A program made the position numbers and the translations under genes. A DNA stretch of 64,000 nt from Micractinium sp. NFX-FRZ (taxonomy: Eukaryota; Chlorophyta; Trebouxiophyceae; Chlorellales; Chlorellaceae), in the NCBI GenBank assembly GCA_029339195.1, contig JAPTJF010000016.1, forward strand, positions 124,001 to 188,000, given 5' to 3'. Each line of letters starts with the position of its first letter. Position 1 is the first letter of the stretch. The notes beneath the pieces are model-generated. The model was not told where the DNA came from and did not search any database. It saw only the letters and a list, made by a program, of their open reading frames with translations. Positions 1 through 64,000 of this stretch are shown here, piece after piece.

Positions 1-191
1 AGGCTGCAGAGCCTGAGCTTGGTGTTCAATGTGTGGCTCTCGCTCCCAAGCTGCACGGGGCACCAAGGGCGGGAGGGGGCGGGAGGGCACGGGGCATGGA
101 GCCTCCGCTGGAAATGGCAAACGCTTGCACATGTGGAGCACGCTTGCAAAACTGAAGTAGGAACAGCCGCGCAGCAGCAAACCATGAACGT

Positions 192-1662
192 TCAGTGCAG
201 CTTATTTTGCAACACCAGCAGCCGCAGCCGCAACAGCCGCAGCCCCAATGCACTGCTGAGCATCACTGGCATGTGCACATGCAGCATGCCAGCCACTCTG
301 CTCACCACTACACGCGCTGTGTCTTGCAGCTGTTGGCGCAGGCTGGGGGAGTGCAGCAGCACTGCTCGCGGCCCACTGCATGCCACCAATGCCAGTTGTG
401 ACAGCCAGTCGGGCCACACATCCAGGCTGCTCAGCTCGTCGTCAGGCAGGCGCCGCAGCTGGGCTGCTGCCGTCTGCAGCGCTTCCCAATGTGCCACATG
501 TGCCCCTTGCACCAGCCTGCAGCAAGGGGTGGGGTGCGCAGTATGGGGAAACAGCAGGCGGCAGAGCAGGGTGAGGTGCGGAAAGCAGGTGGGAGGCAGG
601 ACAGCTCCGCGGGGACATGCGCTGAGAAAGAGCAGATTTTGAAGCGTGGGGGGCGGGGTGGGTAAGCTTTGGAGGGCAGGCAGGCTGGCCTTTTGTTGAG
701 CGGGCAGGCATGCAGGCATGCATGCGCAGTCACGTAAATGTGCCGGCAGTTGGCGGCAGGGGCACACTGCTTGCCAGGCATGCAAGTGGGCAGCTGGGCA
801 TTTAGGCATTTAGGCAGGCAGGCAGGCAGGCAGGTAGGGCAGCTGCTACAACCTGGAGGAGGCTTGCCGCTCAGCCACGGGCGCAGAGCCCCTTTGCGAG
901 TCAGCGTGGATGAAACCCAACGCCTTGGCTGCTCGTGCGCCCCACTTGGTCAGCTGCACCCAGTCTACACATTTGTCCAGAACCACCTGCTGATCTGCAT
1001 CCACTGCCGGGGTGGCTGCCCACGCCACAAAGCGGCAGTAGGCGGTGTGCAGCTGGACGCCTGCCTCAGCTGCGATGGCAAAGTCGGCATGCGGCCTGAC
1101 TGCCAGGTTGTACCCTTTGTCCATATAGACCAACGCGAATTCAGCACATGACAGGCAAGTGCCAACATACCCTGCCATGTTTGCATCCGGCTTCTCGCTT
1201 CGGAGCTGCGCTGCCAGCGGCGCCAGCTGCAGAGCTGCTGTGCCGACCTCCATCAAGGCTGCCACCTCCCCCATACTGCCGTGCAGCGAGATGCCGTTGA
1301 TGAGTTCCAGCAAAACAAAGGCTGTGTTCATCATCGGCAGCACCATCTGTTGAGGGCCTTGCAGCCACGCAGCCACTTCCTCCCTGCGCTGCTCGCGCAG
1401 CGCTGGCAGGCCTAGTAGCAGCGCCACGAGGCGCGGGAAGGCACGCGCTGCTACCCACCCATGCTGCCGCGCCACCACCGCCTGCTGTTGCGGCTTCCGC
1501 GCCAGGAGCTGCAGCTGGTGCCGATGCGCTGCTGTATATAAGTTCACTACTTTGTCCCACGAGATCAGCCAGATAGCGATTATCGCATCGGGTGGGCAGT
1601 CCACTGGCAGCTGCAACATCAGCCGTTCCAACATTCCCAGCTGCTGCTGCTGCTGCTGCTGC

Positions 1663-1694
<32 letters not shown>

Positions 1695-3362
1695 TTGTTG
1701 TTGCTGCTGCTGCTGCTGCTGCTTGATCAGCTGCTGCAGCATTGCCGGCTGCAAGCACTGAGCCTCACACGCAGTGAGTGTCGCCTGCAGTGCGTCCCAG
1801 GCCGCTGCCGGTGCCACATTACCAACGGCTGCGCCACGCCCCCCAGGCCACAACACAGCATCAGCTGCGGCTGGCAGGCAGTGCGCCGCCAGCACGTTCG
1901 CCAGCTTGAGCTGCAGGCCGCCATCAGCTGCCACTGCCTGTTGTAGGCCGTCAAAAGGCGCGGCGCACAGGATTTGGCACACACCACCAAAAGCGTGCAA
2001 CGCTTCGTGCCTCCTGTCGTGCAGCGCTTCAAGCTCCCGCTCTGCATGGCAGCACACGGGCATGAATGCACACACAAAATCAGCTGTCACATACGATCAG
2101 AAGGGCAACAAAAGTGGATGACACGAGCAAAAGCTTTGGCGGAGATCAGGACCTGGCACTGTTGCAGCAGGCATTCCAGTTGGGTGGGCGGCTGGCGAAC
2201 AGGCCGGCAGGGCAAACAAGGCCTGGGGTGTTCTAGGCACGGTATGGGCTTGTGGCTCTCAACACCCTGCCCTCAGGCACCTGTTCGCTCGTTAGCCTGA
2301 GGTGTTTCTAAAAGCAGAGCTTCTGCAGCCGCCGACAGCCAGCCGGTCAGTGCCGCCTGTGGCAGCGAGCGCGCGCTCCATAGGCCCAGCAACTGGCCCT
2401 GCCGCTGTTTGAGCTGCAGCCACATAGTGAACAATGCGTGAGCGCCGCTCCTGACTGCCATTGGCGCAATGGCTGGGGCCAAGCCAGACGCACTGCCGCC
2501 GCCTGCCAGCCAGTGCGCAATAAGTGCGCGCCCACTGCCCAGCACCAGCATCGCCCCAGCACCCAGCTGCAGCAGATCCTCTGCCCGGCACCAGGCTGGG
2601 GCGTGGAGCGCCGCCGTCCCCAGCAGTGAACTGCCGAACACCACGACGCGCGCTGCCGCATCCAGCGTGGTTTTATCTGCTGCCAGCAAGCCACCGTTTG
2701 AATCAGCCAAGAGCGGCTCCATGGCGGCACCAAGGGCTGCCCATGCGGGGCCAAGAGCCCCGAGCTTCCTACAACAAAAGCGGGACAGGGCCCACCGTGG
2801 CACGCAGGGAAGGGCAGTGGGTGCGTGGCAGGCAGACGGTCGTGCTTCAATATTGCTCGCCTTCCTGAATTGGTCCCTGAGGCAACAGGCAGAAGCAGCG
2901 CCATGCTCTCCTGCTCACATGCTGCTCACAAGCTGAGCATCCACGCAGCACCTGCCTGCCGCCGCTGCCGCCACTGCCGCTGGGCTGAACTGGCCGGCCA
3001 ACTCACCTGCTCAGCTCTCCGCGCGAGCCGGCCGCAGCTCTCTCCATGTTGCCGGCCTCCAGGGCACGGTTCAGCTCGAGTGAGGCCTCGCCCAGGGAGC
3101 CCACGTCCACCTGCGTGCCGGCCCGCAGCAGGCTGAGGACGGTGTCTAGGCCAGTGCCGATGCCCTGCATGTTGCAGGAGGTGCGCAGGTCTGGGTTCAA
3201 AGGAGCGGCAGCCGACAAGGTTGTCGCCGGGGAGCTCGGCCAGGCACAGCATGGCAAAGCAGGCGCCCCCGCCACTGATAGTGGTCCCTGTGTCTGACAA
3301 ATCGTCCGTGAGTGTCCTCTCTGGTCGCGCTTCTGCCGCACGTTGAATTCAAGTGACGCCAT
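192..3362 (-). CDS. Unknown polyglutamine protein, 4 exons, about 785 aa
   Basis: I do not recognise the family. The model joins exons 3007-3362, 2281-2768, 853-2041 and 192-516; they sum to 2358 nt with compatible phases. The start is the ATG at 3362, because the frame from there reaches a strong donor (AG|GTGAGT) at 3006. The protein is rich in Ala, Leu and Gln. A run of 27 glutamines (mixed CAG/CAA) lies near residues 387-415, flanked by amphipathic helical sequence. No signal peptide or clear membrane span is seen. The last intron donor (AG|GTTGTA) is weak, so the final 108 residues are the least certain part; without that splice the protein stops at 846. The second half of exon 1 looks more coding-like than the first. 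Function unknown. Confidence 0.5.
1641..1721 (-). repeat. Polyglutamine-coding trinucleotide tract (27 codons)
   Basis: Uninterrupted CTG/TTG triplets on the + strand read as CAG/CAA on the coding strand. The mixture of codons suggests selection for glutamine or an old, partly stabilised tract rather than a fresh expansion. Confidence 0.9.
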
Positions 3363-3856
3363 TTCACACAGCCAATGCAACGATAGATGCATGTATCAGG
3401 CGCCAGTGTTGCACACTAGGCTGCTGGTGGCGGCGCGCCCGCTGCCCAGTCCTGTGGCATCACGGCTGGCTCCAGGAGCCAATTCGGGTTGTATTATGCG
3501 CTGCCATCACGTGCAGCTCCACAACTAGCGTTTCTGCCCATGCACATCCAGAAGCCCACCCGCACCGCCTCCGCATCCCGCTGGCACACTTGAACACTTG
3601 AGGTGGCCGTGCTGCCTCTGCCCTCGCACTGCCCAGGCTGTGTCATGCACGTGTGCGTTGCATTCCCCCCCCTGCACCCTGTACCCAGACTGCCACAGCC
3701 CCACAGCGCCTTGTCAGCAATCAGTGTTACATCAAATAATGGTGTCAAGCATGGTGTGCAGCAAGTGCATCCGGCGGCAGGGGTGCAGCAGGGTTGCCGG
3801 CACCTGCCGCTGCACCCCGCCGCCGCTGCTGCTGCTGCTGCTGCTGCGCCGTGCTG
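3363..3856. other. Intergenic: promoter side of the polyQ gene, 3' side of PheRS
   Basis: No convincing coding sequence. The stretch separates two genes read leftward: the 3' end of PheRS alpha on the right and the 5' end of the polyQ gene on the left. A short CTG run lies near 3825-3848. Confidence 0.6.
3727..3731 (-). terminator. Candidate TGTAA poly(A) signal of PheRS alpha
   Basis: TTACA on the + strand is TGTAA on the gene strand, about 126 nt past the stop codon. TGTAA is the usual green-algal polyadenylation signal; the assignment is by position only. Confidence 0.45.
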
Positions 3857-6800
3857 TCAGAGGCCCAGCCGGCACACGGGGTTGCGCTTCACCATGGAGA
3901 GTGAGACCTTGTGGCCGAAGAGGTCGCGGATGTTGTCAATGTTGTACAGGATCATGGTGGGCCTGCGGTACAAAAAAGGGGGGAAGAGTTTGTACTGCTG
4001 AGCGCATGTCGTCGATGCTGTACAGGATCAGGGTGGGCCTGCGGTACGAGGGCAGGAAGAAAGAACGTGTGCATTGAATGCTGAGTGTGAGTGCAGAAGG
4101 CGCCGCTCTCACTGCCAGCCCCAATGCGATGGCCCTCTGAACAGGCGTGGCGTACTGCTCTGATCAGGCGACTCTGCCGCCCTTGATGTCCGGACAGCAT
4201 TGCTTCACTCAGACATTACAGAAACCAGCACACACTCACCGCTCCAGGACCAGGGCGCCTTCCGGCCCGCCCGGCTCCACCCCCTGCCATCCCTGTTTGT
4301 TGCAGCGCACAACACACAGACAGACAGACAGGAAGCAAGCCCAGCCACACACACTCACCGTTCCAGGCCCAGGCCCCATGCGATGACGTTGACCCCCTCT
4401 GGCAGGCCCATGGGCCGCAGCATCTCGGGGCGGAACATGCCGCTGTTGCCCACCTCGATCCACTTGCCCAGCTGCTCCGAGTAGCTGCACGGGGGGCGGG
4501 GGCGGGGAGGGGGGCGGGTATCCAGACGTGATGCAGGAGCGGAGGGGATTCAGTGGGGGGAAAGATGAGGGGATGGGTGGCGGGGCTGCCTGCTCAATCC
4601 ACTTGCCCAGCTGCTCCGAGTAGCTGCAGAGAGGTCGTGGGATAAATGTGATACAACAAGAGAGGGGGATGAGGCGAGGACATGAGGATGATGGGAGAAC
4701 TGGGTTGCCCAAGCCGATCCATGTCCCAGCTGCTTGGACAAGCTGCATGTGGGGGGTGGGACAGAATGGGATCCAAACAGAAAAATGGAATCAGGTGAGG
4801 ACATGAAGATGATGCAATGATTGGCAGATCGACACACACACTTGAGCAGCTGCAGCGGGGAGGAAGGGGTGGGGTGGCTGTGCAAGAGGGCGACGTGGGT
4901 GGGTGAGTGTGGCTTGAAGGGGTGGAACGCAGGAGGCGAGCAGGGGAAGCGGTGGCCAGCCCAGCCTTTGCACTGCCCCGCTGTGGAACCTGCATACATA
5001 CACCGACCCCTAACGCCCTCAAGCTCAGCCAGGTCACTTCCCCCACCTGAAGATCTCCATGCTGGGCTCGGTGTACGGGTTGAAGGCGGGCTTGAAGCGC
5101 AGCTTCTTGAGGCCCAGTCGGTCGAAGAACTGCTGCAGCGTGCCGATGAGGTCGGCCAGGGTGAGGCCATAGTCGCACACCACACCTGCACAGAGGAACA
5201 TTAAGGTTGGGTTGCGATTTTATAGGCGAGAGACACGAGGGAGCAGCGTGGCGGTAAGGGCGGCCAGGGTGAGGCTGCAAGTCGTGCACCACGCCTGCAC
5301 AGGGAAAAGCAGACACGCAGGAATGTGGTGTGCAGAGGCAAAAAGCGGGGAGCAGCGTGGCGGTGAGGCCGGCCAGGGTGAGGCTGCAAGTCGTGCACCA
5401 CACGTGCAGACAATACGGATCAAATAAGAGAGTGCAGGTGATTGACACAGGCCAGCGTGCCAATCAGGGCGGCCAGAGGGAGGTGCCCGTACGCACATCA
5501 CGTTTGCAGTCCACAAAGCCAGCACTCCACCCATGAGGCGTATGGTGCAGCCTCCCTCCCTCATATGCGCCGCTCCCCCAACGCCACCACGTGGCCGCCC
5601 CCCTGCTTGCTCACCCTCGATCTGGTGGAACTCCGCCAGGTGTGTGCGGTCGATGGCCTCGTTACGGAACACTCGGTCGATGGAGAAGTACTTGGCGGGG
5701 CGGAAGCCGTCCTGTGAAGGGGAGAGAAGAGGGGGTGGGACCGGGGAGTGGGGGATTAGATGATCTGGTAACTGACAATTGTGAGGTTTATAGTACAGGT
5801 GCGTAAGGAAGCTTGGTCAATGGAGAAGTACTAGGTGGGGCGGAAAGCCGTCCTGCGGGATCACACAAAAGATGCAAGCAAACCAGCGAAAGCGGGAAGG
5901 GGTCGTAAAGTTGAGGGGGCAAAAAGGGGAGGTCTGCTGACCCCCCTGCGGACCCCCCAAGCTGGCCCAGCAGGCAGCCCAGCACACTGCTGCCGCACGG
6001 GGGTTGCGCGTGCGCACCCGCCCTGCCGCACCTGCGCTAGCTGGTAGAGCATGCGTGAGGAGACGGCGGTGGTGTGCGTGCGCAGCAGGTTCTTCTCAGC
6101 TTCCGCCGTCTTCCAGTCGTACCCGTACCCGATGCTGCCGTAGCCGCCGTGCTGCAATCCACAACGGGGCGAACACAATATGGGAGGGAACACAAGTGAC
6201 GGAAGGCAAGCTAATCGTTGCTGCTCTCTCACAGCTATCCTGCCGTGCTGCTCCGGGCTGCAGCCGGGAGGCCCGTTCTCTTCTTCAGCCCGCCCAGCAC
6301 AGCCCCCGACCTCAAAGCCTCCAGCCACGCCCCCCACAGAGAAGCAGCAGGCCAGCCCACCACCGAGCAGACCTCCATCCAACACCACAGAGAAGAGCTG
6401 CAGCCCAAGCTGGCTGCCCACCTGGTGCGTCTGCTTCACTCGCTGCAGGTAGTCCTGTGGGAAGGTGGAGGCGGGGGTGACCGCCGGCTCTGCGGTGGGG
6501 TGGGTGGGTGGGGTGGCAGGGGGGTGCAAGCGGAGTGGAGTCAGGTTCAAGTGCCTTTCTCGCCAGCCTGCAATTAGAACGGTGTCTGCCGTACACACAC
6601 GGTGCTGCGGCTGGGACCGCACGTTCTCAACCCCCCACCCACCCCTCCTGCCCTGCGCTCACTTGTGAGGAAGAAGGTGTCGTGCGCGTCGCGCGCCGGG
6701 TGCTGCTGCGGCTGGAACAGGGCGTCAAAGTTCCAGAAGGAGCTCTCCACGTAGTTGTTGGTGGGCATCTCCTGGAACCCCATCTGCGTAAAGATCTTGC

Positions 6801-9273
6801 GGAACTGGGTGCGCACCTGCGGGCGGGGTGGGTGGACAGCGAGGGGTATTAGCATGGTCTCTAGAGTAAAGGTACAGAAGAGAGCGGACGTCTGCTTGCG
6901 CGCAAACTCCTTATAATCGGAGATCTTGCGGAACGGGGTGCACCTGTGGGCGGGGTGGGTGCACACCTGCGGGGGGGGGTCGGACAGCGGGGTGTGAGGA
7001 TGGGTGTGTGGAGGGGTGTGCCAGGAAAGAGAAACAGCTGCGTGGTTTGGATTGGAACACGATGTGTGTGTGGAGATCTTGCGGAACTGGGTGCGCACCT
7101 GCAGGGGGGGAAGCGGGGTGCACGGGAGTGTGTGTTGACATTCAGGGCACAGCAGAGGCTGAGTGAGGCCGGTCACCACCCGCCCTCACATGGAGCAGGG
7201 GGTGCACGCACCGTGCTCCCGCTGTCAGCCCCTGCCCCTGCGCACGCCCCACGACCCTGGCAATCAACCGCGGCCGTACTGCCCCTCCCCCGCCCCTGCC
7301 ACCTCGCACCTTGAGCAGCGGGTGCAGGTGCCCTCCCGCGGGTGGCAGGCCCAGCGCGTTGAAGTTGTACTCCTTGAACGTCTCCTCCCGCCAGCTGCCC
7401 CTGCAGCCCAGCAGCCGAGGGGAGAGGTGCAAAACGTGAGGTTATGAGAGATGCTAGTGTTGCGTTTCATGAGAAGTTTCCTCCTGCCAGCTGCCCCTGC
7501 AGCATGGCCATTGAACAGCCGTGCCACGTGTGCGACGAGTGCGGCCGGGGAGCGGCACGGCACGGGGAACCGTAAAGGCACCACCAGAGCAGTAGGAGCA
7601 GCAGCATGCGCGGCAGCAGGATCGCCTGCCGTGCCCTTGCTGCCAGCCTGCTGCCCCCTCATCTCCCGCTCCTGAGCGAGCAGCACACATGCACACACAC
7701 GCTCCGCTGTCCAGCCAAGCAAGAAAACACGGTACTCACAAGCACCCCGTCGCCACCGCCCCAGGCAGCACCTCCCCTCCTCCACCCCACGCCCCCGTGG
7801 CTCACTTCTGCAGCATCTCCGCCGTCAGCTCGGTGGCCGCCTTCTTGCGCTGCAGCGCAAAGGCGGGGCCCTTGCCCACCCGGTACGTCTTCCAAGCCTC
7901 CGGCACCACCAGCTTGCGCTTCTTGAGCACCGCCAGCTCGGCCTCAGTGGCCCCAGACTCCTGCACGGTGCGGGTGAGAAGCACGTAGTGCCAGCAACAA
8001 GGGTGGGAGAGGGGGGGTGGGCAAGCAAACCACCCCTGCGCTTCTTGAGCGCAACCAGCTCAGCGCCGCTGGCCCCAGACTCCTGCTGCCAGCAGCAGGC
8101 CTTGTCGGTATAAGGCAAGCCGGCAAGCAGCCAAGCTGAGCAGGGGTGGAGAGGGAGCCAGGCAAGAGGGAGGGCCTGGATGGGCAGCAGCATGCCTCAA
8201 CACCTGCGTGCCTGGTTGCCTGCCTGATCAGCTGCCACCCACGTGTCTGCCTGCCTGCCTTTGCCAACCGCCTGTCCCCGCCTGCAAGATTGTTGGGTCC
8301 CTGCTGCCCCCTCTTCATGCATAACCCGCACCCACACCTGCACACTCCCCGCCTCCCTGCCGCCGTTGCCCCCGGAAGGCCCAGCACCCACCAACCACAG
8401 GCACAACAAGGCGGGTGCTCCCTTGTGTCGCACCTGCCCTGCCGCCGTCGCCTCCAGAATCGCCAGCACCCGGTCCTGAATGCCATCTGTCTTGCGCACC
8501 ACTTTGGGCTCCCCCCCGCTCTTGTCGATTGCCACCCACTTGAGCTGCATGGCCTGCTTGAACCCCACATCGCCCGCTGCACCCAGCTGCTTCTGCAGAG
8601 CGGGTACGGACGAACGGGGGGAGGGCAAGCGTGGCAAGGGCGGAGGCGGCGGTGTAGGTGCTGTGCAGCAGTGATGCAGAGTCACTGGGCTTCCGGCACA
8701 GGCAAGGCAGCCTGGGCAGCAGAGCCCGCATCGAAGGAGAGGGGGCCGCCGGCTGCTCGACACATGCAGCATCAGCTGTTGCTGCTTTGCTGCTGAGCAA
8801 TGCAAGCCCACCTTGATCTCCGCTAGTGAGATGCCCTCTGCCGGCACGGCATTGAACACCTGCGCCTCAGGAGACCCCTTCCCCAGGTAGCCCTGAGCCT
8901 CTGCCGTCAGGCTGAACCGCGAGTGGTCGATGTCCTGCGGGGTGGGCAGAGGCGGCAGTGGTGAAAGGCAGCGGCGGCAGCAGCAGCGGCGGCGGCGGCG
9001 GCTGGGTGTGCAACATGCCGCGCATGGCGGGATAAAGGGGCGCCCATGGCGGCATCCGGGTACTTTGGAGACCGTGGCAAGGCGCCAGGAGGCGCTGCAA
9101 GCCCCACCACCTGGCTCCCTCACCTCAGTGGTGATCATGTCGGCCGCCAGCAGTGACTTGAGCAGGCCCACAACCTGCTGGTGCGGGATGCCATGCTTTT
9201 CCGCAAAATCCGCAGAGTCCTGCACCTGCCCGGCGTCCACCGCCGCGAGCAGCGCCGTTTCCAGCTCGGCCAT
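3857..9273 (-). CDS. Phenylalanyl-tRNA synthetase alpha subunit, cytosolic, 12 exons, 495 aa
   Basis: Catalytic subunit that charges tRNA-Phe in the cytosol as an alpha2-beta2 enzyme. Exons: 9124-9273, 8812-8934, 8434-8592, 7806-7960, 7310-7400, 6663-6816, 6422-6489, 6032-6151, 5615-5711, 5047-5185, 4359-4484, 3857-3962 (1488 nt, all phases agree). The N-terminal winged-helix region (residues 1-90) starts [15 protein letters not shown], as in plant homologues. Class II motif 2 ([19 protein letters not shown]) is near residue 355 and motif 3 (WGLGLERPTM) near 460; the end NPVCRLGL matches the family ending. Length fits yeast and plant enzymes. At least seven of the eleven introns hold degenerate copies of the adjoining exon edge, listed separately. 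It is divergent from uL23m with about 0.6 kb between starts. Confidence 0.95.
3937..4047 (-). repeat. Junction echo: acceptor of PheRS last exon (1 copy)
   Basis: Parent edge 3937-3971 (last exon start plus acceptor) recurs at 4014-4047 in the upstream intron with few changes, keeping the CGCAG acceptor. Confidence 0.8.
4228..4385 (-). repeat. Junction echo: donor of PheRS exon 11 (1 copy)
   Basis: Parent 4345-4385 (exon end plus GTGAGTG donor) recurs at 4228-4262 in the downstream intron, donor retained. The same intron also holds an echo from its acceptor side. Confidence 0.65.
4449..4750 (-). repeat. Junction echoes: acceptor of PheRS exon 11 (2 copies)
   Basis: Parent 4449-4490 recurs at 4591-4630 (nearly identical) and at 4705-4750 (more diverged). 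Adjoining intron sequence with a gaggacatgaggatgat-like motif is repeated at 4662-4695 and 4789-4820, so the duplicated unit is about 125 nt and spans the junction. Confidence 0.85.
5136..5515 (-). repeat. Junction echoes: acceptor of PheRS exon 10 (3 copies)
   Basis: Parent 5136-5190 recurs at 5245-5303, 5350-5409 and 5453-5510. The first two echoes are more like each other than like the parent, a sign of stepwise duplication. Each carries the CGGCCAGGGTGAGG-type core; the first two also keep the GTGCAG or related acceptor end. Confidence 0.85.
5671..5858 (-). repeat. Junction echo: acceptor of PheRS exon 9 (1 copy)
   Basis: Parent 5671-5715 (SIDRV codons through the acceptor) recurs at 5812-5858. 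The echo has an added base and an in-frame stop, so it cannot replace the exon. Confidence 0.85.
6787..7108 (-). repeat. Junction echoes: acceptor of PheRS exon 6 (2-3 copies)
   Basis: Parent 6787-6822 (VRTQFRKI codons plus acceptor) recurs at 6920-6955 and 7072-7108, with a further fragment at 6958-6980. The 7072 copy keeps both the codons and a GCAG acceptor. Confidence 0.85.
7372..7506 (-). repeat. Junction echo: acceptor of PheRS exon 5 (1 copy)
   Basis: Parent 7372-7406 recurs at 7468-7506 in the upstream intron; the shared core ccagctgcccctgcagc spans the acceptor. Confidence 0.8.
7911..8086 (-). repeat. Junction echo: acceptor of PheRS exon 4 (1 copy)
   Basis: Parent 7911-7966 ([15 protein letters not shown] codons) recurs at 8035-8086 with about one change in five, including the GAGTCTGGGGCC exon start. 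Confidence 0.85.
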
Positions 9274-9885
9274 GGCGCTACAACCAGGTGCTACGTGTCC
9301 GATTACTGATGGCGTAAATGCAAGCCACCCACATTGAAGCGTGCTGTGCCACCCCAGAGCGTGCTGTGCTGCCTGTCTTCCCAACCAGCCCCTCGGGACC
9401 TCTGTGCAACCTGCCAAAGCACCCAACAATCCACGTTCCCACACCCATAGCGCCAGCTTTCGGTTTGCAGCCCACCTGCAGCACCTGCTCGACTGAGCGC
9501 CCCTGCTGTAAACGCCTACCTTTTGGACGCACAGGTGCGTGTGCTCTTCAAGAGTTTATAAACTGCCCTCTCCTTCACACCCCTCGACAGCGCAGCCAAA
9601 AAGCTTGCCCAAGCGGTCTGCCCCTCGCGCTGCGCCTGGCCGCGCAGCGTCAGCAAGCTGGTGTGGCGAGAGGGTTGACAGAAATGAGCGCCACGCGGTG
9701 TGCACGCTGCCAGGTGCTGCGGCCCGCCGCGGCCCGCGCCGAGGCGGTGGTGCCGCAGCTCATCAGCTGCCCGCCCTCCCTGCCTGCTCACTCTCTGGTA
9801 CCCAGCAGGCCGTCGAGCCAGCCCGAAGCCTCTAGCAGACAGCGTGCGCGGCCTGGCGAGAGGCGCGCAAGCCGTGTGAGTGCAA
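9274..9885. promoter_or_regulatory. Divergent promoter region between PheRS alpha and uL23m
   Basis: 612 nt between two start codons facing away from each other. No ORF here has a family signature. I cannot point to a TATA box or a known operator. Confidence 0.5.
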
Positions 9886-10555
9886 ATGTCGTGGCGGCGC
9901 CTCCCAGCGTACCTGCCCAACCTCCGGCTCAAGCTCTTCCCTCTCTCAGAGGCGCAACAGAAAACCTACGAGGCAACCGGGTTTTTGAAGGAACTCACCT
10001 TCAAGACCGCACCTAGCACCAGCAAGGTGGGAAGGGGCAGCTGAGGGCTGCAGAGCGGGGCTGGGGGCTGGCGGGAGGCGGACAGGCTGGGAACACCTGC
10101 CGCCGTCCCCAGCTGCCTGCTCTCAAGCTGCCTGCCTCCCCGCGCGCACGACTGGCCTGCAGCGGCTGCTCACATGCATGCATGCCTGGCCCCGCTTGCC
10201 CGTCCGCCGCAGGTTGAGATCAAGACGTTCCTTGAGAGCGTGTACGGCCTCAACGTGGCCAAGGTGAACACGCTGAACGTGGAGGGGAAGAAGAAGCGCA
10301 GCAAGCACGGGTTCTTCAGGTGCGTCCGCTCTACCTGTGTGGGATCTCTACTGGGGCTGCGCTGGGGCAGCTGTCAGCCGCATCCATGGTGTGCGCATGC
10401 CCGCCCTTGTGCACACCAAGTCCGCGCCTGCTGGCCTCCTCTCAACCCTGCCTGCCTGCCTGCCTGCCTCCCTGTGGCCTGCTTGCTGCAGGCGGCCAGA
10501 CTACAAGAAGGCCTTTGTGGTTCTCAACGAACCTGGCACTGCCAGCAAGGCGTAA
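9886..10555 (+). CDS. Mitochondrial large-subunit ribosomal protein uL23m, 3 exons, 103 aa
   Basis: Structural protein near the exit tunnel of the mitochondrial ribosome. Exons 9886-10026, 10213-10319, 10492-10555 (312 nt). The start MSWRRLPAYLPNLRLK resembles plant mitochondrial L23. The family core is clear: FKTAPSTSKVEIKTFLESVYG, then VAKVNTLNVEGKKKR, then DYKKAFVVL. No long presequence is present, as in the plant homologue. The plastid L23 is normally plastid-encoded, so a nuclear copy with this N-terminus is best read as mitochondrial. The introns show no junction echoes. Confidence 0.9.
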
Positions 10556-10564
10556 GACTGATAG

Positions 10565-10603
<39 letters not shown>

Positions 10604-10854
10604 TAGTGCTGCGGCAGCGCTGATAGCGGTGAATGCAATAACCAGCTGACAGCAACACGTGACAGCAGCACCTGACAGCAACACCTGACAGTAGGGACAG
10701 CAGCAGCACATCAGCCGACGACAGCACCAGTAGCACACAGTAGCTAGGATCAGTAGGCGCAAACACAACCGGCCACCACCACGGCACAGCATAAGACAGC
10801 GGCACCAATTTCTCACGCCTTCCCAGCCGCAACCTGCTCCGCAGCCACAGCTCG
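10556..10854 (+). other. Intergenic between uL23m and the TFIIS-N-like gene
   Basis: About 300 nt holding the uL23m 3' UTR and the next gene's promoter. Past the (CAG)12 tract lies a series of imperfect acacctgacagca-type repeats (about 10650-10700). Confidence 0.6.
10566..10601 (+). repeat. (CAG)12 microsatellite in the uL23m 3' region
   Basis: Twelve pure CAG units starting 11 nt after the stop codon, so transcribed but untranslated if the 3' UTR is of normal length. Confidence 0.9.
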
Positions 10855-13800
10855 ATGCAGGGCAGCGGCGAGCATGACGCAGCAGCAACAGCAGTAGGAG
10901 CACACGGCGGTGCGGAGCCCATGGCGGTTGACGCTCCGCCTGCAGGTGAAGCGGCGGCAGCTGCGGCGGCAGCCGCGGCAGGCGCCGCCGCTCAGCCTGC
11001 CGCTGGCGGCGCTGGCACCGGAAGCCAGGCGCTGGCAGACTCTCTTGAGGGCCACGCGGTGTATGTGTCTTTTGAAGAGAAGAAGGAGGTGTCGGAGCGG
11101 CGGGCGGGGCGGAAGTCGGGGGGGCACACCTACGTGGTCAAGTTCTTTTTGGTGGACTCGCACGGGGTGGAGTACCTGGCGGCCACAGGTGCGTAGGTGT
11201 AGTGGGCTGGGTGGTTTGTGTGTATTGTGGGTGGGTCTGACAGTGTTGTGCTGCATGCCAGTGTGCTGTCCTCCAGCAGCCACGTGGGTGCTGACACCGG
11301 GGCAGTATCCCGGTCAACTGCGGCGTGCAGGGTGCGTGGTGGTGGTGGGGTGCGTGGGTGCAGGGACGCATGTGTCTGGGCTGCAGCTCTTGACGCGTGA
11401 CTACCGTTGTGTCACCCAACCATGGGCAAGCAATGCCCCCTTGCAGGCGAGGACCAGGGGGATGCCCACTACCTGTATGAGAACCAGACCAACTTCCCCT
11501 TCCTGCGGGCCAACAACAAGGGGGTGAGCATGGTTTTGACAAGCAAATGAAGAGCGGACAGGGGTATGGTTGGGTGGCGCAGGGTGAGGGGAGAGAGGCG
11601 CGGCGTGGGCTCGCAGGCCCTGCTTGCCTGTGCACCGCACACACTGCTGCCACTGGCGTTTGCGGTTCTGCCTGTCCTGTCAAAACGCTTTCCGCCCCGC
11701 CTGCACATCCCCCACCGGTCCCGCCCCCGCCCGCCCCTGCCCTCCTGCCCTCCTGCCAGGATGTGCGCCTGTGGCTGGAGGGTATCATTGAGCGCAGCCA
11801 GGAGCGGGCAGGGGTGCACGGCCACCTGGTGCAGGTGAGATAGTGTGCGCGGGGCGGCATGGGCGCAACATGCCAGGGGCCGGCGCTTGCTGATTGCCAG
11901 GCAGGCAGGCAGGCAGGTGGCGCGGCACCCCGCAGCGCCTGCGTGGAGCCCGCCAGGCTGTGCCCGTGCTTCCAGTGCTGTGTGAGCTGACCTGCCCGCT
12001 GCCAGGCCCACTCTGCTCTGTGCTTGGTGGCACCCTGCCTTCTCCCGCCCTGCTCTAGTCTAGAACAAGAACCCCAAACCCCTGCAACCCGGCCCCCCGC
12101 TCTGGGCGCGCCTGCCTGCCGCCCTTGGTGCCCCCTCATCTCCCCCATTGCCCGTCTGCTGCTGCTGCAGGACGAGGTGCCTGCCGATCCCAACAAGATC
12201 CACCTCCCCAAATTTGTGGGCCACATGTGAGCAGGGGTGCCAGTTGTTTGCTTGCCTCTTGGGAGCCCGCGCCGTGGGACACGCTGAGGGCCGGCAGCTC
12301 CGCCTGCTGCTGCTGCTGCTGCTCACTCTGCGCTTCCATGCACCTTACGCCTGCTGCCGGCTGCGCCTCACTCCCTGGCTGCCCGCCGCCTCCTGCACAT
12401 TTTGCTCCCCGGCCGCCATTACCCCCACCCCTCTCTACCAAGACCCCTGCAGGAGCGACAGGAAGGAGCTGCCAGCCGTGCATGCACTGCCTGCTGTGCA
12501 TCAGTCCCCGACCGCCACTTACCGCCGTTCTGCCCCCCCTTATTCCCAACCCCCCTCTTCTCCCTGCAGGAGCGACAAGAAGGAGCTGCCAGACGGGCGG
12601 CACCGCATCGAGTGGTTCCTGCTGGACGAAGCAAACGACGCCCACCTGGCCATCGTGGGTGAGTGGCGCCTGCAACTGCTACGACTGCTTGCAACTACAT
12701 TTAGCTGCTTTGTTTGTGCTGGATGGAGAGGCAAACAATGCCCACCTGGCGATCGTGGGTGCATGTTGTCCGCTGCTGCTTCTTGGGTTGTGGTATTCTT
12801 TGTCAGCGAATTGGGTTAGGATTGCGTTGGGAAGGCGATCGCTGATCTCACGTCCGGCCCGCTGCTGCCGCTGGCCTGCTCTTGCTGCCGCCATTGCCCA
12901 TTGGCACCACTGCCCGGTCTGCTGCCCCGCTGGGCTGCTCTTCATTCATACATGCACCTCTTCTGGCAGCGCCCCGGAGTGAACTGGTATGCTCCCTGCC
13001 TCGCCCCCTTGCCCTGCAGGCGAGGAGAAGGAGACGCGGGACGGGCATTACCTGTACCGCACGCAGGGCATCTTCGACAAGGCACTGCCCCTGCAGGTAC
13101 TGCTGCGGTCGTAGTGCTGCAGTACCGCCGCCCAGCATGCTGTGCAGCACCATGTGCAGCGTCCCATGGTCGGGCCGGAGTCATATGCAGCATGAGGCAG
13201 CACTGGACAGCGTGAGCTTCACCCAGTGCCGCTGCCTGCCTGCCTCCCAACAACCGCATCGCCGCCGCCGCGTCACCCTGGCGCCTGTCCGTGCCTCATT
13301 CATTTGTGCAGGTGGGCAACCAGCGGGAGGTGGAGCGCTGGATTGACATCATGGTGTTCCACGGAGGGGTGGCCCCCGCGGGCACGGCCGGCAAGGCGGG
13401 CGACAGCCAGGGCGGCGCCCCCACGCTCAGCGGGCTCAGCGGGCACCGGTGAGCGCACACATCAGCAGCCTGCACGTGCCTGCCCACATGTCCTGGCCCT
13501 CGAATTGTGCTGCTCTCGGCAGCCTGCCTCCCATGACGCTTATCTCGCCGTGCCTGTGAAGGAGCTCACCGTCGCGCGTGCCCGCTCACCTTCCTACCTT
13601 GGCCATTTTACTGGCACAGCACACCAGCTCTCCCTCGTCCCATTGCTCACTCCCGCTCCCTAACCCAACCCGCAGCGCCAGCTCCCGCGCCACCGGCGGC
13701 TACGGCGCGGTGCGCGCCAGCCAGACGGGCGGGCAGAAGAAGGCGGCAGCGGGGCAGAAGCACGACCTGCTAAAGCAGGCCACCAGCAACGTCAAGAAGC

Positions 13801-16800
13801 TCAAGGTGGGACAGGGTTGAAGTGCTTAGCTCACTTGCTTGCTTGCTTGCTTGCTGGTTCGTGTTGCATGGCCAACCGGCTGCACACCCCTTCTGTGCCC
13901 GGCAGACGGCGGCGCCTGGGCGCCAGGTTGCTCGGGCCCCGACCAGGACGCTCGCGATGCCGATGCCTTCCACATCCATCAACGTTCCTCCTTCCCCTCT
14001 CCTCGCCTGCAGACGGCGGCGTCTGGGCGTCTGGGTGTGGACCCAGATCAGGACGCTCGCGATGCCGTGGCCTCCGAGCTCCAGAAGTGGGCCCAGGAGG
14101 AGGCGCAGCGGCGGGAGGCGGCCAAGCGGCAGGCGCTGGCTTACGCCACAGGTGCGCGCTGGGCTGGGCTGGGCTGGGGCGGGCTGAAGGGCAGCAGGGC
14201 AGGGCTTCAGGTGTTTCCTGCGAGGGCCTGCGCTGGCAGCAGCGGGGGGTGGCCATAGCCGCCTTGGCTGCCTGCTGAGGCGCACACGGGTGTAAGTGGT
14301 CAGAAGGAAGGAAGCTGCACGTCTGCATCAGAGCCGCGGTCGGCACGGCTCCTTCTGCCTTTTGAGTTGCACCTCGCAAGGAAGGTCAAGGCGGGGTCTC
14401 CTTACCAATTCGCCACACGCTGCCAACCCACACCGGCTCACCTGCCCACCCTGTGTCCCCTGCAGACCCGCTGGCGGGCAAGGAGGCGGCCGCAGCCAAG
14501 CGCTGCCTGGCAGTGCTGAGGCAGGCGGCGCATCAGGCGGGCTTCCTGCCGCCCGCGCCTGGCACGGGGCGGGGCGGCGGCGCTGGCGGCACGCACCAGC
14601 AGCAGCTGAATTTGGTGGACACGCTGGGGGCGCTCAGGTGGGCAGGGGGGCAGGGGGGATGGGGCGGCGAGTTGCGGCGGCGACGGACTGGGTCCCAGCG
14701 CAGTGGGCCATGCTTTTTTGTGCAGCCCGGCGGGTGGACGATGCCCGGGTGGCACGGCCCCTGCCTACCTGCCTGTGGCGAATCGCGGGGGCACTACAGC
14801 GCCTACTTTGCACTCTACAACAGCATGCTGGTCTCACACCACCCTTGCGTTCTCCCTCAACCCAGCAAGTATGCAGCACCGCCCTCCTGACCCTGCATCC
14901 CAACCTCTGAATCCTGCATGCCCCCCAACCCCTTACTGCAGGGAGCTGGCCCACATGTATGCCCCCCTGAGCCTGGTGGCCTTGCCGGAGCTGAACGAGT
15001 GCCTGGGCCGCCTGCAGGCGCACCAGGTGGGCATGGGTGGCTCTGCCATTGTTTTAGATTGACTTTTAGATTGACTACCCCCTCTGCCTGCCTCTGGTTC
15101 CGCGACCCTTGCCTGCCGCATGCTGTGGCCCGGCATGGCTGTGGCTCCGCGGAGTGCAAGCTCGAGGCGCTCCGCCCTTACACTGCGGTGGTGTGGCTAG
15201 CTCTGGTGCATGCCTGCTGATATGTGTGGCAGGCTCGCCTTTGACGCCACGCCAGCGCCCGTCACCACCTGTCCCCCTGTCCTTCTGCCCTCTTATCGTC
15301 CTTCTGAGTCTCAAGTACAGTGTTGAACAAGCCGGCACGCCTGTGACGTTCTGCGCCCTCCCACTGCCCCTGCAGCACCCGGAGGTGGCACACTTGGCAG
15401 GAGTGGTGCTGGAGCAGTGGCTGCACGTGGCAGTGGCCCAGGTGGGGCGCCAGCTGTAATGGGGCGCGGCTTTGCATGCTTGTTGCACCAGCCCGCCCAC
15501 CCTGCACCTCCCACGCTGTGCAACGCTGCCTGGGCTGGCCGTGCCCTGTGGGTGTGTCGTGACGCATCAAGCCCCACCTGCCTCCCTCATCCCGCCCTGC
15601 CCCTTGCCCATGGCAGTCTTTCACCTGCATTGCCCTGCTTGCCTGCCCTGCGTTGCCTGCCCTGCACTGCATGGGCATGCTGACCAGCCCACCCTGCCCT
15701 GCCTCGCCCCGCCTGCAGGCCCAGGTGCTCACAGACCCTCGGTACGTGGAGGACCCGCGATCTGTGCTGGAGGCCAAGTGAGTGGGGCTGGGCAGCCAGT
15801 TCGGTGCAATGGTTGTTGCTGACCTGAGGGCTCTAAAAGTGCGGACCTGGGGGCTCTAAAAGTGCGGACCTGCACCCTCGCGCCAGCACCAAACCTGGCC
15901 CTCGCTCATCCAACAACCGGATGCCCAGCATGCACTGGGCCTCCAGCAAACTAGGACACCTGGTGCAAGGGGGCAGGGCCAGGGGGGGCAAGCAGGTGCA
16001 TGTGCCTGGCCGGTGCTGTGCGGCAGGCCTTGCCGTGCTGCCCTGTGCCTCCTACTCTCGCCCACCTCTGTGCCTCTCCCGCTCTGCCTGGGCCCCGTGC
16101 ATCTCCCTGCCTGAGCCGAATGCATCACGCTGCCTAGCCTAAGGTCTGCCTCAGCACAATGCATCCCCCCATCCACACTCCCTGCCCTGCCGCAGGCTGT
16201 CCAGCCGAGAGGAGATGGATTCCATTGTGTCGGCAGTCACCCACCGCACGCTGCACCCGCCGCCCTCACAGCAGCAGCAGCAGCAGGCGCCCGCCGTGCG
16301 GCAGCAGGAGCGCGGCGGCAGCCGGCTGGGCCCCGCGCCCTCGGCGGTGGCCGCAGCAGTTGCCGGCTTGCGGGAGCCGGGCCCGGCGGGGACGGCGGCA
16401 GCGGCAGCAGCAGCGGCCACGCCAGGTGGCGCCCTGGCGTCACGCCCCTCGGAGCAGTCCCTGGGGGACCTCTTGAGCACGGGCGGCGAGCCCGGCCTGG
16501 CCAGCGCAGCGCCAGCTGTCAGCGGCGGCCCCGCCCGCGTGGCCGCCAGCTCAGCGCTGGCACAACAGACGGTGGAGCGGCGGCGGCTCAACCTAGACTC
16601 CCTCGACTCGCCCAACGTTGTGCTCACCTCGGCTGGCAAGCGCCGCCAGCAGCAGCTGTCTGTGAGCAGCAGCGGGGAGGAGGAGGAGGACAAGGAGGCT
16701 GCGGCAGCGGCGGCGGCGGCAGCACGCGGCGGCGCCGCCGATGACGACGACCCCAGCATGTTTCTGGGTGCTGACAGCCAGCAGCTCACGCGGCCCCCTG

Positions 16801-16895
16801 GCGGAGGTGGTTCTCTCAGATACGCCGCTTCTGTTCAGCTGATTGAGGCGCCCGTTGTGGAGGGGGAGTCGGAGCAGGCGGAGCTGCTGCCGTGA
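10855..16895 (+). CDS. Unknown protein with duplicated N-terminal module and TFIIS-N-like helices, 14 exons, 731 aa
   Basis: Exons: 10855-11188, 11447-11523, 11760-11834, 12171-12226, 12570-12658, 13020-13096, 13312-13448, 13676-13805, 14013-14151, 14466-14637, 14942-15026, 15376-15441, 15719-15777, 16196-16895 (2196 nt, phases agree). After an Ala-rich N-terminus, residues about 65-140 and 185-250 look like two copies of one module: hydrophobic strand (VVKFFLVD / IEWFLLDE), a loop ending HYLYENQ / HYLYRTQ, then DVRLWLEGII / EVERWIDIMV. A Lys-rich linker follows. Residues 372-498 are leucine-rich helices (LLKQAT, CLAVLRQA, ECLGRLQAH, AHLAGVVLEQWLHV) that resemble the TFIIS N-terminal (LW) fold of elongation factors. 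The long tail is low-complexity Ala/Gln/Ser with acidic patches. A nuclear, transcription-linked role is inferred, not shown. Confidence 0.8.
12445..12596 (+). repeat. Junction echo: acceptor of exon 5 of the TFIIS-N-like gene
   Basis: The echo at 12445-12478 precedes the parent at 12560-12596. Both read CCCTGCAGGAGCGACA followed by AAGGAGCTGCCAG. The echo reads on to unrelated sequence within about 35 nt. Confidence 0.85.
12620..12760 (+). repeat. Junction echo: donor of exon 5 of the TFIIS-N-like gene
   Basis: Parent 12620-12660 (LLDEANDAHLAIVG codons plus donor) recurs at 12717-12760 with the GTGGGT donor retained. This exon therefore has echoes on both sides. Confidence 0.85.
13902..14076 (+). 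repeat. Junction echo: acceptor of exon 9 of the TFIIS-N-like gene
   Basis: The echo at 13902-13967 precedes the parent at 14007-14076. About 65 nt align, including GCAGACGGCGGCG and GGACGCTCGCGATGCCG. Confidence 0.85.
15829..15871 (+). repeat. 22-nt tandem duplication in an intron
   Basis: Two adjacent copies of a ggctctaaaagtgcggacct-type unit, nearly identical and so recent. Confidence 0.85.
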
Positions 16896-17768
16896 TGAGA
16901 TCTGCACACGTGGCGCTGAGCTGGCAGCTGAGTTGGCTCGGCAGCTGCGGCAGCGGCTTGAGCTGCGACCAGCAGCACGCAGCCAGCAATGGCAGTTGCA
17001 TTTGCGGCACTGCCTGCCAGCCTGGCGCTTGAGCGCCTTGAGTACTCTATCTGTCTGTTGTTGCGAGTCTACTGCTGTTTTTGTGCAGCTCGCACGCTTG
17101 GCACGGGCAGCGCTGCCCCCAATGTGTGCAAGCCGCGCAGGCCTTGCGCGCCCCTCATCTTGCACCCATGCTTTCGTGCACTCTAGTTTCTTCATGCATG
17201 CAATACACAAGTTAAGTTGCTGCAAACGCCATCACGCGCCTCGGCTCCCAGCCTTGTTATGCAGCCTGGGGCAGGACCGGCCAGTAGTGGTTCAAGGGTT
17301 GCAGCTGGCATGCCGTGGGAAGACTGAGCAGGCTTCGCATGGAGAGGTGTTCGGGGTAGATTTGCAGGTCAGAGCCAGCCCGGGACGGACGAGGCTGTGC
17401 CAGCATGTCTGCTTGGGGGCAGCATGTAAAGGTGCAGCACACCAATGGGTGCTATGCTGGTTGCTGGTTTGATCATGAATTGCCTGGCAGTGCTTCATCT
17501 CACCCGCACCCAGGCTGTGCATGTTTGCTTGCTTGCACCCTTCAGCTGGTGCTTGCAGAAACTGAAGAGCTAAGTCTCGCCTCCTATCAATACTGCCACT
17601 TGCTGCTGGCCTGCTGCTGAGTGCGCTGGCCGGCGGCACGGTGGGAGAGCGATGGTCCCGGCCATCGGACCGCCGCGCAGTGCTGGCTGCCGCAAGATCT
17701 TGGGCCTATCGAATCCTGTGGTTCTTCAGTGTGTGGGGGCCAGCGACTTGTTCCGTTTCACATGTAGC
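16896..17768 (+). other. Intergenic: 3' region of the TFIIS-N-like gene and promoter of RING-CH gene 1
   Basis: No supportable coding sequence. A TGTAA lies at 17425-17429. Confidence 0.55.
17425..17429 (+). terminator. Candidate TGTAA poly(A) signal
   Basis: 530 nt past the stop at 16895. Position and motif only. Confidence 0.25.
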
Positions 17769-18998
17769 ATGGCTCAGGCGGAGCAGGCTCTCCTCGATGA
17801 GCAGGCTTGCAGGATGTGCTGGGCGCCTGAGCGCGACACTCCAGGTGAGCTGAGCCGGCCATTCCAGGAGGTGGCGTTGGCAGTCGAAGCGGTGCGATGC
17901 AGCCTCAGCTTGACTATCAGCAGCGCAAAATCGCGTGATAAACTCGCGTGATGTAAATTTCAAGCCGTCAAAACGCCCGCCGCTCACTGCTGCCTGGTGG
18001 CGGCCGCCGGCCCCCGCCGCCGCCGCTGCTGCACCGCCTGCAGATGGTCGCCTCATCGCGCCCTGCCGCTGTACAGACCGAGTCCACGGCAGCTGCCTGT
18101 TTGAGTGGATCTTGATGCGCACGGAAACCAACAGGGAGAAGCCTGAGTGCTGCGAGGTCTGCACCGCAGAGTGGCAGAGCTGTCTCACAGGTGATCACAT
18201 GGACTGAGTCATGGCAGAGGCTGTCCAGGAGCGCCAAATGTGTATTGCTGTCGGACCCCCCAAAAGGGCCGCAGGTACTGCCTACATGCATGGCCAGCAC
18301 GCTCCTGTTTTACCTCTTGAAGCAGCGCAAGCCTGCTGCTCCAGTTGTGGACGTGTGCTCCCTCCCCCTGCGCTACAGCTGTTCTTGCTTGCAGTCCTGA
18401 GTGAGACCCTGCACCCATTTCCGTTGCAATGGTTGCTGCAGTGCCTGTGGCGGAGGCGCAGCAAAGCCTGGCGGCGTTCAAGCGCACCCAGGAGGAGCGG
18501 GCTGAGCACGTGGCACGCCAGGCGCAGGAGGCAGCGGCACGCGCTGAGAGCAAGGCACAGGAGGCTGCTTTGCGTGCTGCGCGCGCTGAGAGCAAGGAGC
18601 TGGCAGCAAACACTCTCAAAATCCTGGCTGAGGTGCAGGCAGCGGCGGCAGAGCAGCGAGCTGTGCAGGCTGAACAGCTGGTGCAGGAGATGAAGGAAGC
18701 GGAGGCGGGAAGCACTGCTGCTCCCCTGCCCAGGATCCAATGGTGGCCGGGCGTCCTGCTTTCGGTGGTGCTGGTGATTGGCGGCTGCGCGCTCGGCATC
18801 AGGGCGAAGGCCCAAGTTGACGATGACGAGAGGAGGCAGCACCTGATGCAGGGGCGCATGACGAGACATACTCGCCACGAACTGCGTCACCACCACCTGC
18901 TGTATGGCCGCAAGACACTGGCCTGGAGACACACGCACTCGGATGGGCGGCAAGAGATCGATTTGACCACCACATTTGACCTCCCTGGCCTCATGTAG
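17769..18998 (+). CDS. RING-CH (MARCH-type) membrane protein 1, 3 exons, 259 aa
   Basis: Exons 17769-17844, 18044-18190, 18442-18998 (780 nt). Residues 14-76 form a C4HC3 RING-variant finger: CRMC, CRC, HGSCLFEW, then CEVC. Such domains recruit E2 enzymes for ubiquitination of membrane proteins. A long Ala/Glu/Lys/Arg coiled coil follows (FKRTQEERAEHVARQAQEAA and beyond), then one hydrophobic span (WWPGVLLSVVLVIGG) and a His/Arg-rich end. This suggests a tail-anchored E3 ligase. Gene 2 just downstream has introns at identical points, so the two arose by tandem duplication. Confidence 0.85.
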
Positions 18999-19419
18999 CT
19001 GCACCGCCGAGTTCAGCGGAGTGGCTGGCCAGAGCAGATGCCCACTCTTTCCGCCCTTTTCCGTCACAGCTATTTCGCTGTGACATCTCCGAGACTATGT
19101 CCTCTCCTCAGCAAGTTGCCTGGCAGACCCTGTGCATGCCCATTGTCAGGTAGGCATAGGCCCCTGAGGATGCAGGCGAGGGGCAAGATCAGGGTTGGAA
19201 TGTGCCAGCATCACATTGGCACGCCGGGCTGCTGCCCTCGCAGGAGCTCTCGCCCGCATGGCCGGCCGCCACAGGAGGTAGGAGAGTGATGGGCTTCGTC
19301 AGTGTCTAAACCCAGCGCTGCGTTATCTTTTGGTCGACTGGGCCCTTTGCACTCTGTCTGAGCCGCAGCGGACCCCAGCCGCAGCTTTTGGGTAGGGTTT
19401 ACCGGGCGGCAGGTCAGCC
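18999..19419 (+). other. Intergenic between the two RING-CH genes
   Basis: 421 nt, 3' UTR of gene 1 and promoter of gene 2; no distinct motif recognised. Confidence 0.5.
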
Positions 19420-20377
19420 ATGGCTGAGGACCAGGCGGCGCACGCCGATGAGGAGCTCTGCAGGGTGTGCTGGGAGCCAGAAAGCGACGAGCCAGGTGAT
19501 CCGGCAGCGCGGGGTTCGCAGCGCTCGTGTCGCCACCGGTGGCTCAGTCGTAGTTGTGCAGAGAGGATGCGCTTGTCCTGCTATACCCGTCAGAAGTTGC
19601 TGGCATCAGCGCAATCCAGGCGCCGCTCACTCCCGCTTGCCGCTCCGCCCCGCCCCGCCCCGCCCCGCCGCCTGCAGGCGGGCGCTTTGTGGACGCCTGC
19701 CGCTGCGCCAGCCGCATCCACGGCAGCTGCCTCTCGGCATGGCTGGTGCTCAGGAATGAGGCTGGGAGGGAGAAGCCTGAGTGCTGTGAAGTGTGCACTG
19801 GGGAGTGGCGGAACAGCCTGACAGGTGAGGCGGGCGGGCCGAGGGAGTGCTCGAGTGCTTGCACGCGGGCTTGCATGCAGCAGCCCAAGCACTGTGCACA
19901 AAGAGGTGTGTGCAAAACTAGGCCTGATCATTCCCAGCAGGGACCCACGAGCCTAGAAATGCCAGCACTGGTGCCTATTTGCCCCACCCTCCTGCCCACA
20001 CCTGCTCCTGCTACCCTGCAGTGCCCGTGGCCGAGCTGCAAATGAGCCTTGCTTCCTACAAGCGTGGCCAGGAGGAGCGGGCTGAGGAGCTCGAGAGGAT
20101 GCTGATGCTTGCAGCTGCACTGATGGCGGCTGAGGATGCCAGGCAGCAGCGGCGGTGGCGCTGGGCGGCGCTGGGGCTGGCCGGCACCTTGATAGCAGGG
20201 GCACTGGCCTGGGTCGGGTGGCGGCTGCAACATGGGGGTGGTGACCTGGCGGCTGGGTTCCGCGCGTTTCGCGCTGCCCACCTGGCGCGGGGACAGGCAT
20301 CGATGGACTGGCATGCAATACTCCCTGACGGGCGGCAGGAGACTGTGCTCACCACCACCCTGCATAGCCTCAAGTAG
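19420..20377 (+). CDS. RING-CH (MARCH-type) membrane protein 2, 3 exons, 192 aa
   Basis: Exons 19420-19495, 19678-19824, 20022-20377 (579 nt). Exons 1 and 2 are exactly as long as in gene 1 (76 and 147 nt), with the same phases. The C4HC3 finger is intact: CRVC, CRC, HGSCLSAW, CEVC. The coiled coil is much shorter (YKRGQEERAEELERMLML) and precedes a hydrophobic span (LGLAGTLIAGALAWVGW). Both proteins end with a related DGRQE..LTTT motif, which argues for shared C-terminal function. Confidence 0.85.
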
Positions 20378-21127
20378 CCCGGCTGCCCAGCGGCGTGCTG
20401 CCATTGCTGATCACGTGCTGGCCGAAGAGTGGCCACTTGTGTACATGCTTGAGCCACGCCCGACTGCTGCACCGTTCATGCACTGGCGGCCATGCAAGGC
20501 GCCAGGGCAGCACCTTCTTTGCTCGCCCCGCATTCGCTCCCTGTGGTGCATCGACACGAGTGCACGGTCTTGCTGTCAGGGTACGACATGCACCCCCTCC
20601 ACAAGGGCGGGCAGGTTTGTGCTGCCCTGTCTCAGGATCGGAAGCCGCTGCACCCATCAAATTCTAGCATGCTCTCAGAACTGTGTGGTGTAACTAACCA
20701 AGGGAAACGCAGTCTGTGGAAGGCGTCAGTGGGCGGGAATGCCTGTGGCTTAGCCGCTGCTGGCTTCTGAACAACATCAGGCTGTGCACGCTGCAGGCTC
20801 TGGCCAAGTTGTACCGCCTCAGGCTGTCAATCACAATGATGACCTGGCACTGCCTGCTCTGCCTGCCTGACCTGGCACTGCCTGCCTGCTCTGCGGATGC
20901 GCTGGCAGCGCTGGTTCAGAGCATCGCCTTGACACCTAACATGCTTGCAAACAAATTGTTGGGGTAAGGTAAATCTGGCAGCAGAGGCGAGGCATGGCAC
21001 GCAGGAGCAGAGGGCAGCAACAGAGAAGGAGTGGGGTGGAAGGGCGGCCGGCAGCGTGCGCCACCCTCACTGCGTGCAAGGCAGCTCTGGGTGCGCGTGC
21101 TGAGCAAGGGAGCCAGGCAGGCACTGC
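20378..21127. other. Intergenic: convergent 3' ends of RING-CH gene 2 and tandem gene copy 1
   Basis: No coding signal. From about 20820 onward it is the start of the tandem duplication unit shared with 23675 onward. A TGTAA at 20689-20693 may serve RING-CH gene 2. Confidence 0.55.
20689..20693 (+). terminator. Candidate TGTAA poly(A) signal of RING-CH gene 2
   Basis: 312 nt past the stop at 20377. Confidence 0.3.
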
Positions 21128-21165
21128 TTACCCACCAAACACAGTCAACTTGATGACCAGGACAA

Positions 21166-23104
21166 TTATAACGCACAGCAATGTAAAAACAAGAATTGCA
21201 ACGGAAACGCCCACACGTCTCCGTCCAGCTGGAACAGGGCGCGGTACAGCAGGGGGGCGCGGTCGAGCAGCTGCTGCTTCAGCCTTGCGTCCAGCCAGTG
21301 GCGCTTCCCCAACGCCTGCTCCTCCTCATCCCCTGCACAGGGGCAGGCGGAAAGCGAGCGCGCACATACCAGGGCTAGTGGGCACGGGAGCAGGCGGAAA
21401 GCGAGCGTGCACGTGTGCGGCGCTAGTGGGCAACAGTGCACAAGCGGTGCTGGGGCCGCTGCCGTCAGCGCCACCGCAGCCACCAGCCAGGCAGACCCAC
21501 CCTCCTCCCTGGCTTCAAAGGTCGGTGTGCCTGGAACAGCCCCTATAGCCAGGGGATGGGCCCCCCTGTGCCCCCGCCGTCTCCACCTTTCTTCCCTGCA
21601 CCCACCTTTCTTGCTGGCGTCTTCAAACCTCTCCAACCAATACCGCTCCTGTTCTTGCAGCCACTCCCTCTCCTGCTGTACCTTCTCCGCAATGCTTGTT
21701 GACCGCCGCTTGAAGTGCTGGATCGCCTGGCGCGCCGGCGCCTGTGCGCCATTTCCTGTAGATGCAGGGCAGGGCGGGGCAAGGGTGGGGCAGGTGGGGC
21801 ATCCCGCTTGTTGCTTAAGGGCAGGGCAGGGCAGTTGTTGCGCGCGGCAAGCTTCAGCAGCCAACGCGGATTCACTCACTTCTCTTTGCACGCCTGGCTC
21901 CCCCGCCCCCAGGCATGCCCACATGCAACCGCCCATGCAGGCAGGCTCGAGCTCACCAGCTGCTCTGCTGCCTGGCTGTGCCGCCGATGCTGCCTCCTCT
22001 TCCAGGCCGTACCACGAGCCACGTTTCCTGATGAACCAGTCGGGGTCCTGCTGCGCTAGCCGCAGATGCTCGGAGGCTCTCTTCCAAGCAGAGTGCGCAG
22101 TGTCCCGGTTTAGCAGGTCGCCTGCAACAGGCCAGTTGGTTCTGCTTTTGGCTTGGCATGGCCATGAAATGTTCGAGGCTCGCTTTGTGGTGCAGGGGGG
22201 TGCGCTTCGGCTCGCTGTTAAGCTGGGAAGCACATGCCAGGGCAGGGCGGGGCGGCGCTTGTACGGGCCGCCCTGCCCTAACTTGCACTTGTAGCGGCAG
22301 CGGCGAGGCAACTCACCTTCCCGGTCGCACGTCTCAAACCATTCGAGGTGCCGCACTTCATCCTCTCGCAGCTTCCGCCGCACCAGCCACAGCTTCTGCT
22401 CCCGCCCCAAGGGCGTGTGCTCGCACAGGCGCTGCCGCAGCTCATCACGCCCATCGCCCACTGCTGCCCACAGAATCCAGGTGGTAGATGATCAAGCTTT
22501 GCATGCTGGCAGCACAGGCAGAGGCACAGGGCAGCAAGGCATGCAGCTGCAGCCCCCGCCCATCCCCAGCACAGGCAGCGCTGGCGGCGGCAGCGCAGCG
22601 AGGCGCAGGGGCACTCACCCGGCAGCTTCTCCCAGGGCGGGGACACTTGGGGACCCTGCAGTTAGCAAATCTCTCAGTCAGAGCTGAGCACCAGCAGCTG
22701 ACTGGCAGCTGCGGCGCTCGTTGCGGCGCTCGCGCCAAGCGCAGGACGCTCAGCGCTCAGGAGCGCTGATCAGCCTGGCAGGGGCGCACCTGCGGCCATG
22801 CCGCCGCGCCATCGCTGGCACCGCCAGGTTCAGGATGCTGCCCATCCGCGTTCCTCGCGATGTGCTGCATCAGCAAGGGGATGGACGCAAGTTGAGGCTC
22901 CAAGCAGGCGCGCTGGCGCTGCAAGGTGTCTTGCGCTGGCCAGTGCACGGTGGACGTCTCAGCCCGCACACGCTGCATTGAAGACACGTTCACCCACATT
23001 GGAGCGCTTTGCAGCTGTCCGAGGCCCCAGGGCCGCCGTGCGAGGGCAACGCGGTGCTGCTGGGCCCGTTCCAGCCTTGGCCGGTTGAAGGAGAACGACA
23101 GCAT
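21166..23104 (-). CDS. Tandem gene copy 1: possibly organelle-targeted coiled-coil protein, C-terminus damaged
   Basis: Family unknown. By comparison with copy 2 the exons are 22998-23104, 22790-22864, 22619-22655, 22317-22460, 21957-22121, 21606-21755, 21166-21332. Exon 1 lacks one base relative to copy 2, so normal splicing would break the frame. Reading straight through intron 1 (22790-23104, 315 nt) stays open and restores it, giving about 325 aa. The last exon is also altered: after DGDVWAFPLQFLF it stops at 21166, while another frame to 21128 keeps the membrane-span codons. The middle matches copy 2 well (DELRQRLCEHTPLGRE, QQDPDWF, RQAIQHFKRRSTSIAE). It may be a decaying copy or one with altered splicing. 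Confidence 0.6.
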
Positions 23105-23404
23105 GATGGCAGCAATTCACAAAGGCACCAGGGGGCGTGTTGCGATGCCAAGAGCGGTTTGCGGGATTCTCTCACTGGGTGCTGACGTGGCGTCGTGAAG
23201 GGATGCCATGTGGGATCCTTCCCAGGGTACAGCAGACGCAGGGCAAGCAGAAGCAGAGGGCAGCAACATGCGTGCCAGAAGATGCAGGGGCGGAGGTGTG
23301 GTCGACGTTCGCTGGCAGCGTGCGCCACCCTCACTGCGGCCAAAGGAGAGCGCCCTCCTGCGCCCTCTGGGTGCTGGGGCTACAAAAAAAGGCCAGACAC
23401 TGGA

Positions 23405-23565
23405 CACCTGCTGTCTGCAGGCACCGCTTGCCCAATCATCACAGGGAGGCGGAGAAGAAGCAGCAGAAAAGCACCACACAGGTAAGCCATCAAGGGTCGC
23501 AAGGGTATGCCCACACGTCTCCAGGCCAGAGGGAGCCGGCCTGGTACCGCAGGGGAAGGCGGTCA
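23405..23565 (-). pseudogene. Relic of a last exon from a third gene copy
   Basis: Matches the order and some words of the last exons of copies 1 and 2 (gcccacacgtctccagg, then a diverged ggtaccgcagggg), but the hydrophobic-span codons are gone and a stop follows WAYPCDP. It lies upstream of the copy 2 3' flank, as expected for an older array member that lost its 5' part. Confidence 0.6.
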
Positions 23566-23943
23566 GACACCCGACCGGCCCGCCAGGGAGTGCCCGCCCC
23601 ACCATGCTAGGCACCCTGCGTCCCTCTTTCCCGTCCCCTCCAGCTGGCCTTGTCACCAAGACTGCCACCGCCAACTCAGGCCCAACCGCCTCAGGCTGTC
23701 AGTCACAGTGATGACCTGGCACTGCCTGCTGGCAGTCGGCTCTGCGGATGCGCTGGCGGCGGTGGTTCAGAGCTTCGCCTTGACACCCAACATGCTTGCC
23801 AAATTGTTGGGGTAAGGCAAATCTGGCAGCAGAGGCGAGGCATGCAGAAGCAGAGGGCAGCGACAGAGAAGGAGTGGGCGCGCAGCGTGCGCCACCCTCA
23901 CTGCATGCAAGGCATCTCTGGTTGCTGGGGCTGAACACGGGAG

Positions 23944-26006
23944 TCAGGCAGGCACTGCCTGACCAGAAAACACAGTCAACTCAATGGCCAGGAGAACTAC
24001 AGCAACTAAAACGCCCAGAAGTGTACAAAAAATGATAGAAAACACGAATAGCAACGGATACGTCCACAAGTCTCCGTCCAGCTGGAACAGGGCCCGGTAC
24101 AGCAGGGGGGCGCGGTCGAGCAGCTGCTGCCTCAGCCTTGCGTCCCGCCAGTAGCGCTTCCCCAACGCCTGCCCCTCCTCATCCCCTGCACAGGGTCAGG
24201 CGGGGACCGAGCGCGCACTCACTCCGGGCTAGTGGGCAACAGTGCGCAAGCGGTGCTAGTGGGCAACAATGCGCAAGCCATGTGGGTGGGCAACAATGAC
24301 CAGGCGGTGCTGGAGCCGCTGCCGCCAGCGCCACTGCAGCCACAGCCAGGCAGACCGACCGTCTGCCCTTGATTCAAATATCGGTCTGCCTGAAACAGCC
24401 AGGGGTATGGCCCCCCTGTGCCACCGCGCCTGCACCTTTGTTTCCGGCACACACCTTTCATGCTGGCGTCTTCAAACCTCTTCAAACAATACCGCTCCTC
24501 TTGTTCCAGCCGCTCCTTCTCCTGCTGCAGCTTCACTGCAATGCTTGTTGACCGCCGCTTGAACTGCTGGATCGCTTGGCGTGCAGACGCCTGTGTGCCT
24601 TCTCCTGTAGATGCAGGGCAGGCAGGGGCTGGGGCGGGGCAGGTGGGGCATCCCGCTTGTTGCTTAAGGGCAGGGCAGGGCGGGGGTCGCGGCGGGGCAG
24701 CGACGGCAGTTGTTGTGCGGGGCAAGCTTCAGCAGCCAACGCGAATTCACGCGCTTCTCTCTGCACGCCTGGCTCCCCCTGCCCCCAGGCATGCCCCTAT
24801 GCAACCGCCCATGCAGGCAAGCTCGAGCTCACCAGCTGCTCTGCTGCCTGGCTGTGCCGTCGATGCTGCCTCCTCTTCCAGGCCGTACCGCGAGCCATGT
24901 TTCGTGACGAAGCAGTCGGGGTCCTGCTGCGCAAGCCGCAGCTTCTCAGAGGTTATCTTCCAAGCAGAGTGCGCAGTGTCCCGGCCCAGCAGGTCGCCTG
25001 CAGCAGAGCAGTTGGTGTGCTTCGGCTTGCCTGGCTTGGCCCGCGGACGTCCGGGGCTCGCTGTGTGGTGCAGGGGTCGCGCTTCGGCTCCTTGCGAAAT
25101 GCAGGAGCACATGCCAGGGCAGCACAGGGCGGCACTTGTACGGGCCACCCCGCCCTAACTTGCGCTCTCACAGGCAGCAGCAGGATCACGCACCGTCCCG
25201 TTCGCACGCTTCAAACGACTCCAGGTGCCGGACTTCCTCCTCTCGCAGCTGCTGCCGCACCAGCTGCAGCTTCCGCTCCCGCCCCAGCTGCAGCTTCCGC
25301 TCCCGCCCCAGGGGCGTGTGCTCGCACAGGCGCTGCCGCAGCTCGTCGCGCCCATCGCCCACTGCTGCTCACAGGAATCCAGGTGGCACACGGTTCAAGC
25401 TTTGCAAGAAGGCAGTACAGGACAGGCAGAGGCACAGGGCAGCAAGTGGTCTACAGCAAGGCAGGCAGCTGCGACCCGCCCATCCGGGCACCCCAGCACT
25501 GGCAGCGCTTGCAACAGCCACGCAGCGAGGCTCAGGGGCACTCACCTGGCAGCTTCTCCCAGGGCGGGGACACTTGGGTACCCTGCAGTCCGCAATTTCC
25601 TTAGTTAGAGCAGAGCAGGACACCTGGCTGGCAGCTGCGGCGTTCGCGCAAGGCGCAAGACGCTCAGCGCTCAGCGTGGCAGGCGCACCTGCGGCCTTGC
25701 CACCATGTCACTGGCGCCGTCAGGCCCTGGATGCTGCTCATCCGCCCCCCTCGCGAGGTGCTACATCAGCAAGGGGGATGGGCGCAATTTGAGGCTTCAA
25801 GCAGGCGCGCTGGCGCTCAAAGGTGCCGCGCTTGTCCAGGCCAGTGCGCACGGTAGACGCTGTATCGCACCAGCTGGCACTGAAGACATGTTACCCACAT
25901 TGGCGCGCTTTGCAGCTGTCCGGAGGCCCCAGGGCCGCCGTGCGAGGGCAACGCGTTGCTGCTGGGCCCGCCCCAGCTTTGGCCGGCTGCAGGAGAGCGA
26001 CATCAT
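23944..26006 (-). CDS. Tandem gene copy 2: possibly organelle-targeted, single-span membrane protein, 7 exons, 313 aa
   Basis: Exons 25899-26006, 25689-25760, 25546-25582, 25194-25361, 24833-24997, 24455-24604, 23944-24185 (942 nt, intact frame). The N-terminus (MMSLSCSRPKLGRAQQQRVA) is Ser/Arg/Ala-rich and lacks acids, like an organelle transit peptide. Charged helices and likely coiled coil follow, including FKRRSTSIAVKLQQEKERL. A long hydrophobic span (FVFSIIFCTLLGVLVAVVLL) lies close to the C-terminus. Exon 4 carries a 24-nt tandem insertion absent from copy 1. Family and function unknown. Confidence 0.75.
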
Positions 26007-26329
26007 GATGGAAGCAATTCACAAAGGCACCAGGGGGCGTGTTCCGATGCCAAGAGCGGTTTGCGGGATTCATCACACGTGCACGGGTGCTGACGTGGCG
26101 TCATGTGGGACGGCGGCCACATGCCCACATGTGGGGTCCTTCCCGTGGGAAGTTTATCAGCAGGCAAAGCAGGGCAAGCAGAATACGAGGGCAGCAACAC
26201 GGGTACCAGCAGAAACAGAGGCGGGGGGGTGGGTAGACGTTCGCTGGCAGCGTGCGCCACCCTCACTGCGGCCAGTGGCGGCCAGTGGAGGGCGCCCTCC
26301 CGCGCCCTCTGGGGCGGGAATTGCATAAT

Positions 26330-26480
26330 TGCCACCCACTGGACAGACAGCTGCCTGCTGGCACTGCTTACCCAACTATCGAATGCCAGAGGAATAGCAC
26401 TACAAAGGTCGGCCAACAAGGGTCGCAGGAGGATACGCCCACACGCCTCCGGCCAGCGTGAACAAGACCCGGTACAGCAG
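26330..26480 (-). pseudogene. Relic of a last exon from a fourth gene copy
   Basis: Reads LLYRVLFTLAGGVWAYP on the minus strand, aligning with LLYRALFQLDGDVWAF of copy 1, then stops at a TAG without a membrane span. No upstream exons follow on the right. Confidence 0.6.
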
Positions 26481-27347
26481 CGCGCCAGGCCCTGCTGCCA
26501 CATTGCCCGCCGCCAGGCGGCTGCAGGAGGCTGCATGGTGGGCGCAGGGGGGGATTGCTGCACACAACATGTTGCTGGCGGCTTTTGGGGGTCCCGTTTT
26601 GGGGCTCCTTGCAGACTGTGCTGTGTCATGCTGTGTCATGCTGTGCAGTGATGTGTGCGCCCCGGGCTCCCCCCCGGCCCCCGTTCTCGTCATACTCTTG
26701 CCATCCAGCAACTGTCGCTTACCCCGCGCATGCATAACTGCCGGGCCAGCACCCTGTTCCTCTCAGCTGCCGCCATTGCATGTTGCGCACATGCCACGAG
26801 CTGACTGGAGTGTAGCATTCTGTTTACATAAAGCCGAGCCTGATGTGGAACTGGCGATGCCATACACAGTTTGCTGGCTCGCCAAAGGGCTGGAGGGCAC
26901 AATTACAAGGGATGCAGCGTTATGGGAGGGAGACGTCTACAGTTTGTGTCAGCCCGGGCGGGCGGGCGGTTTTGCGTGAGCTCAGAGGGGCAGCAGGGCT
27001 GATGTCATGGGTATGCCGGCAGCGCCCAACAGGCAGGCGAGGTCCTGCTGCTGCGCCGACGCCCCTACTCCTCATCTGTCCCCGAGACGATCGCCTCGCT
27101 GGCAGCCACGTCACCGGGGCGCAACCTGCACCGGGCAGGCAAGCAGAGTGGGGCAGGTGGCGTGTTGAACCATCACGCCGATGGAACAATCGGGGCAGGG
27201 GAATCGGATATTTCAACATCAGTCACTGCAGTCCTTGCGGGGCTCGTCATGAGCGCAGACCCAGCCTGCCACGGGCACGGACCAACACAAGACAGTCTGT
27301 GGCTTGCCAAGCCGATGCAGCTGTGTGCACGTGCAAAGGGTTCCCTC
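26481..27347. other. Intergenic upstream of tandem copy 2 and downstream of RNase T2
   Basis: No supportable gene. Minus-strand TGTAA motifs (TTACA on +) at 26903-26907 and 26824-26828 may end the RNase T2 transcript. A short tgctgtgtca tandem occurs at 26619-26640. Confidence 0.5.
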
Positions 27348-29535
27348 TCACCTGAGCACGGCGCCCGAGGCAGCCTGGGCGACGGCAGTGTCGGGCCCCC
27401 ACTGGGGCACGTAGCGGCCACAGCCATCGGGCACGGGGGCGGTGCCCAGCGGCAGGGCCACTTCGTCGCCGCATGTGGCGTGCCGCTCGCAGGCGTGGTC
27501 GGCCAGCACGCCGGCGGGGCAGTCACGTGCCTGCAGGAAGCAGGGACAGGGGAGGGGAGGGGAGGTCGGGCATGCATTACTTGTAAGCTGCCCTGGCTGC
27601 CTGCGCTCACACCTCGAATGTCGTTCCCCAGGCACAGCCGCACCTCCTCCTGCAGCCACCTTGCGCACCTGTGCCACATCAGACTTTCCAAAGCAGAAGA
27701 TGTCCCCACCCTCATCTCGCGCCCCACACATAGCCAGACCTCCCCCAACAGCCATTTTCTACCCTTGAGGAAATATGAAGTATGCGATGCAGATGGCAGA
27801 ATGCGTGTCCCTACCTTCAGGTCGCGCCCCACACACATGCGGACCTCCTCCAGCAGCCAGCGCCGCTCCCGCATTTGATAGAAGCAGACTAGGATGGGGG
27901 TAACGCCGTAGGCGGAGCGCACCGCCTCGCGCAGGGCTGCGGCGGTGTAGGTGGCGGTGTCGGAGGGGACGATGCCCGCGCTGGCAAACGCTGCCTGCGA
28001 GGCGTGGGAGCAGGCGGGTGACTCAGTCTGTAGGAGCATGCAGCAGGGCAGCTGTGGCCGTGCCAGTGCTTGCCCTGATGCGGGGCAGTGTGGGTGTGCG
28101 ACTGTGCCCACCCTGGTGGGCCCTCAGCAGTAACGTCCACCCCAGAAGTAACGCTGCAGCTTCTCTTGGAAGTGCAGCATGACATCAGCAACAGCATCAT
28201 GCTGTGGTTTGCAAGGGTGTCCCGTCTACGAAAAACACGGTTGGCATCGTGCCCCTCAACAAAGTGGCCCCTTCCCACCTCCAGGTCGTGCCGCTCTCGC
28301 AGGTGCAGCGCGGCTTCAGTGAACGTGTCGCGGTCGGGGATGGCGTCGGCGCAGGTGCCGTGCTTCATCCACTCGTACAGCCAGAAGTGGAAGTCTGCAC
28401 AGGCAGGCAGGCAGGCAGGCAGGGCAGGGCACTCAGGGATTGCACAGGTGGAGGCCACGGCAGGCAGGCAGGGGGGCAGGAGGGCAGGCAGCCAGGGGGA
28501 TCTCCAGCGCAAAGCTGCATGTGGTCGATTGCACATGAATGCAGGCAGCACAATGGGTTGGTTGGCGGATGATACTCAACGTGGGCTTGGATGCGGTGCA
28601 GGGTTGAGGGCGGTCAGGCAGCCTGACAGGCGGTACACAACGCGGGACAGTGCAGGCCCGCCAGGCAGCGGGCACAGCGGGTGTGCTCAGCTGGTCTTCC
28701 CCCCTCACCCGTGCCCTTGAAGCTGGGCCACTCGCACTCCTGCCGCTGCTCCTGCTCTTCACCGCTCTCCAGCCCGGCACTGCCTGCCAGCCGTACACGG
28801 CGCAGGCTCTGGGAGGAGCCAGCAGCCCTGCGGCCGGCGAGCGGCACCTCGCCACCGGTTGGCACGCGGCAGCCGTGGCAGCTGCTGCAGCGCTTGAAGT
28901 CGACGCCACAGAACTGCGGGGGGGCGATCAGGGTTGGGAGGTCCGTCAGGAGTGCCTGGCATTGCAGCCGACTGACTGAGTGAATGTCCCCCCCATTCAG
29001 CCAAATTCGCATGTAGAGCCATCTGCAGTGACCATCTGGAACAGCCATCGGGCGGGAGCAGGGTAGGGAGGCAAGGGATGCACCACACCAAACACAACAC
29101 GTGAGTGAGGGAGGCGAGAGCAACCAGCCAGAGCTGCACAGGCGCGCACCTGAGGCCAGCTGCCGTCGCTGTACTCTGGCCATAAGCCATGGATGGTGAA
29201 GGCGTTGCTGCAGGAAGGGAGAAAGCATGATTTGTGTATTCAGGTGCATTCTGACACGGTTGAACAAATCAGACAGGCCTTGCTCGTCCGACAGGCTCGG
29301 CCCCACTGGCGGTGGCGGCAGCATCTGCACTTGCGCCCTGGGGCCACCACCCCGATGGCAGCACGCACTAGGGCTGTTTGGAGCAGGACTGCCTCATAGC
29401 GCGCTGGTGTGCGCAGAAGCTGGGGCCATAGTTTTGGACAAAGAGGTAGAGGTCGGGGGAGGGGCCCCAGGCGGCAGCAGCGGAGCCCGCCAGCGCCAGC
29501 GCCAGCAGCAGCGGGAGGCGGAGTGAGCGGACCAT
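27348..29535 (-). CDS. Secreted RNase T2-family ribonuclease, 6 exons, 302 aa
   Basis: Acid endoribonuclease that cleaves single-stranded RNA through a 2',3'-cyclic phosphate, in the secretory system or outside the cell. Exons 29369-29535, 29150-29207, 28709-28913, 28279-28394, 27815-27994, 27348-27530 (909 nt). Residues 1-22 are a signal peptide (RLPLLLALALAGSAAAA). Both active-site boxes are present: FTIHGLWP (His near 62) and EWMKHGTCA (Glu and His near 151 and 155). The region between them is Cys-rich and longer than in typical S-like RNases. The stop TGA overlaps a perfect donor (AG|GTGAGA), so an extra C-terminal exon is possible. Confidence 0.92.
27605..27873 (-). repeat. Junction echoes: donor of RNase T2 exon 5 (2 copies)
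   Basis: Parent 27807-27873 (EEVRMCVGRDLK codons plus donor) recurs at 27704-27763 and 27605-27664 in the downstream intron; both echoes end in a GTG donor-like motif. Confidence 0.8.
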
Positions 29536-30280
29536 GGCCTGCGCAGCCGCAACAGGCTTCTAGCAGACCTCGACCGTGGTTTGCGATTTGAAGGCGGCGG
29601 AAAGGCGCGCGAACAGACAGAGCACTCAAACGGGAGGCGTGTCGGGGCGGAGCGGCGGAGCGTGCAGTGATGCGCAGCCGATCTCCATGCAGCCTGCTTT
29701 GAGCGAGGGCAGTTTAGCGTAGTGGGAGCTGCGCACGTGACCGTGCTGTGGCCTGCTGCGGCGGGCTGCCGACAGCCAAGCTTCTCTGCTTGATTCAGTT
29801 CCCTATGATGGCGTTGCCCCACCTATGTAGAGTGATGGCTCGTCTCAGAGAGAATTGGCACATTGTGCATCTATGTTGCAGGTTGTTTGTAAAGGAGGTG
29901 CATACCAAATTGCGTCTTCAGTTGATCAGCGGCTTGCAGCTCTGAGGGGGTGGCAGCGGCAGGAGCGCGCAGTGCTGGCAGGGGCAGCAAAGCTGGCCGT
30001 AAGGGGGAGAGGAGGAGGGCAAAGTGCGGGAAGAGGGGTTGGGGTATTTGCGCAAAATTGGTCGGAAGAATCGTGGGGGTCAGGCAATCGTGGGCCCCGC
30101 GGGCCAAGGATGCATCTGTAACGGTGCTGTGCAGGGAACGAGCAAGGTAGATGCTGGCACGGCGGCAGCGTGCCTGCACACTGCAGGCATCTGCTCTGCC
30201 CACTGCGCCATGCGCGCATTAGGCTGTGCGGCTGCAGGTGTGAAAAAGAAGCAGGATCGGCGATCCACAGGGTGCCCGCC
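29536..30280. other. Intergenic: promoter of RNase T2, 3' region of LCB2
   Basis: 745 nt with no ORF I can support on either strand. Confidence 0.55.
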
Positions 30281-33200
30281 TCATGCCATCACAAGGTTGG
30301 CCTTGGCGTGTGCAGGGCTGGTCAGCAGCCGCCGGTTGGCCTCATCGCAGTACTTGAGGTGGCACCTGCAGGAGGGGCGGCAGCATGGGCAGGCCGAGAC
30401 GCGGTTCGGGAGGTGTGTCCAGCAGTGGGCAGTGCGGTGCTGGCAGCTGCCGCAGCCACTTGAGCACCCTGCATCATCGACCCTGCCCGAAAGCATCGTG
30501 TCCCCAGCCCCACCCCGCACCTGCCCACCAGCTCCATACTGGGTGTGCAAGGCCACCACGTGCACGGCGGGCACCCTACCCCAACCTCCCAAAAAACCTC
30601 CAGTCCTCCTTGATTCGCAAGGCCTCCACGTGCACGGGACCAAGTGCACCCCACCCGCACCTCAGGAAACCCTGCTGTGTTACTCATAAAGCACCGAGCC
30701 CACCCACCTGTCCACCAGCTCGCCAAACACCTCCATGGCATAGTCCAGGTCCTCCCTGGTGTGCGAAGCCGAGATGCAGACGCGGATGCGGGCGGTGAGC
30801 AGCGGGGTGGCGGGGAAGCCGACCACCACGATGGCCAGTCCGCGGGACAGTGAGAAGCGGGAGACGGCGGGCAGCTTGGCGGGGTTGAACATCATGATGG
30901 GCTGCGGGGGGGTGGAGGCAGGAGGGAAGGTTGAGGGTGCGTCAGAAAGGAGGGCTGGGCAGGTCGGCTGCGCAGGTCGGCTGCAGGGCAGCTTGGCGGG
31001 GTTGGACGTCATATGATGGGCTGCGGGGGGCGGGGCCAGGAAGCAGGGGACAAGTCAGGGGCGCATGTAGAATGAGTCGGGGCAGGTAGGCGGCCGGGCA
31101 GCTTGGCGGGATGGTATTTGCAATGGACTGCAGGGGCGGGCGGGCGAGGTGCGCAGGGTGGGGGTGGCAGGCAGAGAGCGAAGCAAGCACGTGGTGATGC
31201 GCCTCTGAAGTGGCAGGGCTGGCACAGTGTGGGGTCAAAGGACCACGCACTACCTTACGCTGCCCAGAGACGTTCCACGCAGCGGCTCCCAGGCCGGCTG
31301 GCAACTTGCGAGAGTGTGTGCCCTGCCCTTACCATGACTGGCGAGTCCCAATCCCCCAGCACATCGAACCCCTGCTCCAGCAGCCGCCTGCACAGGGAGG
31401 AGGGTCCAATCAACCAGGGAAGAGGTCAAACGGGCTGCTGGAGCAGAGCACGGCGTTGCTGGGCACAGCAAGAAAACCGGCCTTGTGTTCCTGACCTCGC
31501 TCGCTGCCCAGTGTCCCTGGCTGGCAGCCCCACCTGCGGACGTAGTTTGCGTTCTCCCGCAGGGCCGCAATCTTGGCGGCGCCGCGCCCGCTGCCGTCCC
31601 GCCCCAGGATGACATGCAGCGCTGAGATGACCATCTCCACGGCCTGCGGGGCGGGCAGGCAGGAGGGGAGCAGGCAGGTGGGCAGGTGTCACATGTGTGG
31701 TGGGCAGGCAGGGGGCGGCATGGACGGCCTGCCTGGGGAGGCGTCTGGCCTGCAGGCTGCGCAGGAATAACAGGCAGGTGGTGCAGTCAGGCTCGCAGGA
31801 AAAGCACCCAAATGGTGCGGGGAGCATCCAATGGCAGCACCTCCCCGACCTGGCCCCTGCAAGCTGTCCCCCCTGCCTGCCCCTCCCACCCCACCCACCG
31901 GCGGCGCCATGGCGGCGGCGTACAGGTGCGCTGGGCAGTGGTTGCGCAGGTACTGGATGAGTCCCTTGTCGCCCGCAATGTACCCGCCACAGCTGCCAAA
32001 GCTCTTGGTGAAGGTGCCCATCATGACGTCCACGTCGGCTGTGTCCACGCCGTAATGCTCGCACACGCCGCGCCCGCCGGGGCCCAGCGCGCCGATGGAG
32101 TGCGCCTCGTCCAGGTACAGGTAGCACTGCAGCCGGTGGGAAGGGGTAGAGGGCAGGAACATACGTGGGAGGCAGGGTGTGGGCAAAGCTGTCAACTGGG
32201 GGGCGCCAATGTGCCTTGTGCGGGCAGTGCATGTGGGGAGGGTTAGGTGATGCGGTGCTTGGATCAGGGCGGGGAGGGAGGGCAAGGCGGGGCAAGTTGG
32301 GTGGGAGGCGCGGGAAAGGAGGCAGCTGTATGCTGTAAGGGCACACACAACCTTACACCCCTCCACCCACCTTGTACTTCTTCTTGATGGCCACAATCTC
32401 CTTGAGCCGAGCCATCTCCCCCTCCATGGAGTAGATGCCCTCAATGATCACCACCTGGCGGCGAGGAAGGGGACGAGGCAATGGAAGGGGTGCAGCAGTG
32501 AGCACTGGAGGGAGGGTATGACGAGGTAGATTCCTGGCCCTGCCACCCAGCCCAACGCAGCCCTGTCCAGCCGAGCCCAAACCAGCCGTACAACCCCTCC
32601 CCCCTCCCGCCCCGCCCCCCAACTCACAATCTTCTTCCACGGCCGCCCTGTGCGCGGCTGCCCCTCTGCGATGGCCGCGCGCAGCACCGCCTCCAGGTGG
32701 GCGGGCTCGTTGTGGTCAAACACCTTGACCTTGGCGCCTGCAGGTGGCGGCAAAACGGCGGGGCAGCATATGAGCCGGGCATCACGCAGGCTGGCGGGGG
32801 CTAAGACCTCCATACAGGCGGAGCAGCAAGCAGGGCCATGCGCCACCCCTGCCCCTTCCTAGGCAGCGACATGCACACCCGGCGCTTCCATGACCCCCTC
32901 AGCACCCCAAACCGGACCACCCCACCCGCCCACCGCCCGACCTGCGCACATCCAAACCACCCCGCCCGCCCACGCACCCGACCCGCGCACGCCCGCCACG
33001 ATGGAGGAGTGGTTGAGCGCGTCGCTGACCACCAGCGTGCCCTTGCCCGCCAGCAGCGGGATGAAGGCGGAGTTGGTGGCAAACCCCATGCCGCACGTGA
33101 TGGCGTCCTCCTTGCCCTGCAGGACGGGCATGACGTGACGGGCCGGCCTGGTTGAGTCCACAGCTGCCACGAACCCAGATACATTGACCGTTAGACACAC

Positions 33201-35071
33201 CACCAGCAGGATCTGGTTGCTTCTTGGGTGCCACCCCCAAAGCCCTGCAGCCTCACTTGCTGCCACCCCAGTGCCCCCACCAGCCATCTTACCACCTTCG
33301 CCCACCAGCCGCTCCAACACTGCCGCCCCCCAGCCAGCGCACCACGGACTGTGACCCAGCCCCAATCCACCACCAAACGCAGCACAATGCAAGGGTGCAG
33401 CGCCAGCACATCAGGAAGTCTGCCACCAGCCGCTCCAGTACTGCCGGCGCCAGTCAGCGCATCAGGATTGCTTTCTCAACAGCACAACCCCATCCACCAC
33501 CACCACAACACAAGGCTGCAGCGCCAGCTCACCAGGAAATCTGCCACCAGCCGCTCCAGCTCCTCGTGCCGCGGCGTGGTGCCGGCATCGCTGCGCGCGC
33601 TGCTGCTGGCCCACCCCAGCTGGTCCAGCGCATCCTCCACCCGCGGCGTGCAGTACTCGTCCTGCAGCCGGCAGCCGGACGACACAGTTTGTGATTCAGC
33701 ACTGGCATGCACAGAGCAGTTGAGCGTGGGCAGGGTGAGGCACTGCAGGCAGGCAGCAATCAAAAGCAGCGGTACAACAAGCCTGCCTTCATGCACCCTG
33801 CCTGGCAGCGCAGCTGTGCTGGCGCATGCACCGCAGTGCAGGCAGCACGCTGCGCCCCAGCCGCACCTGGGCAGCAAACCCTAGATAGTTGTAAGACCCG
33901 AGGTTGAGGCACTTCTGCGTGGCTCCCGTCACCTTGAGCGGCCTGCGCGAGAGCAGCCAGGCAGCGTGAGCTGACAGCCCCAGCTAGGTGGCAAGTTGCA
34001 GGCTGTCGCCGGACTGCCAAAAATGCGCCGTGGGCGGACGGCACGAGACAGCCAGCGAGTTGCAGGCTGCCGCCACACTGCAACGCCACCTGCTCCTTTG
34101 CTGCCATGCTTGCAGCCGAGACACAAGGCGTCGCGCACAATTGCACCCTTGCAGCCCCTCACCCACCTCAATTTTCTGGCTGTTCACCGGGGAGCAACTC
34201 TGAAATAGTGGCGCGACTGCCCACGTGCGTGCCCTGCCCACAACCCTCCTGACCCTGCCCCCGTCCCGCCTCACTTCTGGCCATCTACTGGCGTGCGCTC
34301 CATCACGTCAATCCATGAGTCGGGTGCTGAGCAGATGGGGCGGTTGAAGGCGTCGTGGATGCGGTAATACATACGCCGAGTGTAAAAGTCCTGCAGGGGC
34401 CAAGTGCAGTCAGGTTTGAGGGAAGAGGCAGCGGTATGCTCGCGCTGCTGCTTCTGCTGCTGCTGAGCATCAGCAAGGCGGAGGCGTAGGGCGGAGGCGC
34501 ACCACCCACCTGCAGCCTGCGACAGCAACAAAAATGGAGGGAGCAGCACAGGAAGCAAGCTTCGGCGGTGCCCCGGCATTTGATTAAGCTGGCAGGCTCA
34601 GCAAGCTGAAGCAGCAATTGTATCGATGTTGTGCAAGCGGCAGCGACACGCCTTGACACTCCCCACCTCACCGCATGCGTCCCACTGCACTACCCACCTC
34701 ATAGTCTTGTCGAATTGGTGCATACCCCTCCTTCTTCTTTTGAAAGCCGCGGCCCCCGTAAATCTTCTTGCGGTAGAAGTCGCGCAGGTGGCCAAACAGG
34801 AAAAGCACCATCCATCTGCGGGCAGCAGCGGCGGTCGCAAGGAGCTCAGCAGGTGGCGGCGGCGGCGGCGGCGGGTGGGAGCGGCTGGCACACGCGACCC
34901 GCTGGGGAGCGTTCCCTGCAATCGGACAGCAATCTGGCGTGCAGAGCGGGGCCCCAAGGCTCCACAGCAGGCACGGTGGGCGAGGTCAGCGGGGACAGGC
35001 AGGGTTGCTCACGACGCATAAGTAGCCAGCGCCACGAAGAGCGGTGGCGTCAGTGTCCCCGTGCCCGCCAT
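30281..35071 (-). CDS. LCB2: Serine palmitoyltransferase subunit 2 (LCB2), 13 exons, 500 aa
   Basis: PLP-dependent catalytic subunit that condenses serine with palmitoyl-CoA, the first step of sphingolipid synthesis, in the ER membrane with LCB1. Exons: 35013-35071, 34698-34815, 34275-34390, 33867-33942, 33533-33661, 32978-33116, 32628-32737, 32371-32454, 31899-32126, 31534-31643, 31333-31387, 30708-30901, 30281-30365 (1503 nt). A hydrophobic anchor spans residues 7-30. LCB2 signatures follow: [38 protein letters not shown] (His near 286) and [12 protein letters not shown], whose Lys near 318 binds PLP. The C-terminal half has [11 protein letters not shown] and [10 protein letters not shown]. 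Length matches plant LCB2 (about 490 aa). Several introns hold junction echoes. Confidence 0.95.
30527..30775 (-). repeat. Junction echoes: donor of LCB2 exon 12 (1-2 diverged copies)
   Basis: Parent 30701-30775 is echoed at 30527-30570 (ACCAGCTCC, GTGTGCAAGGCC) and more weakly at 30590-30640. Confidence 0.55.
30868..31137 (-). repeat. Junction echoes: acceptor of LCB2 exon 12 (2 copies)
   Basis: Parent 30868-30911 (MMFNPAKLP codons plus acceptor) recurs at 30984-31028 and 31095-31137; the word gggcagcttggcggg is in all three. Confidence 0.85.
33299..33570 (-). repeat. Junction echoes: donor of LCB2 exon 5 (1 good, 1 partial copy)
   Basis: Parent 33520-33570 ([10 protein letters not shown] codons plus donor) recurs at 33390-33445; a shorter fragment (caccagccgctccaac) lies at 33304-33320. 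The intervening intron (caccacc, cacaa, ctgcagcgccag) is copied too. Confidence 0.8.
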
Positions 35072-35966
35072 GGCTGCTTGCTGCCGCTGCTGGTGCCGCT
35101 GTCAGGGCAAGGCCCAGCTAACATGCGCCACGTTTCGAGCTGGGCGTCTCTCCTGCTGAATGATCGAAGTGCCCACCCTCAGTAGATCCGTGTGAAGTTG
35201 CGAGAGCCTTGCAAACTCAAACTGCGCATTGGCCGCCGCACTCGCAGCACACGGTCTCGTGAGGGGGCTTGTCAGCAGGCATCCCACGCAAGATACGGTT
35301 TCTTGTAGACATCGCACCCCGAGATCAGAAGGAGGTCTGAGGTGGCGAAGCGGGCGTGAGATGACAACACATGCCAAGATGGCACCCTCGGCGCACTGTA
35401 GAGTGCTGGGCACGTAGGGCACGCAGGCTGGCCTTTGCAGTCGAGACTGTGCTCTGGCCTGAAACCAAGCTGTCGGAAGTCAGCAGGGTCACCAAGAGAT
35501 CGCCGCGGCAGCAGGCGCTGCAGGGAGCGGCTGCCCTGGAGCAGGGCAGCCTGTGCAGCCACCGCCGCCAGCGGGCCTCCCGACAACACGTGTGCGTGGC
35601 GTGTGTCCTTTGTTCCTGAACTGTCATCTGCACTTACTCCCTTGCCTTTGGATTCTCGGGTTCTAGAGTTTCACAATCAAATAAGAGATGCACCCACCCG
35701 CCACATGGGATGGCCTTCTGGTGCGCACAACATTCTACAACAGTTCTGGAAATGGGGATGCCCGAGGTGGCGGGATCCGCGGAGCAGTGAAAAATGGCCT
35801 GGTTCAAAGGATGCAGTCACTCGGGAAGGGTGCATGGCGCAAGTTCAATCATCAGTGGGTGCCCTGGTGCGCACATGCAGGCAACGTGCCAGCTCGTCCT
35901 AGCTCAGGTAGGGTGAGTTGGTGCGGGCATTTGTTGGGGTTGATGGTGCATTGGCTATGCCGGGTG
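35072..35966. other. Intergenic; possible small unrecognised minus-strand gene near 35.1-35.7 kb
   Basis: Holds the LCB2 promoter and the 3' region of the isochorismatase gene. On the minus strand, two overlapping frames between about 35590 and 35240 read sequence with Cys clusters (CPTCP, and VCCECGGQC just before a stop), but I cannot find a start and splice sites that join them. Confidence 0.25.
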
Positions 35967-37867
35967 CTACGCCATGCACTGCGCCTTGCTCAGCTGAGCC
36001 ACCACTTCAGCCGCTGTGGCGATCTCGACTTGGGCGTAGAAGCGGCGGAGGGTGTAGTCAAAAGTGGCCTGGTGGGAGTTGGGCTGCGCGCTAAACGTGC
36101 CGTCGCTCACCACCACGGTTCGGATCCCGGCATCCGTCGCTCCCAGCACTGTGGAAAGCACACAGTAGTCCGTCTCCGTGCCCACCACAATCAGGGCTGT
36201 GATGCTGTTGGCGTGCAGCACGTCCAAGAAGGGCTGAGAGGCAAAGGCGCTGGCGGTGGTCTTGTTGACGGTGTGCGCGTTGCCCTGCGCCGCCAGCAGC
36301 TGCAGCTCTCGCATCTGCCCCAAGAGGAAGCGGGTGTCCAGGCCAGCTGCCTGCAGCTCGCTGATGGCGACTGCAGGGGAAGGTGGGCGCAGGAAGGGAG
36401 GGTGGGAGAGTGGGCGCTGCAAGCAGCTGCTGGGCCACTGCCAGGAGGGAGGTCAAGTTTGGGCGGGGGCGACAGGGATGGGTGGGCGAGGGGGCGTGGC
36501 AGAGCAGGCAGTGGAGTAAGGCAGGGGCCAGGTGAGGGTGAGGGCAGGGCGGCGCATGGCAGGCGCTACCACCACGAGTTCCACGCCTCACCCTTGCGTG
36601 CGACTGACAGGATGCAGCAGCCCCTCGCAGGCGGCAGGAACCTCACACTGACCGACCCATCACACAAGCGACCCACACAAATCACCCAGAAACTCACTCC
36701 TCCCAGCGGTTTGCCCACTATAGTAGCGGCTCCAGGTGCCCTTGCCGGTGTCGGGCCGCTCAGAGGGGATGAACTGAGTGAAGACGAGGATGCCGGCGGG
36801 GCTGCCCCTGGGGTTGCTATAGCCCGACACGGCGGCCGCCAGCTCCTGCACCTGCGGGCAAGCTGGGCGGCAGGAGCAGACGTGTGCTTGGCTTTTGCGT
36901 AGCAGTTGTGGCATGCACAGAGGGGCGCAGGGCAGACAAACCAGGCCCGCAAGCTGCGTGCGGGCGGCAGTCGACCGCTTCATCGTGCGCAGCACTTAGC
37001 AGCACCCGCAGAAGAAGTCAAGAAGTCAAGTCAAAAAGTCAACAAGTCAAAAAGTGGTGTTTCCCTACCTTTGGCAGGATGGCCAGGAAGCTTTCGTTCC
37101 CAGGGGAGCCTCCCCAGGGGGATGCCGCGTCAATGAAGAGCGGCTGCAGGTCGATCACAACCAGCGCCACCCCGCTCTCCCCGTCAAAGGGGCGCACAGC
37201 CTGCGCCACAGGAGGCAGCAGAGGTTGGAGGCAGCACACCTCAGGTTCCCAAGATACGCAGGAATTCATGCGGGCGGTATGGAAAAGGAGTGTCCCCCGC
37301 GCCTCACTTGCTCTCCCCCATGCTTGCAACACAGGGAATGGCAGGATGAAGTCCAGGCTTGCGGTACGCTGCCACATCGCACGGCGCACAGCAGATGGGT
37401 TTGCCCGCACTGATTAGCTCACCTGGTTGGGCCATGGGGAGCCCGTTGTCAACCGGATGTCCTCTCCAGCCTTACACCGCTCAGCCAGAACCTGCAGCAG
37501 CAGCTGGGCGCTGCCTCTGTGTGGTTGTGTGGCGCAGGACGGCAGCGGCAGCACAGCGGGTACTTCGCCATCCAAGGCGGGCCTGACTCCCAGAACAGGT
37601 GTCACACAGTCACGATGAGGCAGCGCTTGCCTGTGGAATGGGTGTCGGGGGCTCCTTATACTGCGGCCCCTCGGCCTCGGGCGCCGGCGCCGGCGCCAGG
37701 AAGCTGCAGCGCAGGTGAGTGGGTGCCGCGGCGGCGACAGGCAGGGCGTCAGAGGCGGCAATCGAGCGGCTCAGCGCTGCCTCTGGGCGGGTACTGGGGC
37801 AAGCTTGAGCATAGCTGGGTGATCACCAGGACAGCAGCAGCAGGGCCACCAGCGGCTTGGTGGCCAT
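35967..37867 (-). CDS. Isochorismatase-like cysteine hydrolase with signal peptide, 6 exons, 283 aa
   Basis: Exons 37827-37867, 37631-37703, 37423-37491, 37069-37200, 36719-36851, 35967-36370 (852 nt, phases agree). The family's triad is visible: Asp near 78 in VVIDLQPLF, Lys near 186 in VNKTTASAF, Cys near 219 in VGTETDYCVL. Relatives hydrolyse amide or vinyl-ether bonds (nicotinamidase, isochorismatase); the substrate here is unknown. The N-terminus (MATKPLVALLLLSCFLAPAPA) is a clear signal peptide, unusual for a mostly cytosolic family. Intron 2 appears to use a GC donor (CAG|GCAAGC). An alternative is that exons 2 and 3 use other sites, since the region between them is partly open. Confidence 0.85.
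37011..37053 (-). repeat. AAGTCA-type short tandem repeat in an intron
   Basis: Imperfect aagtca/aaaagtc units next to the donor of isochorismatase exon 4. Confidence 0.8.
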
Positions 37868-38546
37868 CGCTGTCGAGGTTCTCGTAGCTGTGTCTCCTGT
37901 CAAACTGCAGTCGGAACCTCTGAAACTGAATCTGTCTGAAAGCCGAGGGTGATTCGGCAAACTGGGAGTGGAAGGAGCCAAGGGAGGTGCCCACTGAGCT
38001 GGTGGGGCCAGCAGCTGTTGGGAGCGCCACGTCATGCCTCGCCTAATGCAGCGAAGGGCCACCATGTGCCCTAGAAGTCGTTTCCTTGCAAATTCAATAT
38101 GTTGTGGATCAATGCAGCACATGAATATTGCTAGAGCAAGGAGGCAGTTGACCTCCGACAGGCCAGGCAGCTGATTGCTGCGCCCAGGGGCCGCCGCCAG
38201 TGAGCGCTCAGCTGCTGGTCAAGCTGGCAACGTTCGTGCCTCACCTCTATCATAAAATGACGCTGCCAGAGCACGACATGACCATATATCGAGCTCCTAG
38301 TCCGGTAGACTCGGATGCAGTCAGCAGGGGTGCAACTGTTGGAGCGGCGGGTGCACGGCTGCAGCCGCCCACGCTGCGCCGTGCTGTGAACATGGCGGGT
38401 TTGCCTCTCGGGCTTGCTTCCCGCTTGTGAAGAAATCAGGTAATTCGCAATCACACATCAAACAACATTCCAGTCAGCAAAAGCACTCGAGCCTGCGAGG
38501 GACGCCCGTCGTTAGCCCTCCGTGCTTGCACTAGGTCGCAGCCGGG
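37868..38546. promoter_or_regulatory. Divergent promoter region between isochorismatase and OTU genes
   Basis: 679 nt between divergent starts, less GC-rich than its surroundings, with no supported ORF. Confidence 0.5.
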
Positions 38547-41500
38547 ATGGGCAAGAAGCACCAGGCAGCAACAAAGAAGAGCGACAAGAAGGCAGACAAG
38601 CGCGGCGGCAGCAAGGGAGGCGAGGAGGAAGGCGCCGCCGCCGCCGGCGAGCGGCGGCAGAAGGGCAGCAAGAAGGAGGTGAGGCGACAGTGCCTTTGCC
38701 TCAGCTTATCTTGGCATGTTCCTTGCTGGTTGCTGTACACGCTGAGACGCTTCACGTGCAGAGCACTGCCACAGCTGCGCAAGTGCTCCACCCCATGCTT
38801 CTGGCCGCCTCCTGTCCCTCGTTCCCAGCAGCCGCGCCGCGGCTGCATCCAGGAGCGCACCCGTTGCCGCCCGCCTGCTGCTTTATGCTAAACCCCCCTT
38901 CCAATGCGCCTGTTTTGCCCATTGCTGGAACCCTGCTCTCTCTGTCGCCTGCAGCAGCGGCGCCGCAACAAGGAGCACAGCTACGCTGGGGATGACTTGG
39001 AGCGTGAGCTGGCGCCCCTGGGGCTGAGGGTGAAGCTGATTGAGGCCGACGGCAACTGCTTCTTCCGGAGCGTGTGCGACCAGCTGGAGGTGGGTAATTT
39101 GAAAATAATCTGCCTTGGGTGGTTTCAAGTGAGGCTGCCAGCAACTGCTTCTTCAGGAGCGCGTGCGACCAGCTGGAGGTGGGTGCTATGAAAGCACCTT
39201 TCACCCGTTTTGGGTCCAGTTGATTGGGGTGGAAGGCACGTGTATTGTGTGGCTGCCAACGGGCTAGAGAAGTGGCGGCTATGGAGGCCGCCGCCCAGTC
39301 AGAATAGAGGGCGGCTGCCTCCTGTGCTGGCCCCAAATAGCTCACAGCTGGTTGACTAACGCTCGGCCCCCAGGGTCACTGCGCTGTGCTGCCTGCCCGC
39401 CTCCCTTGGTGGCGGTGGCTGCTTGCTGTGTCCCTGAGACCCAGCTGTTACCAGAGTGTGGGCACCTTTCTGCAAAGCGCGTGCGACCCGGTTGGAGGTG
39501 GGTGCTGCTCCTACAACCTTCTACTCTAACAAGCGCACAATACGCAACAAAGAGTGTCGGCCAGCTGCCGGTGGGTGTGCCGTGCAGCAGCTAAGTGGGC
39601 TTCCGGCCCTGCCACTCCCCTGCGTCTGTACCCACAGGGCGAGGGCGGGGACCACCTGGCGCTGCGTCAGCGGGTGATGACGTACATAGAGGAGAGGGAG
39701 GAGGAGTACCGCTTTTTCATGTGAGTGGGGGCGGTACGGTGGGTGGGGCAGTACAAAGTACTGCTTTTTCATGCGAGCGAGCGAGGGTGGCAGATGGAGG
39801 CAGGCTGAAAGCTGCTTGTGCTGCGGTGTGGGTAGCCAGCAGCAGATCATGATGTGGGGTGGCTGCAGGGCAGGCAAGGGTGCGCCATCCGCTGTGCACT
39901 CTGCCCACCGTCCGACCTGCCTTTCTGATCAGCGCCAGTGCTGTGTTCCTCTTCTGCCACAGCAGTGAGGACAATGAGGCCTCTGACGCCGTTCACTGGA
40001 CTGCAATTGTATGTGTTTGCTGTTACCGCAGAGAAGATGACGAGCCGTTTGACAAATACGTGAAGCGCATGAAGAAGGATGGCGCCTGGGCAGGTGGGCA
40101 GGCCAGCAGCACGTGTGTTGAGCGGCGGGGCTGGCCAAACGCCTGACACGACACGCTGCATGGCGGGGTGCAGGCGCACACTTAGGTGGTGCTTGCTTCA
40201 CCTCCCTGAAAAGACCCTGCGCTCCTTTCATCTGCTCTGGGTGCGCCCCCGTCTTGCTTGGCTGGTGTCCCATGGCCCCCTGGCTTCCCTGCCTGGCGTT
40301 CTATGACCGCCTGGCTCTGTTGCCCCACCCCGTGCAGGCCACCTGGAGCTGCAGGCCGCCTCCGTGCTGCTGCAGCACAACGTCAGCGTGTACCAGGCTG
40401 GCCAGCCAGTTTGGCACATCAGGAACTTTGGAGAGGTGGGCCGGGGTGGAGGGGGTGGGCAGGAGCAGGCGAGGGGGGGAGCCTGAGGGGCGGGAGGAGG
40501 GCCTGGCTTGAGGGAGGGCTGTAAGCTGTGTCCCGGCTGGCGGGCGGGGGAGGGACGGCATACCTGGCCTGCATGACCTGCTGCGCCCGCTGTGGTTGCA
40601 ATTGCCTGCCGCGGGTGCTTCAATACGCGTGTTTCTCCTCGGGCTATCCATTGCATTATCTTGTGGTGGCGCCCTTCCTGTCATGTTCTGCCCCCGGCCC
40701 CTGCAGGACGCCCCCACCCTTCATCTCAGCTACCACGACGGTCAGTGGGTCAGTGTGCCAAATGGCACCAAGTGTGGGGTCTGCCTGGGGCAATTGCGTA
40801 ATGAGCGGTTCTGCCTAGGGGCCTGCTGTCTCGGAGCTTGCTGTGCACTTCCAGCGTGCAAATGCTGCCTGCCTGCCTGCCGCACACACCCTTCCTTTGT
40901 TACCCAGCCCTCCCAACCCCAACCCAACCCCAACACTTGCTGACTGCAGGCATGCACTACAATAGCGTGCGCACCAAGGATGACTACGGGAGCGGCCCTC
41001 CCGAGCCGCTGCGCGTGGGCAGCGCTGCTGACCTGACGAGCGCCGACGCAGCGGCAGTGGCGGCGGCGGCGCGCTCCTTTGGGGCCCCGGAGGTAGACCA
41101 AGTAGTGGCAGGCACAGGGTGCAGCGACAGGGAGCGCATTGCTAGGGTGCTGGAGCAGTGCAGGGGCAGCACCGATCAGGCAATCGAGTTGCTGATAGAG
41201 CAGCTGGGGCAGGAGGAGGAAGGCGAGGAGGCAGCAGAGGGGCAGGGCTCGGCGCCAGCAGCAGCGGTGGGGCAGGGCGCAGCGGGGCTGCAGGCTACGG
41301 AGGTGGCTGGCGGCACGCAGCAGGAGCAGCAGCAGGAGTCGCAGGGCGGCGCGGCACTGCCAAGCAGCAATGCAGGCCATCCGCAGCAGGCGGCAGCGGC
41401 AACGGCGGGAGCAGCAACGGCGGAAACAGCAGAAGGGCAGCAGCAGCAGCAGCAGCGGGGCGGCGACTGCGTTCGACTACGCCTCGTGCCAGAGCCCTCA

Positions 41501-41887
41501 GACCCAGGCTGCATTCGAGTAGAGATCCAGCTGCTGCCAGTTCACCAACACCAGCAGCGGACAGCAGCAGCGGCGGGAGCAGCAGAAGCGGCAGCAACAC
41601 AGGAGGCCGAGCAGGTTGGCGCGGCTCAAGCGCAGGCGGGCGGGCGGCAAGCGGCGGGCGGCAAGGGGAAGAAGGGGGTGAAAGTGAAGAAGGCTGTGTC
41701 GCATGTTGGGCGCAACACACGCTGCCCTTGTGGCAGCACGCGGCGGTACAAGAACTGTTGCGGGGCGGCGAGAGGGGAGCACGCAGCGGCGGCAGGCGGG
41801 GGCGCATCAGCAGCAGGCGGCGGCGGGGGCGGCGGTGCGGAGGTAGCGGCGGCAGCGGCGCAGCAGCTGCAGGTGTTATACATCTGA
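38547..41887 (+). CDS. OTU-domain deubiquitinase (OTUD3-like) with UBA-like and SEC-C motifs, 7 exons, 493 aa
   Basis: Cysteine protease that removes ubiquitin. Exons 38547-38678, 38955-39089, 39638-39720, 40032-40093, 40338-40435, 40707-40740, 40950-41887 (1482 nt). A Lys/Arg-rich N-terminus (MGKKHQAATKKSDKKADK) may be nuclear or RNA-binding. OTU catalytic residues: DGNCFFRSV with Asp near 76 and Cys near 79, and His near 184 in GMHYNSV. A helical UBA-like stretch follows (residues about 205-260, ending STDQAIELLIEQL). After a low-complexity Ala/Gln linker, a SEC-C zinc motif (CPCGSTRRYKNCCG) lies near residues 440-453. OTUD3 relatives in plants have the same order. Confidence 0.93.
39043..39507 (+). 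repeat. Junction echoes: donor of OTU exon 2 (2 copies)
   Basis: Parent 39043-39094 covers the catalytic DGNCFFRSVCDQLE codons plus donor. Echo 1 at 39133-39187 keeps CAACTGCTTCTTC and GACCAGCTGGAGGTGGGT; echo 2 at 39465-39507 keeps only the last 30 nt. The active-site Asp codon is lost in both. Confidence 0.85.
39706..39776 (+). repeat. Junction echo: donor of OTU exon 3 (1 short copy)
   Basis: gtaccgctttttcatgtgag at the parent (39707-39726) recurs at 39757-39776 with two changes, one of which turns the GT donor into GC. Confidence 0.75.
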
Positions 41888-42142
41888 TGTTGCCAGTGGC
41901 TCCGCCCCTTGATAATATTCACCAGTTCGTCAAAAACTGACGCCAGTGTGTATAAGGGCCCCAGGTGGGCAGCAAGGACAGGTGGGCCGCGGAGGGGATG
42001 CAAGCGGCAGCACACACAGCAGCGTCAGGCGGGAGCAGGTCCATTTGAACTCGGTGAGCTTTCCCGCACACGGAACCCGCTTCCTCTCTCGCTCCAGCGC
42101 CTTCACTCTGCGCCCGCATTCGTCGAAACCCCGCGAGCAGGC
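41888..42142 (+). other. Short intergenic stretch before the next + strand gene
   Basis: 255 nt only, so the downstream promoter is compact or overlaps the OTU 3' UTR. Confidence 0.5.
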
Positions 42143-43697
42143 ATGGCGAGCCGCCACAGGAGGAGCAACTTTAGCTTGGAAGCAATTTCGTCCACTCCGC
42201 AGCTGCTGACGGTCCTGCAGTCCGTAGACGCCTCACTTGAACTCAATCCTAGCGGCAGCGTGCTGCAGCTCGTCCGCGTGACGCAGGCCGCGGCAGAGGA
42301 GCCACTCAAGTTTGGTCTGGGCAGCACAGGTGGGTGGCTGCCTGGCCCCCCATGCCTCAGACTCCGCTTGCCAACGCCACAGCGACTCGTGCCAGGGGCT
42401 GCCGCCGCGGCCGCGCTCCTGAAGTCCTGACCTGCCCCCGACTGCGCCGTCTGCTCCCACCTGCCTTTGCCTGCAGCTGCCGCCGTGCTGGCGTGGACCA
42501 CGTGCGGCGGCGGCGCAGTCTGCCCAGACGGCTGCGCGTTCCCCAGGGTGAGTGCCAGCTCCCAGAGGTGTCCTCTTCTGTGCAGTCAGGTACAGTATCC
42601 CCAGCTTAATATTTCCCCATCATCTGCCTGCCTGCTTTGCCCTGCCACTTCCTGTGTTGCCTGCCCCCCGTCCCTCACGCGCACTGCCGTGCATCCATCT
42701 GGCGCCTCATTTCCATGCAGGTGCTGTTCGACAAGTGGCTGAGCGTGCTGCAGCAGGCGGCTCCCCGGCTGCCGTTCAAAGAGGAGAACTGGCAGACGGT
42801 GCTGGGAGGTGCACGAGCTCTTGTGTTGCTGTCTTCCCCCTGCCTGCATGCCTGGCACAGCACCGCCCCAGGGGTGCGTAGAGCGAGATGCCACGGAGCA
42901 GGAGGGGGCGCGCAGGCAGCACACTAGGCAGCACTCGTGCCTCAGCGTTCCTGAGGACAACCCCAGGCTCCAGGACTGAGCCATCCTGTGCACCTGTCAT
43001 CCCCCTGCCCAGCTGCCCCCTGCCCCCCGCTCTGCACTCTCCTGCAGTCGTGCGCGAAGGCCGGCAGAGGCTCGAGGCAAGCGGCCTGTCTTGCGGCCCC
43101 AGCAGGGCACGAGTGGAGCAGCTGGTGGCGTCCCGCCTGGCGGCCAGCCGCCTGCTGGAGCCAGCAGCAGCGCCGGCAGCACAGCAGGCACAGCAGGCGC
43201 CACCTGCAGAGCAGCAGCAGGATCCACAGCAGGAGCAGGAGCAGGAGCAGGTAGAGCAGCAGCAACAGTTGGAGCAGCAGCTGCAGCAGCAGCAGCAGGC
43301 GGTTGCCTCTGCAGGGCCGGCGACCGCTGGGCGCAGCCGGCGCAAGGCGGCGCTGGCGGCGCAGGCCGCCATTGTGGCGGCTGTGGAGGGAGATGATGAG
43401 GAGGAGGGGATGCCTCTCAGTGGGGCGGCGGCAGCACCACCTGGGCGGCGGCAACGGGGCGCCGCAGCGGCACAGCAGCAGCAGCAGCAGGCTGGCGACA
43501 GCTCGGCGTATGACCAAGAGAATGTGGTGCTGCCTGGTGCAGCGGCGGCAGCAGGTGGCCTGGCCCGGGCCAACAGCAAGCCAAACGCCAAGCGCATCTC
43601 CAGCATAGCAGTGCAGGCGGCGGCGGCAGAAGCGGAGAAGCAGGCACTGCAGCCGGCGCAGCAGCAGGGCGGCAGTGCCAAGCGGCAGCGCCTGTGA
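42143..43697 (+). CDS. Unknown protein with Gln-rich linker, 4 exons, 331 aa
   Basis: Exons 42143-42329, 42477-42547, 42721-42808, 43048-43697 (996 nt). Not recognised. The first 160 residues look folded: an amphipathic N-terminal helix (LLTVLQSVDASLEL), a Cys-containing turn (TTCGGGAVCPDGC) and helices (VLFDKWLSVLQQ, ENWQTVLGVVREGRQRLEA). After VEQLVASRLAASRLL the rest is low-complexity Gln/Ala/Glu with basic patches (GRSRRKAAL, ending SAKRQRL) that could act as nuclear localisation signals. A nuclear role is only a guess. Confidence 0.75.
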
Positions 43698-45072
43698 AGG
43701 TAGCTGTGCGGGGGATGATTGCACGTTGGTTCTGGTACGCCCTCGTTCTTCTGCTTCCCAAGTTGCATCTTCTTTTCATGTCACATTCTTGCTGGGGACT
43801 CGATGCACCGCTCACTCGTGGGCGCGCACCAATTCTGGGCATGCGCTGTAACAAGCGCTGCTACCGACCACCTCTCCTACTGGCTGCCTTTGGCATCAGG
43901 TTTACTCACGGATCTTGTTACAGTTCCAGTACAGTGTGTGCTGTCAATGAAAGGGGGAGGAGGGGGGCAAACCACAGGCATGCGCCAAACGGAAAGGAAA
44001 ACTGGTGGGGACGACCGCTGGGCAAGGCTGGCATGTGGGGGGAGAGGCGTAGGGGGGGAGAGAGAGGAGAGCCGATAGCAGAGTTAGTGTTGGAAGACAG
44101 GAGGGCAGGCAAAGGAGCTTACAAGTGAGGAGTGTGGCGCGGCTGCGTGGGGAGGAAAAGCGTGCGTGCAGCCGCCAGCTCGCCCATGATGGGGGCGGAG
44201 GCGGCGGGGCGCAATCTCACCGGGCCCGACGCTGCTGAGGGCAGCGCAGGCAGGCGGTGGGCGTGTGGGGTCAGGGGGAGGGTACAGGGGGTGGGGCTGC
44301 CTACAGTCGGCTGGGCCCCACGTGTTGGCGGCAAGGCATGGGGGGCCGCAGGGCACGGGCCCCGCGCTCCCGAGGCAAGCAGCCGGCGGAGGCACAGACA
44401 GACGGCCCTCAGGGGGGGAGTGGGGTATCAGCGGGGCGGACCAGAGAAAGAAGAGCCATAAATTCGACCTATTGTGGAAAGCATTGCTGCCGCCGGGAGG
44501 TATGGCGAAAGGCTGTAAAGAGGGCAGTGGAGGGGGAACGAGCGGGGAGTGGTGGCAGGGGGCAGGAGGGAAGGGGGGTACGCACTTCCCGCGAAAAAAG
44601 GGGTGGGGTGTGGGGGGGGCGGAACGACGTTCGTTCATTGAGAGCGTCAGGGGACCATCATTGACAGGGAGCGGCTGCGCCCCGCATCAGGCTCTTAACA
44701 AGGATCAAACTTCCCCGCAACGGGCAAGGGGGCCAAGCACAAAGTACACTGCTACAGGGGGGTATGGTAGGGGTGGGGTGGGGGGGCCGCGGCTGGTCGC
44801 GCCGCGTGCGGCGGCGGATGAGCAGATGAGGCCGCTGTCCCAGGTCTGCAAGTATGCTCGCCTCGCGGCGGCACGCGAGCGCCGGCTGCGCGCGCGTGGG
44901 AGAGCGCCAAGGGAGTCTCTAAGAGAAGAGAGGGGGGGAAGAGCGTGAGGAACAGAGGAGAGGGGAGAAAGCTGGCGGTGCGAGCAGGGTGTGGAGTGGA
45001 GGAGCGTGGTGGCCCAGTCACGGTGGCGGCTGCCGGACGGCGTGCGCCAGCCGGCAGGGCCCCGCCCGAGGC
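43698..45072. other. Convergent intergenic region between the unknown gene and PI4K gamma
   Basis: 1.4 kb with no supported ORF. Rich in GGGG runs on the + strand from 44500 to 45000. It presumably holds two 3' UTRs. Confidence 0.55.
43847..43851 (+). terminator. Candidate TGTAA poly(A) signal
   Basis: 150 nt past the stop at 43697, a typical distance. Confidence 0.45.
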
Positions 45073-48000
45073 TCAGAAGCGTGGGCAGGACATCATGGGG
45101 GGAGCCTTGGCCGCGGCCGCCGACTTCCACACGCCGTCGCGCAGCTTGCGCGCCACCTGGCAGCGCACCAGATCCATGAACGCCTCCCACTGCTCCTCGG
45201 ACAGGTCGCGGAAGACGGCGAGGGCGGACATGGAGGGGGCGCCGCCGCGCGCCTCCACCAGCGGGGGGTAGTTCTGCAGTGAGGGTAAGGATGGGGGCGG
45301 GGGCAGGCAGGGGGGGGTGAGGCGGGGGGCGGGAGGCGCACAGTGGTATTGCTGCCAGTACGGCTCAAGGGTGGGAGGGAGCAAGCAGAACCCTGCATGC
45401 CCACACACTGCAGTCTGCTGGCGGCATATATCGCCGCAACCGCACCACACCCACCCGCCAACCCCCACATCACCCCAAGAAGCACTCTGGCGCACCCACC
45501 TGCGTGGTGAGCTTGAGCAGGCGGGAGCCGATGGCCAGCTTGCGGCGGCTGCGCGTCTTGCGCGACCGCCCCGTGCGGCTGGCGCCCTGGTGGGAGGCGC
45601 CGGCGGGGCCGCAGCTGGAGGGGGCGTACGAGGTGGGGCAGTAGGAGGAGGGGCCCAGGGAGGAGGTGGCCGCCACGCTCCTGCCGCCAACCTCGGGGCT
45701 CTCGGCGTGCAGGCTCATGCTGTCAAAGGAGGCGGGGAGGGAGTCTTCTGCCGCGTTTGCTGACAGCGGGGAGACAAAGCTGACCGAGAGGCCCTTGGGG
45801 GCGGCGGGGGTGACGGGCTGGGCGGCGGCGGCTGCTGCTGCGGGCTGGGCGCCGGCCTCCACCGCAAAGCGGGAGGGCGGCAGGCGGGCGGCCAGGCCGG
45901 GGGCGTCGGGGGAGCGGGCGCGCGGGGGAGAGCGGTTGCCGTCCTCATCCATGCTGCAGGGTAGGAGAGGGTAGGAGGGGGAGGGGCGAGAGGGGGAAGG
46001 GTCAGGAGGCAAGCGCACAATTGCACAGAAGCATTGCGCAGAGCCGGGGAGATGGTGCACACACAGCTTTCCTCCCCGGCCACCTGCTCCCACACCTGCA
46101 CGTCCAACCAACCGCCAACATCCCCTCCCCATCCCCAGCCCAACCCCACCTCCTCAGCCCACCTGAACAGCGCGTCCTCCAGGCGGCTGGCGTCCGAGGC
46201 GGTGATGTTGAAGGAGACGCGTTCCGTGGTGGAGGCGCCAGAGGAGGTGGAGGTGGGGGAGGCCAGCGGCTCGCCCTCTACCTCCTCCTCAACAGACAGC
46301 ATGGCCACCACGCCATCGTCAACTGCGGGCGGGAAAGGAAAGGGTGGAGGAGGGGCCACAGCAGGGGTGGTGGTGAGAGGAGGCGCGGCAACAGGTATGG
46401 AGGCAGCGGGCGGATGGCAGTGGGCACTTGGATGCGTGCAGAAGAGCAGAGGGCACAGCACTTGCCCAGCTTACTGGCGCTCGCCCTCAACCCTCCCACT
46501 TGAACTCAGAGCCCTGGGGCTCTCTAAATCCCCTTGAGATTCCAAGACACTCACCCTCCAAGTCCTCGCAGCCTTCGCAGTCCACCTCCTCCAGCTCGCT
46601 GTCGCTCACTTCCTCCACCTCTGCCCGCGCGTTGAAGCAGATGCGCTCCAGCTCCGACGGCTCCTCCTCCATGCCAATCAGGGGGCGGGTCACCACGCCC
46701 GCAATCTCGCTGAGCGTGAGCCCGGCGGCGGCGCAGGCCTTGAGCAGCGTGGTGCACACCTCCAGCACGCGCAGCGACTCCTCGCGCAGGGAGGGCACCT
46801 GCCCGGGGATAGCAGAGGGGGAGCGGGGGGAGAGGGGTTGAGCGGGCAGCAGAGAAGGAATGGTCGCGAGGGGAGGCAGGCAGGCAAGGCTGCTTGCTGC
46901 AGGCAGGCAGGTGGGCACGCAGCTGCTGCCCACGCCCAGCCCAGCCCAGCCCCCAAGCCCCCTTGGCTGCACACATCGTACCTGCTCTGCTCACCATGCC
47001 CCCTCCCCTTCGCCCTCTATCCACCCACCTCGGTGCGCAGCATGCGGATGTCTGCCTTGGCGTCCAGGTTGGCAATGTACTCCAGCTCCTCCCGGCCAAA
47101 GGGAAGCATGGCCTGCACAGGGGAGGCACAGGCAGGAGGCAGGCGGGCACAGCTGCGTGAGTGAACAGAGGTTGGGGATGGGCACCCGCCATGCTAGGAG
47201 GCAAGCCATGACGGCCCACTGATGCGTGCAGTGCTCTCCCACCCTGCCAACTCATCACAACCTCTCTACTTCTCCCAACTGGCACCCGCACTCCCCAGCC
47301 TGGCCCACCACCAACCACCCGTGCCCACCTGCGGCCAGTGCTGCCACTCAAAGTAGGGCGGCTCCAGCGCCTCGGGCAGAGCAAAGCCATGGTCAATGGG
47401 GATGAGCTCATAAGCGTTGCGGTCCAGCAGCGCCGCGCCGTCCAGCTTGCTGTCCGAGGAGCCCGCCGGCGGGCGGGGGCGCCGCACCAGCATATTGCCC
47501 GCGTGGCGGTCGGTGTTGAACAGCCGGATGTCCAGGATGCCGATGCGCTGCACGTCACGCACGCTGCGGTCGGGTGGAGAGGGGTGGGGGAGGAGGGCGG
47601 CAGGGCGGGGGCGGGTGAGAGGAGGTACAGGTGGGGTAGCAGGCGGGCAGGCACGTGGTAGTTGCTGGCGGCAGAGCAGACCGGCTGCTTAGCTTGCACC
47701 CTCCCCCTTCTGCTCCACCATGCCACCCCCGCCTCCTCCCCTAAGCCCTGCCCCACGCGCACTCACACACCAGCAGCCACCCGCCACTCTTTGCGCACCC
47801 CTAATGACCACTCCCACCCGCCAGCTTCAACGCCAGCTACCACACCATCGCAGCACCACCCGCCACCCACCTGAAGCGGGAGGCACCCATCTCGCTCGTG
47901 TCGCACTCGTGGGGCACAAACTGCTGCAGGGAGCCGCGCTTGCAGGGGGGCTGCAGGCCGGCAAGGCCGCTGGGTAGCGAGTCCAGGTCACCGCTCATCC

Positions 48001-48966
48001 CCTCCTCCTCGCCGCTGCCAAACTCGGCCAGGTTGAGCCGGCTGCCGCTGGTGTGGAAGATGGGGTGGGTCATGTTGACCATCACGGTGTGGGGCACGCG
48101 CGCAAAGCGGTCGTGGTCAAGCAGGTAGGCGGCCACCTGTGGAGGGGGGAAGGGGAGCACAGGGGGGAAGCGGGAGGGTGGCAAGTTCTGAGTGCAAGTG
48201 GGGGTGGAGAGGGGGTGGCGGCGGGATACTGCTGCTGGGCCGGGGCGGGCGGGCAGGATACCGTGCAGAATAGTGCAGCTAGGCAGGCAGGTTATTGCAG
48301 CGCCCCTGCTTGCTGCCAGCAGCGTTGTGTTGCTCTTCCATTCAGCACACAGACCCTGCAACATTGGCCTTGCACATGCTGCCGCACGCCGCACACCCTG
48401 CCGCTGTCCCGTGCCAGCCAGCTGCCCGCTCTCCGCCATGCGCTCACCTCGCGCGACGCGGCCTCGCCCACCCTCACGGTCGGCTTGAGCCCCGGCTCGC
48501 CCAGCTGGCGCCCCACAAAGCCCTTGGGGTTGTTGGGCGCCAGCGGCTCCTCGTCGCAGGGCTTCATGATGGCAATCTTCTGCCCCGCCTCGTTGGCGAA
48601 GAAGTAGGTGCCGCCCAGTCCCTCGGTGGCCGCCTCTGGCTCCTGAAACGCCTTGAGCCCACGCACCACGCTCCTCATGAGGCGCTTGACCCCCGAGGTG
48701 AGGTGCGCGTGCTCCGCGGGCTGCAGGCAGCCGGAGCCGGGAGCTGCGGCGGCAAAGGCCGGCGGCGGGCACGGCGTGGCAAAGCTGAGCAGGCCGCGCG
48801 CGCCGCCGCCCTCCTCCCGCCGCTCGCGCGCCGAGCGGTCATGCTCGGCGGGCGGCGGCGCCTCGCCGGCGACCCGCTGGCTGTGCGCGGGCTGCTGCTG
48901 CAGGGGCTGCTTCACATGGAAGCCGTGCTGCGTGACGGTCACGCGCGCATCCACGGTGGCGGCCAT
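45073..48966 (-). CDS. Phosphatidylinositol 4-kinase gamma-type protein, 8 exons, 720 aa
   Basis: Type II PI4K-like (PI3_PI4_kinase family) protein; plant gamma members phosphorylate PI or act as protein kinases. Exons 48448-48966, 47871-48136, 47329-47563, 47029-47112, 46555-46798, 46163-46322, 45500-45953, 45073-45273 (2163 nt). The kinase region starts with GGTYFFANEAGQKIAIMKP and EVAAYLLDHD. The catalytic loop is NTDRHAGN (Asp near 280) and the metal-binding motif PIDHGF (Asp near 319). FEWQHWPQA and LPFGREELEYI are gamma-type motifs. No N-terminal ubiquitin-like repeats, which many plant paralogues have. The C-terminal 280 residues are acidic (EEVSDSELEEVDCEGC), then Ser/Ala-rich with a basic patch (GRSRKTRSRRKL). 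No clear junction echoes. Confidence 0.93.
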
Positions 48967-50282
48967 GCTGACTGCTGCTGCTGCTGCTGCGGGTGGCGAG
49001 GGGGCCGGAGGAGGTGGCGGTGGTGGGGAGGGGTGCTGCACAGGCAGCGGAGCGCATGCGCTCGGCTGCTCTGGCGAAGCGGCCTGCAGGAGGACGCGTG
49101 CGGCGGCAGGGGGCAAGACGACGGCGGGCGGTGAGCAGGCCTGCTTGTGGGGCGACAGATTGGCCCGGAAATGCTGCGAGCGGCATGCTAACGGCTGCCA
49201 CTACACACGCGGGGCTCCAGGCCCGGCCAGCAACGCGTGCGGGCAAAGTCCCCCACGACAACCCTAAAATGCATGGCCACAAAAACGTGCGCCTGGGGCC
49301 GCCCGGCTGCTGCCGACTAGAGGCGCCAGGCAGCAGGAGCAGCAAGAAGGGGGGAGCCGGGGCCCGGGCTCTCCCAAACGGCACGCGCCCATCTGGCCGC
49401 GGAACCTTCGGGCCCTCTGGCCCACCAACCCCGCCCGCGCTCGTGCGCGGGCCGTCAGGACCTTGTCCCTCACCGTGTGTCAGGAAGGGAGGGTCAAAAC
49501 CGCGAGTGGCTGCGTAAAAGCGGGGAGAGAGGGAACTCCTGGCGCTGAGGCCCGGGCTGGCGGCTGTGCGGGGTGACGGCTGTTGAAAACAGCTGGGGAA
49601 GGGTTACGGGGGTGAGGGGTGGGGAAGGGCGCTGGGAAAGGGGGTGTGCGCTGAGTGGGAAGGCCAGAGCCAGAGGAGCAGGCAAGGGGCCTGCTCTTCT
49701 GCCACAAGGCAGTCTAAAGTTGAGTGATGGATGTTGGGTGGGGTGGGGGCTGCAGTCGGCTCTCTTGGGAGCCTTCGGTGCACGTCGCGACGCCAGGTGG
49801 CCATGTTTCCTGTCTGGAAGCTGCTCCTTCCACTGCTTCTGGAGACTTACCGCGTTGCAAGTTTTCAATCCAGAACTGTCGGAGCCTTCCGGACGTGGAA
49901 CTTCCCCCGATCGCGCATCCCCAGCACGCAGGCTCCCTGTGTTGCCATTCAATTGAGGTGGGAGGGCAGGAGATTGGTTGATGTCGCTATCGACAAGCGA
50001 GGCAACGTCCGCTGGCCGTTGATGCTGGCCGTTGCGGCTCAGCCGCCGCCGCTGCTGCCAGGCGCAGCCGCCGCTGCCGCTTGAGCGTTGCCACTGGCCA
50101 CTGCTTCGAAAGGGCTTTAGCCATGCTTTTGGCAGGCCTATCAGACACGCATGGCGTCATGTGCCTGGCATCATCCTGCATGCCTGCACGCCTCCACACC
50201 CTGCCTCACCAGGCCGCGTGCACCACTCTGCTGCCCCCTGTTCTCTGGTCCTGCAGGCCCTCACTCGAAAACCTGCTTCAAA
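48967..50282. promoter_or_regulatory. Divergent promoter region between PI4K gamma and NudC
   Basis: 1.3 kb between divergent starts. It may hide an untranslated first exon of NudC, because an acceptor-like CCTGCAG lies just before the chosen NudC start. No coding signal otherwise. Confidence 0.5.
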
Positions 50283-53004
50283 ATGATCGAGGAGATTGAC
50301 AGCACAACCTACAACAAACACTATTTTGAAAAGGTGCGACAACAGGGAGGAGTGAAAGCACGCAGTTGCGACTGTGCGGCACGCATTCGCTGCACAATAC
50401 TGTATGCAGGCCGGGTGCCAAGCACAAGCATGCTCCTGCCTCTCCTGGCATAGCATGCCATTCTGCTAAACGCCCTCTTATTTGCCACGGCAGGTCTACA
50501 AGGAGGCGGGATCGGACCCTCAGGCCTTCCTGGCCGCCGCCCTCGACTTTCTGAAGCAAGAGACGCAGTTCTTTGCCCAGCCCGAGGCCGCAGCGGCCGC
50601 CGTGCAGCGCGCCCTGGCCAGCCACCTGCCTGCCGGCACGGCGGCCCCCGCGGCTGCGCCTGAAGCGGCGGCAGCGGTAGCAACGCCGCCTGCGGCAGAG
50701 CAAGTGGCCCCGACGCCTGCGGAGCAGCAGCAGCAGCAGCAGCTGCCGGCGGCGGCGCCAGAGGAGGCGGCACTGGCGCAGCAGCAGCAGCAGCAGCAGC
50801 CAGCAGATGAGGCGGAGGAGGCGCCAGCAGGGGCGTCTGCAATACGTGAGCAGCCGCCTGCCAAGTTGTGATGCATGCCACCTGACTGCACAGGCTTTGG
50901 CCTTCCTTGAACCGCACCTGAGGCGCTCCTCCGCAAGCCCTTGCCAGCCTACACTTCACACACCAGCTGCCACTGCCCCAGCAAGCCAGCCCTCTCCCCC
51001 TTGCCCGCCCCCTTCCCGGCACTCACCACTGCAGGGCCCAACGACGGCAACGGCGCCGACATGGGCCCCTACTGCTGGACCCAGACGCTGGGGGAGCTGG
51101 TGATCTCGGTGCCGGTGCCGGCGGGCACCAAGGGGCGCGCCTGCGACGTCGTCATCGCGCGGGACAAGCTGCGAGTGGGGCTTAAAGGGCAACCGCCGGT
51201 GCTGGGTGAGTGGCGAGATGCGCAGCGCTGTGGGGGAGGGGGCTGGGTGGCTTGAAGGGCAGCCGCTGGTGGTGGGTGAGCGGGTGCTGCGCTGCGGGGG
51301 CGGGGACATGCACCAGTGCGGCGCAATCGCACCGGCGTCGGAGGGATGGCGTCCCTGTCCTGGTCGCTGTGCCCAGTGTTCTGGCGGTGCTGCTGTTGCA
51401 GCTGGAACTTGCACGGAACTCCACACGCGCTTGCGCCCCTGGGGAGTAAACCTCAAATGAAAGCAGGAATTGCCTGTGTGCTGCTTTACCAGCCAAACCC
51501 AATTCCATGCTACCATTATTCTCTCATCGTTCTCATCCCAGCACTCATCCTCAGCGTGCTTTCTGCTGCAGACGGCCCCCTGTTTGCCTCTGTGAAGCCC
51601 GACGACTGCCTGTGGAACCTGGTGGACGGGCGGCAGCTGGAGGTGAGCCGCTGGCCAAGCAGATAGGTGGTGAAAGGTGGCGCTGCGTGTGGCTGAGCTG
51701 GGGGGGTGATGTACGGGGCAGGGAGGCCAGTGCAGTGTGCCGGCTCCCCCCCGCTTCTGTTTGTTGGTCTGTGCCTAGGAAGTTAAGATAAGCACTGTTC
51801 AAGCAGCTCCTTGGATTGGCCCTTAAGGCGCCCTTCATGGCACCACTACCCGCAGAGTGTGCGCTGCCTGTCCTGGTTAAGCCACACTCCACCTCACTTC
51901 ACACACCCCCGCAGGGCGACTCTGACCAAGCGTGCAACCAGATGGAGTCGTGGCGGTGCGTGGACTGCACAAAAGAAGTTCCTGTTTTGAAACATGGGCC
52001 TGCCTTGCACCCCTGCAGGTCACCCTGGCCAAGCGCAACGAGATGGAGTGGTGGCGGTGCGTGGTCAAGGGGGAGCCGGAGATTGACACGCAGGCGGTGG
52101 AGCCAGAGGCCAGCAAGCTGACGGACCTGGGTGAGTGCTGATCTCTGTTGTAGGCAGTGCAATCAAATTCAACTCAAGTGAGGGCTTGGCAGGGGGCCTA
52201 GATTTTCACAGGCAGGCAGGGCAGCCAGTCGGAGGCCAGCAAGATGACAGACCTGGGTCAGGGGTGTGTGGGGTGAGGGGCTGGGCATTGCTCGATCAGT
52301 GAGATGTCAATTATCGGCAGTCTGACGGGCGAGTAGCAGCCGAGAACCCCTGACCCCACTGCTGGATGGGTTGCCTGACCCTGGCACCCTGCCTCCACCT
52401 GCTCCCCATGCACCACCTCCTGCCTGGCCTCTGCCTGACCGCCCTGCTCTTTTTCCTTTTCCCCCTGCTGCTCCCTGCAGATCCGGAGATGCGGGCGACG
52501 GTGGAGAAGATGATGTGAGTGCTGGGGAACACTGTGGGGTGGGGGGCGGAGAGTTGTGGCAGGTGCAGTGGCAGGTGCAGGCAAGGGTGGAGGTGCATAC
52601 AGCGAGGGTGCACATAGTCCTAGTGCCGCTGGCCCAGTGGCCCCTGGCCGCAGGCCGCAGGTCAGCCCCTGATGGTAGTTGCTCCAAGACTGCCGCTGGC
52701 AACTGTGCTGCGCCTGCAGCTGCACCTGTCTCTGCGCCTGCAACCCCCTGGCGGCCTTGCATCTGCCCCTGTTCCTGCAGGGCCGGCCAGCTGCAGGGGG
52801 CCATTGAACTTGACTGCTCGCCTCTTCACCTACACTTGTGGCCTGAGTTGCCGCTGCTTCTGCCCCTGCCCTTGCAGGTACGACCAGCGGCAGAAGGCGA
52901 TGGGGCTGCCCACCTCCGACGAGCAGAACAAGGCCAACATCATGCAGCAGTTCATGGCGGCGCATCCCGAGATGGACTTTTCAAACGCCAAAATCGAGAT
53001 GTGA
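50283..53004 (+). CDS. NudC-like CS-domain co-chaperone, 7 exons, 305 aa
   Basis: HSP90/HSP70-linked co-chaperone; homologues act in nuclear migration and in plant thermotolerance (BOBBER). Exons 50283-50333, 50494-50845, 51035-51205, 51572-51642, 52019-52130, 52481-52514, 52878-53004 (918 nt). The N-terminal helix ([20 protein letters not shown]) matches the NudC dimer/N domain. A Gln/Ala-rich linker follows to about residue 130. The CS (p23-like) fold covers residues 140-240: [60 protein letters not shown]. The end [18 protein letters not shown] is the conserved NudC tail. The start at 50283 is the first in-frame ATG after a probable acceptor; an upstream 5' UTR intron is likely. Confidence 0.92.
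51166..51282 (+). repeat. Junction echo: donor of NudC exon 3
   Basis: Parent 51172-51213 (GLKGQPPVL codons plus donor) recurs at 51244-51282, ending in GGTGGGTGAG like the parent GCTGGGTGAG. Confidence 0.8.
51907..52073 (+). repeat. Junction echo: acceptor of NudC exon 5
   Basis: The echo at 51907-51970 (CCCCGCAG acceptor, then CCAAGCGTGCAACCAGATGG) precedes the parent at 52011-52073 (CCCTGCAG, then CCAAGCGCAACGAGATGG). Confidence 0.85.
52090..52260 (+). repeat. Junction echo: donor of NudC exon 5
   Basis: Parent 52095-52135 recurs at 52219-52260: GAGGCCAGCAAG, TGAC, then GACCTGGGT. Exon 5 thus has echoes on both sides. Confidence 0.85.
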
Positions 53005-53955
53005 TGCCATGGCATCTCGGCTGGGTGCCAGCATTGCAGGGCCCCGATGCTATGCAGCAGCTTGAGAGGGACTTTTCCCGGCGCAAACACTTGGGATGTG
53101 TGGCGCAACGGGGCGGGTGCTGATGCGCTATTTGAACACTTGGCTCCCGTCCAGTGCTTTGCTGTGGTCAATCCGCGCCTGTTTCGGGCAAGGCAGGGCT
53201 GCTGGGCCTGTCACCAAGAGAGCTGCCCTTGCCCTCGCCCCCCGCCACCATGCCTTGCTGGTGCCTGGTGCCCGGCTGGCAGTCTCGTGCTGTATCTATC
53301 CTGCCTGTTTGGTGCATGCAGATTTTCAATCAGAAAATTGTGGAACAACACAGTTTGAGAGCAGAGCGCTGAGCTGGAGAGGGAGCAAGCCGCTTTTATG
53401 TGTGTGTGTGTGTGCGGGGGGGCAGGCTCAGGCTGTACAGAGGCCAAACCTCAGCACAGGTGAAAGCGTGCTTGGTCATCTATGACTGTGGGTGAATGCT
53501 GCCAGCCTGGCGTCATCTTCCGTGGCGCCAGCTCAGACCGGTCGGTTGATTGGCCGACACAGGCGTGCAGCTCAGTCGGCTGCGGGCAGCAAGCAGGGGC
53601 CAGGCGGAGGGCGGGCAGAGGTGAGGGAAGGCGGCACATGGGCCACATCGCTAGTTGCCTGTGTTTGCAGGCTGGGCGGGCCCTGCCAGCATCTGATGTG
53701 AGCCAATCATGCTGGTGGTTGATGCTACGCCCGAGGCGCTGATCAACACAGGGCCCTGCTCCAAGCCATCCCCCCTTTCCTGCCTGCCCCGCACACGCAG
53801 TATCGACCTTCCTCCAAGCCACCATTCATCATCGTCTAGAGAACCAACAGCTGGCAGCGTCCCCTGTTTCTACCCTGACCACCCACGCTGGGGTAGCCCT
53901 TGCCTGCCCAGGTGCCCGCTCACCTCCCTCCAGCCCAGGCGGGCCGTCATCATCA
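53005..53955. other. Convergent intergenic region between NudC and HSP70
   Basis: No supported ORF. Contains a (TG)8 run at 53399-53414 and, at its right end, an echo of an HSP70 exon edge. Confidence 0.5.
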
Positions 53956-54096
53956 TCAGACAGGTCGCATGCTGGCAGCAGAATCTCTGCCCTCTGCTTG
54001 CCCTAGCCGCACCCCGATGCCCCACACACCGTCTAACTCCTCACCTCCCTCCAGCCCAGGCGGGCCGTCGTCGTCATCCGACAGGTCGCCCACTGG
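53915..54096 (-). repeat. Junction echo at the end of the HSP70 tail exon
   Basis: Sequence 54036-54096 ([14 protein letters not shown] codons and a GGTGAG donor-like site) recurs at 53915-53975. The echo is open in the same sense, so it may instead be a genuine last exon joined by splicing at the GTGAGG near 54049. Confidence 0.75.
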
Positions 54097-57000
54097 CCTC
54101 GCTGCCGCCGCATTGCCGCCGCCAAACCCGCCGCCCATGCCGCCTGCACCAAAGCTGGGCATGCCCCCAAAGCCTGCCATGCCCATGCCGCCCATGCCGC
54201 CCGCCTTGCGGCCGGCGGCAGGCTTGCTGGCAGTGTCGTCGGCTGCCTCCAGCCCAGGGGGGCCGTCGTCGTCGTCATCGCTCTCCCCATAAGCGCCGCC
54301 TGCGGGGGTGAAGGAAGCGCCGCCAAAGCCGCCCATGCCGCCGGCAGCCCCCGCCTCTTCTGGCCCTTCCAGGTCGGGGATGTCGTCATCGTCGCTGCCC
54401 TCCTCATCGAATGAGTAGCCGCCTGGGGAGGGAGGGAGGGAGGGGCGTTGAGGGCAAAAGGGAAGTGAGGTGAGGTGCGGCAGATGAGGTAGAAACATGA
54501 GTGGCAGAGTGATGTTAGGGAGAGGAAAAAAACTGAGGGGCACAGCAAGCAGGCGGCTGGAGAGCAGCAGTGCTTAGCGTGAGGGATGTGCGAGTGCCCT
54601 GCCGCAGATGGCGGCTGCAGCAGGCAAGAGCACACCAACAGCGCAGCTGCGGAGCCGCCGGGCACGCACCTGCGCCGCCGGCGCCGCCACCAGCGCCAAA
54701 GCCGCCCATGCCGCCCATGCCTCCCATGGCGCCCATCCCACCCATGCCTGCGGGCCACGAGGTAAGGGGAGCAAGGCAAAGAACAGGGTCAGGAGGAAAA
54801 GGCAAGGGCTGGCATAGACGTTGGAGGGGCAAAGTGCCAAGCAGCCGGGCATTCCAGCAACATGCAGGCAGGCGGGCAGGCGGGCATGCATGTGCAGGCG
54901 GGCGTGCAGGTTCAGGCAGCGGCACGGCTCACCGCCAGCGCCCATGCCTCCCATCATAGAAGCCATGTCGGGCATGCCGCCCATGCCTCCCATGCCTGCA
55001 GCAGCACGGTGCATAGCACGGTTATCAGAGAAAGGGAAAGAACAAACAAAACAACAGCGGCTCTTCGCTACAATCGGGTTTTAGAGGGTTGCAGTGCGGC
55101 AGCTTGGGGGTGCTAGCTGCCCACCCCACCCATCCCCGCATGCGGCATGCCCGCTGTGGCCACACAGCAGGCATGCGTGCTCTCCGCCCACTCACCGCCC
55201 ATGCCTCCCATGCCGCCCATGCCTGCAGCATGTGGGGGTGAAAAGTGGCCAGTTTCATATCAGGCGGGGGGTGGACAGCAGAGCAGGGTAGCAACTGGTG
55301 CCAGCATTCAAGGCGGGGTTGGCCCCTGGCCATAAGGCCCTGTGGGGAAGGTGCAAGGGTGTGGCTGCTTTGCATTGGGGAAGCACCAAACGCAAACACA
55401 GGCGAGCGCCAGCAGGCGCAACAGCAGGCAGGCACTCACCGCCCATGCCGCCCATTGCCCCCATGCCGCCCATTGCTCCCATGCCGCCCATGCCGCCTGC
55501 AGCATCCAGGAAACGGCGGCAGCAATTCAAGTCAAGCCGGCCGGCTTGCAAGCAGCAGGCAGGAAGCAAGGGCGAGCCATCAGCCAAAGCCCCACATGTC
55601 TTCTACCTCCCCCCGCCCTCCTGCCAATGCAAGGCGTGCAAGCCCCTGGCCCTGCACACACAGAGGTTTTCTAGACCGCCACCCCGCCCGCACCAACAGC
55701 TTGCGCACGCGGCAAGCCCCCGCCCGCCCTTCCCCCCGCTTTGGCCCCACGCACCAGCGCCAGCGCCAGCGCCTGCGCCCGCGCCGCCGCCCGCCCCGTA
55801 GAGGCTTGACATGATGGGGGCGCACACGCCCTCCACCTCAGCCTTCTTCGCCTCGTACTTCTCGGCGGGCATCAGCTGCGCCGGGGGGGAGGGAAGCAAG
55901 AGGGGAGACGAAGCACCATGTGTGAATGTCGTGAGTGTGCGTGAGCACGTCTGCCTCGTTGCATAGCAGCTGCAACCATCCCGCTGTGCTCCCTCATCAC
56001 CGCACTGCTTCATACTCCTCCCCAAGCTCACCGGGTTGGTTGCGATCCAGCTCAGCGCCGACTCCACCTCACTGTGCACCCCCCTCCTCACGCGCTGTTT
56101 GACAACCCCTCCCCAATTGTTCGTTTAGGGTGTAGGGTTTAGGGTAAAACCCCCAAACCCTACCCCTAAAACGCAGGCTCTCCAACCTAAAACGTGTTCC
56201 TGGCCCAGGAATAAAACGTGTTCCTGGCTCACCGGGTTGGTTGCGATCCAGCTCAGCGCCGACTCCACCTCGTCCTGCATCTTTGTGAGGTCATCCGGTC
56301 CCAGCTTGGCCTTGACAGCCTCATCAGCCACAGAGTGCTTCACGCTGCAGGTGTGTGTGTGTGCAGAGGAGAGTGCATGAGGTGCAGGGATGGGAAAGAC
56401 AAGCAGGGCAAAGGCATGACCTGCGCAAAGCAGGCAGGATGGCGTGCCGTGTGCCTCGCTGCTCCTGCTCCTGCCCAGCTGCGCGTGCCTCGACCACCTG
56501 ACCGCCACCCCTGCGCCCTCTGCCGCGCTCCCTGAGCCACACACGCACACAAGCACGCACATTACAGCACACTTGCGCCCTCCCCTTGCCGCTAACCAAG
56601 ACACCCGCCGCCCCGTGAACCACCTGCAGAGGTAGTTCTCCAGCGCGTGCCTTTGCCGTCCCCCAACTGGTGTGGCACACTTGCGCCCTACCCTTGCTGT
56701 TGGAACTGGAGGCACCCGCCGGCCCCCCGCGCACACACGCACCCACCCACCTGTAGAGAGTAGTTCTCCCAGGTGTCACGGCATTGATCACCCCCCACCA
56801 CACTTGCGCCCTCCCCTTGCCACTAACAGCCAAACTGAAGCACCTCGCCCCCCCCCCCAAAAACACACCCACACCCACACCCACCTGTAGAGGTAGTTCT
56901 CCAGGCTGTGCCGCGCCTCGCTGTTCTTCTCAATCTCCTTGTCCTCGGCGCGGTGCGCCTCCGCCTCCTCCACCATGCGCTCCAGCTCGTCGGCGCTGCA

Positions 57001-60000
57001 GGGGATTGCACGGGTTCAATAAAATACAAAAATAAATAAAAATAAAGTGATGTGAGGGCCAAATATACGCGTGCGTTGTGTGCACTCCGCCGGCGCGGCA
57101 CGGTTGCATGGGTGTAGGTGAGCGATGGTGCGGGTCACTCAATGAGTACGCCATGTGGTGTGTGCGCCTCCGCCTGCCCCGGCTCCTCTTAGGCAGGGAG
57201 TGGAGCAACAGAGCGGCAGCACAAACCAGGTGCCACTCCTGAACGGACCCACCAGAGGCGCCCCGTGCCTGTGCCTGTACACTGCTTGCAAAGTGCACAA
57301 CCCCCACAGGCGGAGTGGCGTAGACAACACCGTGCTGTAGGGTGTGATGCTGACGTGGTGAGGGGGGTGCCCCGCCCACCTGAGGCGTCCCGTGTCAGTG
57401 ATGGTGATCTGGCTGACCTTGCCCGTCCCTGTATCCTTGGCGCTCACATTCAAGATGCCTGAAGCGGATTGGAACAAGGCGGGGCGTTGGCATTTTAATG
57501 CAGGTATGCAGGCCCAGCGCTCCCAGGCCAACCCTGCTGCCGCTGCCAGTGCAGCACAACCAGCCTTCAGCTCACAAGCCCACGCTGGAAGACACCTCGT
57601 GCCAGCTCAGCACCAGGCCACCGCCAGCTCAGCGCACCGTTGGCGTCAATGGAGAAGGACACCTTAATCTTTGGGACGCCGCGCGGCGCCGGAGGGATGC
57701 CTGCACAAAATTAGCAAAGGCACGGTGCAGGAAGCATGGAGGATGAGCTGCTGCATGCACAGCGGACGCCTGCCATCGCACCCTGCCAGCTCAGCGCCAC
57801 ACACACACCTCTGGTTCCGCACTGCCCGCCCCCCCCACCGCCCGCCCGCTCTCCCTCACCCTTCCCCGCCACCCTGCCCACCGGTGAGCTCGAATGTGCC
57901 CAGTGCTATAGGATTTTAGGGTTTAGGGTTTAGGGTTAAAACCCTACACCACCCCACCCACCAGTGAGCTCGAATGTGCCCAGTGCATTGTTGTCATCCG
58001 TGCGCGCCCGCTCCCCCTCAAACACCGTGATCTTCACCTGCAAGGACAGGGCAGGGCAGCAGCAGGGAGCGCACAAAGAGCTCGATTGACACGTGCTGTT
58101 GTCAGTTGACAAGATCCCACTAAGCGGCACGCTGACCACGGGTTTGTTGCAGAGTGGGCAGCGGCTCCCTTGCACACGGCATGCAGCAGCAAGGGCCAGG
58201 CCCAGGCAACTTGCGAGTGCCACTCACCACTGACTGGTTGTCCACACACCTGCAGTGAGGGGCGCAGCCAGGACCAGCGGGGCAGGCAGGTCAGCAGGCA
58301 AACAATGTAGGCAAGACAGCCAGGCAGGCAAAGCAGGCCCCCTGCCCCTCCTCGCCTCCCGCTCTTTGCCTCCCTTGCTCCCCTCCCCCGTGTGTGCACC
58401 CCTTACGTGGTGAACTCCTTCTCCTGCAGGACGGGGATGGTGGAGTTGCGCTTCACAATCTTGGCCATCATGCCGCCCGCTGCGGGTGGTGGGTGGGAGC
58501 AAGAACGAAGGAGAGCGGCACAGCATGTGTGGTTAGAGGTGACTGAAGGCGTGATGCTTCACAAGTGGTGGCACCCAACGAAAGCATGCATCACAATGAA
58601 AGGGAGGTGCACGAAGTTGGACTGGCTCCCTGTTATGAAAGCAGAGCCAGGGGGCCAGCCACGTTGGCTCGACAACAGGCGGAAGGTTCCCTACTTGATG
58701 CCACTCACCCACGCCAATACCCAGCGACAGGGGTGTGACGTCCAGCAGCAGCAGGTCCGTCACCTGCTGGTCCTGCTCGCCGTTCAGGATGGCGGCCTGC
58801 AGTGGGGGAGCACACCGATAAAGAGAACAATGTGAGGGAAGGGGGCCGCAGGGGAGGGGAGGGGAGGGGAGGGGAGGGGAGGTCCAAGCAGATCGGGGCA
58901 AGGTCAGCCGCGCAACCGTCGCCCCCGCGCTGCTGCTGCAGCATGCGGCACCAGGGCACTAGCCAGCGTTGTGCCACACCCCCCGTGGGAGGGCCAGAGT
59001 CAGGCCAGCATCCCATCCTACGCCACCCACACACCCGCCCACCCACCCACCCATACAATCACACACGCCCACCTGCACCGCCGCGCCGTAAGCCACCGCC
59101 TCGTCAGGGTCGATCGACTTGCACAGCTCCTTGCCTTCAAAGAAGGTCTGCCCAGGAGGGGTGGAAAGAGCCAGGTGGTGCAGATGAGTAAGGGAATGAG
59201 TGGCTGCAAGACGCAGCGCGACCTGCCCAGCCCCCACTCCTGGTCAGCGCGCGCCACAGCCCCGGCCCCACAGCCCTGGCCTGCCCCCTGTGGTCATAAC
59301 CTAGCCCTAACGCTTGCTCTGCGGCAGCAACTGCTCAAGCTGGGCTGCCCCCCAGCCCTCACACACTAGAAGCTAAGACCCTTGTTCTTACTGCTTCGCC
59401 TGCAGCAGCTGCTGCACCCTGGGGTCGCCACATACCCCCCTCACAGCCCCACCTCCCCCCTGTGTGTCGTGGCGTGCCGTATGCGCTCACCTGCAGCAGC
59501 TGCTGCACCCTGGGGTGATCCGCCCACGCCCACCACAGCTGTCCTCCAGCCCTTCACACAACGGTCTAGAAGCTACGTCCCTTGTTCCTACAGCTTTGCC
59601 TGCTCACCTGCAGCAGCTGCTGCACTTTGGGGATGCGTGTGGAGCCTCCCACCAGCACCACATCGTGCACATCGCTCTTGCTCATCTTGCTGTCCTTGAG
59701 CACGCGTTGCTGCAGGGGGGTGCGAGGAGGGGCAGCGGGGAGGGGAGGGGGACAGCGGTGCTGAGCTGCGCCAGACAGTTAGTTGCCCTGTTGCTATAGA
59801 GTCTCTCAAGCAAGCTGTGCCGCCCTCACAATACAGGGCAGAACTTGCCGCGGTCTACGTGCCAACCCAGACAGAACATCGGTTGCTCTCTGCCAAGATC
59901 AAAACAAGAGCATCACTCTCACCACCGGCTCCATGCAATGCCACTGTTAATTTCAACCCAACAGACCGTCAGCAGCCCTCCCCCACGCATCATCAAGCTC

Positions 60001-63000
60001 AAAAGACTGTCACTGTCACCACCGCCTCCATGCACTTCTCAAACTTGCCTGGGCCTGCCACAGTGGATCCGCAACCAGGCAGGACATCGCTAGCCATCCC
60101 CTAAGAACACCACGCAAGAGTAAGGCTGTGCATCAGCCTCACCACTGGCTCCATGCACTTTTCAAACAGGTCGCCGCACAGCTCCTCGAAGCGGGCGCGG
60201 GAGAGGTTGGAGAAGAAGTCGTTGCCTGGCGGGGGCACAGGCAGGGGTGTGGGTGTGAGCACGGGAAAAAAAAAGCGCCTTCAGCAGGAAGTCAGAGAGG
60301 GTGGTCATGGCGTGCGCTTGCACTACCCTTGCACGCCAACCTGGGGTCGGTACACCACACGCTACACGCCAGCCCCATTCAAACCCAAACAGGCGCTCCC
60401 GCTCCACCGCCGCGAACATTGCCCCCCCCAGCGTAAGCGTGCCATGCCTGTCCACCGCAAACCCCAAGCTCAACTAACACAACTAGCACCAGCCGCACTC
60501 ACCCTCAAACAGGTGCTCCAGCTCCACAGCGGCGGACACGGCGCCAGACAGCGTGATCTTGGCGCGCTCGCAGGCGGTGCGCAGGCGGCGGAGCGCGCGG
60601 GGGCTGCTCGACAGGTCCAGCCCCGTCTTGCGCTTGAACTCCTGCCGGTACACGAGAGAAAGGAAACAAAACAAAGCAATGCCAGTATTAGACTGTGAGG
60701 TGGGCGTAGAGCAGTGAGTTTCCATGCGCCGGGGCGCCTCCTCTTTTACAAAGGGGCTGCACCAGGCGGGCCCTGCTGCCTAGCAACTGCTCCTTCCAAA
60801 CAAATCCAATGTACAGATGCAAGATGCACGTCACCTCGGCAAAGTGCTGCACCAGGCAGCTCCTGCTACTCAGCAAGTGCTCACATCTTGCCAAGAAAAC
60901 AAAACACTCACCTCGGCAAAGTGCTGCACCAGGCGGCTGTCAAAGTCGGACCCTCCCAGGTGGGTGTCGCCCGCTGCAGGTGTTTTGACGGAGGGCGGGC
61001 AGGGCAGGGGGGCGGGGTGGGTGGGCGGGCAGGCAGGCGGCGGGGAGTGAGCGAGCCCTTGCCGCAGGCGCGCACAGATGAAGCGCTGACGCCAGGCGGG
61101 CCCGCGCTTCTGGCTGCATCCGTCCGCTCGGGTTGTAGCCGCCACTGCCCTGCTTGAAAGCACGGCTGTGTTCCGCCATCTGGCCATCCAAAGCTGCCTG
61201 CCAAACCAGCCGGCCCCCACTTCACGCGTGCCCCACATGCATCCGTCAAAACACAAGTACACCACGCAAAGCCGTCCCCTTTCCCTCGCACCCGTGGCCT
61301 TGACCTCAAAAATGCCATCCTCAATTGTGAGCAGCGAGACATCAAAGGTGCCGCCTCCCAGGTCGAAAATCAGCACGTTGCGGCCCTCGTCCTGCGGTGT
61401 GTGTGTGGGGAAACGGAGTTGATGGGGCCCGAGGAGGTGCGTGTCTGAGTTCAAACACCGGCACGCTGCACACCCCAAAGCTTGCCCTGGAAAAGCGACT
61501 GCTGTGTAGTGGGGGTGGAGGCAGGCGGGGGATTGGGCGTGGCAACAGCAGGGGTCGAGTAGCAATGATGGCTTAAAAGCAGGCACCACAGTGGTGCGAC
61601 AAAGGCAGCAGCGCGCTGGCTGGCGCCCCGCTGGCTCTGTGCCCGCTCCTCTCCCCTCGTCCCCCACCTGGCTGGCCTTGTCCAGCCCGTAGGCGATGGC
61701 GGCAGCGGTGGGTTCGTTGATGATTCGCAGCACCTCCAGCCCAGCAATCACGCCCGCATCCTGCACGCGGATAAAAGACACGCACAGGGGAGGCAGGCAG
61801 GCAGGCAGATAAGGGGGTGCAGTGGGGTTGGTGGGTGGTGGGCGAGAGTTGCACGGGGAGGGCCGTGACGAATTGATAGCACCCCCAGCCGCGCCACGGC
61901 GCCCACCTGCTGCAGTCGAGGCTGACAGGGACAGGTAACAGTGGGCCAGCCACTTCATCTGTCAAGTTCCCCTGCCATTCAAGGCTTAGCTTACTCTCCA
62001 CTACCCAGTGACCCAACGACCCAACCCTGAGCTTACTGGCATGTGTGATATCCGGCGATGCCACACGACCCCCGTATCCCCTAAACCTCTCCTGGCACCC
62101 CGCCCACCTTGGTCGCCTGCCGCTGGGCGTCTGTGAAATAGGCGGGCACGGTGATGACGGCCTTGGTGACGGGCTCGCCCAGACGGGCAGACGCGATGTC
62201 GCGCATCTGCATGGGAAGGCGAGGGGTGAGGGTGAGTGCAGTGGTGCAGGTGGTTGAGGTGGGGTGTGCAGTGGTGCACGGGGGTGAGGTGGTGAACTGG
62301 GGCGGGGGGGGACGGGCGCTGCTATGCAGGGCAGCGGGCAAGGGCAGCGGGTGCAGGGAGGGCCGCTGTACGACGCCAACCTCTCCTTCCCCGCCCTTGA
62401 GAAGCGCCCTATGTGAGCATACATACAGATACCATCCCTGCCCACCTTGCCCAGCACGATGGCCGAGATCTCCTCGGGAGTCATCATCTTGCTCTCGCCC
62501 TTGAACGTCACTGCAGGCAGGCAGGCGGGCAGGCAGGCAGATAGGGCAGGCAGGAGGGCATCAGGCAGGCAGACGGGTGAGCAGGCGGGCAGAGGCGGGT
62601 GAGCAGGCGGGCAGGGGCGGGCAGTTAGACTGTGGAGGCTGGCGGAGCGAAGGTGGACAGAGCTTGGGCTGGCGGCCCCCAGAGCCCGTGCACATTTCCT
62701 CCCTCACCCACCTGGCTTGCCCTCAACACACACACACTGACCGGAAGCGGATGCCTCGTCATCGCAACTATCCACCGCCACCATCCCGCGGCCCGCAACA
62801 CAACGAACCAAACCTAGAAACCACTCTGAGGCCGGCAACCCACAGTGCAGCATGATCGTGAGAGAACCAAACCAGGTACTGTAGCGCACCCTGGATGGAG
62901 GGTTTGTCGCCGCCGCTGTCCACCACCTTGTAGGGCAGGTGGGCCATGTCCGCCTTTACAGACGGGTCTGCCGGGGTGGGTGGGGCAGGGTGTTGCGAGT

Positions 63001-63855
63001 GAGGCGCGTGGGCATGCGTGTTACAGTGCAGCAGCATGGCGTGGTACAGCATGGCACCGCATGGCAGAGGGGTCTGCCCCTCGCAAGGCAAGGTGCACCG
63101 GAGCTAAGAGGGCCGTGCTGTGCTGTGTCAGGCAATGTGCCAGGCAATGTGTCAGCTGCACGGGCACCTCCCTTTCAGATTGCAGGCAGCCCGCCACGTT
63201 CTGCCCACCGAGCACCACACCACCACATGCCTACTTCACCGCCCCGCCACTTCCATGTGCGGCCCAGGCCACAGTCTGCTACACACACACACCTGAGAAG
63301 CGCATGCCGATGAGGCGCTTGGCGTCGGACACCGTGTTGTGCGGGTTCTGGGACGCCTGGTTGCGGGCCGCCTCACCCACCAGCCGCTCCTCGTCGGTGA
63401 AGGCCACCTGCCGAGGGGAGGGGGAAGTTTTCTGCTGTAAACATTCCAGCAGGACGAAAGGCAGCAGCTCGCCCACCAGCAGTTGCTTGACACAAAGGCC
63501 ATTGTATTAAGAAAGGAAGACAGATTGTGAGAGGAATGAAAGCAACAGTGACTGGGGGCTAGCCCACCAGCCGGCCTCTGATCGGGTTTGAAGGGGCGGC
63601 TGGGAAGATGACAGAGTGATTGATGATGTTTGTTTTGGGAGTATATTAAGCAGGGGGGAGGCGCGCGGTTAGCCACACGCCGCCGACACACGCAGGTGCC
63701 GCTGCCGCCACCATGCTGCCGCTGCCGCCGTCCCCTCATGCTGCCGCTGTGTGCTCCCACAGCTGCTCCCCCTGCGCACCATCGACGGCGTGGTGCGGTT
63801 GCCCGAGTCGTTCTCGATGATCTGCACAGATCCATTCTGCCACACGCCCACACAG
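53956..63855 (-). CDS. HSP70 chaperone with p23-like Gly-Met/acidic tail; 26 exons in window, 5' end missing
   Basis: ATP-dependent chaperone of the cytosolic type by sequence. In-window exons, 5' to 3': 63780-63855, 63293-63407, 62890-62967, 62446-62510, 62108-62206, 61668-61760, 61292-61391, 60912-60973, 60503-60641, 60143-60225, 59608-59709, 59073-59147, 58709-58796, 58407-58479, 58228-58249, 57962-58037, 57638-57700, 57380-57458, 56885-56995, 56233-56344, 55755-55875, 55440-55496, 55196-55222, 54933-54995, 54670-54747, 53956-54422. They give 841 in-frame codons including the stop. Landmarks: [54 protein letters not shown] and [12 protein letters not shown]. After the lid comes a GGM-repeat tail with [10 protein letters not shown] and [11 protein letters not shown]; no EEVD is seen. 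The exon with GIDLGTT lies beyond 64000. The 3' end could be spliced further. Confidence 0.9.
54670..55496 (-). repeat. Four serial phase-1/phase-1 exons encoding GGM repeats
   Basis: Exons 55440-55496 (57 nt), 55196-55222 (27 nt), 54933-54995 (63 nt) and 54670-54747 (78 nt) are all multiples of three and flanked by phase-1 introns. Each starts GC(A/G)-GC or GCATGG and encodes GGMGG- or GMGGMGG-type residues. Any one can be gained, lost or skipped without a frameshift. Confidence 0.85.
56025..56272 (-). repeat. Junction echo: donor of HSP70 exon ending WIATNP
   Basis: Parent 56227-56272 recurs at 56025-56070 with about 45 nt nearly identical, donor included. A telomeric repeat lies between them. 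Confidence 0.9.
56124..56170. repeat. Interstitial telomeric repeat 1, head-to-head
   Basis: TTTAGGG-type units (56124-56145) run directly into CCCTAAA-type units (56146-56170), forming an inverted pair inside an HSP70 intron. Confidence 0.9.
56569..56915 (-). repeat. Junction echoes: donor of HSP70 exon ending LENYLY (2 copies in a ~120-nt ladder)
   Basis: Units 56569-56660, 56678-56780 and 56800-56915 each hold an acttgcgccctccccttgc-like intron word followed by the exon edge with GGTAGTTCTCC. The rightmost is the functional junction. Confidence 0.85.
57881..57990 (-). repeat. Junction echo: donor of HSP70 exon ending FELTG
   Basis: Parent 57954-57990 (GTGAGCTCGAATGTGCCCAG on the + strand) recurs at 57881-57910. 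A second telomeric repeat separates them. Confidence 0.9.
57914..57948. repeat. Interstitial telomeric repeat 2, head-to-head
   Basis: Three TTTAGGG units (57914-57936) run into AAAACCCTA (57937-57948), as in repeat 1, again between an echo and its parent junction. Confidence 0.9.
58851..58882 (+). repeat. (GGGGA)6 tandem repeat in an HSP70 intron
   Basis: Six pure GGGGA units on the + strand; G-runs of this kind can form G-quadruplexes. Confidence 0.9.
59365..59640 (-). repeat. Junction echoes: donor of HSP70 exon ending KVQQLLQ (2 copies)
   Basis: Parent 59566-59640 is echoed at 59365-59430 and 59484-59522. The first echo also copies about 35 nt of intron (agaagct, cccttgttc), so the unit crosses the junction. 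Confidence 0.85.
59899..60172 (-). repeat. Junction echoes: donor of HSP70 exon ending EKCMEPV (2 copies)
   Basis: Parent 60112-60172 is echoed at 59899-59945 and 59991-60050. All three carry a TCACCAC-type donor with TCCATGCA. Confidence 0.85.
60371..60560 (-). repeat. Junction echo: donor of HSP70 exon ending EHLFEG
   Basis: Parent 60491-60556 is echoed at 60371-60440 over about 65 nt; the donor GTGAG is lost in the echo. Confidence 0.75.
60738..60945 (-). repeat. Junction echoes: donor of HSP70 exon ending VQHFAE (2 copies)
   Basis: Parent 60901-60945 is echoed at 60829-60885 and 60738-60795; GCTGCACCAGGC is in all three, and the nearer echo keeps the complete CCTCGGCAAAG exon end. Confidence 0.85.
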
Positions 63856-64000
63856 CTGCAGGCAGGCGGGTTGGAAGCGAGCGCAGCCCGGCCCACAAGG
63901 ATGAGGTGCAGGTGGCAGGCAGGGGTGGCGGCGGGCGGCGGCGGCAGGCAGCAGCAGGCGGCGGCGGACCCCAAGGACAGCGCTGAGCGGCGCCGCATCT
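63856..64000 (-). other. Right edge: HSP70 intron
   Basis: Begins with the acceptor of exon 63780-63855 and contains no exon flanked by splice sites, so the start of HSP70 lies outside the window. Confidence 0.6.

Follow-up and report, generated by a model that had tools for sequence, protein, structure and literature searches.

The neointrons of Daphnia have been attributed to insertions made during the repair of staggered double-strand breaks, with repeats of 4-17 nt inside the new introns (PMC4202315). In vertebrates, repair-mediated proximal duplication generates copies with a mean length of 162 bp at a mean distance of 1.2 kb; few of the donors overlap exon borders, four being listed as 'partial exon/intron' in Table 2 of that report (PMC2671141). 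At the horse and human loci where telomeric repeats were inserted at breaks, duplication of the target is described as rare, occurring alone at 3 of 66 loci and within complex changes at 2 more (PMC7215372). Among the papers listed by our literature searches we recognised no description of exon-edge copies bounded by splice junctions. Few well-marked cases bear on the open question of how introns originate and grow longer; here 71 copies, of graded identity and with ends that can be read sharply, were found in 314 kb of the genome of the alga Micractinium sp. NFX-FRZ. This sample comprises the window, i.e. the complete 64-kb stretch of DNA to which Table 1 refers, and 25 further 10-kb stretches. 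Many introns of this alga hold additional, decaying copies of the 15-60 nt that end or begin the adjoining exon, cut almost exactly at the splice site. With a probability of about one half, we consider these copies (echoes, as opposed to the parent edge) to be scars of break-repair insertions at exon-intron junctions, a reading that gives no account of why junctions are preferred.

Exon-edge copies and their frequency

A blastn self-comparison of the window (at least 35 bits, offsets of 50-600 nt) revealed 60 direct repeats and 1 inverted repeat, and in 20 other 10-kb stretches there were 70 direct and 3 inverted repeats within 1 kb. When 40-mers from exon edges were compared with their own intron (375 predicted introns, 750 edges), 53 edges, 23 donor and 30 acceptor, matched at the cut-off score of 28 or above. 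The reverse complements used as a control gave 1 match and other introns of matched length about 1.0 expected. The first-pass annotation had reported numerous, spaced direct copies that include the splice site and lie in the adjoining intron; the repeat and edge counts support this, and the check by shuffled pairing, in which swapped pairings predict about 1 match, shows that the echoes are real. Self-comparison of the 314 kb independently of gene models yielded 186 pairs. Seventy-one unique, non-simple pairs fall on exon edges, each linking the edge to a copy within its own intron at offsets of mostly 74-154 nt. Most are 75-95% identical, with mismatches and indels, and 38 reach at least 85%, as against 3 of the 18 pairs lying wholly inside one intron, 15 of which have offsets of 64-163 nt. 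That the pairs are artefacts of assembly or polishing connected with spliced reads is extremely improbable: RNA-based correction could mark splice-site boundaries, but 67 of the 71 pairs do not have to be identical copies and the copies contain intron letters beyond the splice site.

The gene encoding the PheRS alpha subunit provides the best-defined models, since spliced alignment of four orthologous proteins agreed on every intron. Micractinium sp. CCAP 211/92 and Chlorella vulgaris both yielded close orthologs of PheRS. As the first-pass annotation had proposed, the gene carries exon-edge repeats, in 7 of its 11 introns (introns 3, 4, 5, 8, 9, 10 and 11); these seven are 320-562 nt long and the four without copies 173-270 nt. 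All other gene models come from our own finder, which took the verified PheRS gene as its starting point, learned from the very data analysed here, and still fuses adjacent genes and calls some echoes exons. It replaced an unsupervised finder that had drifted to thousands of false introns. Exon-edge copies are also present, as had been claimed, in the LCB2 (aminotransferase I/II domain), RNase T2, OTU and HSP70 genes, whose domains were found by Pfam, and in a NudC-like gene, the identity of which is our reading of an open frame by eye. No such repeats were detected at the threshold used in the PI4K stretch, whose domain was checked by Pfam; this too agrees with the earlier description. On the other hand, the pattern is not peculiar to the window, which holds 22 of the 71 pairs in 64 of the 314 kb, and where more than twenty parent junctions had been counted we find 19 by our criterion, genes missed by the finder being left out. 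One of these 19 (junction 24067, offset 552) reflects gene duplication and not an echo; it is the sole one of the 71 pairs inside a tandem gene pair at 21-26.5 kb. The 56 kb not covered by predicted genes hold eleven pairs, most of which, by eye, resemble edges of unpredicted exons, so that untranslated exons, insofar as can be judged with UTRs unannotated, seem not to be full of such pairs. Exon-wide targeting, as opposed to targeting of junctions, was considered and set aside on this resemblance.

Table 1. Location of the PheRS gene and of exon-edge copies in the window.
Feature	Coordinates	Strand	Details
PheRS alpha subunit gene, 12 exons	3860..9273	-	model verified by spliced alignment
Acceptor-edge copy, PheRS	3926..4047	-	parent 3926-3971, echo 4002-4047, offset 76, 89%
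Donor-edge copy, PheRS	4229..4373	-	parent 4348-4373, echo 4229-4254, offset 119, 92%
Acceptor-edge ladder, PheRS	4445..4814	-	parent 4454-4502, echoes 4593-4641 and 4704-4760
Acceptor-edge ladder, PheRS	5135..5508	-	parent 5135-5190, echoes near 5243-5299, 5352-5408, 5453-5483
Acceptor-edge copy, PheRS	5672..5855	-	offset 140, 89%
Acceptor-edge ladder, PheRS	6792..7110	-	parent 6792-6838, echoes 6921-6965 (89%), 7074-7110 (95%)
Acceptor-edge copy, PheRS	7380..7503	-	offset 96, 93%
Acceptor-edge copy, PheRS	7905..8086	-	offset 124, 82%
Donor-edge copy, PheRS	8355..8471	-	offset 82, 83%
Two exon-edge-like pairs, by eye	12445..12761	+	offsets 117 and 101; no gene predicted here by the finder
Exon-edge copies, RNase T2 gene	27620..27859	-	self-comparison, Pfam
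Acceptor-edge ladder, LCB2 gene	30859..31166	-	parent 30869-30911, echo 30986-31030 (91%)
Tandem duplication, LCB2 donor side	33302..33559	-	unit 121; similarity extends to flanks
Donor-edge ladder, OTU gene	39041..39506	+	parent 39041-39104, echoes 39130-39193, 39476-39506
Exon-edge copies, NudC-like gene (identity by eye)	51904..52261	+	self-comparison
Donor-edge copy, HSP70 gene	53919..54097	-	offset 121, 90%
45-nt copy, 100% identical	56026..56271	-	offset 201; spacer 156 nt (56071-56226)
Donor-edge ladder (LENYLYR exon)	56565..56912	-	finder-called intervals of 134 and 127 nt
38-nt direct repeat (25 exon + 13 intron, 92%)	57869..57986	-	offset 80; 42-nt telomere-like spacer
Donor-edge ladder	59344..59632	-	parent near 59602-59632, echoes 59485-59515, 59396-59425
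Donor-edge copies	59894..60167	-	exon with donor at 60143/60142
Donor-edge copy	60831..60938	-	offset 77, 97%

Copy ends and decay

In all 38 pairs of at least 85% identity the copy stops 3-22 nt beyond the splice site, the extension into the intron being 3-17 nt in 22 of 22 pairs at 90% or above and 3-22 nt in 16 of 16 pairs at 85-90%; it is no longer in younger pairs than in older ones. If the finder took an echo for an exon, the measured extension may start at the echo, as for the pair at 56026, given as 3 nt when it should be 6. Seeds located 40-80 nt within the exon had copies in 1 of 540 cases, versus 44 of 716 for edge seeds. We simulated random tandem duplications of 75-155 nt with the exon copy constrained, using an indel rate that was guessed and is probably too low. 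Relative to the edge, the simulated copy rates were 0.50-0.55 for the inner exon (+40..80), 0.72-1.14 for the intron adjacent to the junction and 1.23-1.49 for the interior, while those observed were 0.03, 0.18 and 0.39. Considering where the copies end and the near absence of deep copies, a simple tandem duplication spanning the border does not account for most cases. In the two identical pairs (47 and 45 nt) the flanks are unrelated on either side. Similarity of the flanks past the splice site exceeds z = 2 in 19 of 53 pairs and z = 3 in 10 of 53, so the adjoining intron sequence, said earlier to be copied too, usually is not. The mean flank similarity is nevertheless above the control, and a minority of the pairs are true tandem duplications. 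The repeated tandem duplication across exon-intron borders put forward in the first-pass annotation thus holds for this minority but not as the main process, and most pairs, by their flanks and short extension, lack the whole-unit duplication of the tandem-duplication model of intron gain.

A variant of that process is that tandem duplications of about 100 nt occur at random anywhere, those within exons are purged, and each unit loses similarity more quickly in its intron part, where neither copy is under constraint. The similar offsets of exon-edge and wholly intronic pairs, the minority of pairs alike across the entire unit and the independence of offset from repeat length speak for it. It is unlikely all the same, since the simulation misses all three observed rates, the ends of the youngest pairs are as sharp as those of older ones, and the introns of a comparably diverged gene pair still align: in the pair at 21-26.5 kb the predicted exons are 89% alike and the introns align throughout at 85%.

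Ladders supply a further comparison. The first two echoes of the PheRS ladder at 5135..5508 are 93% identical over 61 nt and their spacers barely similar; in the ladder at 4445..4814 the intron parts of both echo units are partly similar too (73% over 90 columns). Copies more alike than their spacers could result if old duplications drifted while the exon-edge part was kept similar through gene conversion from the exon, which would also leave offset independent of repeat length. We regard this as quite unlikely, because conversion should refresh wholly intronic pairs as well, few of which reach 85%, and because it leaves the telomere-like spacers described below unaccounted for. A second allele or paralogs of the echo-bearing genes were searched for as a test of concerted evolution, and none was useful.

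The copies decay like non-coding DNA, i.e. neutrally. Mismatches are spread nearly evenly across codon positions (11.8, 12.4 and 16.9%), with 38 gap columns in 2,449; on these grounds the possibility that echoes are coding exons was rejected. Selection for decoy splice sites or splicing regulators is highly improbable: all 38 pairs of at least 85% identity do continue beyond the splice junction by 3 nt or more, but, besides the mismatches and indels just mentioned, AG is intact in 19 of 30 copies and GT in 9 of 23, no better than the remainder of the copy. Derivation from spliced mRNA junctions was also discarded, the flank score with the partner exon (mean 11.3) being no better than the control (12.4).

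Spacers, telomere-like inserts and intron length

The G+C content of the spacers is 56.7%, compared with 64.1% at matched positions of introns free of echoes; since it is also lower beyond the echo (59.5%) and in control intron pieces (62.2%), the spacer is not uniquely low. Two HSP70 spacers in the window are filled with telomere-like repeats, which in 56071-56226 occur in both orientations. The telomere link was first noticed in these two cases and afterwards tested on 36 other loci, identified outside the window by the motif alone. Direct repeats flank 7 of the 36 and inverted repeats none; including the site at 57.9 kb in the window the count is 8 of 37, against 8 of 1,332 control pairings. 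A predicted exon edge is no more than 35 nt away from 17 of the 37 loci; for randomly chosen non-exonic points the count is 207 of 981 (p 6e-4). Direct repeats around an unrelated insert, the arrangement expected of staggered breaks, are found at 7 of 36 telomere-like inserts, and spacer composition differs from that at matched positions of echo-free introns.

Repeats close by both sides of an insert (loci L041, L049 and L063, and 57869-57986 in the window) could also be target-site duplications of 20-60 nt left by a mobile element targeting splice junctions. This explanation is very unlikely, because searches of the whole genome using the PheRS and HSP70 genes, which ignore simple repeats and score the best candidates alone, found no copies of the spacers of these genes besides telomere-like stretches. 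The remaining matches fell on HSP70 paralog exons and on stretches that were of low complexity or short and dispersed. Dispersed copies of the kind left by introners were likewise not found for the spacers of these two genes.

Under the preferred reading of break-repair scars, the DNA would break a few nucleotides within the intron, at the exon-intron junction, and repair would insert a patch of about 75-155 nt. The patch would consist mostly of filler from elsewhere, sometimes telomere-like repeats, and end in a new copy of about 25-60 nt that takes in the splice site and the edge of the flanking exon. Of the two copies, the one adjoining the exon body would remain in use, the other would end up in the intron and decay neutrally, and repeated events at one junction may produce ladders and longer introns. 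Several observations count against this reading. No flanking repeat was found at the threshold used at 29 of the 37 telomere-like loci. Independence of repeat and insert lengths would make offset increase with repeat length; the increase is absent (rho -0.09; n=31 pairs of at least 85% identity, offset up to 160), and repeat length is negatively related to spacer length (rho -0.49), as though the unit had a set length.

The comparison of intron length with echo number, proposed in the first-pass annotation, showed a weak relation (rho 0.09, p 0.03, medians 300 and 228; 629 introns). Echoes were present in 12 of 65 introns of 60-120 nt, 8 of 126 of 120-180 nt, 2 of 147 of 180-240 nt, 9 of 102 and then 11 of 96 in the bins between 240 and 400 nt, 20 of 67 of 400-600 nt and 1 of 26 above 600 nt. 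By our reading, most of the 12 in the shortest class arise from echoes taken for exons. In 29 of the 629 predicted introns (control 0.2) the donor and acceptor contexts match at a score of 34 or above, many of these introns being parent-to-echo spacers with the echo called an exon. There is one clean candidate for intron gain, L025:2298-2408, in which the repeat offset equals the intron length; apart from it, the effect looks like intron lengthening.

Relation to known systems

It is possible, and we suggest it tentatively, that duplication is aimed at splice junctions, breaks or copying being steered by something tied to splicing or transcription, e.g. RNA-DNA hybrids or nucleosomes of exon size whose borders are open; in this algal lineage introns would then grow by recopying their own exon edges. 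Break repair concentrated at splice junctions would, if true, tie intron growth to splicing or chromatin, which is testable in close relatives. There is also a warning for annotation, as gene finders can take echo copies for exons, as ours did.

As in the tandem-duplication model of intron gain, the duplicated segment spans the intron-exon border; unlike the process outlined in that account, the extra copy in the alga lies within an existing intron and the units are mostly non-tandem, with the one candidate gain given above (PMC4974935). The vertebrate duplications described share with the process proposed here the copying of nearby DNA to a close position in break repair, occasionally with splice sites, whereas the recognised copies in the alga are nearly all exon edges, mostly at a distance of 75-155 nt (PMC2671141). 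With the Daphnia introns reported, the alga has in common direct repeats around intronic filler and, on the proposed reading, repeated events that lengthen introns, but its repeats are mostly 25-60 nt long, comprise exon edge and splice site, and occur in introns not known to be new (PMC4202315). As at the horse and human loci surveyed, telomere-like repeats in the alga would have entered at breaks, in some cases along with a duplicated target; where duplication is rare in those genomes, here it flanks 7 of 36 loci, several of them at exon edges (PMC7215372).

Abundance, extent and decay of exon-edge copies

The genome of Micractinium sp. NFX-FRZ comprises 66 Mb in 838 contigs, and the window sits on contig JAPTJF010000016.1. 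Besides the window, 25 stretches of 10 kb each were sampled, which brings the total to 314 kb, and 36 short loci selected by a telomere motif formed an extra set. Genes were modelled with a finder initialized on the PheRS alpha subunit gene, a verified model. The closest PheRS ortholog is an unnamed protein at 92%, followed by those of Micractinium sp. CCAP 211/92 (88%) and Chlorella vulgaris (84%). We call echo an intron-borne direct copy of the neighbouring exon edge, splice site included; its offset is the distance from the edge in use, and the spacer is the sequence between the copies.

Local repeats in the window (offsets of 50-600 nt) were direct in 60 cases versus inverted in one, and those in the first 20 sample stretches (within 1 kb) were direct in 70 versus inverted in three. 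When 40-mers from exon edges were compared with their own intron, 53 of 750 scored at least 28, against 1/750 for the reverse complement and about 1.0/750 for the swapped pairing with length-matched other introns. Since the controls are this low and the repeats recur in the sample stretches, exon-edge copying is neither due to chance nor peculiar to the window, and the direct copies reported by the first-pass annotation in adjoining introns are real. A self-comparison made without gene models gave 186 pairs; the edge pairs, in which at least 15 nt of exon are joined to an intron-side copy that is unique and non-simple, number 71; they involve 65 junctions, with donor edges in 31 pairs and acceptor edges in 40, and one of the pairs (junction 24067) is owed to gene duplication. 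The window, which had been singled out as unusual, is somewhat richer: its 64 kb, out of 314 kb in all, hold 22 of the 71 pairs.

The copied piece includes 15-67 nt of exon and ends just past the splice site. The extension beyond that site was 3-17 nt in 22/22 pairs of at least 90% identity, 3-22 nt in 16/16 of 85-90%, −3 to 27 nt in 22 pairs of 78-85% and −3 to 56 nt in 11 pairs below 78%, values that may be measured from the echo where the finder calls it an exon (the 56026 pair then reads 3 instead of 6). Younger pairs thus reach no further past the splice site than older ones, contrary to the decay of a longer tandem unit, which requires a greater reach. At score 32, copies were found for 44/716 edge seeds, 1/540 exon seeds 40-80 nt inside, 0/315 exon seeds 80-120 nt inside, 6/531 intron seeds adjoining the junction and 29/1210 intron-interior seeds. 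Eighteen pairs lie wholly within one intron, three of them at 85% identity or more; with 21 nt counted per junction, the target space in intron interior is about 5.5 times as large as that at junctions.

The acceptor AG is intact in 19/30 copies and the donor GT in 9/23 (53 pairs). In the 71 pairs, exon-part mismatches at codon positions 1, 2 and 3 amount to 11.8, 12.4 and 16.9%, and gaps to 38 of 2449 columns. To judge by their sequence, the copies look neutral. In PheRS, intron length is 320-562 nt for the seven introns with copies and 173-270 nt for the four without; when 629 predicted introns are taken together, length and copies are weakly related (rho 0.09; medians 300 and 228). By length, copies occur in 12/65 introns of 60-120 nt, which we ascribe to echoes called as exons, 2/147 of 180-240 nt, 20/67 of 400-600 nt and 1/26 above 600 nt.

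Tandem duplication and the flanks of the copies

The first-pass annotation had found the echoes to fit repeated tandem duplication across exon-intron borders, with adjoining intron sequence copied too in ladders. In a simulation, tandem duplications of 75-155 nt were assigned random positions in real introns free of echoes, while the exon copy was kept under constraint. Relative to the edge, the simulated rates were 0.50-0.55 for the inner exon (observed, 0.03), 0.72-1.14 for the adjacent intron (0.18) and 1.23-1.49 for the intron interior (0.39). The indel rate used was guessed and is probably too low, given that the tandem gene pair at 21-26.5 kb has 1629 aligned intron columns and 221 gap columns. 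The introns of this gene pair, whose predicted exons are 89% identical, can still be aligned at 85%, and therefore copies of 90-100% identity would be expected to retain their flanks; yet the two perfectly identical pairs (47/47 and 45/45) have unrelated flanks on both sides. On the other hand, the flanks of the 53 edge-seed pairs are on average more alike than the control (z>2 in 19, z>3 in 10), and clear tandem duplications are among them, for example window 33302-33559 and L016:6193-6714. In a PheRS ladder, a series of echoes of one edge, the spacers are hardly alike, yet they do form part of a single long, weak alignment that spans 170 columns, copies included, at 76%. Either two kinds of event or a continuous range of them is present: tandem duplication across the border accounts for a minority of pairs and is not supported as the main process, and copying of adjoining intron sequence is indicated in 19 of the 53 pairs (z>2) and is not the rule.

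Features in the window and at loci elsewhere in the genome (L, sampled stretches or loci; C, contigs)
Locus	Positions	Feature
Window	5135-5508	PheRS ladder
Window	20998-26480	Two genes in tandem, separation about 2.85 kb; predicted exons 89% identical, introns 85%, 2723-column alignment; source of the pair at junction 24067
Window	33302-33559	Clear tandem duplication
L016	6193-6714	Clear tandem duplication
L020	2624-2670/2710-2756	47/47 identical pair
Window	56026-56070/56227-56271	45/45 identical pair
L025	2298-2408	Predicted 111-nt intron whose donor and acceptor contexts repeat each other directly (offset 112); candidate for intron gain by tandem duplication
Window	57869-57986	HSP70; 38-nt direct repeat around 42-nt telomere-like spacer
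Window	56071-56226	HSP70; 156-nt spacer with telomere-like repeats
L016	1342-1503	162 nt identical to C193:93043-93204, intronic, with an exon-edge-like copy on either side; may be a captured fragment
Window	54861-54933	Short sequence that recurs on many contigs at 78-90% similarity; either dispersed short repeat or low-complexity family
L041		26-nt repeats almost flush with insert
L049		19-nt repeats almost flush with insert
L063		Repeat resembles acceptor edge (by eye)
L054		Repeat resembles donor edge (by eye)
L052		Repeat resembles acceptor edge of kinase exon (by eye; found with longer flanks)
L047		Repeats 71 and 23 nt from motif

Spacers and telomere-like inserts

The 37 spacers of pairs with at least 84% identity and offsets up to 260 have a mean G+C content of 56.7%, versus 64.1% at 15-95 nt from the junctions of 253 echo-free introns (permutation 0/2000); the corresponding values are 62.2% for random pieces of intron not near echoes and 59.5% for the 60 nt on the far side of the echo. 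The telomere-like spacers of HSP70 were noticed after the fact, and the link was therefore tested on other loci chosen by motif only: 20 of the 22 distinct (CCCTAAA)3 loci, leaving aside the window's own and C724, and 16 further (CCCTAAA)2 loci from the 100 listed of 115 matches. The genome holds 25 matches to (CCCTAAA)3; no long telomere array was seen among them, as the longest perfect run has five copies.

Flanking direct repeats scoring at least 28 were found at 9/22 sites (the first 20 loci and both window sites; control 3/462). With 110-nt flanks they were found at 7/36 loci, or 8/37 with the 57.9-kb window site, against 8/1332 swapped pairings, and inverted repeats at none; 29/37 loci had no flanking repeat at the threshold used. 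A predicted exon edge stands no more than 35 nt from 17/37 telomere-like loci versus 207/981 random non-exonic points (p 6e-4), with 14/37 versus 165/1022 and 10/37 versus 121/1091 under stricter exon cut-offs and 21/37 versus 507/1500 under a laxer one. This 1.7- to 2.4-fold bias is weaker than that of the repeats themselves.

A proposed repair mechanism and known systems

The ends of the copies, their direct orientation and neutral decay, the composition of the spacers and the direct repeats around some telomere-like inserts are observed. In the mechanism that we propose, a break would occur a few letters inside the intron, its repair would insert filler together with another copy of the flanking sequence, in the manner of staggered-break or proximal-capture repair, and the copy attached to the exon body would remain in use. 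Length statistics were taken from 31 of the 38 pairs of at least 85% identity, those with offsets up to 160. The offset shows no increase with repeat length (rho −0.09, n=31), and longer repeats tend to go with shorter spacers (rho −0.49, n=31). This is at odds with repeat and insert lengths that vary independently; the patch added behaves as though it had a favoured size, close to the median offset of 117 nt. As to the junction preference, a role of exon-sized nucleosomes or RNA-DNA hybrids would be a guess.

In the literature, a potato intron is traced to tandem duplication across a border (PMC4974935). Other studies ascribe the short direct repeats (4-17 nt) of Daphnia neointrons to staggered breaks (PMC4202315), propose that some fungal snoRNA introns entered staggered breaks and left short direct repeats (PMC3596301), describe repair-mediated proximal duplications in vertebrate genomes that occasionally include splice sites (PMC2671141), and report that telomere repeats are inserted at breaks in mammalian genomes, in some cases with the target duplicated (PMC7215372). 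The working of each of these last four systems is putatively similar to that of the algal copies, which, unlike them as there described, are bounded by splice junctions.
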